Assembly (NCBI GenBank): GCA_936450465.1
Contig: OW388294.1
Coordinates: forward strand, 72,964,622 to 73,028,621
Source of the DNA: Gibbula magus
Lineage: Eukaryota; Mollusca; Gastropoda; Trochida; Trochidae
Length of the DNA stretch: 64,000 bases
Direction of reading: 5' to 3'
In this document: positions 1-64,000 of the stretch, one piece after another
Layout: every line of letters starts with the position of its first letter
Numbering within the stretch: the stretch's first letter is position 1
The notes under the pieces: model-generated
What the model was told of the DNA's origin: nothing
Databases searched by the model: none
The model's input: the letters and a program-made list of their open reading frames with translations, nothing else
Made by a program: the position numbers and the translations under genes

Positions 1-43
1 ATGAACAACAACACGATAACAAGGGTAAAGGTGACATTGCATG

Positions 44-415
44 TCAGCACAGTGTACACTTGAATCCGTTTTTCATATATGTTTTCAGTTCATGAGCAGA
101 TGAAACGGATATCACAGATTCTCCTTTCACATGTGTGAATCTATTAAATGATGGTGCGTGCCATGGATATTTCTGAAGAGGTTTTCTCGTACTCTGCCTT
201 GTTGGGATATTCCTCTGAAACTGACGTTGTCGTTGTACACGTGTGGAGTCTTCCTGACAGGCTGTGACAGTGTTATTCAGATCAGTAACTGAATCTCTCT
301 TCCTGCAGCAGGCACAAGTGACGTTCGATGACACATGGCTCTCCAACCACATCTTAACCTTTTTCATGGCCTTTCGGGAACTGGAAGACATCTTAACATT
401 TCCAGAGTATTCCAT
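44..415 (-). CDS. ORF A of U1, hypothetical 123-aa basic protein
   Basis: I do not recognise this protein. It is basic and hydrophilic. It has a Cys cluster (C34, C36, C37, with C53 further on), an Arg/Gln-rich stretch around residues 59-77 and two Cys near the C terminus (C120, C123). No signal peptide is visible. The start is the first ATG after a minus-strand TATATAAG box (493 to 486) and has strong Kozak context (ACAATGG). A TATA-directed start would fall near 462, giving a leader of about 47 nt. The frame is open in all 28 units. About two dozen different amino-acid changes occur between units against roughly eight silent ones, which resembles neutral drift more than selection. U1, U12 and U13 encode the same protein, used here as reference. 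A 103-codon plus-strand frame overlaps most of it and is treated as antisense. It may be a real small gene or a chance frame in a satellite. Confidence 0.42.
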   Translation of the reverse strand: MEYSGNVKMSSSSRKAMKKVKMWLESHVSSNVTCACCRKRDSVTDLNNTVTACQEDSTRVQRQRQFQRNIPTRQSTRKPLQKYPWHAPSFNRFTHVKGESVISVSSAHELKTYMKNGFKCTLC

Positions 416-485
416 TGTACGTGTACCAAAGGGTGTGTATAGTTTGAAGGATGAAGGTGAAATAATATCTTACAAATATATGCTG

Positions 486-493
486 CTTATATA
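486..493 (-). promoter_or_regulatory. Minus-strand TATA box upstream of ORF A (U1; repeated in every unit)
   Basis: CTTATATA on the plus strand reads TATATAAG on the minus strand, a full TATA consensus. It is 71 nt upstream of the ORF A ATG. The same eight bases occur at the matching place in the units I compared, including U26 and U28 where flanking bases differ. Confidence 0.5.
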
Positions 494-575
494 CACACTA
501 TCAAGACTGTCAAAACACAATGTGAGTAGTGTGAATGCACATGCAGTCAATCAGCACATTTTCCGCTATTTGTAA

Positions 576-623
576 AGATCAAAGGATTGTGATCAAAGGG
601 GAAAGTCCGTCACTTTGATCACA
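576..623 (+). promoter_or_regulatory. Triple TCF/LEF-like cluster with perfect inverted repeat (U1)
   Basis: AGATCAAAGG (576-585), TGATCAAAGG (590s) and an inverted CTTTGATCA (613-621) match the high-affinity TCF/LEF consensus. TGTGATCAAAG (588-598) and CTTTGATCACA (613-623) form an 11-bp perfect inverted repeat around a 14-nt loop. The cluster lies between the two divergent TATA boxes. It recurs in each unit, is shortened in U21 and U22, and has one site broken in U3. Binding is inferred from motif match only. Confidence 0.4.
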
Positions 624-899
624 TGAATTTGGCGGCTATACTTCAAAGAATACTTCAATTAATGAAGGTGATTGGTTTGAATTTTGATTCTTTTCTACTA
701 TCCGGTGCTATCCTTCTACAACTGGCTTTTGATCTCTTCTCCTTCTATTGAAATACAAATAATCCGATTGTGTAGATAATATACGCTTCTGTACACACTC
801 TCATATTGTAAAAACGTACTCATTTATTTCGTTGTTAAAAGATCATGTTACCAGGTAAGAGTATGTTTGGATACATAAACTCATGTTTTATGGTCTGGA

Positions 900-905
900 T
901 ATAAG
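900..905 (+). promoter_or_regulatory. Plus-strand TATA-like box upstream of ORF B (U1)
   Basis: GGATATAAGAC lies about 50 nt upstream of the ORF B ATG. It is changed in U2 and U14 (GAAATAAG) and in U6 (TTTAAATAAG), so it is less constant than the minus-strand box. Confidence 0.35.
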
Positions 906-956
906 ACATTGACATCGTCGAACCCCTGTTAAACTCTTCATGTTCAGTGAGCAGTT

Positions 957-1388
957 ATGAATCTTTATAGTACATGTATCATTGGCAATGAACCCGGTTT
1001 TTCTAGATCAACACGGAATGGTCAGAACATGTCCGATTCAACAAAGAACAGTGATGGTTATGAACCCATGGAAAATCCACGTCTCAGCCATTCTTCCTGT
1101 TCAGTAAGGACCAGTGTGTATCATGGTCCCTCACAAAAACTTCAAATGTCTGAAAGACCTCGGCAAATTATGCAAGACTCTAGTCAGGAGGACATGTTGT
1201 TGAATGAAACTAGTCAACTATCAAAATCCCCAAGAAGCAAACCAGTTTTAGGCATCCGTGCTAAAATAATTCAAAGCAACCTAGTTCAGAATGGAAATCA
1301 AGATACCTTCATCAAGAAAGAATTTAGAAACATTGAGGTATTCGTCTTTGAGAATGTAACAGCTTTCAAAAGAGGAAGTTTTGGCTGA
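957..1388 (+). CDS. ORF B of U1, hypothetical 143-aa Ser/Asn/Gln-rich protein
   Basis: I do not recognise this protein. It is hydrophilic and rich in Ser, Asn, Gln and Arg, and looks largely disordered. The ATG follows a plus-strand TATAAG (900-905) by about 50 nt and is preceded by an in-frame TGA at 948-950, so the start is well bounded. AATAAA signals follow at 1520-1525 and 1628-1633. Other units end at codon 126, 130, 133, 143, 155 or 162, depending on indels and on whether codon 144 is TGA or AGA. Three units have TAG at codon 77. Most differences between units change amino acids, so selection on the protein is not evident. An 83-codon minus-strand frame overlaps its 3' part and is treated as antisense. 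Confidence 0.35.
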   Translation: MNLYSTCIIGNEPGFSRSTRNGQNMSDSTKNSDGYEPMENPRLSHSSCSVRTSVYHGPSQKLQMSERPRQIMQDSSQEDMLLNETSQLSKSPRSKPVLGIRAKIIQSNLVQNGNQDTFIKKEFRNIEVFVFENVTAFKRGSFG

Positions 1389-1519
1389 AAGACCATGCGG
1401 AAATCGGTCCATCCAGTCCACAAACAAACTTTCACAGTCGTCTAGTTGTTTTACAATCAAATATTTGATAGTGCTATGTTCTGAAAACTGTTGATTTTGT
1501 AAAAATCCCATTGAAGCCA

Positions 1520-1633
1520 AATAAAAATACAATGATTTTTCAATTGGTGTATATGATGTGTGATCTGGTATTTTCTCTAGTCAGAAAGTTGTGTTGTCTC
1601 CGTGTACATTGACAAGTTCACTCAAGGAATAAA
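1520..1633 (+). terminator. Plus-strand poly(A) signals after ORF B (U1)
   Basis: Two AATAAA motifs, 132 and 240 nt past the ORF B stop, followed by T-rich and GT-containing sequence (TTGTTTTTCAC, CTGTGTTC). Confidence 0.4.
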
Positions 1634-1664
1634 AACAAAGGAATATCAAATTGTTTTTCACTCT

Positions 1665-1670
1665 TTTATT
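1665..1670 (-). terminator. Minus-strand poly(A) signal for U2 ORF A
   Basis: TTTATT on the plus strand is AATAAA on the minus strand, followed there by a T-rich stretch. It would give an unspliced ORF A transcript of about 0.6 kb. Confidence 0.4.
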
Positions 1671-1830
1671 ATCTGTGTTCAACAAAGGTGACTTTCAATA
1701 TTATAAAATAACCTTTCGCAAAGGCAAACAAAGTAATATCGCATATAATACATCAACAACATAGGATTATTGAAAATAGCAATGAAAATGAACAACAACA
1801 CGATAACAAGGGTAAAGGTGACATTGCATG

Positions 1831-2202
1831 TCAGCACAGTGTACACTTCAATCCGTTTTTCATATATGTTTTCAGTTCATGAGCAGATGAAACGGATATC
1901 ACAGATTCTCCTTTCACGTGTGTGAATCTATTAAATGATGGTGCGTGCCATGGATATTTCTGAAAAGGTTTTCTCGTACTCTGCCTTGTTGGGATATTCC
2001 TCTGAAACTGACGTTGTCGTTGTACACGTGTGGAGTCTTCCTGACAGGCTGTGACAGTGTTATTCAGATCAGTAACTGAATCTCTCTTCCTGCAGCAGGC
2101 ACAAGTGACGTTCGATGACACATGGCTCTCCAACCACATCTTAACCTTTTTCATGGCCTTTCGGGAACTGGAAGACATCTTAACATTTCCAGAGTATTCC
2201 AT
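1831..2202 (-). CDS. ORF A of U2
   Basis: 123 codons. Differs from the U1 protein by L80F and F118L. A minus-strand AATAAA lies at 1670-1665, about 160 nt past the stop. Confidence 0.4.
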   Translation of the reverse strand: MEYSGNVKMSSSSRKAMKKVKMWLESHVSSNVTCACCRKRDSVTDLNNTVTACQEDSTRVQRQRQFQRNIPTRQSTRKPFQKYPWHAPSFNRFTHVKGESVISVSSAHELKTYMKNGLKCTLC

Positions 2203-2745
2203 TGCACGTGTACCAAAGGGTGTGTATAGTTTGAAGGATGAAGGTGAAATAATATCTTACAAATATCAGCTGCTAATATACACACTATCAAGACTGTCAA
2301 AACACAATGTGAGTAGTGTGAATGCACATGCAGTCAATCATCACATTTTCGGCTATTTGTAAAGATCAAAGGATTGTGATCAAAGGGGAAAGTCCGTCAC
2401 TTTGATCACATGCATTTCGCGGCAATACTTCAAAGAATACTTCAATTAATGAAGGTGATTGGTTTGAATGTTGATTCTTTTCTACTATCCGTTGCTATCC
2501 TTCTACAATTGGCTTTTGATCTCTTCTCCTGCTATTGAAATACAAATAATCCGATTGTGTAGATAATATACGCTTCTTTACACACTCTCATATTTTAAAA
2601 ACGTACTCATTTATTTCGTTGTTAAAAGATCATGTTACCAGGTAAGAGTATGTTTCGATACATATAAACTCATTTTTTATGGTCTGGAAATAAGACATTG
2701 ACATCGTCGAACCCCTGTTAAACTCTTCATGTTCAGTGAGCAGTT

Positions 2746-3177
2746 ATGAATCTCTATAGTAAATGTATCATTGGCAATGAACCCGGTTTTTCTAGATCAA
2801 CACGGAATGGTCAGAAGATGTCCGATTCAACAAAGAACAGTGATGGTTATGAACCCATGGAAAATCCACGTCTCAGCCATTCTTCCTGTTCAGTAAGGAC
2901 CAGTGTGTATCATGGTCCCTCACAAAAACTTCAAATGTCTGAAAGACCTCGGCAAATTATGCAAGACTCTAGTCAGGAGGACATGTTGTTGAATGAAACT
3001 AGTCAACTATCAAAATCCCCAAGAAGCAAACCAGTTTTAGGCATCCGTGCTAAAATAATTCAAAGCAACCTAGTTCAGAATGGAAATCAAGATACCTTCA
3101 TCAAGAAAGAATTTAGAAACATTGAGGTATTCGTTTTTGAGAATGTGACAGCTTTCAAAAGAGGAAGTTTTGGCTGA
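2746..3177 (+). CDS. ORF B of U2
   Basis: 143 codons with T6K and N-to-K in the NGQ(N/K)MSD segment. The upstream TATA-like element is weakened to GAAATAAG. Confidence 0.32.
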   Translation: MNLYSKCIIGNEPGFSRSTRNGQKMSDSTKNSDGYEPMENPRLSHSSCSVRTSVYHGPSQKLQMSERPRQIMQDSSQEDMLLNETSQLSKSPRSKPVLGIRAKIIQSNLVQNGNQDTFIKKEFRNIEVFVFENVTAFKRGSFG

Positions 3178-3619
3178 AAGACCATGCGGAAATCGGTCCA
3201 TCCAGTCCACAAACAAACTTTCACAGTCGTCTAGTTGTTTTACAATCAAATATTTGATAGTGCTATGTTCTGAAAACTGTTGATTTTGTAAAAATCCCAT
3301 TGAAGCCAAATAAAAATACAATGATTTTTCAATTGGTGTATATGATGTGTGATCTGGTATTTTCTCTAGTCGGAAAGTTGTGTTGTCTCCGTGTACATTG
3401 ACAAGTTCACTCAAGGAATAAAAACAAAGGAATATCAAATTGTTTTTCACTCTTTTATTATCTGTGTTCAACAAAGGTGACTTTCAATATTATAAAATAA
3501 CCTTTCGCAAAGGCAAACAAAGTAATATCGCATATAATACATCAACAACATAGGATTATTGAAAATAGCAATGAAAATGAACAACAACACGATAACAAGG
3601 GTAAAGGTGACATTGCATG

Positions 3620-3991
3620 TCAGCACAGTGTACACTTGAATCCGTTTTTCATATATGTTTTCAGTTCATGAGCAGATGAAACGGATATCACAGATTCTCC
3701 TTTCACATGTGTGAATCTATTAAATGATGGTGCGTGCCATGGATATTTCTGAAGAGGTTTTCTCGTACTCTGCCTTGTTGGGATATTCCTCTGAAACTGA
3801 CGTTGTCGTTGTACACGTGTGGAGTCTTCCTGACAGGCTGTGACAGTGTTATTCAGATCAGTAACTGAATCTCTCTTCCTGCAGCAGGCACAAGTGACGT
3901 TCGATGACACATGGCTCTCCAACCACATCTTAACCTTTTTCATGGCCTTTCGGGAACTGGAAGACATCTTAACATGTCCAGAGTATTCCAT
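3620..3991 (-). CDS. ORF A of U3, downstream of LINE 1
   Basis: 123 codons, N6H. The LINE 3' end (4050) is 58 nt upstream of the ATG, so the unit's own TATA box is now 7 kb away on the far side of the LINE. Confidence 0.38.
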   Translation of the reverse strand: MEYSGHVKMSSSSRKAMKKVKMWLESHVSSNVTCACCRKRDSVTDLNNTVTACQEDSTRVQRQRQFQRNIPTRQSTRKPLQKYPWHAPSFNRFTHVKGESVISVSSAHELKTYMKNGFKCTLC

Positions 3992-4038
3992 TGTACGTGT
4001 ACCAAAGGGTGTGTATAGTTTGAAGGATGAAGGTGAAA

Positions 4039-4049
4039 TAATATCTTAC
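4039..4049. repeat. Target site duplication, LINE copy 1, element 3' side
   Basis: TAATATCTTAC, identical to 10953-10963. Uninterrupted class A units have a single copy (463-473 in U1). Confidence 0.92.
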
Positions 4050-4560
4050 GTTGTTGTTGCATCAAGTGCTTAATGTCGCCTTCGCCCGTTAGGCATTTCG
4101 GCAGACAGTGTCACATTGACACACATGAAAGAAAAGATTTCCAGAAGGCTAGGGTCCTGGAAAGGGCGTTCCACCTAGGAACTCATGGGGAAGATGTTAC
4201 CGGGTGTGTCACGAACAAAGTAGGCAGTTCACTTTGTTCAGGCAATTTCTATTTGGCCGTTTGGGTGATATAATTGTGCTGTTAATGTTGCGTCCCTCTA
4301 CTAGGCTGATCTTATAGGCGATTTCTATTACCCGGAGGTGCTAGTGTTTGGGCAGGGAGAAAGACCACAGTGTCAAGGTGGCTGAACATTGTGGTGAAAC
4401 CTGCGAGCTTCGGCTGGAACTAGCTAGCCAGGGGTGTTACTACATTGTTTTAATGTGGCATTGCACCCCACCTTATTGGCTGTTTATAAGGATGCCGAGC
4501 CCCTGGCGGGATTCGAACGAACGTGCCAACCACTGCACTACCCCACCGGACCCGCGGCAC
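4050..4560 (-). mobile_element. SINE-like 3' module of LINE copy 1
   Basis: 511 bp, closely matching the solo SINE at 53900-54406. On the minus strand it starts with a tRNA-like head: an A-box-like TAGTGCAGTGG (4540-4530) and a B-box-like GTTCGAATCCC (4518-4508). These are only 11 nt apart, much closer than in a real tRNA. It ends in (CAA)3. It follows ORF2 after 15 nt, so it effectively serves as the LINE 3' UTR. Confidence 0.75.
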
Positions 4561-4575
4561 ATTGATATATTTCTT

Positions 4576-7500
4576 TCATATACACTGGCCAAGGTCACTT
4601 TTCAGGAGGAGGTTGGATAAGGGCTTGTACATTTTTTGATGTTGCGAGTGCGCCAGCAGTAGCTTCGCTGTCAATGTACTTTCTCCAATCTCCTCCCTGA
4701 GTGCTTTGCGGGCCATTTCGAAACTAGGACATTCCAGTAAGACATGAGTGACACTGGCCTTGACGTGGCATGTTTGACAATTTAGGTACGAGGAGCGTGT
4801 TGCACCGAGTCTAAGTCTGGTGATCATTGTGTCTAACTGCCTGTTGTGTTTCGAGTGCATAGGTCTCGATTTCACACTGGGGCGTAGACTATGAAGCCAC
4901 CGGCCTTTAGGACTGGTGTCCCATACCTTCTGCCACTTCTTAGAGATTGAGTTTCTGATCATACTTTTGATTTCGCTTTTTGAATAAGGATAATCAGAAA
5001 TATGCTCTATCTCTAAGCCCTGACGTGCCAGTTTGTCAGCTCTTTCATTGCCTGGAATGTCTATGTGAGACGGTATCCAACATAGCTGTATCTCTTTTCC
5101 GTGAATATATTTGAGCTTGTGGAGGAGTTCTAATATATCACGTAGGGTATCTGGTCTACTGGCTGAGTTTTTTGTGGTCAGGGACTCCAATGCACTAAGG
5201 GAATCAGACAGTATTACTATCTGTCTATCTCTTAAATCTCGAGAGATTCTGAGTGCAGGGTGTATGGCCTCAAGTTCAGCTGTATATACAGATTGCCCAT
5301 TGGGGATGCGTACTGAGATACTTTGGGTATCGGATGTGCGTGCAGAGCTAATTAGGATACCATAGGCAGTTCTATTTCTCACTGGGTCCTTTGAGCCGTC
5401 AGTGTATATGTGTGCCGCGGACTCATAGAGACTGTCTATCCTGCTAAGCGCAATGCTTCGTAGCAACAGAGGGTTCTCACTTTTTGGCACTTCCTTAGTG
5501 AGACTGGTGTCTACATTTGGGGCCTGGAGTATCCACGGGGGTACCAATCCTGGTTTAAGACTTTCAGGGGGGTCTACAGTGTCACACTCGTGTTCTCGCC
5601 TTAGCAGTTGCACCCTCAACCCGCATGGCATCATGGAGGGTTTTTTGCGTGCAAGTGCTACGAGGTTCTTACTGAAGATATCCCCCGTCCATATCTTTTT
5701 AACCAATGGATTAGTACTCCTACTCCAGAAGTTTAAGGTCAATTGTTCTCTCCTTAAATCGAGTGGGAGCTCCCCTGTTTCCACTAAAAGGGCATGGAGG
5801 GAGGTTCTGGGCATTGCTCCCGTCACCAATTTAAGAGCTTTGTATTGAATCGAATCTAGTCGCTTCAGAGTCGATGGGGCAGCACTGTGGTAAGCCTCAC
5901 ACCCATAATCTATTTTGCTTCGAATAAGTGACTTGTAGAGGGTGAGCAACGTGTCACTGTTTGCTCCCCATGAAGTCCCTGACACTGCTCGCATTACGTT
6001 CAGGTCGCCTTGACATCTTACTGCCACGTGGTCAATGTGTTTTGACCACGTAAGATGTTGGTCAAAGACGACACCGAGAAATTTCGCTTCTTTCTCGAAT
6101 GCGACAGTCTTGCCCTTAAGTTGAAGCCTGGGTGTGCAGCTTACCCGGTTGCCTTTCCGTCTGAATACAACCCCCACTGTTTTCTCAGGAGAGATAATGA
6201 ACCCCCATTTGTCACACCAATTTTCGACACCATCGAGTGATTCCTGCAGCAATGTTCTAATTTTGGAAATCTCTCGGTGTCTCACCCAAACTGCCCCATC
6301 ATCAGCAAACTTTGAGGTGTTGATATACTTGCGTTCATGTACATGTTCAAAGAGATCGTCTATCATAATGTTGAAAAGCGTTGGGCTGATAATGCTTCCC
6401 TGAGGAGTGCCATTATCTAAACTGTGTCGCTCTGACAGTTTATCTCCAACCAACACTGATATTGATCGATTCTCAAGGAAACTTTGAACATAATTTGCCA
6501 TTTTCCCTTTTATACCAACATTCTCAAGTTTGGAGAGGAGTCCATCATGCCATACCATGTCAAAAGCCTTGCTAAAATCAATAAAGACAGCAGCTAGATA
6601 TTCTTTTCTTAGTTGCGCAGTCTTTATGTCATTTTCCAGGCGCAGAATATGGTCAAGACAAGAACGTTGCGGCCGAAAACCGCTCTGGTCATGAGTTAAC
6701 AGCCCTTGTGACTCTAAGTGGTACCTTAGGCGTTTGTTCACCATTGCCTCCATCGCTTTGCACAAGTTTGATGTAAGGGAAATCGGGCGATAGGGGTTGG
6801 CCGAGGCCGCCTCCTTGCCCGGTTTAAGGAGTGGTATTACTGAAGCATGTTTCCATGCGACAGGTACCTCTCCTATATCCCAAATCTTATTGTACAGTTT
6901 GATGAGGACGCCGATGATACCATCTGGTAACCTCTTAAGCATCTCATAGCTGACCATATCTTCACCTGGGCAAGTTGCTTTTCTGTTATGAATAGCATCT
7001 TTGAACTCTTCTACCGTGAAGCTGTAGTTAAAAGATAAGCCACACTGGGGGGGCTGTTTGGGTGGTTTGACTAACTTCTCTGACTTTTTAAATTCAACAG
7101 AGAAGCTATCATTGCTACTGACAGAGGCAAAGTGTTTGGCTAAAGTACTTGCTTTTTCTTTGATTGTTTTAGTGCCAGCTAATTTGGGAATGATCTGTGT
7201 TTTGCGTTTCCCTCTTATAGCATGTACTTTTTGCCAGACAGTCCTTGAGTTAGTTTTCTCATTTAACGTGCCACAGAATTCCTGCCAAGATTTTATCTTA
7301 GCTTTTGAAATTAATTCTTTGACTCGTTGCCTCGCCAGACATACTTCTCCTTTAGCAGATCGGTCACGTTTAGCCCTGTTCAATGCCTTTTTCCTAAGTT
7401 TTCGCGCTCTGGCTATTTCCTGATTCCACCAGGGGACCGATTTTACTCGTCCCCCTGATTTCCTCATTGGAATTGAAGCCCTGGATGCTTTCATCAGCGC

Positions 7501-8316
7501 TAAAGTTAGGTTTGAACAGAAAGTGTGGATATCATCAGACACTATTTCAGTTGGGTCGATCTTATTACACTCCAATCTGAACTTTGACCAATCTGCACGG
7601 GAGAAATCCCACTTTTCTGAGGGGGTGCATTCTTCCTCTAGGAGTGGTGGGATACCTAGTTGAGTGAAACACGGGCAGTGATCACTCCCCCATGTGTCAT
7701 CATGAACCTGCCAGACGCAGTCTGTGGCTAAGTCTTTTGTGGCAATAGCGAGGTCTATGGCCGACCATGTTCCGTAGTTGACACAATGTCTAGTTGGGGT
7801 ACCATCATTCAGTATAACGAGTCCCTCGGACTCGACCCAGTCCTCCACCATCCGCCCATGTGGGTCAGATCGGGTGGTGCTTTCACCCCACAGGCTGCTG
7901 TGGGCGTTGAAATCACCTAGGATTAGGCCTGAACTTCCCACCAAGTCACTGAGTTTTTTAAGTTCAGCAATTGTGGTGGGTGTTGTTACCCTATGATAAA
8001 CATTGGCGATGCGGATTCTTTTACTATTTGCCAAAACGACTGAGATGACCTGGGTTTCTAGGTTTCCCACCTTAGCTTCAATCTGAGTGGAGGTACAGTT
8101 GTCTGCAACCAACGTTACCAATCCACCACCCCTATTGTCTCTGTCTTTTCGGTATGTTATATACCCAGGAATCTGAAACTTCGCACTCTTTCCCAATTTA
8201 GCCTCTTGTATAAGGATAATATTGGGTTTCAGAACCTGCTGTCTGACTAAGGCGTTGAGTTCGTGGCCGTTCGATCTCAGTCCATTGGCATTCCATTGTA
8301 TCATTTGCAGTGCCAT
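4576..8316 (-). CDS. LINE copy 1 ORF2, endonuclease / reverse transcriptase / RNase H, 1,246 aa
   Basis: Intact retrotransposition polyprotein. The N-terminal APE-type endonuclease shows N9/N11 (WNANG), E38 (LIQEAK), GDFNAH near 137 and GSDHCP near 211. The RT has PISLTS near 508, FIDFSKAFD near 578, GTPQGSIISP near 640 and catalytic FADD near 670. RNase H has YTDGSK near 970, AELEAIH near 1013, SDSLSALE near 1037 and IPSHIDIPGNERAD near 1082. A C-X2-C...H-X4-C motif (CQTCH...HVLLEC) lies near 1187, as is common in this superfamily. Relative to copy 2 it has NPYRP for NSYRP and AIHPAL for AIHHAL. The proline in the RNase H helix is unusual and could weaken that domain. The stop codon is 15 nt before the tRNA-like 3' module. 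Confidence 0.94.
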   Translation of the reverse strand: MALQMIQWNANGLRSNGHELNALVRQQVLKPNIILIQEAKLGKSAKFQIPGYITYRKDRDNRGGGLVTLVADNCTSTQIEAKVGNLETQVISVVLANSKRIRIANVYHRVTTPTTIAELKKLSDLVGSSGLILGDFNAHSSLWGESTTRSDPHGRMVEDWVESEGLVILNDGTPTRHCVNYGTWSAIDLAIATKDLATDCVWQVHDDTWGSDHCPCFTQLGIPPLLEEECTPSEKWDFSRADWSKFRLECNKIDPTEIVSDDIHTFCSNLTLALMKASRASIPMRKSGGRVKSVPWWNQEIARARKLRKKALNRAKRDRSAKGEVCLARQRVKELISKAKIKSWQEFCGTLNEKTNSRTVWQKVHAIRGKRKTQIIPKLAGTKTIKEKASTLAKHFASVSSNDSFSVEFKKSEKLVKPPKQPPQCGLSFNYSFTVEEFKDAIHNRKATCPGEDMVSYEMLKRLPDGIIGVLIKLYNKIWDIGEVPVAWKHASVIPLLKPGKEAASANPYRPISLTSNLCKAMEAMVNKRLRYHLESQGLLTHDQSGFRPQRSCLDHILRLENDIKTAQLRKEYLAAVFIDFSKAFDMVWHDGLLSKLENVGIKGKMANYVQSFLENRSISVLVGDKLSERHSLDNGTPQGSIISPTLFNIMIDDLFEHVHERKYINTSKFADDGAVWVRHREISKIRTLLQESLDGVENWCDKWGFIISPEKTVGVVFRRKGNRVSCTPRLQLKGKTVAFEKEAKFLGVVFDQHLTWSKHIDHVAVRCQGDLNVMRAVSGTSWGANSDTLLTLYKSLIRSKIDYGCEAYHSAAPSTLKRLDSIQYKALKLVTGAMPRTSLHALLVETGELPLDLRREQLTLNFWSRSTNPLVKKIWTGDIFSKNLVALARKKPSMMPCGLRVQLLRREHECDTVDPPESLKPGLVPPWILQAPNVDTSLTKEVPKSENPLLLRSIALSRIDSLYESAAHIYTDGSKDPVRNRTAYGILISSARTSDTQSISVRIPNGQSVYTAELEAIHPALRISRDLRDRQIVILSDSLSALESLTTKNSASRPDTLRDILELLHKLKYIHGKEIQLCWIPSHIDIPGNERADKLARQGLEIEHISDYPYSKSEIKSMIRNSISKKWQKVWDTSPKGRWLHSLRPSVKSRPMHSKHNRQLDTMITRLRLGATRSSYLNCQTCHVKASVTHVLLECPSFEMARKALREEIGESTLTAKLLLAHSQHQKMYKPLSNLLLKSDLGQCI

Positions 8317-8356
8317 TATGACTTATTTGAGCTTAAATTGACAGCTTAATAATTGC

Positions 8357-10594
8357 TTATTTAAGCTTGAGAGCTTTCCTCATTTCAATGATTGAGCGCG
8401 GATATGATAGGAAAGTTGTGGTAAGTTCCCACATAAGTAGGAGTGACTTGTCAATTTCACTATCATCTTTTGTGCCTAGTTTGATTAAGGCGGCACAAAA
8501 GAATTCGACCATCTTGGGTTCAAAATGCCCACTCGCGCAGCTCTCAGAGTCATTTTTAACAGCCTGCCTATGGACTGATTCCCTATTTTGTTTAGGTTTA
8601 GGCTTGCACTGACCTTTGCCTGCGTTACCTTTGCTAGTAGGTACGTCTGTGCTGTTCGACTTAGCACTGCCGGGGATTTCCTTAGCCTTAGGAGCTCCCT
8701 TGTTTTGTTTTTTATTAGTGCTTTTAGCCTTAGCACTCGTGTTAGGTTCCACTGCCCTTTGTGGACCTTTGTTTTGTTTAGGAGTGTTCATTGCCCGTTT
8801 TGAACCTCCTTTAGTCTGACTTGTGCTGGTCGCCTTAGCACTTGGGTTGGGTTTGGCCGCAGCAGCGACCTTGCCCTTTCCCTTAGTGGTACGTTTTTTG
8901 GTCTTTTTGCGGACCACCAGTTCGAACCCATCAGATTCATCTGAGTGTGACTGTTCGCCTTTGTCACCCGTGCCTGTAACTTCTTTATTGATGTTACGTT
9001 TTTTATTTAGCCTGCTCCTGCAGAAGCTGTATAGAGACGAATGCCCTCGTTTCTTACAGGTCATACAGTAAGGTGAGCAGGCTCCTGTGCACTGGGACAG
9101 CAGTTTTGCACAAGTGCGGCACCTTGCTTGCCCTGTGCAAGATGCACGCACATGCCCATAGCTGAGACAGTTCACACATTGTCTCGGGCGTTTCTGATAA
9201 GGGAGAGTGTCAATTTCCCTATCATGAAACTTTACTGACTTTGGGGCCGTGTTCCCCAACACTGAGAGCACCACGACTCTAGTGTTTTTGCCCTGACTCT
9301 TGATGCGAAACAGAGATGTTATTGTAGGATTTTGTTTTGGGAGGGTCTGAAGATCACCATCGGTGATACTCAGGTCCAGATGAATAACACATCTGGTCTG
9401 ATTGACCCAACCTGGCACTATCCATGATAACATCTCATTTTTTATTTCAGAGGGGAGTGCCATAGAGTCCGATATTTCGTCTCCACTGACAAAATACCCT
9501 CTATTTACCCTCCTGACCTGACTTACTCGAATAGACTTTGCTAATTCCTCCTTCAGGGTTTGGGCCGTGACCCGATTGGGTAGGGAACTGTTATAGTCCA
9601 TGGAGTAGACTAAACGTTCCCAACCTGACCCTTTAGGAGGAGAGGTTTTTGCTTTCACCTTTTTAGCATTGTCTGTGGCCTTCACTTTGCCTGTCCACAG
9701 ATCCGAGCAGGTTTGGCGGTCAGATTGACTGAAACTAGCTGACTGTCTCCTAGTTTCCATCGGTTTTTGCTTAACCATTTCAGCATAACTGCTGAAAGGC
9801 TGAGATGCAACCAATTTCCTTCTCTTGGAAATGTTGGAGACAGGGCTAGGTCCAGGTCTATTCTTTCCGCTCTGGAGAGTGGTCAATTCTCCAGTTGAGC
9901 TAGGCGAGCTCGGGGTACCCCCCTGAGAGCTGGGCTGACTCTCTTGGGAGGTGGCTTCAATTCCTGACATGAACTCGAGGTCCATTTCGCTGTCAACTGT
10001 GGGCTCAGTTGCAGATATACTAACATTAATGTTCGGGGCCTGAGAGTGTGGCTGTCTCTCAGTCTCAGATACTAATGTAACTGAATTCTGACTTGAGGGT
10101 GGCAAATCCTCAGTGTCAGAACCCCGAACTATATTCAAACTCGGGATGGGCAGTCCCTTATTTTGAGTCCGAAATGGTTTTCTTAAACTAAAGTTCGGGA
10201 CCTGAGAGTTGGGCTTTCTCTCAGTTACAGATACTTTAGTACCTGAATTCTGTCTTGAGGGCGGCAATTCCTCAGAGACAGAACCCCGAACTGAAGGAAT
10301 ACTCGGGGTGGGCGGCCCCTTATGTTGAGTTTTCCTATTAATGTTAGTTTTATTGGTTTTCAGGTCCCGTGGGTTTGGCCCTGGCTTCCCCACGGTTGTG
10401 GTCACTTTCGTTTCCACATCCCGATTTACGTTGGGTTTCCCCTTAAGTAAACCAGAAACCTGAAGTACCTCTTTAGCTTTTGTCGTACTTACCAACGCCT
10501 TGGAAGGGGCTTTGGTAGTAATCTTTCCTGATGTCGCTGTGAAGATCATCCTCTCAGCTTGGCTGAAGTCCATGTTCTTAGATTTACTCCCCAT
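8357..10594 (-). CDS. LINE copy 1 ORF1, gag-like nucleic-acid-binding protein, 745 aa
   Basis: In I-superfamily elements ORF1 binds the element RNA and forms the ribonucleoprotein with ORF2. Residues 1 to about 300 are Ser/Thr/Pro-rich and probably disordered. A more structured region precedes the zinc knuckles. A canonical C-X2-C-X4-H-X4-C knuckle lies near residues 472-485 (CVNCLSYGHVRASC). A degenerate Cys-rich segment follows, and a second CCHC-like motif starts near residue 509 (CMTCKKRGHSS). The C-terminal part is Lys-rich with repeated AKA/KQNKG patterns. The frame is complete with no internal stop. The ATG is the first in a 358-nt 5' UTR. It ends 40 nt before the ORF2 start, so ORF2 would need reinitiation or a related mechanism. 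Confidence 0.9.
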   Translation of the reverse strand: MGSKSKNMDFSQAERMIFTATSGKITTKAPSKALVSTTKAKEVLQVSGLLKGKPNVNRDVETKVTTTVGKPGPNPRDLKTNKTNINRKTQHKGPPTPSIPSVRGSVSEELPPSRQNSGTKVSVTERKPNSQVPNFSLRKPFRTQNKGLPIPSLNIVRGSDTEDLPPSSQNSVTLVSETERQPHSQAPNINVSISATEPTVDSEMDLEFMSGIEATSQESQPSSQGGTPSSPSSTGELTTLQSGKNRPGPSPVSNISKRRKLVASQPFSSYAEMVKQKPMETRRQSASFSQSDRQTCSDLWTGKVKATDNAKKVKAKTSPPKGSGWERLVYSMDYNSSLPNRVTAQTLKEELAKSIRVSQVRRVNRGYFVSGDEISDSMALPSEIKNEMLSWIVPGWVNQTRCVIHLDLSITDGDLQTLPKQNPTITSLFRIKSQGKNTRVVVLSVLGNTAPKSVKFHDREIDTLPYQKRPRQCVNCLSYGHVRASCTGQARCRTCAKLLSQCTGACSPYCMTCKKRGHSSLYSFCRSRLNKKRNINKEVTGTGDKGEQSHSDESDGFELVVRKKTKKRTTKGKGKVAAAAKPNPSAKATSTSQTKGGSKRAMNTPKQNKGPQRAVEPNTSAKAKSTNKKQNKGAPKAKEIPGSAKSNSTDVPTSKGNAGKGQCKPKPKQNRESVHRQAVKNDSESCASGHFEPKMVEFFCAALIKLGTKDDSEIDKSLLLMWELTTTFLSYPRSIIEMRKALKLK

Positions 10595-10952
10595 AATGGG
10601 AATACTAAGAATTACAAATGGACGTAGTCCTCCTTTTGCGGTGATATCCTCTCCTACAGCTCCACTGTGTCGGTGTGTGTGTCCTCCTTTTAGAAAAGTT
10701 CACTAAGTTCACTCCATGAAATGTCCGAGATGAAAATCACATAAATTCCCTTTTGAATCACTCCATGTAATGTCCGTTAGTATTCCTCTTCGAAAAGTTT
10801 AACAATTCACTCCATGAATCAGTAGAAATAGTTCAAACTGTCACTCCATGAAATGTCCGTAGCTCTCTGGTCAAGAAACAAGATGGCCGCCTTTGTTTAC
10901 ATCCTCGCGCACTATGAAATACGTCTGGTTGTGTCAACAGTCAGCTGCAATC
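10595..10952 (-). promoter_or_regulatory. LINE copy 1 5' UTR with iterated motif
   Basis: TCACTCCATGAAATGTCCG (plus-strand sense) or close forms start at 10709, 10758, 10807 (shortened) and 10841, spaced 49, 49 and 34 bp. CAAGATGGCCGCC at 10879-10891 resembles a YY1 site, about 60-70 nt from the element 5' end. Iterated 5' UTR motifs often serve as promoter modules in LINEs; function here is inferred. Confidence 0.5.
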
Positions 10953-10963
10953 TAATATCTTAC
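10953..10963. repeat. Target site duplication, LINE copy 1, element 5' side
   Basis: TAATATCTTAC. The unit then resumes with AAATATCAGCTGC. Confidence 0.92.
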
Positions 10964-10975
10964 AAATATCAGCTG

Positions 10976-10983
10976 CTTATATA
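10976..10983 (-). promoter_or_regulatory. Unit TATA box next to LINE copy 1 5' end
   Basis: TATATAAG on the minus strand. Its first T (10983) is 31 nt upstream of the first LINE nucleotide (10952), the usual TATA-to-start spacing. Confidence 0.5.
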
Positions 10984-11448
10984 CACACTATCAAGACTGT
11001 CAAAACACAATGTGAGTAGTGTGAATGCACATGCAGTCAATCAGCACATTTTCGGCTATTTGTAAAGATCAAAGGATTGTGAACAAAGGGGAAAGTCCGT
11101 CACTTTGATCACATGCATTTGGCCGCAATACTTCAAAGAATACTTCAATTAATGAAGGTGATTGGTTTGAATGTTGATTCTTTTCTACTATCCGTTGCTA
11201 TCCTTCTACAATTGGCTTTTGATCTCTTCTCCTTCTATTGAAATACAAATAATCCGATTGTGTAGATAATATACGCTTCTTTACACACTCTCATATTGTA
11301 AAAACGTACTCATTTATTTCGTTGTTAAAAGATCATGTTACCAGGTAAGAGTATGTTTCGATACATATAAACTCATTTTTTATGGTCTGGATATAAGACA
11401 TTGACATCGTCGAACCCCTGTTAAACTCTTCATGTTCAGTGAGCAGTT

Positions 11449-11841
11449 ATGAATCTTAATAGTACATGTATCATTGGCAATGAACCCGGTTTTTCTAGAT
11501 CAACACGGAATGGTCAGAACATGTCCGATTCAACAAAGAACAGTGATGGTTATGAACCCATGGAAAATCCACGTTTTAGCGATTCTTCCTGTTCAGTAAG
11601 GACCAGTGTGTATCATGGTCCCTTACAAAAACTTCAAATGTCTGAAAGACCTCGGCAAATTATGCAAGACTCTAGTCAGGAGGACATGTTGTTGAATGAA
11701 ACTAGTCAACTATCAAAATCCCCAAGAAGCAAACCAGTTTTAGGCATCCGTGCTAAAATAATTCAAGGCAACCTAGTTCAGAATGGAAATCAAGATATCT
11801 CATCAAGAAAGAATTTAGAAACATTGAGGCATTCGTCTTAG
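11449..11841 (+). CDS. ORF B of U3
   Basis: 130 codons. A one-base deletion after GAAATCAAGATA shifts the frame to an ISSRKN-type ending. Y4N in the start region. Confidence 0.32.
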   Translation: MNLNSTCIIGNEPGFSRSTRNGQNMSDSTKNSDGYEPMENPRFSDSSCSVRTSVYHGPLQKLQMSERPRQIMQDSSQEDMLLNETSQLSKSPRSKPVLGIRAKIIQGNLVQNGNQDISSRKNLETLRHSS

Positions 11842-12323
11842 AGACTGTGACTGCTTTCAAAAGAGGAAGTTTTGGCTGAAAGACCATGCGGAAATCGGTC
11901 CATCCGTTCCACACACAAACTTTCACAGTCGTCTAGTTGTTTTACAATCAAATATTTGATAGTGCTATGTTCTGAAAACTGTTGAGTTTGTAAAAATCCC
12001 ATTGAAGCCAAATAAAAATACAATGATATTTCAATTGGTGTATATGATGTGTGATCTGGTATTTTCTCTAGTCAGAAAGTTATGTTGTCTCCGTGTACAT
12101 TGACAAGTTCACTCAAGGAATAAAAACAAAGGAATATCAAATTGTTTTTCACTCTTTTATTATCTTTGTGTTCAACAAAGTTGACTTTCAATATTATAAA
12201 ATAACCTTTCGCAAAGGCAAACAAAGTAATATCGCATATAATACATCAACAACATAGGATTATTGAAAATAGCAATGAAAATGAACAACAACACGATAAC
12301 AAGGGTAAAGGTGACATTGCATG

Positions 12324-12695
12324 TCAGCACAGTGTACACTTGAATCCGTTTTTCATATATGTTTTCAGTTCATGAGCAGATGAAACGGTTATCACAGATT
12401 CTCCTTTCACGTGTGTGAATCTATTAAATGATGGTGCGTGCCATGGATATTTCTGAAGAGGTTTTCTCGTACTCTGCCTTGTTGGGATATTCCTCTGAAA
12501 CTGACGTTGTCGTTGTACACGTGTAGAGTCTTCCTGACAGGCTGTGACAGTGTTATTCAGATCAGTAACTGAATCTCTCTTGCTGCAGCAGGCACAAGTG
12601 ACGTTCGATGACACATGGCTCTCCAACCACATCTTAACCTTTTTCATGGCCTTTCGGGAACTGGAAGACATCTTAACATGTCCAGAGTATTCCAT
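12324..12695 (-). CDS. ORF A of U4
   Basis: 123 codons with N6H, R38S and S103T. The last two are shared only with U16. Confidence 0.4.
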   Translation of the reverse strand: MEYSGHVKMSSSSRKAMKKVKMWLESHVSSNVTCACCSKRDSVTDLNNTVTACQEDSTRVQRQRQFQRNIPTRQSTRKPLQKYPWHAPSFNRFTHVKGESVITVSSAHELKTYMKNGFKCTLC

Positions 12696-13238
12696 TGTAC
12701 GTGTACCAAAGGGTGTGTATAGTTTGAAGGATGAAGGTGAAATAATATCTTACAAATATCAGCTGCTTATATACACACTATCAAGACTGTCAAAACACAA
12801 TGTGAGTAGTGTGAATGCACATGCAGTCAATCATCACATTTTCGGCTATTTGTAAAGATCAAAGGATTGTGATCAAAGGGGAAAGCCCGTCACTTTGATC
12901 ACATGCATTTGGCGGCAATACTTCAAAGAATACTTCAATTAATGAAGGTGATTGGTTTGAATGTTGATTCTTTTCTACTATCCGTTGCTATCCTTCTACA
13001 ATTGGCTTTTGATCTCTTCTCCTTCTATTGAAATACAAATAATCCGATTGTGTAGATAATATACGCTTCTTTACACACTCTCATATTGTAAAAACGTACT
13101 CATTTATTTCGTTGTTAAAAGATCATGTTACCAGGTAAGAGTATGTTTCGATACATATAAACTCATTTGTTATGGTCTGGATATAAGACATTGACATCGT
13201 CGAACCCCTGTTAAACTCTTCATGTTCAGTGAGCAGTT

Positions 13239-13619
13239 ATGAATCTCTATAGTAAATGTATCATTGGCAATGAACCCGGTTTTTCTAGATCAACACGGAA
13301 TGGTCAGAAGATGTCCGATTCAACAAAGAACAGTGATGGTTATGAACCCATGGAAAATCCACGTCTCAGCCATTCTTCCTGTTCAGTAAGGACCAGTGTG
13401 TATCATGGTCCCTCACAAAAACTTCAAATGTCTGAAAGACCTCGGCAAATTATGCAAGACTCTAGTCAGGAGGACATGTTGTTGAATGAAACTAGTCAAC
13501 TATCAAAATCCCCAAGAAGCAAACCAGTTTTAGGCATCCGTGCTAAAATAATTCAAAGCAACCTATTTCAGGATGGAAATCAAGATAACTTCATCAAGAA
13601 AGAATTTAGAAACATTTAG
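13239..13619 (+). CDS. ORF B of U4
   Basis: 126 codons. A TAG replaces the GAG after FRNI. Confidence 0.32.
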   Translation: MNLYSKCIIGNEPGFSRSTRNGQKMSDSTKNSDGYEPMENPRLSHSSCSVRTSVYHGPSQKLQMSERPRQIMQDSSQEDMLLNETSQLSKSPRSKPVLGIRAKIIQSNLFQDGNQDNFIKKEFRNI

Positions 13620-14112
13620 GTATTCGTCTTTGAGAATGTGACAGCTTTCAAAAGAGGAAGTTTTGGCTGAAAGACCATGCGGAAATCGGTCCATCCAGTC
13701 CACAAACAAACTTTCACAGTCGTCTAGTTGTTTTACAATCAAATATTTGATAGTGCTATGTTCTGAAAACTGTTGATTTTGTAAAAATCCCATTGAAGCC
13801 AAATCAAAATACAATGATTTTTCAATTGGTGTATATGATGTGTGATCTGGTATTTTCTCTAGTCAGAAAGTTGTGTTGTCTCCGTGTACATTGACAAGTT
13901 CACTCAAGGAATAAAAACAAAGGAATATCAAATTGTTTTTCACTCTTTTATTATCTGTGTTCAACAAAGGTGACTTTCAATATTATAAAATAACCTTTCG
14001 CAAAGGCAAACAAAGTAATATCGCATATAATACATCAACAACATAGGATTATTGAAAATAGCAATGAAAATGAACAACAACACGATAACAAGGGTAAAGG
14101 TGACATTGCATG

Positions 14113-14484
14113 TCAGCACAGTGTACACTTGAATCCGTTTTTCATATATGTTTTCAGTTCATGAGCAGATGAAACGGATATCACAGATTCTCCTTTCACG
14201 TGTGTGAATCTATTAAATGATGGTGCGTGCCATGGATATTTCTGAAGAGGTTTTCTCGTACTCTGCCTTGTTGGGATATTCCTCTGAAACTGACGTTGTC
14301 GTTGTACACGTGTGGAGTCTTCCTGACAGGCTGTGACAGTGTTATTCAGATCAGTAACTGAATCTCTCTTCCTGCAGCAGGCACAAGTGACGTTCGATGA
14401 CACATGGCTCTCCAACCACATCTTAACCTTTTTCATGGCCTTTCGGGAACTGGAAGACATCTTAACATGTCCAGAGTATTCCAT
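14113..14484 (-). CDS. ORF A of U5
   Basis: 123 codons, N6H only. The protein is the same as in U3 and U10. Confidence 0.4.
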   Translation of the reverse strand: MEYSGHVKMSSSSRKAMKKVKMWLESHVSSNVTCACCRKRDSVTDLNNTVTACQEDSTRVQRQRQFQRNIPTRQSTRKPLQKYPWHAPSFNRFTHVKGESVISVSSAHELKTYMKNGFKCTLC

Positions 14485-15025
14485 TGTACGTGTACCAAAG
14501 GGTGTGTATAGTTTGAAGGATGAAGGTGAAATAATATCTTACAAATATCAGCTGCTTATATACACACTATCAAGACTGTCAAAACACAATGTGAGTAGTG
14601 TGAATGCACATGCAGTCAATCAGCACATTTTCCGCTATTTGTAAAGATCAAAGGATTGTGATCAAAGGGGAAAGTCCGTCACTTTGATCACATGAATTTG
14701 GCGGCTATACTTCAAAGAATACTTCAATTAATGAAGGTGATTGGTTTGAATTTTGATTCTTTTCTACTATCCGTTGCTATCCTTCTACAACTGGCTTTTG
14801 ATCTCTTCTCCTTCTATTGAAATACAAATAATCCGATTGTGTAGATAATATACGCTTCTGTACACACTCTCATATTGTAAAAACGTACTAATTTATTTCG
14901 TTGTTAAAAGATCATGTTACCAGGTAAGAGTATGTTTCGATACATAAACTCATTTTTTATGGTCTGGATATAAGACATTGACATCGTCGAACCCCTGTTA
15001 AACTCTTCATGTTCAGTGAGCAGTT

Positions 15026-15514
15026 ATGAATCTTTATAGTACATGTATCATTGGCAATGAACCCGGTTTTTCTAGATCAACACGGAATGGTCAGAACATG
15101 TCCGATTCAACAAAGAACAGTGATGGTTATGAACCCATGGAAAATCCACGTCTCAGTGATTCTTCCTGTTCAGTGAGGACCAGTGTGTATCATGGTCCCT
15201 TACAAAAACTTCAAATGTCTGAAAGACCTCGGCAAATTATGCAAGACTCTAGTCAGGAGGACATGTTGTTGAATGAAACTAGTCAACTATCAAAATCCCC
15301 AAGAAGCAAACCAGTTTTAGGCATCCGTGCTAAAATAATTCAAAGCAACCTAGTTCAGAATGGAAATCAAGATACCTTCATCAAGAAAGAATTTAGAAAC
15401 ATTGAGGCATTCGTCTTAGTGAATGTGACTGCTTTCAAAAGAGGAAGTTTTGGCAGAAAGACCATGCGGAAATCGGTCCATCCAGTCCACAAACAAACTT
15501 TCACAGTCGTCTAG
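15026..15514 (+). CDS. ORF B of U5, 162-codon form
   Basis: Codon 144 is AGA rather than TGA, so the frame continues for 19 more residues. The hairpin/(ATT)n insert lies 34 nt past the stop codon. Confidence 0.33.
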   Translation: MNLYSTCIIGNEPGFSRSTRNGQNMSDSTKNSDGYEPMENPRLSDSSCSVRTSVYHGPLQKLQMSERPRQIMQDSSQEDMLLNETSQLSKSPRSKPVLGIRAKIIQSNLVQNGNQDTFIKKEFRNIEAFVLVNVTAFKRGSFGRKTMRKSVHPVHKQTFTVV

Positions 15515-15548
15515 TTGTTTTACAATCAAATATTTGATAGTGCTATGT

Positions 15549-15634
15549 GAATTTATAGCGCCACTGAGCATCTCGACGGTGGATATTAGGCGCTCTATAA
15601 ATGAATTATTATTATTATTTATTATTATTATTAT
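15549..15634 (+). mobile_element. 86-bp hairpin plus (ATT)n insert in U5
   Basis: Present only in U5. ATTTATAGCGCC (15551-15562) and GGCGCTCTATAAAT (15589-15602) form an imperfect inverted repeat, followed by an (ATT)n run (about 15604-15635). This resembles the 3' tail of a retroposon, probably a 5'-truncated SINE, but I cannot name a family. No clear target duplication is visible. Confidence 0.6.
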
Positions 15635-15909
15635 TCTGAAAACTGTTGATTTTGTAAAAATCCCATTGAAGCCAAATAAAAATACAATGATTTTTCAATT
15701 GGTGTATATGATGTGTGATCTGGTATTTTCTCTAGTCAGAAAGTTATGTTGTCTCCGTGTACATTGACAAGTTCACTCAAGGAATAAAAACAAAGGAATA
15801 TCAAATTGTTTTTCACTCTTTTATTATATTTGTGTTCAACAAAGGTGACTTTCAATATTATAAAATAACCTTTCGCAAAGGCAAACAAAGTAATATCGAA
15901 TACAATACA

Positions 15910-16356
15910 TCAACAACATAGGATTATTGAAAATAGCAATGAAAATGAACAACAACACGATAACAAGGGTAAATGTGACATTGCAGCCAGCACAGTGTAC
16001 ACTTGAATCCGTTTTTCATATGTTTTCAGTTCATGAGCAGATGATACGGATATCACAGATTCTCCTTTCACGTGAGTGAATCTATGAAATGATGGTGCGT
16101 GCCATGGATATTTCTGAAGAGGTTTTTTCGTACTCTGCCTTGTTGGGATATTCCTCTGAAAGTGACGTTGTCGTTGTACACGTGTGGAGTCTTCCTGACA
16201 GGCTGTGACAGTGTTATTCAGATCAGTAACTGAATCTCTCTTCCTGCAGCAGGCACAAGTGACGTTCGATGACACATGGCTCTCCAACCACATCTTAACC
16301 TTTTTCATGGCCTTTCGGGAACTGGAAGACATCTTAACATGTCCAGAGTATTCCAT
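15910..16356 (-). CDS. ORF A of U6, extended 148-aa form
   Basis: A 2-nt deletion (CATATG for CATATATG) and a 1-nt deletion nearby change the sequence after Y113 and bypass the usual TGA. The frame then runs through a hydrophobic, Cys-rich tail of about 20 residues that could act as a membrane anchor. Also N6H, Q65H, R77K and N91H. Confidence 0.38.
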   Translation of the reverse strand: MEYSGHVKMSSSSRKAMKKVKMWLESHVSSNVTCACCRKRDSVTDLNNTVTACQEDSTRVQRQRHFQRNIPTRQSTKKPLQKYPWHAPSFHRFTHVKGESVISVSSAHELKTYEKRIQVYTVLAAMSHLPLLSCCCSFSLLFSIILCC

Positions 16357-17733
16357 TGTACGTGTACCAAAGGGTGTGTATAGTTTGAAGGATGAAGGTG
16401 AAATAACATCTTACCAATATCAGCTGCTTATATACACACTATCAAGACTGTCAAAACACAATGTGAGTAGTGTGAATGCACATGCAGTCAATCAGCACAT
16501 TTTCGGCTATTTGTAAAGATCAAAGGATTGTGATCAAAGGGGAAAGTCCGTCACTTTGATCACATGCATTTGGCGGCAATACTTCAAAGAATACTTCAAT
16601 TAATGAAGGTGATTGGTTTGAATGTTGATTCTTTTCTACTATCCGTTGCTATCCTTCTACAATTGGCTTTTGATCTCTTCTCCTGCTATTGAAATACAAA
16701 TAATCCGATTGTGTAGATAATATACGCTTCTTTACACACTCTCATATTTTAAAAACGTACTCATTTATTTCGTTGTTAAAAGATCATGTTACCAGGTAAG
16801 AGTATGTTTCGATATATATAAACTCATTTTTTATGGTCTTTAAATAAGACATTGACATCGTCGAACCCCTGTTAAACTCTTCATGTTCAGTGAGCAGTTA
16901 TGAATCTCTATAGTAAATGTATCATTGGCAATGAACCCGGTTTTTCTAGATCAACACGGAATGGTCAGAACATGTCCGATTCAACAAAGAACAGTGATGG
17001 TTATGAACCCATGGATAATCCACGTTTTAGCGATTCTTCCTGTTCAGTAAGGACCAGTGTGTATCATAGTCCCTTACAAAAACTTCAAATGTCTGAAAGA
17101 CCTCGGCAAATTATGCAAGACTCTAGTTAGGAGGACATGTTGTTGAATGAAACTAGTCAACTATCAAAATCCCCAAGAAGCAAACCAGTTTTAGGCATCC
17201 GTGCTAAAATAATTCAAGGCAACCTAGTTCAGAATGGAAATCAAGATACCTTCATCAAGAAAGAATTTAGAAACATTGAGGCATTCGTCTTAGAGACTGT
17301 GACTGCTTTCAAAAGAGGAAGTTTTGGCTGAAAGACCATGCGGAAATCGGTCCATCCGTTCCACACACAAACTTTCACAGTCGTCTAGTTGTTTTACAAT
17401 CAAATATTTGATAGTGCTATGTTCTGAAAACTGTTGAGTTTGTAAAAAATCCCATTGAAGCCAAATAAAAATACAATGATATTTCAATTGGTGTATATGA
17501 TGTGTGATCTGGTATTTTCTCTAGTCAGAAAGTTATGTTGTCTCCGTGTACATTGACAAGTTCACTCAAGGAATAAAAACAAAGGAATATCAAATTGTTT
17601 TTCACTCTTTTATTATCTTTGTGTTCAACAAAGGTGACTTTCAATATTATAAAATAACCTTTCGCAAAGGCAAACAAAGTAATATCGCATATAATACATC
17701 AACAACATAGGATTATTGAAAATAGCAATGATA
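15945..17733 (+). repeat. Array unit U6 (class A, 1,789 bp)
   Basis: It has the paired 2-nt and 1-nt deletions that extend ORF A to 148 codons, and a TAG in ORF B. The plus-strand TATA region reads TTTAAATAAG. It has no counterpart in the second segment copy because U17 bridges over it. Confidence 0.95.
16900..17331 (+). pseudogene. ORF B of U6, interrupted at codon 77
   Basis: CAG to TAG leaves a 76-codon N-terminal part (16900-17130). The rest of the frame is open from an internal ATG at 17137. Confidence 0.5.
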
Positions 17734-17776
17734 ATGTACAACAACACGATAACAAGGGTAAAGGTGACATTGCATG

Positions 17777-18148
17777 TCAGCACAGTTTACATTTCAATCC
17801 GTTCTTCATATATGTTTTCAGTTCATGAGCAGATGATACGGATATCACAGATTCTCCTTTCACATGTGTGAATCTATTAAATGATGGAGCGTGCCATGGA
17901 TATTTCTGAAGAGGTTTTCTCGTACTCTGCCTTGTTGGAATATTCCTCTGAAACTGACGTTGTCGTTGTACACGTGTGGAGTCTTCCTGACAGGCTGTGA
18001 CAGTGTTATTCAGATCAGTAACTGAATCTCTCTTCCTGCAGCAGGCACAAGTGACGTTCGATGACACATGGCTCTCCAACCACATCTTAACCTTTTTCAT
18101 GGCCTTTCGGGAACTGGAAGACATCTTAACATTTCCAGAGTATTCCAT
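17777..18148 (-). CDS. ORF A of U7
   Basis: 123 codons with F118L and T121K. T121K is unique in the window. Confidence 0.4.
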   Translation of the reverse strand: MEYSGNVKMSSSSRKAMKKVKMWLESHVSSNVTCACCRKRDSVTDLNNTVTACQEDSTRVQRQRQFQRNIPTRQSTRKPLQKYPWHAPSFNRFTHVKGESVISVSSAHELKTYMKNGLKCKLC

Positions 18149-18691
18149 TGTACGTGTACCAAAGGGTTTGTATAGTTTGAAGGATGAAGGTGAAATAATA
18201 TCTTACCAATATCAGCTGCTTATATACACACCATCAAGACTGTCAAAACACAATGTGAGTAGTGTGAATGCAAATGCAGTCAATCAGCACATTTTCGGCT
18301 ATTTGTTAAGATCAAAGGATTGTGATCAAAGGAGAAAGTCCCTCACTTTGATCACATGAATTTGGCCGCAATACTTCAAAGAATACTTCAATTAATGAAG
18401 GTGATTGGTTTGAATGTTGATTCTTTTCTACTATCCGTTGCTATCCTTCTACAATTGGCTTTTGATCTCTTCTCCTTCTATTGAAATACAAATAATCCGA
18501 TTGTGTAGATAATATACGCTTCTTTACACACTCTCATATTGTAAAAACGTACTCATTTATTTCGTTGTTAAAAGATCATGTTACCAGGTAAGAGTATGTT
18601 TCGATACATATAAACTCATTTTTTATGGTCTGGATATAAGACATTGACATCGTCGAACTCCTGTTAAACTCTTCATGTTCAGTGAGCAGTT

Positions 18692-19084
18692 ATGAATCTC
18701 TATAGTACATGTATCATTGGCAATGAACCCGGTTTTTCTAGATCAACACGGAATGGTCAGAACATGTCCGATTCAACAAAGAACAGTGATGGTTATGAAC
18801 CCATGGAAAATCCACGTTTTAGCGATTCTTCCTGTTCAGTAAGGACCAGTGTGTATCATGGTCCCTTACAAAAACTTCAAATGTCTGAAAGACCTCGGCA
18901 AATTATGCAAGACTCTAGTCAGGAGGACATGTTGTTGAATGAAACTAGTCAACTATCAAAATCCCCAAGAAGCAAACCAGTTTTAGGCATCCGTGCTAAA
19001 ATAATTCAAGGCAACCTAGTTCAGAATGGGAATCAAGATATCTCATCAAGAAAGAATTTAGAAACATTGAGGCATTCGTCTTAG
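18692..19084 (+). CDS. ORF B of U7
   Basis: 130 codons with the ISSRKN-type frameshifted ending. Confidence 0.32.
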   Translation: MNLYSTCIIGNEPGFSRSTRNGQNMSDSTKNSDGYEPMENPRFSDSSCSVRTSVYHGPLQKLQMSERPRQIMQDSSQEDMLLNETSQLSKSPRSKPVLGIRAKIIQGNLVQNGNQDISSRKNLETLRHSS

Positions 19085-19566
19085 AGACTGTGACTGCTTT
19101 CAAAAGAGGAAGTTTTGGCTGAAAGACCATGCGGAAATCGGTCCATCCGGTCCACTAACAAACTTTCACAGTCGGCTAGTTGTTTTACAATCAAATATTT
19201 GATAGTGCTATGTTCTGAAAACTGTTGAGTTTGTAAAAATCCCATTGAAGCCAAATAAAAATACAATGATATTTCAATTGGTGTATATGATGTGTGATCT
19301 GGTATGTTCTCTAGTCAGAAAGTTCTGTTGTCTCCGTGTACATTGGCAAGTTCACTCAAGGAATAAAACCAAAGGAATATCAAATTGTTTTTCACTCTTT
19401 TATTATCTTTGTGTTCAACAAGGGTGACTTTCAATATTATAAAATAACCTTTCGCAAAGGCAAACAAAGTAATATCGCATATAATACATCAACAACATAG
19501 GATTATTGAAAATAGCAATGAAAATGAACAACAACACGATAACAAGGGTAAAGGTGACATTGCATG

Positions 19567-19938
19567 TCAGCACAGTGTACACTTGAATCCGTTTTTCATA
19601 TATGTTTTCAGTTCATGAGCAGATGAAACGGATATCACAGATTCTCCTTTCACGTGTGTGAATCTATTAAATGATGGTGCGTGCCATGGATATTTCTGAA
19701 GAGGTTTTCTCGTACTCTGCCTTGTTTGGATATTCCTCTGAAACTGACGTTGTCGTTGTACACGTGTGGAGTCTTCCTGACAGGCTGTGACAGTGTTATT
19801 CAGATCAGTAACCGAATCTCTCTTCCTGCAGCAGGCACAAGTGACGTTCGATGACACATGGCTCTCCAACCACATCTTAACCTTTTTCATGGCCTTTCGG
19901 GAACTGGAAGACATCTTAACATGTCCAGAGTATTCCAT
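19567..19938 (-). CDS. ORF A of U8
   Basis: 123 codons with N6H and P71Q. P71Q then marks nearly all class B units. Confidence 0.4.
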   Translation of the reverse strand: MEYSGHVKMSSSSRKAMKKVKMWLESHVSSNVTCACCRKRDSVTDLNNTVTACQEDSTRVQRQRQFQRNIQTRQSTRKPLQKYPWHAPSFNRFTHVKGESVISVSSAHELKTYMKNGFKCTLC

Positions 19939-20511
19939 TGTACGTGTACCAAAGGGTGTGTATAGTTTGAAGGATGAAGGTGAAATAATATCTTACAAAT
20001 ATCAGCTGCTTATATACACACTATCAAGACTGTCAAAACACAATGTGAGTAGTGTGAATGCACATGCAGTCAATCAGCACATTTTCGGCTATTTGTAAAG
20101 ATCAAAGGATTGTGATCAAAGGGGAAAGTCCGTCACTTTGATCACATATATTTGGCGGCTATACTTCAAAGAATACTTCAATAAATGAAGGTGATTGGTT
20201 TGAATTTTGATTCTTTTCTACTATCCGGTGCTATCCTTCTACAAATGGCTTTCGATCTCTTCTCCTTCTATTGAAATACAAATAATCCGATTGTGTAGAT
20301 AATAAACGCTTCTTTACACACTCTCATAATGTAAAAACGTACTCATTTATTTCGTTGTTTTAGGTAAAAAGATCATGTTACCAGGTAAGAGTATGTTTCG
20401 ATACATAAACTCATGTAATGAACGTGTGATTACGTGTCTTTTTTATGGTCTGGATATAAGACATTGACATCGTCGAACCCCTGTTAAACTCTTCATGTTC
20501 AGTCAGCAGTT

Positions 20512-20943
20512 ATGAATCTTTATAGTACATGTATCATTGGCAATGAACCCGGTTTTTCTAGATCAACACGGAATGGTTTGAACATGTCCGATTCAACAAA
20601 GAACAGTGATGGTTATGAACCCATGGAAAATCCACGTCTCAGCGATTCTTCCTGTTCAGTGAGGACCAGTGTGTTTCATGGTCCCTTACAAAAACTTCAA
20701 ATGTCTGAAAGACCTCGGCAAATTATGCAAGACTCTAGTCAGGAGGACATGTTGTTGAATGAAACTAGTCAACTATCAAAATCCCCAAGAAGCAAACCAG
20801 TTTTAGGCATCCGTGCTAAAATAATTCAAAGCATCCTAGTTCAGAATGGAAATCAAGATACCTTCATCAAGAAAGAATTTAGAAACATTGAGGCATTCGT
20901 CTTGGAGAATGTGACTGCTTTCAAAAGAGGAAGTTTTGGCTGA
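20512..20943 (+). CDS. ORF B of U8
   Basis: 143 codons with private Q-to-L (GLNMSD) and Y-to-F (VFHGP) changes shared with U18. Confidence 0.33.
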   Translation: MNLYSTCIIGNEPGFSRSTRNGLNMSDSTKNSDGYEPMENPRLSDSSCSVRTSVFHGPLQKLQMSERPRQIMQDSSQEDMLLNETSQLSKSPRSKPVLGIRAKIIQSILVQNGNQDTFIKKEFRNIEAFVLENVTAFKRGSFG

Positions 20944-21387
20944 AACACCATGCGGAAACCGGTCCATCCATTCCACAAACAAACTTTCACATTCGTCTAG
21001 TTGTTTTACAATCAAATATTTGATAGTGCTATGTTCTGAAAACTGTTGATTTTGTAAAAATCCCATTGAAGCAACATAAGAATACAATGATATTTCAATT
21101 GGTGTATATGATGTGTGATCTGGTATGTTCTCTAGTCAGAAAGTTATGTTGTCTCCGTGTACATTGGCAAGTTCACTCAAAGAATAAAAACAAATGTATA
21201 TCAACTTGTTTTTCACTCTTTTATTATATTTGTGTTCAACAAAGGTGACTTTCAATATTATAAAATAACCTTTCGCAAAGGAAAATAAAGTAACATCGCA
21301 TACAATACATCAACAACATAGGATTATTGAAAATAGCAATGAAAATGAACAACAACACGATAACAAGGGTAAAGGTGACATTACATG

Positions 21388-21759
21388 TCAGCACAGTGTA
21401 CACTTGAATCCGTTTTTCATATATGTTTTCAGTTCATGAGCAGATGATACGGATATCACAGATTCTCCTTTCACATGTGTGAATCTATTAAATGATGGTG
21501 CGGGCCATGGATATTTCTGAAGAGGTTTTCTCGTACTCTGCCTTGTTTGGATATTCCTCTGAAACTGACGTTGTCGTTGTACACGTGTAGAGTCTTCCTG
21601 ACAGGCTGTGACAGTGTTATTCAGATCAGTAACTGAATCTCTCTTCCTGCAGCAGGCACAAGTGACGTTCGATGACACATGGCTCTCCAACCACATCTTA
21701 ACCTTTTTCATGGCCTTTCGGGAACTGGAAGACATCTTAACATTTCCAGAGTTTTCCAT
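21388..21759 (-). CDS. ORF A of U9
   Basis: 123 codons with Y3N, P71Q and H86P. Confidence 0.4.
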   Translation of the reverse strand: MENSGNVKMSSSSRKAMKKVKMWLESHVSSNVTCACCRKRDSVTDLNNTVTACQEDSTRVQRQRQFQRNIQTRQSTRKPLQKYPWPAPSFNRFTHVKGESVISVSSAHELKTYMKNGFKCTLC

Positions 21760-22332
21760 TTTACGTGTAGCAAAGGGTGTGTATAGTTTGAAGGATGAAG
21801 GTGAAATAATATATTACCAATATCAGCTGCTTATATACACACCATCAAGACTGTCAAAACACAATGTGAGTAGTGTGAATGCACATGCAGTCAATCAGCA
21901 CATTTTCCGCTATTTGTAAAGATCAAAGGATTGTGATCAAAGGGGAAAGTCCGTCACTTTGATCACATGAATTTGGCGGCTATACTTCAAAGAATACTTC
22001 AATTAATGAAGGTGATTGGTTTGAATGTTGATTCTTTTCTACTATCCGTTGCTATCCTTCTACAAATGGCTTTCGATCTCTTCTCCTTCTATTGAAATAC
22101 AAATAATCCGATTGTGTAGACAAAAAACGCTTCTTTACACACTCTCATATTGTAAAAACGTACTCATTTATTTCGTTGTTTTAGGTAAAAAGATCATGTT
22201 ACCAGGTAAGAGTATGTTTCGATACATAAACTCATGTAATGAACGTGTGATTACGTGTCTTTTTTATGGTCTGGATATAAGACAGTGACATCGTCGAACC
22301 CCTGTTAAACTCTTCATGTTCAGTGAGCAGTT

Positions 22333-22821
22333 ATGAATCTTTATAGTACATGTATCATTGGCAATGAACCCGGTTTTTCTAGATCAACACGGAATGGTCA
22401 GAACATGTCCGATTCAACAAAGAACAGTGATGGTTATGAACCCATGGAAAATCCACGTCTCAGCCATTCTTCCTGTTCAGTGAGGACCAGTGTGTATCAT
22501 GGTCCCTTACAAAAACTTCAAATGTCTGAAAGACCTCGGCAAATTATGCAAGACTCTAGTCAGGAGGACATGTTGTTGAATGAAACTAGTCAACTATCAA
22601 AATCCCCAAGAAGCAAACCAGTTTTAGGCATCCGTGCTAAAATAATTCAAAGCAACCTAGTTCAGAATGGAAATCAAGATACCTTCATCAAGAAAGAATT
22701 TAGAAACATTGAGGCATTCGTCTTGGAGAATGTGACTGCTTTCAAAAGAGGAAGTTTTGGCAGAAAGACCATGCGGAAATCGGTCCATCCATTCCACAAA
22801 CAAACTTTCACAGTCGTCTAG
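22333..22821 (+). CDS. ORF B of U9, 162-codon form
   Basis: AGA at codon 144 extends the frame. It keeps CAG at codon 77, where its segment partner U19 has TAG. Confidence 0.33.
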   Translation: MNLYSTCIIGNEPGFSRSTRNGQNMSDSTKNSDGYEPMENPRLSHSSCSVRTSVYHGPLQKLQMSERPRQIMQDSSQEDMLLNETSQLSKSPRSKPVLGIRAKIIQSNLVQNGNQDTFIKKEFRNIEAFVLENVTAFKRGSFGRKTMRKSVHPFHKQTFTVV

Positions 22822-23208
22822 TTGTTTTACAATCAAATATTTGATAGTGCTATGTTCTGAAAACTGTTGAGTTTGTAAAAATCCCATTGAAGCCAAATAA
22901 AAATACAATGATATTTCAATTGGTGTATATGATGTGTGATCTGGTATTTTCTCTAGTCAGAAAGTTATGTTGTCTCCGTGTACATTGACAAGTTCACTCA
23001 ATGAATAAAAACAAAGGAATATCAAATTGTTTTTCACTCTTTTATTATCTTTGTGTTCAACAAAGGTGACTTTCAATATTATAAAATAACCTTTCTCAAA
23101 GGCAAACAAAGTAATATCGCATATAATACATCAACAACATAGGATTATTGAAAATAGCAATGAAAATGAACAACAACACGATAACAAGGGTAAAGGTGAC
23201 ATTGCATG

Positions 23209-23580
23209 TCAGCACAGTGTACACTTGAATCCGTTTTTCATATATGTTTTCAGTTCATGAGCAGATGAAACGGATATCACAGATTCTCCTTTCACGTGTG
23301 TGAATCTATTAAATGATGGTGCGTGCCATGGATATTTCTGAAGAGGTTTTCTCGTACTCTGCCTTGTTGGGATATTCCTCTGAAACTGACGTTGTCGTTG
23401 TACACGTGTGGAGTCTTCCTGACAGGCTGTGACAGTGTTATTCAGATCAGTAACTGAATCTCTCTTCCTGCAGCAGGCACAAGTGACGTTCGATGACACA
23501 TGGCTCTCCAACCACATCTTAACCTTTTTCATGGCCTTTCGGGAACTGGAAGACATCTTAACATGTCCAGAGTATTCCAT
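23209..23580 (-). CDS. ORF A of U10
   Basis: 123 codons with N6H only. Confidence 0.4.
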   Translation of the reverse strand: MEYSGHVKMSSSSRKAMKKVKMWLESHVSSNVTCACCRKRDSVTDLNNTVTACQEDSTRVQRQRQFQRNIPTRQSTRKPLQKYPWHAPSFNRFTHVKGESVISVSSAHELKTYMKNGFKCTLC

Positions 23581-24123
23581 TGTACGTGTACCAAAGGGTG
23601 TGTATAGTTTGAAGGATGAAGGTGAAATAATATCTTACAAATATCAGCTGCTTATATACACACTATCAAGACTGTCAAAACACAATGTGAGTAGTGTGAA
23701 TGCACATGCAGTCAATCATCACATTTTCGGCTATTTGTAAAGATCAAAGGATTGTGATCAAAGGGGAAAGTCCGTCACTTTGATCACATGCATTTGGCGG
23801 CAATACTTCAAAGAATACTTCAATTAATGAAGGTGATTGGTTTGAATGTTGATTCTTTTCTACTATCCGTTGCTATCCTTCTACAATTGGCTTTTGATCT
23901 CTTCTCCTTCTATTGAAATACAAATAATCCGATTGTGTAGATAATATACGCTTCTTTACACACTCTCATATTTTAAAAACGTACTCATTTATTTCGTTGT
24001 TAAAAGATCATGTTACCAGGTAAGAGTATGTTTCGATACATATAATCTCATTTGTTATGGTCTGGATATAAGACATTGACATCGTCGAACCCCTGTTAAA
24101 CTCTTCATGTTCAGTCAGCAGTT

Positions 24124-24555
24124 ATGAATCTTTATAGTACATGTATCATTGGCAATGAACCCGGTTTTTCTAGATCAACACGGAATGGTCAGAAGATGTC
24201 CGATTCAACAAAGAACAGTGATGGTTATGAACCCATGGAAAATCCACGTCTCAGCCATTCTTCCTGTTCAGTAAGGACCAGTGTGTATCATGGTCCCTCA
24301 CAAAAACTTCAAATGTCTGAAAGACCTCGGCAAATTATGCAAGACTCTAGTCAGGAGGACATGTTGTTGAATGAAACTAGTCAACTATCAAAATCCCCAA
24401 GAAGCAAACCAGTTTTAGGCATCCGTGCTAAAATAATTCAAAGCAACCTAGTTCAGAATGGAAATCAAGATACCTTCATCAAGAAAGAATTTAGAAACAT
24501 TGAGGTATTCGTCTTTGAGAATGTAACAGCTTTCAAAAGAGGAAGTTTTGGCTGA
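24124..24555 (+). CDS. ORF B of U10
   Basis: 143 codons, ending in the VFENVTAFKRG form as in U1 and U2. Confidence 0.33.
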   Translation: MNLYSTCIIGNEPGFSRSTRNGQKMSDSTKNSDGYEPMENPRLSHSSCSVRTSVYHGPSQKLQMSERPRQIMQDSSQEDMLLNETSQLSKSPRSKPVLGIRAKIIQSNLVQNGNQDTFIKKEFRNIEVFVFENVTAFKRGSFG

Positions 24556-24997
24556 AAGACCATGCGGAAATCGGTCCATCCAGTCCACAAACAAACTTTC
24601 ACAGTCGTCTAGTTGTTTTACAATCAAATATTTGATAGTGCTATGTTCTGAAAACTGTTGATTTTGTAAAAATCCCATTGAAGCCAAATAAAAATACAAT
24701 GATTTTTCAATTGGTGTATATGATGTGTGATCTGGTATTTTCTCTAGTCAGAAAGTTGTGTTGTCTCCGTGTACATTGACAAGTTCACTCAAGGAATAAA
24801 AACAAAGGAATATCAAATTGTTTTTCACTCTTTTATTATCTGTGTTCAACAAAGGTGACTTTCAATATTATAAAATAACCTTTCGCAAAGGCAAACAAAG
24901 TAATATCGCATATAATACATCAACAACATAGGATTATTGAAAATAGCAATGAAAATGAACAACAACACGATAACAAGGGTAAAGGTGACATTGCATG

Positions 24998-25369
24998 TCA
25001 GCACAGTGTACACTTCAATCCGTTTTTCATATATGTTTTCAGTTCATGAGCAGATGAAACGGATATCACAGATTCTCCTTTCACGTGTGTGAATCTATTA
25101 AATGATGGTGCGTGCCATGGATATTTCTGAAGAGGTTTTCTCGTACTCTGCCTTGTTGGGATATTCCTCTGAAACTGACGTTGTCGTTGTACACGTGTGG
25201 AGTCTTCCTGACAGGCTGTGACAGTGTTATTCAGATCAGTAACTGAATCTCTCTTCCTGCAGCAGGCACAAGTGACGTTCGATGACACATGGCTCTCCAA
25301 CCACATCTTAACCTTTTTCATGGCCTTTCGGGAACTGGAAGACATCTTAACATGTCCAGAGTATTCCAT
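24998..25369 (-). CDS. ORF A of U11
   Basis: 123 codons with N6H and F118L. Confidence 0.4.
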   Translation of the reverse strand: MEYSGHVKMSSSSRKAMKKVKMWLESHVSSNVTCACCRKRDSVTDLNNTVTACQEDSTRVQRQRQFQRNIPTRQSTRKPLQKYPWHAPSFNRFTHVKGESVISVSSAHELKTYMKNGLKCTLC

Positions 25370-25910
25370 TGTACGTGTACCAAAGGGTGTGTATAGTTTG
25401 AAGGATGAAGGTGAAATAATATCTTACAAATATCAGCTGCTTATATACACACTATCAAGACTGTCAAAACACAATGTGAGTAGTGTGAATGCACATGCAG
25501 TCAATCATCACATTTTCGGCTATTTGTAAAGATCAAAGGATTGTGATCAAAGGGGAAAGTCCGTCACTTTGATCACATGCATTTGGCGGCAATACTTCAA
25601 AGAATACTTCAATTAATGAAGGTGATTGGTTTGAATGTTGATTCTTTTCTACTATCCGTTGCTATCCTTCTACAACTGGCTTTTGATCTCTTCTCCTTCT
25701 ATTGAAATACAAATAATCCGATTGTGTAGATAATATACGCTTCTGTACACACTCTCATATTGTAAAAACGTACTCATTTATTTCGTTGTTAAAAGATCAT
25801 GTTACCAGGTAAGAGTATGTTTCGATACATAAACTCATTTTTTATGGTCTGGATATAAGACATTGACATCGTCGAACCCCTGTTAAACTCTTCATGTTCA
25901 GTCAGCAGTT

Positions 25911-26303
25911 ATGAATCTTTATAGTACATGTATCATTGGCAATGAACCCGGTTTTTCTAGATCAACACGGAATGGTCAGAACATGTCCGATTCAAAAAAG
26001 AACAGTGATGGTTATGAACCCATGGAAAATCCACGTTTTAGCGATTCTTCCTGTTCAGTAAGGACCAGTGTATATCATGGTCCCTTACAAAAACTTCAAA
26101 TGTCTGAAAGAACTCGGCAAATTATGCAAGACTCTAGTCAGGAGGACATGTTGTTGAATGAAACTAGTCAACTATCAAAATCCCCAAGAAGCAAACCAGT
26201 TTTAGGCATCCGTGCTAAAATAATTCAAGGCAACCTAGTTCAGAATGGAAATAAAGATATCTCATCAAGAAAGAATTTAGAAACATTGAGGCATTCGTCT
26301 TAA
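25911..26303 (+). CDS. ORF B of U11
   Basis: 130 codons with the ISSRKN-type ending, plus T-to-K (DSKKNS) and P-to-T (ERTRQ) changes. Confidence 0.32.
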   Translation: MNLYSTCIIGNEPGFSRSTRNGQNMSDSKKNSDGYEPMENPRFSDSSCSVRTSVYHGPLQKLQMSERTRQIMQDSSQEDMLLNETSQLSKSPRSKPVLGIRAKIIQGNLVQNGNKDISSRKNLETLRHSS

Positions 26304-26785
26304 AGACTGTGACTGCTTTCAAAAGAGGAAGTTTTGGCTGAAAGACCATGCGGAAATCGGTCCATCCGTTCCACACACAAACTTTCACAGTCGTCTAGTT
26401 GTTTTACAATCAAATATTTGATAGTGCTATGTTCTGAAAACTGTTGAGTTTGTAAAAATCCCATTGAAGCCAAATAAAAATACAATGATATTTCAATTGG
26501 TGTATATGATGTGTGATCTGGTATTTTCTCTAGTCAGAAAGTTATGTTGTCTCCGTGTACATTGACAAGTTCACTCAAGGAATAAAAACAAAGGAATATC
26601 AAATTGTTTTTCACTCTTTTATTATCTTTGTGTTCAACCAAGGTGACTTTCAATATTATAAAATAACCTTTCTCAAAGGCAAACAAAGTAATATCGCATA
26701 TAATACATCAACAACATAGGATTATTGAAAATAGCAATGAAAATGAACAACAACACGATAACAAGGGTAAAGGTGACATTGCATG

Positions 26786-27157
26786 TCAGCACAGTGTACA
26801 CTTGAATCCGTTTTTCATATATGTTTTCAGTTCATGAGCAGATGAAACGGATATCACAGATTCTCCTTTCACATGTGTGAATCTATTAAATGATGGTGCG
26901 TGCCATGGATATTTCTGAAGAGGTTTTCTCGTACTCTGCCTTGTTGGGATATTCCTCTGAAACTGACGTTGTCGTTGTACACGTGTGGAGTCTTCCTGAC
27001 AGGCTGTGACAGTGTTATTCAGATCAGTAACTGAATCTCTCTTCCTGCAGCAGGCACAAGTGACGTTCGATGACACATGGCTCTCCAACCACATCTTAAC
27101 CTTTTTCATGGCCTTTCGGGAACTGGAAGACATCTTAACATTTCCAGAGTATTCCAT
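26786..27157 (-). CDS. ORF A of U12
   Basis: 123 codons, same protein as U1. Confidence 0.4.
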   Translation of the reverse strand: MEYSGNVKMSSSSRKAMKKVKMWLESHVSSNVTCACCRKRDSVTDLNNTVTACQEDSTRVQRQRQFQRNIPTRQSTRKPLQKYPWHAPSFNRFTHVKGESVISVSSAHELKTYMKNGFKCTLC

Positions 27158-27698
27158 TGTACGTGTACCAAAGGGTGTGTATAGTTTGAAGGATGAAGGT
27201 GAAATAATATCTTACAAATATCAGCTGCTTATATACACACTATCAAGACTGTCAAAACACAATGTGAGTAGTGTGAATGCACATGCAGTCAATCAGCACA
27301 TTTTCCGCTATTTGTAAAGATCAAAGGATTGTGATCAAAGGGGAAAGTCCGTCACTTTGATCACATGAATTTGGCGGCTATACTTCAAAGAATACTTCAA
27401 TTAATGAAGGTGATTGGTTTGAATTTTGATTCTTTTCTACTATCCGGTGCTATCCTTCTACAACTGGCTTTTGATCTCTTCTCCTTCTATTGAAATACAA
27501 ATAATCCGATTGTGTAGATAATATACGCTTCTGTACACACTCTCATATTGTAAAAACGTACTCATTTATTTCGTTGTTAAAAGATCATGTTACCAGGTAA
27601 GAGTATGTTTCGATACATAAACTCATTTTTTATGGTCTGGATATAAGACATTGACATCGTCGAACCCCTGTTAAACTCTTCATGTTCAGTGAGCAGTT

Positions 27699-28130
27699 AT
27701 GAATCTTTATAGTACATGTATCATTGGCAATGAACCCGGTTTTTCTAGATCAACACGGAATGGTCAGAAGATGTCCGATTCAACAAAGAACAGTGATGGT
27801 TATGAACCCATGGAAAATCCACGTCTCAGCGATTCTTCCTGTTCAGTGAGGACCAGTGTGTATCATGGTCCCTCACAAAAACTTCAAATGTCTGAAAGAC
27901 CTCGGCAAATTATGCAAGACTCTAGTCAGGAGGACATGTTGTTGAATGAAACTAGTCAACTATCAAAATCCCCAAGAAGCAAACCAGTTTTAGGCATCCG
28001 TGCTAAAATAATTCAAAGCAACCTAGTTCAGAATGGAAATCAAGATACTTTCATCAAGAAAGAATTTAGAAACATTGAGGCATTCGTCTTAGTGAATGTG
28101 ACTGCTTTCAAAAGAGGAAGTTTTGGCTGA
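27699..28130 (+). CDS. ORF B of U12
   Basis: 143 codons with the VLVNVTAF ending. Confidence 0.33.
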   Translation: MNLYSTCIIGNEPGFSRSTRNGQKMSDSTKNSDGYEPMENPRLSDSSCSVRTSVYHGPSQKLQMSERPRQIMQDSSQEDMLLNETSQLSKSPRSKPVLGIRAKIIQSNLVQNGNQDTFIKKEFRNIEAFVLVNVTAFKRGSFG

Positions 28131-28574
28131 AAGACCATGCGGAAATCGGTCCATCCAGTCCACAAACAAACTTTCACAGTCGTCTAGTTGTTTTACAATC
28201 AAATATTTGATAGTGCTATGTTCTGAAAACTGTTGATTTTGTAAAAATCCCATTGAAGCCAAATAAAAATACAATGATTTTTCAATTGGTGTATATGATG
28301 TGTGATCTGGTATTTTCTCTAGTCAGAAAGTTATGTTGTCTCCGTGTACATTGACAAGTTCACTCAAGGAATAAAAACAAAGGAATATCAAATTGTTTTT
28401 CACTCTTTTATTATATTTGTGTTCAACAAAGGTGACTTTCAATATTATAAAATAACCTTTCGCAAAGGCAAACAAAGTAATATCGAATACAATACATCAA
28501 CAACATAGGATTATTGAAAATAGCAATGAAAATGAACAACAACACGATAACAAGGGTAAAGGTGACATTGCATG

Positions 28575-28946
28575 TCAGCACAGTGTACACTTGAATCCGT
28601 TTTTCATATATGTTTTCAGTTCATGAGCAGATGAAACGGATATCACAGATTCTCCTTTCACGTGTGTGAATCTATTAAATGATGGTGCGTGCCATGGATA
28701 TTTCTGAAGAGGTTTTCTCGTACTCTGCCTTGTTGGGATATTCCTCTGAAACTGACGTTGTCGTTGTACACGTGTGGAGTCTTCCTGACAGGCTGTGACA
28801 GTGTTATTCAGATCAGTAACTGAATCTCTCTTCCTGCAGCAGGCACAAGTGACGTTCGATGACACATGGCTCTCCAACCACATCTTAACCTTTTTCATGG
28901 CCTTTCGGGAACTGGAAGACATCTTAACATTTCCAGAGTATTCCAT
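28575..28946 (-). CDS. ORF A of U13
   Basis: 123 codons, same protein as U1, its duplicate. Confidence 0.4.
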   Translation of the reverse strand: MEYSGNVKMSSSSRKAMKKVKMWLESHVSSNVTCACCRKRDSVTDLNNTVTACQEDSTRVQRQRQFQRNIPTRQSTRKPLQKYPWHAPSFNRFTHVKGESVISVSSAHELKTYMKNGFKCTLC

Positions 28947-29487
28947 TGTACGTGTACCAAAGGGTGTGTATAGTTTGAAGGATGAAGGTGAAATAATATC
29001 TTACAAATATCAGCTGCTTATATACACACTATCAAGACTGTCAAAACACAATGTGAGTAGTGTGAATGCACATGCAGTCAATCAGCACATTTTCCGCTAT
29101 TTGTAAAGATCAAAGGATTGTGATCAAAGGGGAAAGTCCGTCACTTTGATCACATGAATTTGGCGGCTATACTTCAAAGAATACTTCAATTAATGAAGGT
29201 GATTGGTTTGAATTTTGATTCTTTTCTACTATCCGGTGCTATCCTTCTACAACTGGCTTTTGATCTCTTCTCCTTCTATTGAAATACAAATAATCCGATT
29301 GTGTAGATAATATACGCTTCTGTACACACTCTCATATTGTAAAAACGTACTCATTTATTTCGTTGTTAAAAGATCATGTTACCAGGTAAGAGTATGTTTC
29401 GATACATTAACTCATTTTTTATGGTCTGGATATAAGACATTGACATCGTCGAACCCCTGTTAAACTCTTCATGTTCAGTCAGCAGTT

Positions 29488-29976
29488 ATGAATCTTTATA
29501 GTACATGTATCATTGGCAATGAACCCGGTTTTTCTAGATCAACACGGAATGGTCAGAACATGTCCGATTCAACAAAGAACAGTGATGGTTATGAACCCAT
29601 GGAAAATCCACGTCTCAGCGATTCTTCCTGTTCAGTGAGGACCAGTGTGTATCATGGTCCCTCACAAAAACTTCAAATGTCTGAAAGACCTCGGCAAATT
29701 ATGCAAGACTCTAGTCAGGAGGACATGTTGTTGAATGAAACTAGTCAACTATCAAAATCCCCAAGAAGCAAACCAGTTTTAGGCATCCGTGCTAAAATAA
29801 TTCAAAGCAACCTAGTTCAGAATGGAAATCAAGATACCTTCATCAAGAAAGAATTTAGAAACATTGAGGCATTCGTCTTAGTGAATGTGACTGCTTTCAA
29901 AAGAGGAAGTTTTGGCAGAAAGACCATGCGGAAATCGGTCCATCCAGTCCACAAACAAACTTTCACAGTCGTCTAG
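29488..29976 (+). CDS. ORF B of U13, 162-codon form
   Basis: AGA at codon 144. Otherwise it is close to U12. Confidence 0.33.
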   Translation: MNLYSTCIIGNEPGFSRSTRNGQNMSDSTKNSDGYEPMENPRLSDSSCSVRTSVYHGPSQKLQMSERPRQIMQDSSQEDMLLNETSQLSKSPRSKPVLGIRAKIIQSNLVQNGNQDTFIKKEFRNIEAFVLVNVTAFKRGSFGRKTMRKSVHPVHKQTFTVV

Positions 29977-30285
29977 TTGTTTTACAATCAAATATTTGAT
30001 AGTGCTATGTTCTGAAAACTGTTGATTTTGTAAAAATCCCATTGAAGCCAAATAAAAATACAATGATTTTTCAATTGGTGTATATGATGTGTGATCTGGT
30101 ATTTTCTCTAGTCAGAAAGTTATGTTGTCTCCGTGTACATTGACAAGTTCACTCAAGGAATAAAAACAAAGGAATATCAAATTGTTTTTCACTCTTTTAT
30201 TATATTTGTGTTCAACAAAGGTGACTTTCAATATTATAAAATAACCTTTCGCAAAGGCAAACAAAGTAATATCGAATACAATACA

Positions 30286-30732
30286 TCAACAACATAGGAT
30301 TATTGAAAATAGCAATGAAAATGAACAACAACACGATAACAAGGGTAAATGTGACATTGCAGCCAGCACAGTGTACACTTGAATCCGTTTTTCATATGTT
30401 TTCAGTTCATGAGCAGATGATACGGATATCACAGATTCTCCTTTCACATGTGTGAATCTATTAAATGATGGTCCGTGCCATGGATATTTCTGAAGAGGTT
30501 TTCTCGTACTCTGCCTTGTTGGGATATTCCTCTGAAACTGACGTTGTCGTTGTACACGTGTGGAGTCTTCCTGACAGGCTGTGACAGTGTTATTCAGATC
30601 AGTAACTGAATCTCTCTTCCTGCAGCAGGCACAAGTGACGTTCGATGACACATGGCTCTCCAACCACATCTTAACCTTTTTCATGGCCTTTCGGGAACTG
30701 GAAGACATCTTAACATGTCCAGAGTATTCCAT
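30286..30732 (-). CDS. ORF A of U14, extended 148-aa form
   Basis: Same compensating deletions and hydrophobic tail as U6, with N6H and A87G. Its segment partner U2 has the 123-codon form, so the variant was probably gained by conversion. Confidence 0.38.
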   Translation of the reverse strand: MEYSGHVKMSSSSRKAMKKVKMWLESHVSSNVTCACCRKRDSVTDLNNTVTACQEDSTRVQRQRQFQRNIPTRQSTRKPLQKYPWHGPSFNRFTHVKGESVISVSSAHELKTYEKRIQVYTVLAAMSHLPLLSCCCSFSLLFSIILCC

Positions 30733-32106
30733 TGTACGTGTACCAAAGGGTGTGTATAGTTTGAAGGATGAAGGTGAAATAATATCTTACAAATATCAGC
30801 TGCTTATATACACACTATCAAGACTGTCAAAACACAATGTGAGTAGTGTGAATGCACATGCAGTCAATCATCACATTTTCGGCTATTTGTAAAGATCAAA
30901 GGATTGTGATCAAAGGGGAGAGTCCGTCACTTTGATCACATGCATTTGGCGGCAATACTTCAAAGAATACTTCAATTAATGAAGGTGATTGGTTTGAATG
31001 TTGATTCTTTTCTACTATCCGTTGCTATCCTTCTACAATTGGCTTTTGATCTCTTCTCCTGCTATTGAAATACAAATAATCCGATTGTGTAGATAATATA
31101 CGCTTCTTTACACACTCTCATATTTTAAAAACGTACTCATTTATTTCGTTGTTAAAAGATCATGTTACCAGGTAAGAGTATGTTTCGATACATATAAACT
31201 CATTTTTTATGGTCTGGAAATAAGACATTGACATCGTCGAACCCCTGTTAAACTCTTCATGTTCAGTGAGCAGTTATGAATCTCTATAGTAAATGTATCA
31301 TTGGCAATGAACCCGGTTTTTCTAGATCAACACGGAATGGTCAGAAGATGTCCGATTCAACAAAGAACAGTGATGGTTATGAACCCATGGAAAATCCACG
31401 TCTCAGCCATTCTTCCTGTTCAGTAAGGACCAGTGTGTATCATGGTCCCTCACAAAAACTTCAAATGTCTGAAAGACCTCGGCAAATTATGCAAGACTCT
31501 AGTCAGGAGGACATGTTGTTGAATGAAACTAGTCAACTATCAAAATCCCCAAGAAGCAAACCAGTTTTAGGCATCCGTGCTAAAATAATTCAAAGCAACC
31601 TAGTTCAGAATGGAAATCAAGATACCTTCATCAAGAAAGAATTTAGAAACATTGAGGTATTCGTTTTTGAGAATGTGACAGCTTTCAAAAGAGGAAGTTT
31701 TGGCTGAAAGACCATGCGGAAATCGGTCCATCCAGTCCACAAACAAACTTTCACAGTCGTCTAGTTGTTTTACAATCAAATATTTGATAGTGCTATGTTC
31801 TGAAAACTGTTGATTTTGTAAAAATCCCATTGAAGCCAAATAAAAATACAATGATTTTTCAATTGGTGTATATGATGTGTGATCTGGTATTTTCTCTAGT
31901 CGGAAAGTTGTGTTGTCTCCGTGTACATTGACAAGTTCACTCAAGGAATAAAAACAAAGGAATATCAAATTGTTTTTCACTCTTTTATTATCTGTGTTCA
32001 ACAAAGGTGACTTTCAATATTATAAAATAACCTTTCGCAAAGGCAAACAAAGTAATATCGCATATAATACATCAACAACATAGGATTATTGAAAATAGCA
32101 ATGAAA
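30321..32106 (+). repeat. Array unit U14 (class A, 1,786 bp)
   Basis: It aligns with U2, but its first ~110 bp carry the U6-like compensating deletions, which suggests local sequence exchange between units. Confidence 0.95.
31276..31707 (+). CDS. ORF B of U14
   Basis: 143 codons, same protein as U2, with the same weakened TATA-like element. Confidence 0.32.
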   Translation: MNLYSKCIIGNEPGFSRSTRNGQKMSDSTKNSDGYEPMENPRLSHSSCSVRTSVYHGPSQKLQMSERPRQIMQDSSQEDMLLNETSQLSKSPRSKPVLGIRAKIIQSNLVQNGNQDTFIKKEFRNIEVFVFENVTAFKRGSFG

Positions 32107-32149
32107 ATGAACAACAACACGATAACAAGGGTAAAGGTGACATTGCATG

Positions 32150-32521
32150 TCAGCACAGTGTACACTTGAATCCGTTTTTCATATATGTTTTCAGTTCATG
32201 AGCAGATGAAACGGATATCACAGATTCTCCTTTCACGTGTGTGAATCTATTAAATGATGGTGCGTGCCATGGATATTTCTGAAGAGGTTTTCTCGTACTC
32301 TGCCGTGTTGGGATATTCCTCTGAAACTGACGTTGTCGTTGTACACGTGTGGAGTCTTCCTGACAGGCTGTGACAGTGTTATTCAGATCAGTAACTGAAT
32401 CTCTCTTCCTGCAGCAGGCACAAGTGACGTTCGATGACACATGGCTCTCCAACCACATCTTAACCTTTTCCATGGCCTTTCGGGAACTGGAAGACATCTT
32501 AACATGTCCAGAGTATTCCAT
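32150..32521 (-). CDS. ORF A of U15, downstream of LINE 2
   Basis: 123 codons with N6H and K18E. The LINE 3' end lies 58 nt upstream of the ATG, as in U3. Confidence 0.38.
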   Translation of the reverse strand: MEYSGHVKMSSSSRKAMEKVKMWLESHVSSNVTCACCRKRDSVTDLNNTVTACQEDSTRVQRQRQFQRNIPTRQSTRKPLQKYPWHAPSFNRFTHVKGESVISVSSAHELKTYMKNGFKCTLC

Positions 32522-32568
32522 TGTACGTGTACCAAAGGGTGTGTATAGTTTGAAGGATGAAGGTGAAA

Positions 32569-32579
32569 TAATATCTTAC
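32569..32579. repeat. Target site duplication, LINE copy 2, element 3' side
   Basis: TAATATCTTAC, identical to 39481-39491. Confidence 0.92.
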
Positions 32580-33090
32580 GTTGTTGTTGCATCAAGTGCT
32601 TAATGTCGCCTTCGCCCGTTAGGCATTTCGGCAGACAGTGTCACATTGACACACATGAAAGAAGAGATTTCCAGAAGGCTAGGGTCCTGGAAAGGGCGTT
32701 CCACCTAGGAACTCATGGGGAAGATGTTACCGGGTGTGTCACGAACAAAGTAGGCAGTTCACTTTGTTCAGGCAATTTCTATTTGGCCGTTTGGGTGATA
32801 TAATTGTGCTGTTAATGTTGCGTCCCTCTACTAGGCTGATCTTATAGGCGATTTCTATTACCCGGAGGTGCTAGTGTTTGGGCAGGGAGAAAGACCACAG
32901 TGTCAAGGTGGCTGAACATTGTGGTGAAACCTGCGAGCTTCGGCTGGAACTAGCTAGCCAGGGGTGTTACTACATTGTTTTAATGTGGCATTGCACCCCA
33001 CCTTATTGGCTGTTTATAAGGATGCCGAGCCCCTGGCGGGATTCGAACGAACGTGCCAACCACTGCACTACCCCACCGGACCCGCGGCAC
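32580..33090 (-). mobile_element. SINE-like 3' module of LINE copy 2
   Basis: Same 511-bp module as in copy 1, with one visible A-to-G difference near 32,663. Confidence 0.75.
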
Positions 33091-33105
33091 ATTGATATAT
33101 TTCTT

Positions 33106-36100
33106 TCATATACACTGGCCAAGGTCACTTTTCAGGAGGAGGTTGGATAAGGGCTTGTACATTTTTTGATGTTGCGAGTGCGCCAGCAGTAGCTTCGCTG
33201 TCAATGTACTTTCTCCAATCTCCTCCCTGAGTGCTTTGCGGGCCATTTCGAAACTAGGACATTCCAGTAAGACATGAGTGACACTGGCCTTGACGTGGCA
33301 TGTTTGACAATTTAGGTACGAGGAGCGTGTTGCACCGAGTCTAAGTCTGGTGATCATTGTGTCTAACTGCCTGTTGTGTTTCGAGTGCATAGGTCTCGAT
33401 TTCACACTGGGGCGTAGACTATGAAGCCACCGGCCTTTAGGACTGGTGTCCCATACCTTCTGCCACTTCTTAGAGATTGAGTTTCTGATCATACTTTTGA
33501 TTTCGCTTTTTGAATAAGGATAATCAGAAATATGCTCTATCTCTAAGCCCTGACGTGCCAGTTTGTCAGCTCTTTCATTGCCTGGAATGTCTATGTGAGA
33601 CGGTATCCAACATAGCTGTATCTCTTTTCCGTGAATATATTTGAGCTTGTGGAGGAGTTCTAATATATCACGTAGGGTATCTGGTCTACTGGCTGAGTTT
33701 TTTGTGGTCAGGGACTCCAATGCACTAAGGGAATCAGACAGTATTACTATCTGTCTATCTCTTAAATCTCGAGAGATTCTGAGTGCATGGTGTATGGCCT
33801 CAAGTTCAGCTGTATATACAGATTGCCCATTGGGGATGCGTACTGAGATACTTTGGGTATCGGATGTGCGTGCAGAGCTAATTAGGATACCATAGGCAGT
33901 TCTATTTCTCACTGGGTCCTTTGAGCCGTCAGTGTATATGTGTGCCGCGGACTCATAGAGACTGTCTATCCTGCTAAGCGCAATGCTTCGTAGCAACAGA
34001 GGGTTCTCACTTTTTGGCACTTCCTTAGTGAGACTGGTGTCTACATTTGGGGCCTGGAGTATCCACGGGGGTACCAATCCTGGTTTAAGACTTTCAGGGG
34101 GGTCTACAGTGTCACACTCGTGTTCTCGCCTTAGCAGTTGCACCCTCAACCCGCATGGCATCATGGAGGGTTTTTTGCGTGCAAGTGCTACGAGGTTCTT
34201 ACTGAAGATATCCCCCGTCCATATCTTTTTAACCAATGGATTAGTACTCCTACTCCAGAAGTTTAAGGTCAATTGTTCTCTCCTTAGATCGAGTGGGAGC
34301 TCCCCTGTTTCCACTAAAAGGGCATGGAGGGAGGTTCTGGGCATTGCTCCCGTCACCAATTTAAGAGCTTTGTATTGAATCGAATCTAGTCGCTTCAGAG
34401 TCGATGGGGCAGCACTGTGGTAAGCCTCACACCCATAATCTATTTTGCTTCGAATAAGTGACTTGTAGAGGGTGAGCAACGTGTCACTGTTTGCTCCCCA
34501 TGAAGTCCCTGACACTGCTCGCATTACGTTCAGGTCGCCTTGACATCTTACTGCCACGTGGTCAATGTGTTTTGACCACGTAAGATGTTGGTCAAAGACG
34601 ACACCGAGAAATTTCGCTTCTTTCTCGAATGCGACAGTCTTGCCCTTAAGTTGAAGCCTGGGTGTGCAGCTTACCCGGTTGCCTTTCCGTCTGAATACAA
34701 CCCCCACTGTTTTCTCAGGAGAGATAATGAACCCCCATTTGTCACACCAATTTTCGACACCATCGAGTGATTCCTGCAGCAATGTTCTAATTTTGGAAAT
34801 CTCTCGGTGTCTCACCCAAACTGCCCCATCATCAGCAAACTTTGAGGTGTTGATATACTTGCGTTCATGTACATGTTCAAAGAGATCGTCTATCATAATG
34901 TTGAAAAGCGTTGGGCTGATAATGCTTCCCTGAGGAGTGCCATTATCTAAACTGTGTCGCTCTGACAGTTTATCCCCAACCAACACTGATATTGATCGAT
35001 TCTCAAGGAAACTTTGAACATAATTTGCCATTTTCCCTTTTATACCAACATTCTCAAGTTTGGAGAGGAGTCCATCATGCCATACCATGTCAAAAGCCTT
35101 GCTAAAATCAATAAAGACAGCAGCTAGATATTCTTTTCTTAGTTGCGCAGTCTTTATGTCATTTTCCAGGCGCAGAATATGGTCAAGACAAGAACGTTGC
35201 GGCCGAAAACCGCTCTGGTCATGAGATAACAGCCCTTGTGACTCTAAGTGGTACCTTAGGCGTTTGTTCACCATTGCCTCCATCGCTTTGCACAAGTTTG
35301 ATGTAAGGGAAATCGGGCGATAGGAGTTGGCCGAGGCCGCCTCCTTGCCCGGTTTAAGGAGTGGTATTACTGAAGCATGTTTCCATGCGACAGGTACCTC
35401 TCCTATATCCCAAATCTTATTGTACAGTTTGATGAGGACGCCGATGATACCATCTGGTAACCTCTTAAGCATCTCATAGCTGACCATATCTTCACCTGGG
35501 CAAGTTGCTTTTCTGTTATGAATAGCATCTTTGAACTCTTCTACCGTGAAGCTGTAGTTAAAAGATAAGCCACACTGGGGGGGCTGTTTGGGTGGTTTGA
35601 CTAACTTCTCTGACTTTTTAAATTCAACAGAGAAGCTATCATTGCTACTGACAGAGGCAAAGTGTTTGGCTAAAGTACTTGCTTTTTCTTTGATTGTTTT
35701 AGTGCCAGCTAATTTGGGAATGATCTGTGTTTTGCGTTTCCCTCTTATAGCATGTACTTTTTGCCAGACAGTCCTTGAGTTAGTTTTCTCATTTAACGTG
35801 CCACAGAATTCCTGCCAAGATTTTATCTTAGCTTTTGAAATTAATTCTTTGACTCGTTGCCTCGCCAGACATACTTCTCCTTTAGCAGATCGGTCACGTT
35901 TAGCCCTGTTCAATGCCTTTTTCCTAAGTTTTCGCGCTCTGGCTATTTCCTGATTCCACCAGGGGACCGATTTTACTCGTCCCCCTGATTTCCTCATTGG
36001 AATTGAAGCCCTGGATGCTTTCATCAGCGCTAAAGTTAGGTTTGAACAGAAAGTGTTGATATCATCAGACACTATTTCAGTTGGGTCGATCTTATTACAC

Positions 36101-36844
36101 TCCAATCTGAACTTTGACCAATCTGCACGGGAGAAATCCCACTTTTCTGAGGGGGTGCATTCTTCCTCTAGGAGTGGTGGGATACCTAGTTGAGTGAAAC
36201 ACGGGCAGTGATCACTCCCCCATGTGTCATCATGAACCTGCCAGACGCAGTCTGTGGCTAAGTCTTTTGTGGCAATAGCGAGGTCTATGGCCGACCATGT
36301 TCCGTAGTTGACAATGTCTAGTTGGGGTACCATCATTCAGTATAACGAGTCCCTCGGACTCGACCCAGTCCTCCACCATCCGCCCATGTGGGTCAGATCG
36401 GGTGGTGCTTTCACCCCACAGGCTGCTGTGGGCGTTGAAATCACCTAGGATTAGGCCTGAACTTCCCACCAAGTCACTGAGTTTTTTAAGTTCAGCAATT
36501 GTGGTGGGTGTTGTTACCCTATGATAAACATTGGCGATGCGGATTCTTTTACTATTTGCCAAAACGACTGAGATGACCTGGGTTTCTAGGTTTCCCACCT
36601 TAGCTTCAATCTGAGTGGAGGTACAGTTGTCTGCAACCAACGTTACCAATCCACCACCCCTATTGTCTCTGTCTTTTCGGTATGTTATATACCCAGGAAT
36701 CTGAAACTTCGCACTCTTTCCCAATTTAGCCTCTTGTATAAGGATAATATTGGGTTTCAGAACCTGCTGTCTGACTAAGGCGTTGAAATCGTGGCCGTTC
36801 GATCTCAGTCCATTGGCATTCCATTGTATCATTTGCAGTGCCAT
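33106..36844 (-). pseudogene. LINE copy 2 ORF2, frameshifted in the endonuclease domain
   Basis: A 2-bp deletion near 36,311 (GTTGACAATG against GTTGACACAATG in copy 1) shifts the frame just after the PTRHC segment. The N-terminal frame (36844 down to 36230) ends at 204 codons. The remaining RT and RNase H frame is open from an internal ATG at 36336. The endonuclease would lose its SAIDLA and GSDHCP motifs, so this copy should not make a complete ORF2 protein. RT and RNase H motifs downstream are intact. Confidence 0.93.
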
Positions 36845-36884
36845 GATGACTTATTTGAGCTTAAATTGACAGCTTAATAATTGC

Positions 36885-39122
36885 TTATTTAAGCTTGAGA
36901 GCTTTCCTCATTTCAATGATTGAGCGCGGATATGATAGGAAAGTTGTGGTAAGTTCCCACATAAGTAGGAGTGACTTGTCAATTTCACTATCATCTTTTG
37001 TGCCTAGTTTGATTAAGGCGGCACAAAAGAATTCGACCATCTTGGGTTCAAAATGCCCACTCGCGCAGCTCTCAGAGTCATTTTTAACAGCCTGCCTATG
37101 GACTGATTCCCTATTTTGTTTAGGTTTAGGCTTGCACTGACCTCTGCCTGCGTTACCTTTGCTAGTAGGTACGTCTGTGCTGTTCGACTTAGCACTGCCG
37201 GGGATTTCCTTAGCCTTAGGAGCTCCCTTGTTTTGTTTTTTATTAGTGCTTTTAGCCTTAGCACTCGTGTTAGGTTCCACTGCCCTTTGTGGACCTTTGT
37301 TTTGTTTAGGAGTGTTCATTGCCCGTTTTGAACCTCCTTTAGTCTGACTTGTGCTGGTCGCCTTAGCACTTGGGTTGGGTTTGGCCGCAGCAGCGACCTT
37401 GCCCTTTCCCTTAGTGGTACGTTTTTTGGTCTTTTTGCGGACCACCAGTTCGAACCCATCAGATTCATCTGAGTGTGACTGTTCGCCTTTGTCACCCGTG
37501 CCTGTAACTTCTTTATTGATGTTACGTTTTTTATTTAGCCTGCTCCTGCAGAAGCTGTATAGAGACGAATGCCCTCGTTTCTTACAGGTCATACAGTAAG
37601 GTGAGCAGGCTCCTGTGCACTGGGACAGCAGTTTTGCACAAGTGCGGCACCTTGCTTGCCCTGTGCAAGATGCACGCACATGCCCATAGCTGAGACAGTT
37701 CACACATTGTCTCGGGCGTTTCTGATAAGGGAGAGTGTCAATTTCCCTATCATGAAACTTTACTGACTTTGGGGCCGTGTTCCCCAACACTGAGAGCACC
37801 ACGACTCTAGTGTTTTTGCCCTGACTCTTGATGCGAAACAGAGATGTTATTGTAGGATTTTGTTTTGGGAGGGTCTGAAGATCACCATCGGTGATACTCA
37901 GGTCCAGATGAATAACACATCTGGTCTGATTGACCCAACCTGGCACTATCCATGATAACATCTCATTTTTTATTTCAGAGGGGAGTGCCATAGAGTCCGA
38001 TATTTCGTCTCCACTGACAAAATACCCTCTATTTACCCTCCTGACCTGACTTACTCGAATAGACTTTGCTAATTCCTCCTTCAGGGTTTGGGCCGTGACC
38101 CGATTGGGTAGGGTACTGTTATAGTCCATGGAGTAGACTAAACGTTCCCAACCTGACCCTTTAGGAGGAGAGGTTTTTGCTTTCACCTTTTTAGCATTGT
38201 CTGTGGCCTTCACTTTGCCTGTCCACAGATCCGAGCAGGTTTGGCGGTCAGATTGACTGAAACTAGCTGACTGTCTCCTAGTTTCCATCGGTTTTTGCTT
38301 AACCATTTCAGCATAACTGCTGAAAGGCTGAGATGCAACCAATTTCCTTCTCTTGGAAATGTTGGAGACAGGGCTAGGTCCAGGTCTATTCTTTCCGCTC
38401 TGGAGAGTGGTCAATTCTCCAGTTGAGCTAGGCGAGCTCGGGGTACCCCCCTGAGAGCTGGGCTGACTCTCTTGGGAGGTGGCTTCAATTCCTGACATGA
38501 ACTCGAGGTCCATTTCGCTGTCAACTGTGGGCTCAGTTGCAGATATACTAACATTAATGTTCGGGGCCTGAGAGTGTGGCTGTCTCTCAGTCTCAGATAC
38601 TAATGTAACTGAATTCTGACTTGAGGGTGGCAAATCCTCAGTGTCAGAACCCCGAACTATATTCAAACTCGGGATGGGCAGTCCCTTATTTTGAGTCCGA
38701 AATGGTTTTCTTAAACTAAAGTTCGGGACCTGAGAGTTGGGCTTTCTCTCAGTTACAGATACTTTAGTACCTGAATTCTGTCTTGAGGGCGGCAATTCCT
38801 CAGAGACAGAACCCCGAACTGAAGGAATACTCGGGGTGGGCGGCCCCTTATGTTGAGTTTTCCTATTAATGTTAGTTTTATTGGTTTTCAGGTCCCGTGG
38901 GTTTGGCCCTGGCTTCCCCACGGTTGTGGTCACTTTCGTTTCCACATCCCGATTTACGTTGGGTTTCCCCTTAAGTAAACCAGAAACCTGAAGTACCTCT
39001 TTAGCTTTTGTCGTACTTACCAACGCCTTGGAAGGGGCTTTGGTAGTAATCTTTCCTGATGTCGCTGTGAAGATCATCCTCTCAGCTTGGCTGAAGTCCA
39101 TGTTCTTAGATTTACTCCCCAT
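36885..39122 (-). CDS. LINE copy 2 ORF1, 745 aa
   Basis: Intact. Nearly identical to copy 1 ORF1; the changes I see are S-to-T in the MDYNS(S/T)LPN segment and K-to-R in NAG(K/R)GQC. Zinc knuckles are preserved. Confidence 0.9.
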   Translation of the reverse strand: MGSKSKNMDFSQAERMIFTATSGKITTKAPSKALVSTTKAKEVLQVSGLLKGKPNVNRDVETKVTTTVGKPGPNPRDLKTNKTNINRKTQHKGPPTPSIPSVRGSVSEELPPSRQNSGTKVSVTERKPNSQVPNFSLRKPFRTQNKGLPIPSLNIVRGSDTEDLPPSSQNSVTLVSETERQPHSQAPNINVSISATEPTVDSEMDLEFMSGIEATSQESQPSSQGGTPSSPSSTGELTTLQSGKNRPGPSPVSNISKRRKLVASQPFSSYAEMVKQKPMETRRQSASFSQSDRQTCSDLWTGKVKATDNAKKVKAKTSPPKGSGWERLVYSMDYNSTLPNRVTAQTLKEELAKSIRVSQVRRVNRGYFVSGDEISDSMALPSEIKNEMLSWIVPGWVNQTRCVIHLDLSITDGDLQTLPKQNPTITSLFRIKSQGKNTRVVVLSVLGNTAPKSVKFHDREIDTLPYQKRPRQCVNCLSYGHVRASCTGQARCRTCAKLLSQCTGACSPYCMTCKKRGHSSLYSFCRSRLNKKRNINKEVTGTGDKGEQSHSDESDGFELVVRKKTKKRTTKGKGKVAAAAKPNPSAKATSTSQTKGGSKRAMNTPKQNKGPQRAVEPNTSAKAKSTNKKQNKGAPKAKEIPGSAKSNSTDVPTSKGNAGRGQCKPKPKQNRESVHRQAVKNDSESCASGHFEPKMVEFFCAALIKLGTKDDSEIDKSLLLMWELTTTFLSYPRSIIEMRKALKLK

Positions 39123-39480
39123 AATGGGAATACTAAGAATTACAAATGGACGTAGTCCTCCTTTTGCGGTGATATCCTCTCCTACAGCTCCACTGTGTCG
39201 GTGTGTGTGTCCTCCTTTTAGAAAAGTTCACTAAGTTCACTCCATGAAATGTCCGAGATGAAAATCACATAAATTCCCTTTTGAATCACTCCATGTAATG
39301 TCCGTTAGTATTCCTCTTCGAAAAGTTTAACAATTCACTCCATGAATCAGTAGAAATAGTTCAAACTGTCACTCCATGAAATGTCCGTAGCTCTCTGGTC
39401 AAGAAACAAGATGGCCGCCTTTGTTTACATCCTCGCGCACTATGAAATACGTCTGGTTGTGTCAACAGTCAGCTGCAATC
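39123..39480 (-). promoter_or_regulatory. LINE copy 2 5' UTR
   Basis: Carries the same four iterated motifs, the last at 39369-39387, and the YY1-like site as copy 1. Confidence 0.5.
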
Positions 39481-39491
39481 TAATATCTTAC
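39481..39491. repeat. Target site duplication, LINE copy 2, element 5' side
   Basis: TAATATCTTAC. The unit TATA box follows at 39504-39511, again 31 nt from the LINE 5' end. Confidence 0.92.
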
Positions 39492-39503
39492 AAATATCAG
39501 CTG

Positions 39504-39511
39504 CTTATATA
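39504..39511 (-). promoter_or_regulatory. Unit TATA box next to LINE copy 2 5' end
   Basis: TATATAAG on the minus strand, first T at 39511, element start at 39480. Confidence 0.5.
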
Positions 39512-39976
39512 CACACTATCAAGACTGTCAAAACACAATGTGAGTAGTGTGAATGCACATGCAGTCAATCAGCACATTTTCGGCTATTTGTAAAGATCAA
39601 AGGATTGTGATCAAAGGGGAAAGTCCGTCACTTTGATCACATGCATTTGGCCGCAATACTTCAAAGAATACTTCAATTAATGAAGGTGATTGGTTTGAAT
39701 GTTGATTCTTTTCTACTATCCGTTGCTATCCTTCTACAATTGGCTTTTGATCTCTTCTCCTTCTATTGAAATACAAATAATCCGATTGTGTAGATAATAT
39801 ACGCTTCTTTACACACTCTCATATTGTAAAAACGTACTCATTTATTTCGTTGTTAAAAGATCATGTTACCAGGTAAGAGTATGTTTCGATACATATAAAC
39901 TCATTTTTTATGGTCTGGATATAAGACATTGACATCGTCGAACCCCTGTTAAACTCTTCATGTTCAGTGAGCAGTT

Positions 39977-40369
39977 ATGAATCTTAATAGTACATGTATC
40001 ATTGGCAATGAACCCGGTTTTTCTAGATCAACACGGAATGGTCAGAACATGTCCGATTCAACAAAGAACAGTGATGGTTATGAACCCATGGAAAATCCAC
40101 GTTTTAGCGATTCTTCCTGTTCAGTAAGGACCAGTGTGTATCATGGTCCCTTACAAAAACTTCAAATGTCTGAAAGACCTCGGCAAATTATGCAAGACTC
40201 TAGTCAGGAGGACATGTTGTTGAATGAAACTAGTCAACTATCAAAATCCCCAAGAAGCAAACCAGTTTTAGGCATCCGTGCTAAAATAATTCAAGGCAAC
40301 CTAGTTCAGAATGGAAATCAAGATATCTCATCAAGAAAGAATTTAGAAACATTGAGGCATTCGTCTTAG
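39977..40369 (+). CDS. ORF B of U15
   Basis: 130 codons, same protein as U3. Confidence 0.32.
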   Translation: MNLNSTCIIGNEPGFSRSTRNGQNMSDSTKNSDGYEPMENPRFSDSSCSVRTSVYHGPLQKLQMSERPRQIMQDSSQEDMLLNETSQLSKSPRSKPVLGIRAKIIQGNLVQNGNQDISSRKNLETLRHSS

Positions 40370-40851
40370 AGACTGTGACTGCTTTCAAAAGAGGAAGTTT
40401 TGGCTGAAAGACCATGCGGAAATCGGTCCATCCGTTCCACACACAAACTTTCACAGTCGTCTAGTTGTTTTACAATCAAATATTTGATAGTGCTATGTTC
40501 TGAAAACTGTTGAGTTTGTAAAAATCCCATTGAAGCCAAATAAAAATACAATGATATTTCAATTGGTGTATATGATGTGTGATCTGGTATTTTCTCTAGT
40601 CAGAAAGTTATGTTGTCTCCGTGTACATTGACAAGTTCACTCAAGGAATAAAAACAAAGGAATATCAAATTGTTTTTCACTCTTTTATTATCTTTGTGTT
40701 CAACAAAGTTGACTTTCAATATTATAAAATAACCTTTCGCAAAGGCAAACAAAGTAATATCGCATATAATACATCAACAACATAGGATTATTGAAAATAG
40801 CAATGAAAATGAACAACAACACGATAACAAGGGTAAAGGTGACATTGCATG

Positions 40852-41223
40852 TCAGCACAGTGTACACTTGAATCCGTTTTTCATATATGTTTTCAGTTCA
40901 TGAGCAGATGAAACGGTTATCACAGATTCTCCTTTCACGTGTGTGAATCTATTAAATGATGGTGCGTGCCATGGATATTTCTGAAGAGGTTTTCTCGTAC
41001 TCTGCCTTGTTGGGATATTCCTCTGAAACTGACGTTGTCGTTGTACACGTGTAGAGTCTTCCTGACAGGCTGTGACAGTGTTATTCAGATCAGTAACTGA
41101 ATCTCTCTTGCTGCAGCAGGCACAAGTGACGTTCGATGACACATGGCTCTCCAACCACATCTTAACCTTTTTCATGGCCTTTCGGGAACTGGAACACATC
41201 TTAACATGTCCAGAGTATTCCAT
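40852..41223 (-). CDS. ORF A of U16
   Basis: 123 codons with N6H, S10C, R38S and S103T; the U4 duplicate. Confidence 0.4.
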   Translation of the reverse strand: MEYSGHVKMCSSSRKAMKKVKMWLESHVSSNVTCACCSKRDSVTDLNNTVTACQEDSTRVQRQRQFQRNIPTRQSTRKPLQKYPWHAPSFNRFTHVKGESVITVSSAHELKTYMKNGFKCTLC

Positions 41224-41766
41224 TGTACGTGTACCAAAGGGTGTGTATAGTTTGAAGGATGAAGGTGAAATAATATCTTACAAATATCAGCTGCTTATAT
41301 ACACACTATCAAGACTGTCAAAACACAATGTGAGTAGTGTGAATGCACATGCAGTCAATCATCACATTTTCGGCTATTTGTAAAGATCAAAGGATTGTGA
41401 TCAAAGGGGAAAGCCCGTCACTTTGATCACATGCATTTGGCGGCAATACTTCAAAGAATACTTCAATTAATGAAGGTGATTGGTTTGAATGTTGATTCTT
41501 TTCTACTATCCGTTGCTATCCTTCTACAATTGGCTTTTGATCTCTTCTCCTTCTATTGAAATACAAATAATCCGATTGTGTAGATAATATACGCTTCTTT
41601 ACACACTCTCATATTGTAAAAACGTACTCATTTATTTCGTTGTTAAAAGATCATGTTACCAGGTAAGAGTATGTTTCGATACATATAAACTCATTTGTTA
41701 TGGTCTGGATATAAGACATTGACATCGTCGAACCCCTGTTAAACTCTTCATGTTCAGTGAGCAGTT

Positions 41767-42168
41767 ATGAATCTCTATAGTAAATGTATCATTGGCCATG
41801 AACCCGGTTTTTCTAGATCAACACGGAATGGTCAGAAGATGTCCGATTCAACAAAGAACAGTGATGGTTATGAACCCATGGAAAATCCACGTCTCAGCCA
41901 TTCTTCCTGTTCAGTAAGGACCAGTGTGTATCATGGTCCCTCACAAAAACTTCAAATGTCTGAAAGACCTCGGCAAATTATGCAAGACTCTAGTCAGGAG
42001 GACATGTTGTTGAATGAAACTAGTCAACTATCAAAATCCCCAAGAAGCAAACCAGTTTTAGGCATCCGTGCTAAAATAATTCAAAGCAACCTATTTCAGG
42101 ATGGAATTAAGATAACTTCATCAAGAAAGAATTTAGAAACATTGAGGTATTCGTCTTTGAGAATGTGA
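41767..42168 (+). CDS. ORF B of U16
   Basis: 133 codons. An upstream one-base deletion shifts the frame before the TAG seen in U4. Also N11H. Confidence 0.32.
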   Translation: MNLYSKCIIGHEPGFSRSTRNGQKMSDSTKNSDGYEPMENPRLSHSSCSVRTSVYHGPSQKLQMSERPRQIMQDSSQEDMLLNETSQLSKSPRSKPVLGIRAKIIQSNLFQDGIKITSSRKNLETLRYSSLRM

Positions 42169-42639
42169 CAGCTTTCAAAAGAGGAAGTTTTGGCTGAAAG
42201 ACCATGCGGAAATCGGTCCATCCAGTCCACAAACAAACTTTCACAGTCGTCTAGTTGTTTTACAATCAAATATTTGATAGTGCTATGTTCTGAAAACTGT
42301 TGATTTTGTAAAAATCCCATTGAAGCCAAATCAAAATACAATGATTTTTCAATTGGTGTATATGATGTGTGATCTGGTATTTTCTCTAGTCAGAAAGTTG
42401 TGTTGTCTCCGTGTACATTGACAAGTTCACTCAAGGAATAAAAACAAAGGAATATCAAATTGTTTTTCACTCTTTTATTATCTGTGTTCAACAAAGGTGA
42501 CTTTCAATATTATAAAATAACCTTTCGCAAAGGCAAACAAAGTAATATCGCATATAATACATCAACAACATAGGATTATTGAAAATAGCAATGAAAATGA
42601 ACAACAACACGATAACAAGGGTAAAGGTGACATTGCATG

Positions 42640-43011
42640 TCAGCACAGTGTACACTTGAATCCGTTTTTCATATATGTTTTCAGTTCATGAGCAGATGAA
42701 ACGGATATCACAGATTCTCCTTTCACGTGTTTGAATCTATTAAATGATGGTGCGTGCCATGGATATTTCTGAAGAGGTTTTCTCGTACTCTGCCTTGTTG
42801 GGATATTCCTCTGAAACTGACGTTGTCGTTGTACACGTGTGGAGTCTTCCTGACAGGCTGTGACAGTGTTATTCAGATCAGTAACTGAATCTCTCTTCCT
42901 GCAGCAGGCACAAGTGACGTTCGATGACACATGGCTCTCCAACCACATCTTAACCTTCTTCATGGCCTTTCGGGAACTTGAAGACATCTTAACATTTCCA
43001 GAGTATTCCAT
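42640..43011 (-). CDS. ORF A of U17
   Basis: 123 codons with T94K. Confidence 0.4.
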   Translation of the reverse strand: MEYSGNVKMSSSSRKAMKKVKMWLESHVSSNVTCACCRKRDSVTDLNNTVTACQEDSTRVQRQRQFQRNIPTRQSTRKPLQKYPWHAPSFNRFKHVKGESVISVSSAHELKTYMKNGFKCTLC

Positions 43012-43552
43012 TGTACGTGTACCAAAGGGTGTGTATAGTTTGAAGGATGAAGGTGAAATAATATCTTACAAATATCAGCTGCTTATATACACACTATCAA
43101 GACTGTCAAAACACAATGTGAGTAGTGTGAATGCACATGCAGTCAATCAGCACATTTTCCGCTATTTGTAAAGATCAAAGGATTGTGATCAAAGGGGAAA
43201 GTCCGTCACTTTGATCACATGAATTTGGCGGCTATACTTCAAAGAATACTTCAATTAATGAAGGTGATTGGTTTGAATTTTGATTCTTTTCTACTATCCG
43301 GTGCTATCCTTCTACAACTGGCTTTTGATCTCTTCTCCTTCTATTGAAATACAAATAATCCGATTGTGTAGATAATATACGCTTCTGTACACACTCTCAT
43401 ATTGTAAAAACGTACTCATTTATTTCGTTGTTAAAAGATCATGTTACCAGGTAAGAGTATGTTTCGATACATAAACTCATTTTTTATGGTCTGGATATAA
43501 GACATTGACATCGTCGAACCCCTGTTAAACTCTTCATGTTCAGTGAGCAGTT

Positions 43553-43945
43553 ATGAATCTTTATAGTACATGTATCATTGGCAATGAACCCGGTTTTTCT
43601 AGATCAACACGGAATGGTCAGAAGATGTCCGATTCAACAAAGAACAGTGATGGTTATGAACCCATGGAAAATCCACGTCTCAGTGATTCTTCCTGTTCAG
43701 TGAGGACCAGTGTGTATCATGGTCCCTTACAAAAACTTCAAATGTCTGAAAGACCTCGGCAAATTATGCAAGACTCTAGTCAGGAGGACATGTTGTTGAA
43801 TGAAACTAGTCAACTATCAAAATCCCCAAGAAGCAAACCAGTTTTAGGCATCCGTGCTAAAATAATTCAAGGCAACCTAGTTCAGAATGGAAATCAAGAT
43901 ATCTCATCAAGAAAGAATTTAGAAACATTGAGGCATTCGTCTTAG
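43553..43945 (+). CDS. ORF B of U17, hybrid
   Basis: 130 codons. The N-terminal part is like U5 and the ISSRKN-type ending is like U7. The recombination point lies inside this frame. Confidence 0.32.
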   Translation: MNLYSTCIIGNEPGFSRSTRNGQKMSDSTKNSDGYEPMENPRLSDSSCSVRTSVYHGPLQKLQMSERPRQIMQDSSQEDMLLNETSQLSKSPRSKPVLGIRAKIIQGNLVQNGNQDISSRKNLETLRHSS

Positions 43946-44427
43946 AGACTGTGACTGCTTTCAAAAGAGGAAGTTTTGGCTGAAAGACCATGCGGAAATC
44001 GGTCCATCCGTTCCACTAACAAACTTTCACAGTCGGCTAGTTGTTTTACAATCAAATATTTGATAGTGCTATGTTCTGAAAACTGTTGAGTTTGTAAAAA
44101 TCCCATTGAAGCCAAATAAAAATACAATGATATTTCAATTGGTGTATATGATGTGTGATCTGGTATGTTCTCTAGTCAGAAAGTTATGTTGTCTCCGTGT
44201 ACATTGGCAAGTTCACTCAAGGAATAAAACCAAAGGAATATCAAATTGTTTTTCACTCTTTTATTATCTTTGTGTTCAACAAGGGTGACTTTCAATATTA
44301 TAAAATAACCTTTCGCAAAGGCAAACAAAGTAATATCGCATATAATACATCAACAACATAGGATTATTGAAAATAGCAATGAAAATGAACAACAACACGA
44401 TAACAAGGGTAAAGGTGACATTGCATG

Positions 44428-44799
44428 TCAGCACAGTGTACACTTGAATCCGTTTTTCATATATGTTTTCAGTTCATGAGCAGATGAAACGGATATCACA
44501 GATTCTCCTTTCACGTGTGTGAATCTATTAAATGATGGTGCGTGCCATGGATATTTCTGAAGAGGTTTTCTCGTACTCTGCCTTGTTTGGATATTCCTCT
44601 GAAACTGACGTTGTCGTTGTACACGTGTGGAGTCTTCCTGACAGGCTGTGACAGTGTTATTCAGATCAGTAACTGAATCTCTCTTCCTGCAGCAGGCACA
44701 AGTGACGTTCGATGACACATGGCTCTCCAACCACATCTTAACCTTTTTCATGGCCTTTTGGGAACTGGAAGACATCTTAACATGTCCAGAGTATTCCAT
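44428..44799 (-). CDS. ORF A of U18
   Basis: 123 codons with N6H, R14Q and P71Q. Confidence 0.4.
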   Translation of the reverse strand: MEYSGHVKMSSSSQKAMKKVKMWLESHVSSNVTCACCRKRDSVTDLNNTVTACQEDSTRVQRQRQFQRNIQTRQSTRKPLQKYPWHAPSFNRFTHVKGESVISVSSAHELKTYMKNGFKCTLC

Positions 44800-45372
44800 T
44801 GTACGTGTACCAAAGGGTGTGTATAGTTTGAAGGATGAAGGTGAAATAATATCTTACAAATATCAGCTGCTTATATACACACTATCAAGACTGTCAAAAC
44901 ACAATGTGAGTAGTGTGAATGCACATGCAGTCAATCAGCACATTTTCGGCTATTTGTAAAGATCAAAGGATTGTGATCAAAGGGGAAAGTCCGTCACTTT
45001 GATCACATATATTTGGCGGCTATACTTCAAAGAATACTTCAATTAATGAAGGTGATTGGTTTGAATTTTGATTCTTTTCTACTATCCGGTGCTATCCTTC
45101 TACAAATGGCTTTCGATCTCTTCTCCTTCTATTGAAATACAAATAATCCGATTGTGTAGATAATATACGCTTCTTTACACACTCTCATATTGTAAAAACG
45201 TACTCATTTATTTCGTTGTTTTAGGTAAAAAGATCATGTTACCAGGTAAGAGTATGTTTCGATACATAAACTCATGTAATGAACGTGTGATTACGTGTCT
45301 TTTTTATGGTCTGGATATAAGACATTGACATCGTCGAACCCCTGTTAAACTCTTCATGTTCAGTGAGCAGTT

Positions 45373-45804
45373 ATGAATCTTTATAGTACATGTATCATTG
45401 GCAATGAACCCGGTTTTTCTAGATCAACACGGAATGGTTTGAACATGTCCGATTCAACAAAGAACAGTGATGGTTATGAACCCATGGAAAATCCACGTCT
45501 CAGCCATTCTTCCTGTTCAGTGAGGACCAGTGTGTTTCATGGTCCCTTACAAAAACTTCAAATGTCTGAAATACCTCGGCAAATTATGCAAGACTCTAGT
45601 CAGGAGGACATGTTGTTGAATGAAACTAGTCAACTATCAAAATCCCCAAGAAGCAAACCAGTTTTAGGCATCCGTGCTAAAATAATTCAAAGCATCCTAG
45701 TTCAGAATGGAAATCAAGATACCTTCATCAAGAAAGAATTTAGAAACATTGAGGCATTCGTCTTGGAGAATGTGACTGCTTTCAAAAGAGGAAGTTTTGG
45801 CTGA
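45373..45804 (+). CDS. ORF B of U18
   Basis: 143 codons; the U8 duplicate, with an added R-to-I (SEIPRQ). Confidence 0.33.
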   Translation: MNLYSTCIIGNEPGFSRSTRNGLNMSDSTKNSDGYEPMENPRLSHSSCSVRTSVFHGPLQKLQMSEIPRQIMQDSSQEDMLLNETSQLSKSPRSKPVLGIRAKIIQSILVQNGNQDTFIKKEFRNIEAFVLENVTAFKRGSFG

Positions 45805-46248
45805 AACACCATGCGGAAACCGGTCCATCCATTCCACAAACAAACTTTCACATTCGTCTAGTTGTTTTACAATCAAATATTTGATAGTGCTATGTTCTGA
45901 AAACTGTTGATTTTGTAAAAATCCCATTGAAGCAACATAAGAATACAATGATATTTCAATTGGTGTATATGATGTGTGATCTGGTATGTTCTCTAGTCAG
46001 AAAGTTATGTTGTCTCCGTGTACATTGGCAAGTTCACTCAAAGAATAAAAACAAATGTATATCAACTTGTTTTTCACTCTTTTATTATATTTGTGTTCAA
46101 CAAAGGTGACTTTCAATATTATAAAATAACCTTTCGCAAAGGCAAACAAAGTAATATCGCATATAATACATCAACAACATAGGATTATTGAAAATAGCAA
46201 TGAAAATGAACAACAACACGATAACAAGGGTAAAGGTGACATTGCATG

Positions 46249-46620
46249 TCAGCACAGTGTACACTTGAATCCGTTTTTCATATATGTTTTCAGTTCATGA
46301 GCAGATGAAACGGATATCACAGATTCTCCTTTCACATGTGTGAATCTATTAAATGATGGTGCGGGCCATGGATATTTCTGAAGAGGTTTTCTCGTACTCT
46401 GCCTTGTTTGGATTTTCCTCTGAAACTGACGTTGTCGTTGTACACGTGTAGAGTCTTCCTGACAGGCTGTGACAGTGTTATTCAGATCAGTAACTGAATC
46501 TCTCTTCCTGCAGCAGGCACAAGTGACGTTCGATGACACATGGCTCTCCAACCACATCTTAACCTTTTTCATGGCCTTTCGGGAACTGGAAGACATCTTA
46601 ACATTTCCAGAGTTTTCCAT
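46249..46620 (-). CDS. ORF A of U19
   Basis: 123 codons with Y3N, N69K, P71Q and H86P. Confidence 0.4.
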   Translation of the reverse strand: MENSGNVKMSSSSRKAMKKVKMWLESHVSSNVTCACCRKRDSVTDLNNTVTACQEDSTRVQRQRQFQRKIQTRQSTRKPLQKYPWPAPSFNRFTHVKGESVISVSSAHELKTYMKNGFKCTLC

Positions 46621-47193
46621 TTTACGTGTAGCAAAGGGTGTGTATAGTTTGAAGGATGAAGGTGAAATAATATATTACCAATATCAGCTGCTTATATACA
46701 CACCATCAAGACTGTCAAAACACAATGTGAGTAGTGTGAATGCACATGCAGTCAATCAGCACATTTTCCGCTATTTGTAAAGATCAAAGGATTGTGATCA
46801 AAGGGGAAAGTCCGTCACTTTGATCACATGAATTTGGCGGCTATACTTCAAAGAATACTTCAATTAATGAAGGTGATTGGATTGAATGTTGATTCTTTTC
46901 TACTATCCGGTGCTATCCTTCTACAAATGGCTTTCGATCTCTTCTCCTTCTATTGAAATACAAATAATCCGATTGTGTAGACAAAAAACGCTTCTTTACA
47001 CACTCTCATATTGTAAAAACGTACTCATTTATTTCGTTGTTTTAGGTAAAAAGATCATGTTACCAGGTAAGAGTATGTTTCTATACATAAACTCATGTAA
47101 TGAACGTGTGATTACGTGTCTTTTTTATGGTCTGGATATAAGACAGTGACATCGTCGAACCCCTGTTAAACTCTTCATGTTCAGTGAGCAGTT

Positions 47194-47682
47194 ATGAATC
47201 TTTATAGTACATGTATCATTGGCAATGAACCCGGTTTTTCTAGATCAACACGGAATGGTCAGAACATGTCCGATTCAACAAAGAACAGTGATGGTTATGA
47301 ACCCATGGAAAATCCACGTCTCAGCCATTCTTCCTGTTCAGTGAGGACCAGTGTGTATCATGGTCCCTTACAAAAACTTCAAATGTCTGAAAGACCTCGG
47401 CAAATTATGCAAGACTCTAGTTAGGAGGACATGTTGTTGAATGAAACTAGTCAACTATCAAAATCCCCAAGAAGCAAACCAGTTTTAGGCATCCGTGCTA
47501 AAATAATTCAAAGCAACCTAGTTCAGAATGGAAATCAAGATACCTTCATCAAGAAAGAATTTAGAAACATTGAGGCATTCGTCTTGGAGAATGTGACTGC
47601 TTTCAAAAGAGGAAGTTTTGGCAGAAAGACCATGCGGAAACCGGTCCATCCATTCCACAAACAAACTTTCACATTCGTCTAG
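47194..47682 (+). pseudogene. ORF B of U19, interrupted at codon 77
   Basis: CAG to TAG at 47422-47424. The frame reopens at 47431 and runs to a stop at 47682. Confidence 0.5.
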
Positions 47683-48069
47683 TTGTTTTACAATCAAATA
47701 TTTGATAGTGCTATGTTCTGAAAACTGTTGATTTTGTAAAAATCCCATTGAAGCAACATAAGAATACAATGATATTTCAATTGGTGTATATGATGTGTGA
47801 TCTGGTATGTTCTCTAGTCAGAAAGTTATGTTGTCTCCGTGTACATTGGCAAGTTCACTCAAAGAATAAAAACAAATGTATATCAACTTGTTTTTCACTC
47901 TTTTATTATATTTGTGTTCAACAAAGGTGACTTTCAATATTATAAAATAACCTTTCGCAAAGGAAAACAAAGTAACATCGCATACAATACATCAACAACA
48001 TAGGATTATTGAAAATAGCAATGAAAATGAACAACAACACGATAACAAGGGTAAAGGTGACATTACATG

Positions 48070-48441
48070 TCAGCACAGTGTACACTTGAATCCGTTTTTC
48101 ATATATGTTTTCAGTTCATGAGCAGATGATACGGATATCACAGATTCTCCTTTCACATGTGTGAATCTATTAAATGATGGTGCGGGCCATGGATATTTCT
48201 GAAGAGGTTTTCTCGTACTCTGCCTTGTTTGGATATTCCTCTGAAACTGACGTTGTCGTTGTACACGTGTAGAGTCTTCCTGACAGGCTGTGACAGTGTT
48301 ATTCAGATCAGTAACTGAATCTCTCTTCCTGCAGCAGGCACAAGTGACGTTCGATGACACATGGCTCCCCAACCACATCTTAACCTTTTTCATGGCCTTT
48401 CGGGAACTGGAAGACATCTTAACATTTCCAGAGTTTTCCAT
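48070..48441 (-). CDS. ORF A of U20
   Basis: 123 codons with Y3N, E25G, P71Q and H86P. Confidence 0.4.
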   Translation of the reverse strand: MENSGNVKMSSSSRKAMKKVKMWLGSHVSSNVTCACCRKRDSVTDLNNTVTACQEDSTRVQRQRQFQRNIQTRQSTRKPLQKYPWPAPSFNRFTHVKGESVISVSSAHELKTYMKNGFKCTLC

Positions 48442-49014
48442 TTTACGTGTAGCAAAGGGTGTGTATAGTTTGAAGGATGAAGGTGAAATAATATATTACC
48501 AATATCAGCTGCTTATATACACACCATCAAGACTGTCAAAACACAATGTGAGTAGTGTGAATGCACATGCAGTCAATCAGCACATTTTCCGCTATTTGTA
48601 AAGATCAAAGGATTGTGATCAAAGGGGAAAGTCCGTCACTTTGATCACATGAATTTGGCGGCTATACTTCAAAGAATACTTCAATTAATGAAGGTGATTG
48701 GTTTGAATGTTGATTCCTTTCTACTATCCGTTGCTATCCTTCTACAAATGGCTTTCGATCTCTTCTCCTTCTATTGAAATACAAATAATCCGATTGTGTA
48801 GACAAAAAACGCTTCTTTACACACTCTCATATTGTAAAAACGTACTCATTTATTTCGTTGTTTTAGGTAAAAAGATCATGTTACCAGGTAAGAGTATGTT
48901 TCGATACATAAACTCATGTAATGAACGTATGATTACGTGTCTTTTTTATGGTCTGGATATAAGACAGTGACATCGTCGAACCCCTGTTAAACTCTTCATG
49001 TTCAGTGAGCAGTT

Positions 49015-49446
49015 ATGAATCTTTATAGTACATGTATCATTGGCAATGAACCCGGTTTTTCTAGATCAACACGGAATGGTCAGAACATGTCCGATTCAAC
49101 AAAGAACAGTGATGGTTATGAACCCATGGAAAATCCACGTCTCAGCCATTCTTCCTGTTCAGTGAGGACCAGTGTGTATCATGGTCCCTTACACAAACTT
49201 CAAATGTCTGAAAGACCTCGGCAAATTATGCAAGACTCTAGTTAGGAGGACATGTTGTTGAATGAAACTAGTCAACTATCAAAATCCCCAAGAAGCAAAC
49301 CAGTTTTAGGCATCCGTGCTAAAATAATTCAAAGCAACCTAGTTCAGAATGGAAATCAAGATACCTTCATCAAGAAAGAATTTAGAAACATTGAGGCATT
49401 CGTCTTGGAGAATGTGACTGCTTTCAAAAGAGGAAGTTTTGGCTGA
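49015..49446 (+). pseudogene. ORF B of U20, interrupted at codon 77
   Basis: Same TAG as U19, plus Q-to-H (PLHKLQ). The second part is 49252-49446. Confidence 0.5.
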
Positions 49447-49890
49447 AACACCATGCGGAAACCGGTCCATCCATTCCACAAACAAACTTTCACATTCGTC
49501 TAGTTGTTTTACAATCAAATATTTGATAGTGCTATGTTCGGAAAACTGTTGATTTTGTAAAAATCCCATTGAAGCCAAATAAGAATAGAATGATATTTCA
49601 ATTGGTGTATATGATGTGTGATCTGGTATGTTCTCTAGTCAGAAAGTTATGTTGTCTCCGTGTACATTTGCAAGTTCACTCAAGGAATAAAAACAAAGGA
49701 ATATCAACTTGTTTTTCACTCTTTTATTATCTTTGTGTTCAACAAAGGTGACTTTCAATATTATAAAATAACCTTTCGCTAAGGAAAACAAAGTAACATC
49801 GCATACAATACATCAACAACATAGGATTATTGAAAATAGCAATGAAAATATACGACAACACGATAACAAGGGTAAAGGTGACATTGCATG

Positions 49891-50262
49891 TCAGCACAGT
49901 GTACACTTGAATCCGTTTTTCATATATGTTTTCAGTTCATGAGCAGATGATACGGATATCACAGATTCTCCTTTCACATGTGTGAATCTATTAAATGATG
50001 GTCCGTGCCATGGATATTTCTGAAGAGGTTTTCTCGTACTCTGCCTTGTTTGGATATTCCTCTGAAACTGACGTTGTCGTTGTACACGTGTAGAGTCTTC
50101 CTGACAGGCTGTGACAGTGTTATTCAGATCAGTAACTGAATCTCTCTTCCTGCAGCAGGCACAAGTGACGTTCGAAGACACATGGCTCTCCAACCACATC
50201 TTAACCTTTTTCATGGCCTTTCGGGAACTGGAAGACATCTTAACATTTCCAGAGTATTCCAT
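49891..50262 (-). CDS. ORF A of U21
   Basis: 123 codons with P71Q and A87G. The promoter side has the 14-bp deletion in the TCF-like cluster. Confidence 0.4.
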   Translation of the reverse strand: MEYSGNVKMSSSSRKAMKKVKMWLESHVSSNVTCACCRKRDSVTDLNNTVTACQEDSTRVQRQRQFQRNIQTRQSTRKPLQKYPWHGPSFNRFTHVKGESVISVSSAHELKTYMKNGFKCTLC

Positions 50263-50821
50263 TGTACGTGTAGAAAAGGGTGTGTATAGTTTGAAGGATG
50301 AAGGTGAAATAATATATTACCAATATCAGCTGCTTATATACACACCATCAAGACTGTCAAAACACAATGTGAGTAGTGTGAATGCACATGCAGTCAATCA
50401 GCACATTTTCCGCTATTTGTAAAGATCAAAGGGGAATGTCCGTCACTTTGATCACATTAATTATGCGGCTATACTTCAAAGAATACTTCAATTAATGAAG
50501 GTGATTGGTTTGAATGTTGATTCTTTTCTACTATCCGGTGCTATCCTTCTACAAATGGCTTTTGATCTCTTCTCCTTCTATTGAAATACAAATAATCCGA
50601 TTGTGTAGATAATAAACGCTTCTTTACACACTCTCATATTGTAAAAACGTACTCATTGATTTCGTTGTTTTAGGTAAAAAGATCATGTTACCAGGTAAAA
50701 GTATGTTTCGATACATAAACTCATGTAATGAACGTGTGATTACGTGTCTTTTTTATGTTCTGGATATAAGACATTGACATCGTCGAACCCCTGTTAAACT
50801 CTTCATGTTCAGTGAGCAGTT

Positions 50822-51289
50822 ATGAATCTTTATAGTACATGTTTCATTGGCAATGAACCCGGTTTTTTTAGATCAACACGGAATGGTCAGAACATGTCCG
50901 ATTCAACAAAGAACAGTGATGGTTATGAACCCATGGAAAATCCACGCCTCAGCCATTCTTCCTGTTCAGTGAGGACCAGTGTGTATCATGGGCCCTTACA
51001 AAAACTTCAAATGTCTGAAAGACCTCGGCAAATTATGCAAGACTCTAGTCAGGAGGACATGTTGTTGAATGAAACTAGTCAACTATCAAAATCCTCAAGA
51101 AGCAAACCAGTTTTAGGCATCCGTGCTAAAATAATTCAAAGCAACCTAGTTCAGAATGGAAATCAAGATACCTTCATCAAGAAAGAATTTAGAAACATTG
51201 AGGCATTCGTCTTGGAGAATGTGACTGCTTTCAAAAGAGGAAGTTTTGGCAGAAAGACCATGCGGAAATCGGTCCATCCATTCCACTAA
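50822..51289 (+). CDS. ORF B of U21, 155-codon form
   Basis: I8F and S15F. Codon 144 is AGA, and a TAA created by CCACTAAC ends the frame early. Confidence 0.33.
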   Translation: MNLYSTCFIGNEPGFFRSTRNGQNMSDSTKNSDGYEPMENPRLSHSSCSVRTSVYHGPLQKLQMSERPRQIMQDSSQEDMLLNETSQLSKSSRSKPVLGIRAKIIQSNLVQNGNQDTFIKKEFRNIEAFVLENVTAFKRGSFGRKTMRKSVHPFH

Positions 51290-51697
51290 CAAACTTTCAC
51301 AGTCGTCTAGTTGTTTTACAATCAAATATTTGATAGTGCTATGTTCTGAAAACTGTTGATTTTGTAAAAATCCCATTGAAGCCAAATAAGAATACAATGA
51401 TATTTCAATTGGTGTATATGATGTGTGATCTGGTATGTTCTCTAGTCAGAAATTTATGTTGTCTCCGTGTACATTGGCAAGTTCACTCAAGGAATAAAAA
51501 CAAAGGAATATCAAATTGTTTTTCACACTTTTATTATCTTTGTGTTCAACAAAGGTGACTTTCAATATTATAAAATAACCTTTCGCAAAGGAAAACAAAG
51601 TAACATCGCATACAATATATCAACAACATAGGATTATTGAAAATAGCAATGAAAATGAACAACAACACGATAACAAGGGTAAAGGTGACATTGCATG

Positions 51698-52069
51698 TCA
51701 GCACAGTGTACACTTGAATCCGTTTTTCATATATGTTTTCAGTTCATGAGCAGATGATACGGATATCACAGATTCTCCTTTCACATGTGTGAATCTATTA
51801 AATGATGGTGCGTGCCATGGATATTTCTGAAGAGGTTTTCTCGTACTCTGCCTTGTTTGGATATTCCTCTGAAACTGACGTTGTCGTTGTACACGTGTAG
51901 AGTCTTCCTGACAGGCTGTGACAGTGTTATTCAGATCAGTAACTGAATCTCTCTTCCTGCAGCAGGCACAAGTGACGTTCGAAGACACATGGCTCTCCAA
52001 CCACATCTTAACCTTTTTCATGGCCTTTCGGGAACTGGAAGACATCTTACCATTTCCAGAGTATTCCAT
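51698..52069 (-). CDS. ORF A of U22
   Basis: 123 codons with V7G and P71Q. The promoter side has the same 14-bp deletion as U21. Confidence 0.4.
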   Translation of the reverse strand: MEYSGNGKMSSSSRKAMKKVKMWLESHVSSNVTCACCRKRDSVTDLNNTVTACQEDSTRVQRQRQFQRNIQTRQSTRKPLQKYPWHAPSFNRFTHVKGESVISVSSAHELKTYMKNGFKCTLC

Positions 52070-52596
52070 TGTACGTGTAGCAAAGGGTGTGTATAGTTTG
52101 AAGGATGAAGGTGAAATAATATATTACCAATATCAGCTGCTTATATACACACCATCAAGACTGTCAAAACACAATGTGAGTAGTGTGAATGCACATGCAG
52201 TCAATCAGCACATTTTCCGCTATTTGTAAAGATCAAAGGGGAAAGTCCGTCACTTTGATCACATTAATTATGCGGCTATACTTCAAAGAATACTTCAATT
52301 AATGAAGGTGATTGGTTTGAATGTTGATTCTTTTCTACTATCCGGTGCTATCCTTCTACAAATGGCTTTTGATCTCTTCTCCTTCTATTGAAATACAAAT
52401 AATCCGATTGTGTAGATAATAAACGCTTCTTTACACACTCTCATATTGTAAAAACGTACTCATTTATTTCGTTGTTAAAAGATCATGTTACCAGGTAAGA
52501 GTATGTTTCGATACATAAACTCATTTTTTATGGTCTGGATATAAGACATTGACATCGTCGAACCCCTGTTAAACTCTTCATGTTCAGTGAGCAGTT

Positions 52597-53085
52597 ATGA
52601 ATCTTTATAGTACATGTATCATTGGCAATGAACCCGGTTTTTCTAGATCAACACGGAATGGTCAGAACATGTCCGATTCAACAAAGAACAGTGATGGTTA
52701 TGAACCCATGGAAAATCCACGCCTCAGCCATTCTTCCTGTTCAGTGAGGACCAGTGTGTATCATGGTCCCTTACAAAAACTTCAAATGTCTGAAAGACCT
52801 CGGCAAATTATGCAAGACTCTAGTCAGGAGGACATGTTGTTGAATGAAACTAGTCAACTATCAAAATCCCCAAGAAGCAAACCAGTTTTTAGCATCCGTG
52901 CTAAAATAATTCAAAGCAACCTAGTTCAGAATGGAAATCAAGATACCTTCATCAAGAAAGAGTTTAGAAACATTGAGGCATTCGTCTTGGAGAATGTGAC
53001 TGCTTTCAAAAGAGGAAGTTTTGGCAGAAAGACCATGCGGAAATCGGTTCATCCATTCCACAAACAAACTTTCACAGTCGTCTAG
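52597..53085 (+). CDS. ORF B of U22, 162-codon form
   Basis: L-to-F and G-to-S changes give PVFSIRAK. Confidence 0.33.
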   Translation: MNLYSTCIIGNEPGFSRSTRNGQNMSDSTKNSDGYEPMENPRLSHSSCSVRTSVYHGPLQKLQMSERPRQIMQDSSQEDMLLNETSQLSKSPRSKPVFSIRAKIIQSNLVQNGNQDTFIKKEFRNIEAFVLENVTAFKRGSFGRKTMRKSVHPFHKQTFTVV

Positions 53086-53394
53086 TTGTTTTACAATCAA
53101 ATATTTGATAGTGCTATGTTCTGAAAACTGTTGATTTTGTAAAAATCCCGTTGAAACCAAATAAGAATACAATGATATTTCAATTGGTGTATATGATGTG
53201 TGATCTGGTATGTTCTCTAGTCAGAAAGTTATGTTGTCTCCGTGTACATTGGCAAGTTCACTCAAGGAATAAAACCAAAGGAATATCAAATTGTTTTTCA
53301 CTCTTTTATTATCTTTGTGTTCAACAAAGGTGACTTTCAATATTATAAAATAACCTTTCGCAAAGGAAAACAAAGTAACATCGCATACAATACA

Positions 53395-53841
53395 TCAACA
53401 ACATAGGATTATTGAAAATAGCAATGAAAATGAACAACAACACGATAACAAGGGTAAATGTGACATTGCAGCCAGCACAGTGTACACTTGAATCCGTTTT
53501 TCATATGTTTTCAGTTCATGAGCAGATGATACGGATATCACAGATTCTCCTTTCACGTGAGTGAATCTATGAAATGATGGTGCGTGCCATGGATATTTCT
53601 GAAAAGGTTTTCTCGTACTCTGCCTTGTTGGGATATTCCTCTGAAACTGACGTTGTCGTTGTACACGTGTGGAGTCTTCCTGACAGGCTGTGACAGTGTT
53701 ATTCAGATCAGTAACTGAATCTCTCTTCCTGCAGCAGGCACAAGTGACGTTCGATGACACATGGCTCTCCAACCACATCTTAACCTTTTTCATGGCCTTT
53801 CGGGAACTGGAAGACATCTTAACATGTCCAGAGTATTCCAT
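53395..53841 (-). CDS. ORF A of U23, extended 148-aa form, downstream of the solo SINE
   Basis: Compensating deletions and hydrophobic tail as in U6, with N6H, L80F and N91H. The SINE 3' end at 53900 is 58 nt upstream of the ATG. Confidence 0.36.
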   Translation of the reverse strand: MEYSGHVKMSSSSRKAMKKVKMWLESHVSSNVTCACCRKRDSVTDLNNTVTACQEDSTRVQRQRQFQRNIPTRQSTRKPFQKYPWHAPSFHRFTHVKGESVISVSSAHELKTYEKRIQVYTVLAAMSHLPLLSCCCSFSLLFSIILCC

Positions 53842-53887
53842 TGTACGTGTAGCAAAGGGTGTGTATAGTTTGAAGGATGAAGGTGAA

Positions 53888-53899
53888 ATAATATATTAC
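53888..53899. repeat. Target site duplication, solo SINE, element 3' side
   Basis: ATAATATATTAC, identical to 54407-54418. Same unit position as the LINE target. Confidence 0.9.
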
Positions 53900-54406
53900 G
53901 TTGTTGCATTAAGTGCTTAATGTCGCCTTCGCCCGTTAGGCATTTCGGCAGACAGTGTCACATTGACACACATGAAAGAGAAGATTCCAGAAGGCTAGGG
54001 TCCTGGAAAGGGTGTTCCACCTAGGAACTCATGGGGAAGGTGTTACCGGGTGTGTCACGAACAAAGTAGGCAGTTCACTTTGTTCAGGCAATTTCTATTT
54101 GGCCGTTTGGGTGATATAATTGTGCTGTTAATATTGCGTCCCTCTACTAGGCTGATCTTATAGGCGATTTCTATTACCCGGAGGTGCTAGAGTTTGGGCA
54201 GGGAGAAAGACCACAGTGTCAAGGTGGTTGAACATTGTGGTGAAACCTGCGAGCTTCGGCTGGAACTAGCTAGCCAGGGGTGTTACTACATTGTTTTAAT
54301 GTGGCATTGCACCCCACCTTATTGGCTGTTTATAAGGATGCCGAGCCCCTGGCGGGATTCGAACGAACGTGCGAACCACTGCACTATCCCACCGGACCCG
54401 CGGCAC
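53900..54406 (-). mobile_element. Solo tRNA-headed SINE (or 5'-truncated LINE) in U23
   Basis: 507 bp flanked by 12-bp duplications ATAATATATTAC (53888-53899 and 54407-54418). On the minus strand it begins with GTGCCGCGGGTCCGG, then A-box-like (54386-54376) and B-box-like (54364-54354) motifs, and ends in (CAA)2. The duplicated target has the local class B base (ATATATTAC) rather than the ATATCTTAC of U3 and U15, so it is an independent insertion. It shares its full length with the LINE 3' module. It could be a SINE mobilised by the LINE or a LINE copy truncated at the tRNA-like head. Confidence 0.85.
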
Positions 54407-54418
54407 ATAATATATTAC
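54407..54418. repeat. Target site duplication, solo SINE, element 5' side
   Basis: ATAATATATTAC, followed by CAATATCAGCTGC of the unit. Confidence 0.9.
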
Positions 54419-54430
54419 CAATATCAGCTG

Positions 54431-54438
54431 CTTATATA
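54431..54438 (-). promoter_or_regulatory. Unit TATA box next to solo SINE 5' end
   Basis: TATATAAG on the minus strand. Its first T (54438) is 32 nt upstream of the first SINE nucleotide (54406). Confidence 0.45.
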
Positions 54439-54934
54439 CACACCATCAAGACTGTCAAAACACAATGTGAGTAGTGTGAATGCACATGCAGTCAATCAGC
54501 ACATTTTCCGCTATTTGTAAAGATCAAAGGATTGTGATCAAAGGGGGAAAGTCCGTCACTTTGATCACATGAATTTGGCGGCTATACTTCAAAGAATACT
54601 TCAATTAATGAAGGTGATTGGTTTGAATGTTGATTCTTTTCTACTATCCGGTGCTATCCTTCTACAAATGGCTTTTGGTCTCTTCTCCTTCTATTGAAAT
54701 ACAAATAATAAGATTGTGTAGATAATGAACGCGTCTTTACACACTCCCATATTGTAAAAACGTACTCATTTATTTCGTTGTTTTAGGTAAAAAGATCATG
54801 TTACCAGGTAAGAGTATGCTTCAATACATAAACTCATGTAATGAACGTGTGATTACGTGTCTTTTTTATGTTCTGGATATAAGACATTGACATCGTCGAA
54901 CCCCTGTTAAACTCTTCATGTTCAGTGAGCAGTT

Positions 54935-55423
54935 ATGCATCTTTATAGTACATGTTTCATTGGCAATGAACCCGGTTTTTCTAGATCAACACGGAATGGT
55001 CAGAACATGTCCGATTCAACAAAGAACAGTGATGGTTATGAACCCATGGAAAATCCACGCCTCAGCCATTCTTCCTGTTCAGTGAGGACCAGTGTGTATC
55101 ATGGTCCCTTACAAAAACTTCAAATGTCTGAAAGACCTCGGCAAATTATGCAAGACTCTAGTCAGGAGGACATGTTATTGAATGAAACTAGTCAACTATC
55201 AAAATCCCCAAGAAGCAAACCAGTTTTAGGCATCCGTGCTAAAATAATTCAAAGCAACCTAGTTCAGAATGGAAATCAAGATACCTTCATCAAGAAAGAA
55301 TTTAGAAACATTGAGGCATTCGTCTTGGAGAATGTGACTGCTTTCAAAAGAGGAAGTTTTGGCAGAAAGACCATGCGGAAATCGGTCCATCCATTCCACA
55401 AACAAACTTTCACAGTCGTCTAG
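54935..55423 (+). CDS. ORF B of U23, 162-codon form
   Basis: N2H and I8F. Downstream of the solo SINE. Confidence 0.33.
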   Translation: MHLYSTCFIGNEPGFSRSTRNGQNMSDSTKNSDGYEPMENPRLSHSSCSVRTSVYHGPLQKLQMSERPRQIMQDSSQEDMLLNETSQLSKSPRSKPVLGIRAKIIQSNLVQNGNQDTFIKKEFRNIEAFVLENVTAFKRGSFGRKTMRKSVHPFHKQTFTVV

Positions 55424-55810
55424 TTGTTTTACAATCAAATATTTGATAGTGCTATGTTCTGAAAACTGTTGATTTTGTAAAAATTCCATTGAAGCCAAAT
55501 AAGAATACAATGATATTTCAATTGGTGTATATGATGTGTGATCTGGTATGTTCTCTAGTCAGAAATTTATGTTGTCTCCGTGTACATTGGCAAGTTCACT
55601 CAAAGAATAAAAACAAAGGAATATCAACTTGTTTTTCACTCTTTTATTATCTTTGTGTTCAACAAAGGTGACTTTCAATATTATAAAATAACCTTTCGCT
55701 AAGGAAAACAAAGTAACATCGCATACAATACATCAACAACATAGGATTATTGAAAATAGCAATGAAAATATACGACAACACGATAACAAGGGTAAAGGTG
55801 ACATTGCATG

Positions 55811-56182
55811 TCAGCACAGTGTACACTTGAATCCGTTTTTCATATATGTTTTCAGTTCATGAGCAGATGATACGGATATCACAGATTCTCCTTTCACATG
55901 TGTGAATCTATTAAATGATGGTGCGTGCCATGGATATTTCTGAAGAGGTTTTCTCGTACTCTGCCTTGTTTGGATATTCCTCTGAAACTGACGTTGTCGT
56001 TGTACACGTGTAGAGTCTTCCTGACAGGCTGTGACAGTGTTAATCAGATCAGTAACTGAATCTCTCTTCCTGCAGCAGGCACAAGTGACGTTCGAAGACA
56101 CATGGCTCTCCAACCACATCTTAACCTTTTTCATGGCCTTTCGGGAACTGGAAGACATCTTAACATTTCCAGAGTATTCCAT
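55811..56182 (-). CDS. ORF A of U24
   Basis: 123 codons with N47I and P71Q. Confidence 0.4.
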   Translation of the reverse strand: MEYSGNVKMSSSSRKAMKKVKMWLESHVSSNVTCACCRKRDSVTDLINTVTACQEDSTRVQRQRQFQRNIQTRQSTRKPLQKYPWHAPSFNRFTHVKGESVISVSSAHELKTYMKNGFKCTLC

Positions 56183-56755
56183 TGTACGTGTAGCAAAGGG
56201 TGTGTATAGTTTGAAGGATGAAGGTGAAATAATATATTACCAATATCAGCTGCTTATATACACACCATCAAGACTGTCAAAACACAATGTGAGTAGTGTG
56301 AATGCACATGCAGTCAATCAGCACATTTTCCGCTATTTGTAAAGATCAAAGGATTGTGATCAAAGGGGAAAGTCCGTCACTTTGATCACATGAATTTGGC
56401 GGCTATACTTCAAAGAATACTTCAATTAATGAAGGTGATTGGTTTGAATGTTGATTCTTTTCTACTATCCGGTGCTATCCTTCTACAAATGGCTTTTGAT
56501 CTCTTCTCCTTCTATTGAAATACAAATAATCCGATTGTGTAGACAAAAAACGCTTCTTTACACACTCTCATATTGTAAAAACGTACTCATTTATTTCGTT
56601 GTTTTAGGTAAAAAGATCATGTTACAAGAAAAGAGTATATATCGATACATAAACTCATGTAATGAACGTGTGATTACGTGTCTTTTTTATGGTCTGGATA
56701 TAAGACATTGACATCGTCGAACCCCTGTTAAACTCTTCATGTTCAGTGAGCAGTT

Positions 56756-57244
56756 ATGAATCTTTATAGTACATGTTTCATTGGCAATGAACCCGGTTTT
56801 TCTAGATCAACACGGAATGGTCAGAACATGTCCGATTCAACAAAGAACAGTGATGGTTATGAACCCATGGAAAATCCACGCCTCAGCCATTCTTCCTGTT
56901 CAGTGAGGACCAGTGTGTATCATGGGCCCTTACAAAAACTTCAAATGTCTGAAAGACCTCGGCAAATTATGCAAGACTCTAGTCAGGAGGACATGTTGTT
57001 GAATGAAACTAGTCAACTATCAAAATCCTCAAGAAGCAAACCAGTTTTAGGCATCCGTGCTAAAATAATTCAAAGCAACCTAGTTCAGAATGGAAATCAA
57101 GATACCTTCATCAAGAAAGAATTTAGAAACATTGAGGCATTCGTCTTGGAGAATGTGACTGCTTTCAAAAGAGGAAGTTTTGGCAGAAAGACCATGCGGA
57201 AATCGGTCCATCCATTCCACAAACAAACTTTCACAGTCGTCTAG
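56756..57244 (+). CDS. ORF B of U24, 162-codon form
   Basis: I8F and P-to-S (KSSRSK). Confidence 0.33.
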   Translation: MNLYSTCFIGNEPGFSRSTRNGQNMSDSTKNSDGYEPMENPRLSHSSCSVRTSVYHGPLQKLQMSERPRQIMQDSSQEDMLLNETSQLSKSSRSKPVLGIRAKIIQSNLVQNGNQDTFIKKEFRNIEAFVLENVTAFKRGSFGRKTMRKSVHPFHKQTFTVV

Positions 57245-57631
57245 TTGTTTTACAATCAAATATTTGATAGTGCTATGTTCTGAAAACTGTTGATTTTGTA
57301 AAAATCCCATTGAAGCCAAATAAGAATACAATGATATTTCAATTGGTGTATATGATGTGTGATCTGGTATGTTTTCTAGTCAGAAAGTTATGTTGTCTCC
57401 GTGTACATTGGCAAGTTCACTCAAGGAATAAAAACAAAGGAATATCAACTTGTTTTTCACTCTTTTATTATCTTTGTGTTCAACAAAGGTGACTTTCAAT
57501 ATTATAAAATAACCTTTCGCAAAGGAAAACAAAGTAACATCGCATACAATATATCAACAACATAGGATTATTGAAAATAGCAATGAAAATGAACAACAAC
57601 ACGATAACAAGGGTAAAGGTGACATTGCATG

Positions 57632-58003
57632 TCAGCACAGTGTACACTTGAATCCGTTGTTCATATATGTTTTCAGTTCATGAGCAGATGATACGGATAT
57701 CACAGATTCTCCTTTCACATGTGTGAATCTATTAAATGATGGTGCGTGCCATGGATATTTCTGAAGAGGTTTTCTCGTACTCTGCCTTGTTTGGATATTC
57801 CTCTGAAACTGACGTTGTCGTTGTACACGTGTAGAGTCTTCCTGACAGGCTGTGACAGTGTTATTCAGATCAGTAACTGAATCTCTCTTCCTGCAGCAGG
57901 CACAAGTGACGTTCGAAGACACATGGCTCTCCAACCACATCTTAACCTTTTTCATGGCCTTTCGGGAACTGGAAGACATCTTAACATTTCCAGAGTATTC
58001 CAT
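57632..58003 (-). CDS. ORF A of U25
   Basis: 123 codons with P71Q and K115N. Confidence 0.4.
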   Translation of the reverse strand: MEYSGNVKMSSSSRKAMKKVKMWLESHVSSNVTCACCRKRDSVTDLNNTVTACQEDSTRVQRQRQFQRNIQTRQSTRKPLQKYPWHAPSFNRFTHVKGESVISVSSAHELKTYMNNGFKCTLC

Positions 58004-58576
58004 TGTACGTGTAGCAAAGGGCGTGTATAGTTTGAAGGATGAAGGTGAAATAATATATTACCAATATCAGCTGCTTATATACACACCATCAAGACTGTCA
58101 AAACACAATGTGAGTAGTGTGAATGCACATGCAGTCAATCAGCACATTTTCCGCTATTTGTAAAGATCAAAGGATTGTGATCAAAGGGGAAAGTCCGTCA
58201 CTTTGATCACATGAATTTGGCGGCTATACTTCAAAGAATACTTCAATTAATGAAGGTGATTGGTTTGAATGTTGATTCTTTTCTACTATCCGGTGCTATC
58301 CTTCTACAAATGGCTTTTGATCTCTTCTCCTTCTATTGAAATACAAATAATCCGATTATGTAGATAAAAAACGCGTCTTTACACACTCTCATATTGTAAA
58401 AACGTACTCATTTATTTCGTTGTTTTAGGTAAAAAGATCATGTTACCAGGTAAGAGTGTGTTTCGATACATAAACTCATGTAATGAACGTGTGATTACGT
58501 GTCTTTTTTATGGTCTGGATATAAGACATTGACATCGTCGAACCCCTGTTAAACTCTTCATGTTCAGTGAGCAGTT

Positions 58577-59044
58577 ATGAATCTTTATAGTACATGTTTC
58601 ATTGGCAATGAACCCGGTTTTTCTAGATCAACACGGAATGGTCAGAACATGTCCGATTCAACAAAGAACAGTGATGGTTATGAACCCATGGAAAATCCAC
58701 GCCTCAGCCATTCTTCCTGTTCAGTGAGGACCAGTGTGTATCATGGTCCCTTACAAAAACTTCAAATGTCTGAAAGACCTCGGCAAATTATGCAAGACTC
58801 TAGTCAGGAGGACATGTTGTTGAATGAAACTAGTCAACTATCAAAATCCTCAAGAAGCAAACCAGTTTTAGGCATCCGTGCTAAAATAATTCAAAGCAAC
58901 CTAGTTCAGAATGGAAATCAAGATACCTTCATCAAGAAAGAATTTAGAAACATTGAGGCATTCGTCTTGGAGAATGTGACTGCTTTCAAAAGAGGAAGTT
59001 TTGGCAGAAAGACCATGCGGAAATCGGTCCATCCATTCCACTAA
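58577..59044 (+). CDS. ORF B of U25, 155-codon form
   Basis: I8F, KSSRSK, and the early TAA as in U21 and U27. Confidence 0.33.
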   Translation: MNLYSTCFIGNEPGFSRSTRNGQNMSDSTKNSDGYEPMENPRLSHSSCSVRTSVYHGPLQKLQMSERPRQIMQDSSQEDMLLNETSQLSKSSRSKPVLGIRAKIIQSNLVQNGNQDTFIKKEFRNIEAFVLENVTAFKRGSFGRKTMRKSVHPFH

Positions 59045-59452
59045 CAAACTTTCACAGTCGTTTAGTTGTTTTACAATCAAATATTTGATAGTGCTATGTT
59101 CTGAAAACTGTTGATTTTGTAAAAATCCCATTGAAGCCAAATAAGAATACAATGATATTTCAATTGGTGTATATGATGTGTGATCTGGTATGTTCTCTAG
59201 TCAGAAAGTTATGTTGTCTCCGTGTACATTGGCAAGTTCACTCAAGGAATAAAAACAAAGGAATATCAAATTGTTTTTCACTCTTTTATTATCTTTGTGT
59301 TCAACAAAGGTGACTTTCAATATTATAAAATAACCTTTCGCAAAGGAAAACAAAGTAACATCGCATACAATATATCAACAACATAGGATTATTGAAAATA
59401 GCAATGAAAATGAACAACAACACGATAACAAGGGTAAAGGTGACATTGCATG

Positions 59453-59824
59453 TCAGCACAGTGTACACTTGAATCCGTTTTTCATATATGTTTTCAGTTC
59501 ATGAGCAGATGATACGGATATCACAGATTCTCCTTTCACATGTGTGAATCTATTAAATGATGGTGCGTGCCATGGATATTTCTGAAGAGGTTTTCTCGTA
59601 CTCTGCCTTGTTTGGATATTCCTCTGAAACTGACGTTGTCGTTGTACACGTGTAGAGTCTTTCTGACAGGCTGTGACAGTGTTATTCAGATCAGTAACTG
59701 AATCTCTCTTCCTGCAGCAGGCACAAGTGACGTTCGAAGACACATGGCTCTCCAACCACATCTTAACCTTTTTCATGGCCTTTCGGGAACTGGAAGACGT
59801 CTTAACATTTCCAGAGTATTCCAT
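59453..59824 (-). CDS. ORF A of U26
   Basis: 123 codons with M9T, E55K and P71Q. An in-frame upstream ATG at 59881 would add 19 residues, but it lies about 10 nt upstream of where a TATA-directed start would fall, so I keep the usual ATG. Confidence 0.38.
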   Translation of the reverse strand: MEYSGNVKTSSSSRKAMKKVKMWLESHVSSNVTCACCRKRDSVTDLNNTVTACQKDSTRVQRQRQFQRNIQTRQSTRKPLQKYPWHAPSFNRFTHVKGESVISVSSAHELKTYMKNGFKCTLC

Positions 59825-60398
59825 TGTTCGTTGTAGCAAAGGGTGTGTATAGTTTGAAGGATGAAAGTGAAATAATATCATACCAATATCAGCTCCTTAT
59901 ATACACACCATCAAGACTGTCAAAACACAATGTGAGTAGTGTGAATGCACATGCAGTCAATCAGCACATTTTCCGCTATTTGTAAAGATCAAAGGATTGT
60001 GATCAAAGGGGAAAGTCCGTCACTTTGATCACATGAATTATGCCGCTATACTTCAAAGAATACTTCAATTAATGAAGGTGATTGGTTTGAATGTTGATTC
60101 TTTTCTACTATCCGGTGCTATCCCTCTACAAATGGCTTTTGATCTCTTCTCCTTCTATTGAAATACAAATAATACGATTGTGTAGATAATAAACGCGTCT
60201 TTACACACTCCCATATTGTAAAAACGTACTCATTTATTTCGTTGTTTTAGGAAAAAAGATCATGTTACCAGGTAAGAGTATGTTTCGATACATAAACTCA
60301 TGTAATGAACGTGTGATTACGTGTCTTTTTTATGGTCTGGATATAAGACATTGACATCGTCGAACCCCTGTTAAACTCTTCATGTTCAGTGAGCAGTT

Positions 60399-60887
60399 AT
60401 GAATCTTTATAGTACATGTTTCATTGGCAATGAACCCGGTTTTTCTAGATCAACACGGAATGGTCAGAACATGTCCGATTCAACAAAGAACAGTGATGGT
60501 TATGAACCCATGGAAAATCCACGCCTCAGCCATTCTTCCTGTTCAGTGAGGACCAGTGTGTATCATGGGCCCTTACAAAAACTTCAAATGTCTGAAAGAC
60601 CTCGGCAAATTATGCAAGACTCTAGTCAGGAGGACATGTTGTTGAATGAAACTAGTCAACTATCAAAATCCTCAAGAAGCAAACCAGTTTTAGGTATCCG
60701 TGCTAAAATAATTCAAAGCAAACTAGTTCAGAATGGAAATCAAGATACCTTCATCAAGAAAGAATTTAGAAACATTGAGGCATTCGTCTTGGAGAATGTG
60801 ACTGCTTTCAAAAGAGGAAGTTTTGGCAGAAAGACCATGCGGAAATCGGTCCATCCATTCCACAAACAAACTTTCACAGTCGTCTAG
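60399..60887 (+). CDS. ORF B of U26, 162-codon form
   Basis: I8F, KSSRSK and N-to-K (IQSKLV). Confidence 0.33.
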   Translation: MNLYSTCFIGNEPGFSRSTRNGQNMSDSTKNSDGYEPMENPRLSHSSCSVRTSVYHGPLQKLQMSERPRQIMQDSSQEDMLLNETSQLSKSSRSKPVLGIRAKIIQSKLVQNGNQDTFIKKEFRNIEAFVLENVTAFKRGSFGRKTMRKSVHPFHKQTFTVV

Positions 60888-61274
60888 TTGTTTTACAAAT
60901 AAATATTTGATAGTGCTATGTTCTGAAAACTGTTGATTTTGTAAAAATCCCATTGAAGCCAAATAAGAATACAATGATATTTCAATTGGTGTATATGATG
61001 TGTGATCTGGTATGTTTTCTAGTCAGAAAGTTATGTTGTCTCCGTGTACATTTGCAAGTTCACTCAAGGAATAAAAACAAAGGAATATCAAATTGTTTTT
61101 CACTCTTTTATTATCTTTGTGTTCAACAAAGGTGACTTTCAATATTATAAAATAACCTTTCGCAAAGGAAAACAAAGTAACATCGCATACAATATATCAA
61201 CAACATAGGATTATTGAAAATAGCAATGAAAATATACGACAACACGATAACAAGGGTAAAGGTGACATTGCACG

Positions 61275-61646
61275 TCAGCACAGTGTACACTTGAATCCGT
61301 TGTTCATATATGTTTTCAGTTCATGAGCAGATGATACGGATATCACAGATTCTCCTTTCACATGTGTGAATCTATTAAATGATGGTGCGTGCCATGGATA
61401 TTTCTGAAGAGGTTTTCTCGTACTCTGCCTTGTTTGGATATTCCTCTGAAACTGACGTTGTCGTTGTACACGTGTAGAGTCTTCCTGACAGGCTGTGACA
61501 GTGTTATTCAGATCAGTAACTGAATCTCTCTTCCTGCAGCAGGCACAAGTGACGTTCGAAGACACATGGCTCTCCAACCACATCTTAACCTTTTTCATGG
61601 CCTTTCGGGAACTGGAAGACATCTTAACATTTCCAGAGTATTCCAT
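61275..61646 (-). CDS. ORF A of U27
   Basis: 123 codons with P71Q and K115N, same protein as U25. Confidence 0.4.
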   Translation of the reverse strand: MEYSGNVKMSSSSRKAMKKVKMWLESHVSSNVTCACCRKRDSVTDLNNTVTACQEDSTRVQRQRQFQRNIQTRQSTRKPLQKYPWHAPSFNRFTHVKGESVISVSSAHELKTYMNNGFKCTLC

Positions 61647-62219
61647 TGTACGTGTAGCAAAGGGTGTGTATAGTTTGAAGGATGAAGGTGAAATAATATA
61701 TTACCAATATCAGCTGCTTATATACACACCATCAAGACTGTCAAAACACAATGTGAGTAGTGTGAATGCACATGCAGTCAATCAGCACATTTTCCGCTAT
61801 TTGTAAAGATCAAAGGATTGTGATCAAAGGGGAAAGTCCGTCACTTTGATCACATGAATTATGCGGCTATACTTCAAAGAATACTTCAATTAATGAAGGT
61901 GATTGGTTTGAATGTTGATTCTTTTCTACTATCCGGTGCTATCCTTCTACAAATGGCTTTTGATCTCTTCTCCTTCTATTGAAATACAAATAATCCGATT
62001 ATGTAGATAAAAAACGCGTCTTTACACACTCTCATATTGTAAAAACGTACTCATTTATTTCGTTGTTTTAGGTAAAAAGATCATGTTACCAGGTAAGAGT
62101 ATGTTTCGATACATAAACTCATGTAATGAACGTGTGATTACGTGTCTTTTTTATGGTCTGGATATAAGACATTGACATCGTCGAACCCCTGTTAAACTCT
62201 TCATGTTCAGTGAGCAGTT

Positions 62220-62687
62220 ATGAATCTTTATAGTACATGTTTCATTGGCAATGAACCCGGTTTTTCTAGATCAACACGGAATGGTCAGAACATGTCCGAT
62301 TCAACAAAGAACAGTGATGGTTATGAACCCATGGAAAATCCACGCCTCAGCCATTCTTCCTGTTCAGTGAGGACCAGTGTGTATCATGGTCCCTTACAAA
62401 AACTTCAAATGTCTGAAAGACCTCGGCAAATTATGCAAGACTCTAGTCAGGTGGACATGTTGTTGAATGAAACTAGTCAACAATCAAAATCCTCAAGAAG
62501 CAAACCAGTTTTAGGCATCCGTGCTAAAATAATTCAAAGCAACCTAGTTCAGAATGGAAATCAAGATACCTTCATCAAGAAAGAATTTAGAAACATTGAG
62601 GCATTCGTCTTGGAGAATGTGACTGCTTTCAAAAGAGGAAGTTTTGGCAGAAAGACCATGCGGAAATCGGTCCATCCATTCCACTAA
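62220..62687 (+). CDS. ORF B of U27, 155-codon form
   Basis: I8F, E-to-V (SQVDML) and L-to-Q (SQQSKSS). Confidence 0.33.
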   Translation: MNLYSTCFIGNEPGFSRSTRNGQNMSDSTKNSDGYEPMENPRLSHSSCSVRTSVYHGPLQKLQMSERPRQIMQDSSQVDMLLNETSQQSKSSRSKPVLGIRAKIIQSNLVQNGNQDTFIKKEFRNIEAFVLENVTAFKRGSFGRKTMRKSVHPFH

Positions 62688-63052
62688 CAAACTTTCACAG
62701 TCGTCTAGTTGTTTTACAATCAAATATTTGATAGTGCTATGTTCTGAAAACAGTTGATTTTGTAAAAATCCCATTGAAGCCAAATAAGAATACAATGATA
62801 TTTCAATTGGTGTATATGATGTGTGATCTGGTATGTTCTCTAGTCAGAAAGTTATGTTGTCTCCGTGTACATTGGCAAGTTCACTCAAGGAATAAAAACA
62901 AAGGAATATCAAATTGTTTTTCACTCTTTTATTATCTTTGTGTTCAACAAAGGTGACTTTCAATATTATAAAATAACCTTTCGCAAAGGAAAACAAAGTA
63001 ACATCGCATACAATACATCAACAACATAGGATTATTGAAAATAGCAATGAAA

Positions 63053-64000
63053 ATGAACAACAACACGATAACAAGGGTAAAGGTGACATTGCATGTCAGC
63101 ACAGTGTACACTTGAATCCGTTTTTCATATATGTTTTCAGTTCATGAGCAGATGATACGGATATCACAGATTCTCCTTTCACATGTGTGAATCTATTAAA
63201 TGATGGTCCGTGCCATGGATATTTCTGAAGAGGTTTTCTCGTACTCTGCCTTGTTTGGATATTCCTCTGAAACTGACGTTGTCGTTGTACACGTGTAGAG
63301 TCTTCCTGACAGGCTGTGACAGTGTTATTCAGATCAGTAACTGAATCTCTCTTCCTGCAGCAGGCACAAGTGACGTTCGATGACACATGGCTCTCCAACC
63401 ACATCTTAACCTTTTTCATGGCCTTTCGGGAACTGGAAGACGTCTTAACATTTCCAGAGTATTCCATTGTTCGTTGTAGCAAAGGGTGTGTATAGTTTGA
63501 AGGATGAAAGTGAAATAATATCATACCAATATCAGCTCCTTATATACACACCATCAAGACTGTCAAAACACAATGTGAGTAGTGTGAATGCACATGCAGT
63601 CAATCAGCACATTTTCCGCTATTTGTAAAGATCAAAGGATTGTGATCAAAGGGGAAAGTCCGTCACTTTGATCACATGAATTATGCGGCTATACTTCAAA
63701 GAATACTTCAATTAATGAAGGTGATTGGTTTGAATGTTGATTCTTTTCTACTATCCGGTGCTATCCCTCTACAAATGGCTTTTGATCTCTTCTCCTTCTA
63801 TTGAAATACAAATAATACGATTGTGTAGATAATAAACGCGTCTTTACACACTCCCATATTGTAAAAACGTACTCATTTATTTCGTTGTTTTAGGTAAAAA
63901 GATCATGTTACCAGGTAAGAGTATGCTTCGATACATAAACTCATGTAATGAACGTGTGATTACGTGTCTTTTTTATGGTCTGGATATAAGACATTGACAT
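63053..64000 (+). repeat. Array unit U28 (class B, truncated by window end)
   Basis: It pairs with U26. The window ends just after the plus-strand TATA box, so ORF B is not visible. Confidence 0.95.
63096..63467 (-). CDS. ORF A of U28
   Basis: 123 codons with M9T, P71Q and A87G. Same upstream in-frame ATG (63524) as U26. Confidence 0.38.
   Translation of the reverse strand: MEYSGNVKTSSSSRKAMKKVKMWLESHVSSNVTCACCRKRDSVTDLNNTVTACQEDSTRVQRQRQFQRNIQTRQSTRKPLQKYPWHGPSFNRFTHVKGESVISVSSAHELKTYMKNGFKCTLC

Follow-up and report, generated by a model that had tools for sequence, protein, structure and literature searches.

Some LINEs are known to target rDNA, telomeres or tRNA genes. According to the available portion of a review (PMC5911963), the ORF1 protein of the Dictyostelium element TRE5-A interacts with TBP, Brf1 and Bdp1, and the yeast LTR retrotransposon Ty3 inserts where Pol III transcription starts, with TBP and Brf1 required in vitro. 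Target-specific elements of the R1 and Tx1 clades also have APE endonucleases, as stated in an accessible part of PMC4640811.

Here we describe a LINE of the marine snail Gibbula magus, starting from a 64,000-nucleotide stretch of contig OW388294.1 (the window) that includes part of a tandem array of 1.8-kb units (array A). We consider it highly probable that this APE-type LINE has core promoters with a TATA box as its insertion sites, that these are spread over many parts of the genome, and that it enters them in the direction of transcription.

LINE insertions in the tandem array

The features of the window are collected in Table 1. ORF2 of the U3 copy gave Pfam matches to PF14529/PF03372, PF00078 and PF00075, and its RNase H would fit the I superfamily. 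Pfam returned nothing at or above the curated cut-off for ORF1, and a PDB search with the endonuclease part of ORF2 gave no match. An endonuclease encoded in the same ORF as the reverse transcriptase, together with target duplications (29 copies) and 5′ truncations, identifies the element as an APE-type non-LTR retrotransposon. The head of its 3′UTR carries what we take to be box-A/box-B-like letters. In the array unit, the 162-aa plus-strand ORF is under weak constraint at most, with pN/pS of 0.81 among 93 units and many frames broken; a Pfam match was absent in both units tested, and a homologue search was empty.

Table 1. Features of the window (positions in nucleotides from its first letter).
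Feature	Position	Strand	Remarks
LINE copy U3	4050..10952	-	6.9 kb; ORF1, ORF2, 3′UTR with (CAA)n end
ORF1 of U3	8357..10594	-	745 aa; CCHC-type finger spacing by eye
ORF2 of U3	4576..8316	-	1246 aa; APE-type endonuclease, reverse transcriptase, RNase H
LINE 3′UTR of U3	4050..4560	-	initially annotated as a SINE; head begins 15 nt after ORF2 stop
U3 target duplication, 3′ side of LINE	4039..4049		TAATATCTTAC on +
U3 target duplication, 5′ side of LINE	10953..10963		TAATATCTTAC copy
TATA box of unit's putative minus-strand promoter	10976..10983	-	TATATAAG; first T 20 nt from U3 duplication
LINE copy U15	32580..39480	-	segmental duplicate of U3
U23 short insert	53900..54407	-	LINE 3′UTR only
U23 target duplication, left copy	53889..53899		TAATATATTAC
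U23 target duplication, right copy	54408..54418		TAATATATTAC
TATA box	54431..54438	-	TATATAAG; 20 nt upstream of U23 duplication
Reference-unit ORF	56756..57244	+	162 aa
Reference-unit ORF	57632..58003	-	123 aa plus stop; ATG 78 nt after TATA start

Our sequence check bore out the initial annotation in placing U3, U15 and U23 on the minus strand, with 3′ ends at the identical base after TTAC. U15 is indeed a duplicate of U3: the two LINEs are 99.8% identical, and their flanking units are mutual best matches among the units of the window (99.9% and 99.7%). The ORF2 frame of U15 is broken into two ORFs (33106-36336 and 36230-36844). U3 and U23, also as proposed, represent independent events, differing in local base and in 3′UTR allele, and a third LINE insertion with the same 3′ junction at the same base lies at the right end of the array, 78 kb right of the window, bringing the count to at least three. 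A pattern search found the site 97 times, every copy in this one array, three of the 97 being the TATA side of filled units. The array thus holds four filled sites (U3, U15, U23 and the array end) that go back to three events.

The TATA box as a common feature of target sites

A TATA-like box begins 17-21 nt upstream in 25 of the 29 duplication-supported copies, against a background of 1.5%. This count joins 23/27, including 5′-truncated copies, to L094 and L100 from the anchored set; the junction script left L093, L122 and L123 unplaced. Among 20 anchored insertions the distance from the box was 20 nt in 11, 19 nt in four, 21 nt in four and 17 nt in one. A box at 19-21 nt was present at 19/21 sites versus a background of 0.93% (binomial P ~5e-37, sites treated as independent), and in 14/16 after collapse to target families (P ~4e-27). 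The first-strand junction accordingly falls 19-21 nt (rarely 17-18) past the first T of the box, and the target duplication ends ~27-33 nt past the box start, where a transcript would be expected to start. The box is of host origin, as the 5′ flanks are dissimilar and the duplications match them.

Because TATATA is self-complementary, the antisense pattern also matches in 13/29 copies, and the sense orientation therefore rests on the asymmetric boxes, together with the position of the box on the 5′ side in 25. At 17-21 nt, 18 asymmetric boxes were in sense relative to the LINE and 0 were reversed, so that the copies display both the fixed spacing (25/29) and the fixed orientation (18 versus 0) to a core promoter element that mark promoter targeting. 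On the minus strand of the array unit, TATATAAG lies exactly 20 nt upstream of the insertion site, and a rule of TATA plus ~20 nt in sense therefore predicts the satellite site. The chance of about 1 in 3,600 initially calculated for a repeated hit at this base does not apply, since the TATA box fixes the site and a uniform draw is not the model.

In four copies with a duplication (L109, L134, L142 and L143), the 17-21 nt interval lacks a TATA-like box. The 6-nt duplication of L134 may be tail, and L142 has TATAAAAA on its 3′ side instead. No supported duplication accompanies L096, L121 or L137, of which L096 has a box directly upstream; L093 and L116 are located behind the tail of another LINE, and neither junction nor box was found for the oldest copy, L123 (77%). 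Our copy searches were biased toward young, conserved copies; boxes were also seen by eye upstream of the older copies L113, L115, L117 and L118, whose 5′ ends are 89-92% identical. In several copies 3-30 nt of extra sequence separates the duplication from the LINE (in L100, a 13-nt duplication is followed by 30 nt), so the LINE 5′ end does not fall exactly at one base.

The 66 flanks sorted into 39 flank families, of which the satellite is only one, a diversity that leads us to reject a satellite- or gene-sequence-specific element of the R1/R2 type. A second array (array B, on C8) combines 108 uninterrupted site copies with seven insertions at the TATA site in a single direction, both junctions being read in four of the seven. 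Its unit is dissimilar to that of array A by blastn, and Rfam returned nothing for this unit or for the hammerhead-like flanks. As a source of shared flanks, 3′ transduction is disfavoured because the target duplications fit the 5′ flanks and both arrays retain uninterrupted sites.

Proposed mechanism and alternative explanations

The target TATA boxes probably act as working Pol II promoters, with start sites that we infer from the TATA spacing; on this placement, the 5′ end of the U3 LINE is close to the position at which the minus-strand promoter of the unit would be expected to start transcription. Such a geometry suggests guidance of the LINE to the promoter by TBP or the Pol II initiation complex. 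The LINE endonuclease would then nick the template strand at about -10, close to where the melted region begins on its upstream side, a second nick would be made near the start site, and the target duplication would correspond to the transcription bubble. With the 5′ end of a full-length copy near the host start site, the host promoter could transcribe the LINE. The recurrent insertions at a single base of array A would follow from a TATA promoter common to its units, which supply a large number of equivalent targets. We lean, by a little, toward the fuller model in which a metazoan LINE targets the Pol II pre-initiation complex, nicks at the bubble edges set the duplication length, the 5′ end of the copy comes to lie at ~+1, and the element, having no promoter of its own, lives on captured TATA promoters, whether these belong to single genes, to tandem gene arrays or to other mobile elements.

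A protein of the LINE itself might instead read TATA directly and cut at a measured distance, with no part for promoter factors, which we regard as unlikely. Direct reading would equally produce a fixed TATA-to-nick distance and suits a nick site at which we looked for a strong sequence motif and found none evident; a mild preference for T appears 3 nt before the duplication (12/21). However, with the motif set matching ~0.3% of positions on each strand (derived from 0.93% per three-position window), TATA-like sequences arising by chance should be much more numerous than promoters. Two tandem arrays are nevertheless among the targets, and six downstream flanks open recognizable frames: FLYWCH in L069 (E 1e-7), L082 (4e-5), L059 (3e-5) and, under the Pfam cut-off, L058 (0.003); a PHD finger, just under the cut-off, in L086 (5e-5); and, in L073, a frame related to the minus-strand ORF of the satellite unit (57632..58003).

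The short insert U23 had been annotated as a solo SINE, yet its full length matches the LINE 3′UTR at 97%. A search with the 3′UTR head, allowing one mismatch, found 67 places, four of them in array A (U3, U15, U23 and the array end). The remaining 63, with one copy from another search, gave 64 fetched copies outside the array, and all 64 were joined to a LINE body (63 by script, L088 by eye). Free copies of the supposed SINE were therefore absent at this search depth, and U23 is best read as a 5′-truncated LINE copy. A tRNA-derived SINE should have dispersed free copies, and none appeared among these head-bearing copies.

It is improbable, in our estimate, that U23 is a true SINE product, that is, a Pol III transcript begun inside the LINE 3′UTR and mobilised by the LINE. 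The first base of U23 does coincide with that of the head (LINE position 6393), which we take to carry box-A/B-like letters. Diverged free copies could have escaped a search that tolerated one mismatch, and to the right of the array there are weak matches (78-89% over 38-101 nt) to the middle section. A precedent exists in the potato TS SINE, which, in the accessible part of PMC3747384, could be aligned from end to end with the 3′ terminus of an RTE LINE. However, no second U23-like copy was found, and other 5′ truncations are spread over the stretch in which U23 starts (6339, 6344, 6407, 6483, 6485, 6519, 6532, 6774 and 6844). Rfam gave no tRNA match at E up to 5, the head showing box-like letters only, and ARAGORN in its bacterial setting found no tRNA. 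Rfam on the window likewise yielded nothing informative.

There is very little chance that the same-site copies in the arrays spread from one insertion by duplication or gene conversion. Duplication is true of U15, and the near-identical flanks of L082/L083, L086/L087 and L064/L065 also look duplicated. As the cause of all same-base insertions it is rejected: U3, U23 and the copy at the array end can be told apart by tail length, local base or 3′UTR allele, and in array B most of the seven insertions have distinct junctions and tails, L036 and L056 agreeing in these but having different 5′ ends.

Hardly any weight falls on a site-specific LINE and partner SINE adapted to the satellite, like R elements in rDNA, the reading offered by the initial annotation and one to be abandoned if most copies proved to lie elsewhere. 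Three independent events at one base of one array speak for it, but most of the copies examined, by a wide margin, lie at unrelated sequences outside the array, the satellite supplies a single flank family, and the LINE body accompanies every head-bearing copy fetched from outside the array. What survives of that interpretation is position- and strand-specific, non-random insertion in at least three events; adaptation to the satellite and a separate partner SINE do not. Equally implausible is random insertion with copies under TATA promoters as mere survivors, for while promoter-driven copies could be the sole breeders, 5′-truncated, non-breeding copies (L124, L129, L135, L141 and U23) are placed alike, and survival would not fix the nick position within 1-2 nt.

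If promoter placement is correct, it would explain a near full-length LINE RNA wherever the element lands, and the insertions would form a natural record of TATA boxes engaged in the germ line and a test system for endonuclease access to open promoters. Apparent satellite specificity can also stem from a promoter repeated across a tandem gene array.

Comparison with known systems

Our limited literature search found no TATA- or start-site-targeted LINE, which does not establish their absence from print; in the accessible parts of PMC3747384, PMC4640811, PMC13269885 and PMC10294476 the word "TATA" has 0 occurrences. Nimb and Ingi, beside one unknown clade, are the only I-superfamily clades reported across the molluscs studied in the available portion of PMC10294476; promoter targeting is not mentioned there, and the feature of our element that would fit this superfamily is RNase H. 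The potato TS SINE, which has a tRNA-like head, can be matched over its whole length to the 3′ terminus of an RTE LINE (PMC3747384, accessible part), whereas dispersed free SINE copies were not found here with the one-mismatch head search.

R1/R2, Tx1-clade and Utopia LINEs resemble this element in that they repeatedly enter multicopy genes at a single position. What they recognise is a specific gene sequence, whereas the sites used here are unlike in sequence and have in common a TATA box at fixed spacing. Ty3 differs in integration chemistry and in polymerase. TRE5-A and its relatives are likewise non-LTR elements of the APE type with a fixed spacing between insertion and promoter, but, in the available portion of PMC5911963, their targets are Pol III genes, with insertion 40-54 bp upstream. 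The LINE described here is instead associated with TATA boxes, several of which precede protein-coding frames, and its junction is at the expected start site; if indeed placed by the Pol II TATA box, it would be a Pol II counterpart of TRE5 and Ty3.

Insertions at a shared base of the satellite unit

The window covers C6:72964622-73028621 of a 1.47-Gb genome. Its satellite array spans ~200 kb, and script extraction from the window plus 200 kb of flank recovered 93 near-full units. Unit lengths in the window are ~1.79 and ~1.82 kb; comparison of window positions 19998-23638 and 44859-64000 with the rest indicated that the ~1789- and ~1821-bp subtypes are intermixed in a single array, with the 1821-bp subtype predominating on its right side. 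The initial annotation held that a LINE and a short insert occupy an identical base and strand of the unit, through at least two independent events. Coordinates of the inserts in units U3, U15 and U23 confirmed the first point, and three events were found. The U15 LINE is 99.8% identical to that of U3, and the units beside it are the nearest matches, among the window's units, to those beside U3 (99.9% and 99.7%), so the two represent a single event. A third LINE, sharing 96.8-97.0% identity with U3, joins the unit through its 3′ end at that base too; it lies where the array ends on the right, and its 5′ side is rearranged, with an internal deletion. With U23, the number of independent events at this base and strand therefore comes to three. 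The remaining three inserts seen in the array lie at other positions.

Coordinates of inserts, arrays and recurrent target repeats (window coordinates unless a contig is given; L-numbers denote retrieved genomic places)
Feature	Coordinates	Strand	Remark
LINE, U3	4050-10952	minus	At shared unit base
LINE, U15	32580-39480		Duplicate of U3, at shared unit base
Short insert, U23	53900-54407		At shared unit base
L013	-51134 to -50843		~290-bp MITE-like insert with inverted repeats (by eye), unit position ~536, one unit
L015	-33464 to -31309		~2.2-kb insert with (TGT)n end, substitutes for part of a unit, away from TATA site
Shortened units	134672-142078 (C6:73099293-73106699)		Five consecutive ~930-bp units (unit positions 701-1636) adjoining array-end LINE
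L027	149871-151347		Weak similarity (78-89% over 38-101 nt) to mid LINE 3′UTR
L041	C12:29916679-29917427		LINE inserted in another copy of itself; 3′ flank like LINE ORF2 (by eye)
Second tandem array	C8:47297887-47513284		~1.59-kb units
Hammerhead-like flank repeats			3′ flanks of L032, L042, L061, L067, L070, L071, L077; L037, L051, L063; L052, L060

Origin of the U23 insert

The U23 insert aligns end to end with the LINE 3′UTR at 97%. A genome search with this insert yielded 40 scored matches from 1588 first-look candidates, and the end of ORF2 precedes the match in 39 of 39 scored places outside the window. The head of the 3′UTR, which carries box-A/box-B-like letters, was found at 67 places on 17 of contigs C1-C18 when ≤1 mismatch was allowed; in 65 of them, an A native to the LINE, three bases upstream, accounts for that mismatch. 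LINE linkage holds for each of the 64 copies with a head that were retrieved outside the array (L029-L092), in 63 by script and in L088 by eye; this set includes L067, which is not among the 67 pattern places. Across the array and these 64 copies, U23 is the sole head-bearing copy without a LINE body in the ≤1-mismatch head search. The tail pattern (≤2 mismatches) is commoner, with 109 places. From 100 of these, 20 without a matched head were examined: 11 run on into LINE sequence and nine are 5′ truncations, spread over the 3′UTR or the extreme end of ORF2.

Because head-bearing copies are LINE-linked and 5′ truncations are scattered in the 3′UTR, the sequence comparisons are best read as making U23 a probable further 5′ truncation of the LINE, and its earlier description as a solo SINE is not sustained. 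A genuine SINE is a minor alternative to which the exact coincidence of the U23 start with the head lends some weight, as does the scope of the head search, outside which more diverged free copies would fall; the nine other scattered truncations argue against it. The weak 3′UTR matches at L027 possibly reflect a domain common to other elements.

Placement downstream of TATA-like boxes

The expectation that most copies begin at the unit site failed on mapping, as most of the copies examined lie elsewhere than the array, in unrelated sequence. 5′ flanks taken for 31 of 33 LINE 5′ ends (the other two being U3 and U15) are largely unrelated to each other, and nearly all have a TATA-like box just upstream. 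Target duplications were defined by matching the 5′ flank to the 3′ flank, and box distance was counted from the first T of the box to the duplication in the LINE's direction. For 20 anchored insertions, this distance was 20 nt (11), 19 nt (4), 21 nt (4) or 17 nt (1), and the duplication ended 27-33 nt past the first T, most commonly at 31. In 19 of 21 insertions a box lies at 19-21 nt, and none falls in any sense bin between 22 and 69 nt; the background for the 19-21 nt spacing, taken from both strands of the 40 kb to the left of the array, is 0.93%. Per target family, 14 of 16 fit this spacing. Around the nick, base counts for the 21 insertions showed that positions -20 to -14 form a block of A/T and that -3 has only a mild bias to T (12/21), with no strong nick motif.

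Inclusion of 5′-truncated copies and further pairs, with L094 and L100 added to 27 scored, gave 29 copies with a supported duplication, and 25 have a box at 17-21 nt (background 1.5%). Asymmetric boxes point in the LINE's direction in 18 cases and the reverse in none; TATATA-type boxes are self-complementary, so no orientation is assignable. Copies with a duplication but no such box are L109, L134 (a 6-nt duplication that may be tail sequence), L142 (TATAAAAA located on the 3′ side) and L143. L096, L121 and L137 are without a supported duplication, and L122 (box visible) and L123 (without box) were unscored. At L093/L070 and L116, the 5′ flank of one LINE copy is the 3′ tail of another, as expected if one promoter served twice.

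The satellite site pattern (≤3 mismatches) has 97 genome copies, every one in the first array; in three cases the copy is the TATA-bearing side of an occupied unit (U3, U15 and U23). The second array, a further target family, has 108 copies of its TATA site without interruption, and seven LINEs have inserted there in a single direction, their 3′ junctions a few nt apart at most. Compared by blastn, the units of the two arrays show no match, and Rfam returned none for the second-array unit; one such unit (L144) contains small ORFs. Two more recurrent target families have flanks with hammerhead-like CTGATGA...GAAAC letters. These repeats read CTGATGA/TTGATAA...CGAAACGTCG; in those with a 5′ flank read, a TATA box lies ~35-45 nt upstream, and Rfam returned no match for the repeats.

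Possible promoter character and mechanism

Downstream flanks open FLYWCH frames at L069, L082 and L059 (above the Pfam cut-off) and L058 (below), a PHD-finger frame at L086 (just under) and, at L073, a frame related to the satellite minus-strand ORF (14/35 identical). Most other flanks gave no evidence of a gene. On the satellite minus strand, TATATAAG lies 20 nt ahead of the insertion site and 78 nt ahead of the ORF's ATG, and this ORF is under mild constraint (pN/pS 0.54).

The LINE's 1246-aa ORF2 comprises an APE-type endonuclease, reverse transcriptase and RNase H. Among 78 relatives, the top one is 68% identical over 99%, and third place goes to a protein from Haliotis asinina (69% identity, covering 69% of the query), which makes a molluscan host probable. 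Positions invariant in an alignment with nine relatives include E38, Y107, D135, N137, D212 and H213, which we take to be the usual APE catalytic motif positions. ORF1 (745 aa) had no Pfam match reaching a curated cut-off.

Placement, orientation, duplication length and the lack of a strong nick motif are established for this LINE. At Pol II promoters, transcription begins ~30 nt past the first base of the TATA box, and DNA from about -9 to +2 is melted in the open complex; we infer from this that the duplication (-10 to about +1) coincides with the transcription bubble. The observed junctions are thus what an endonuclease would leave if it were recruited to the initiation complex or could gain access to it. 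Gene starts downstream of some insertions lend support, short of proof, to guidance by TBP or Pol II in preference to recognition of the TATA sequence itself. A full-length copy's 5′ end would fall near the start site, and the host promoter could then transcribe LINE RNA; several copies carry 3-30 nt of extra sequence between duplication and LINE, so this fit is inexact.

A limited literature search turned up no LINE described as targeting TATA boxes, and novelty in print is thus not established. Most reported target-specific LINE families belong to the early-branched, Tx1 and R1 groups, according to PMC4640811. The nearest precedents for promoter-relative placement are TRE5-A and Ty3, which, according to PMC5911963, are positioned relative to Pol III initiation factors.
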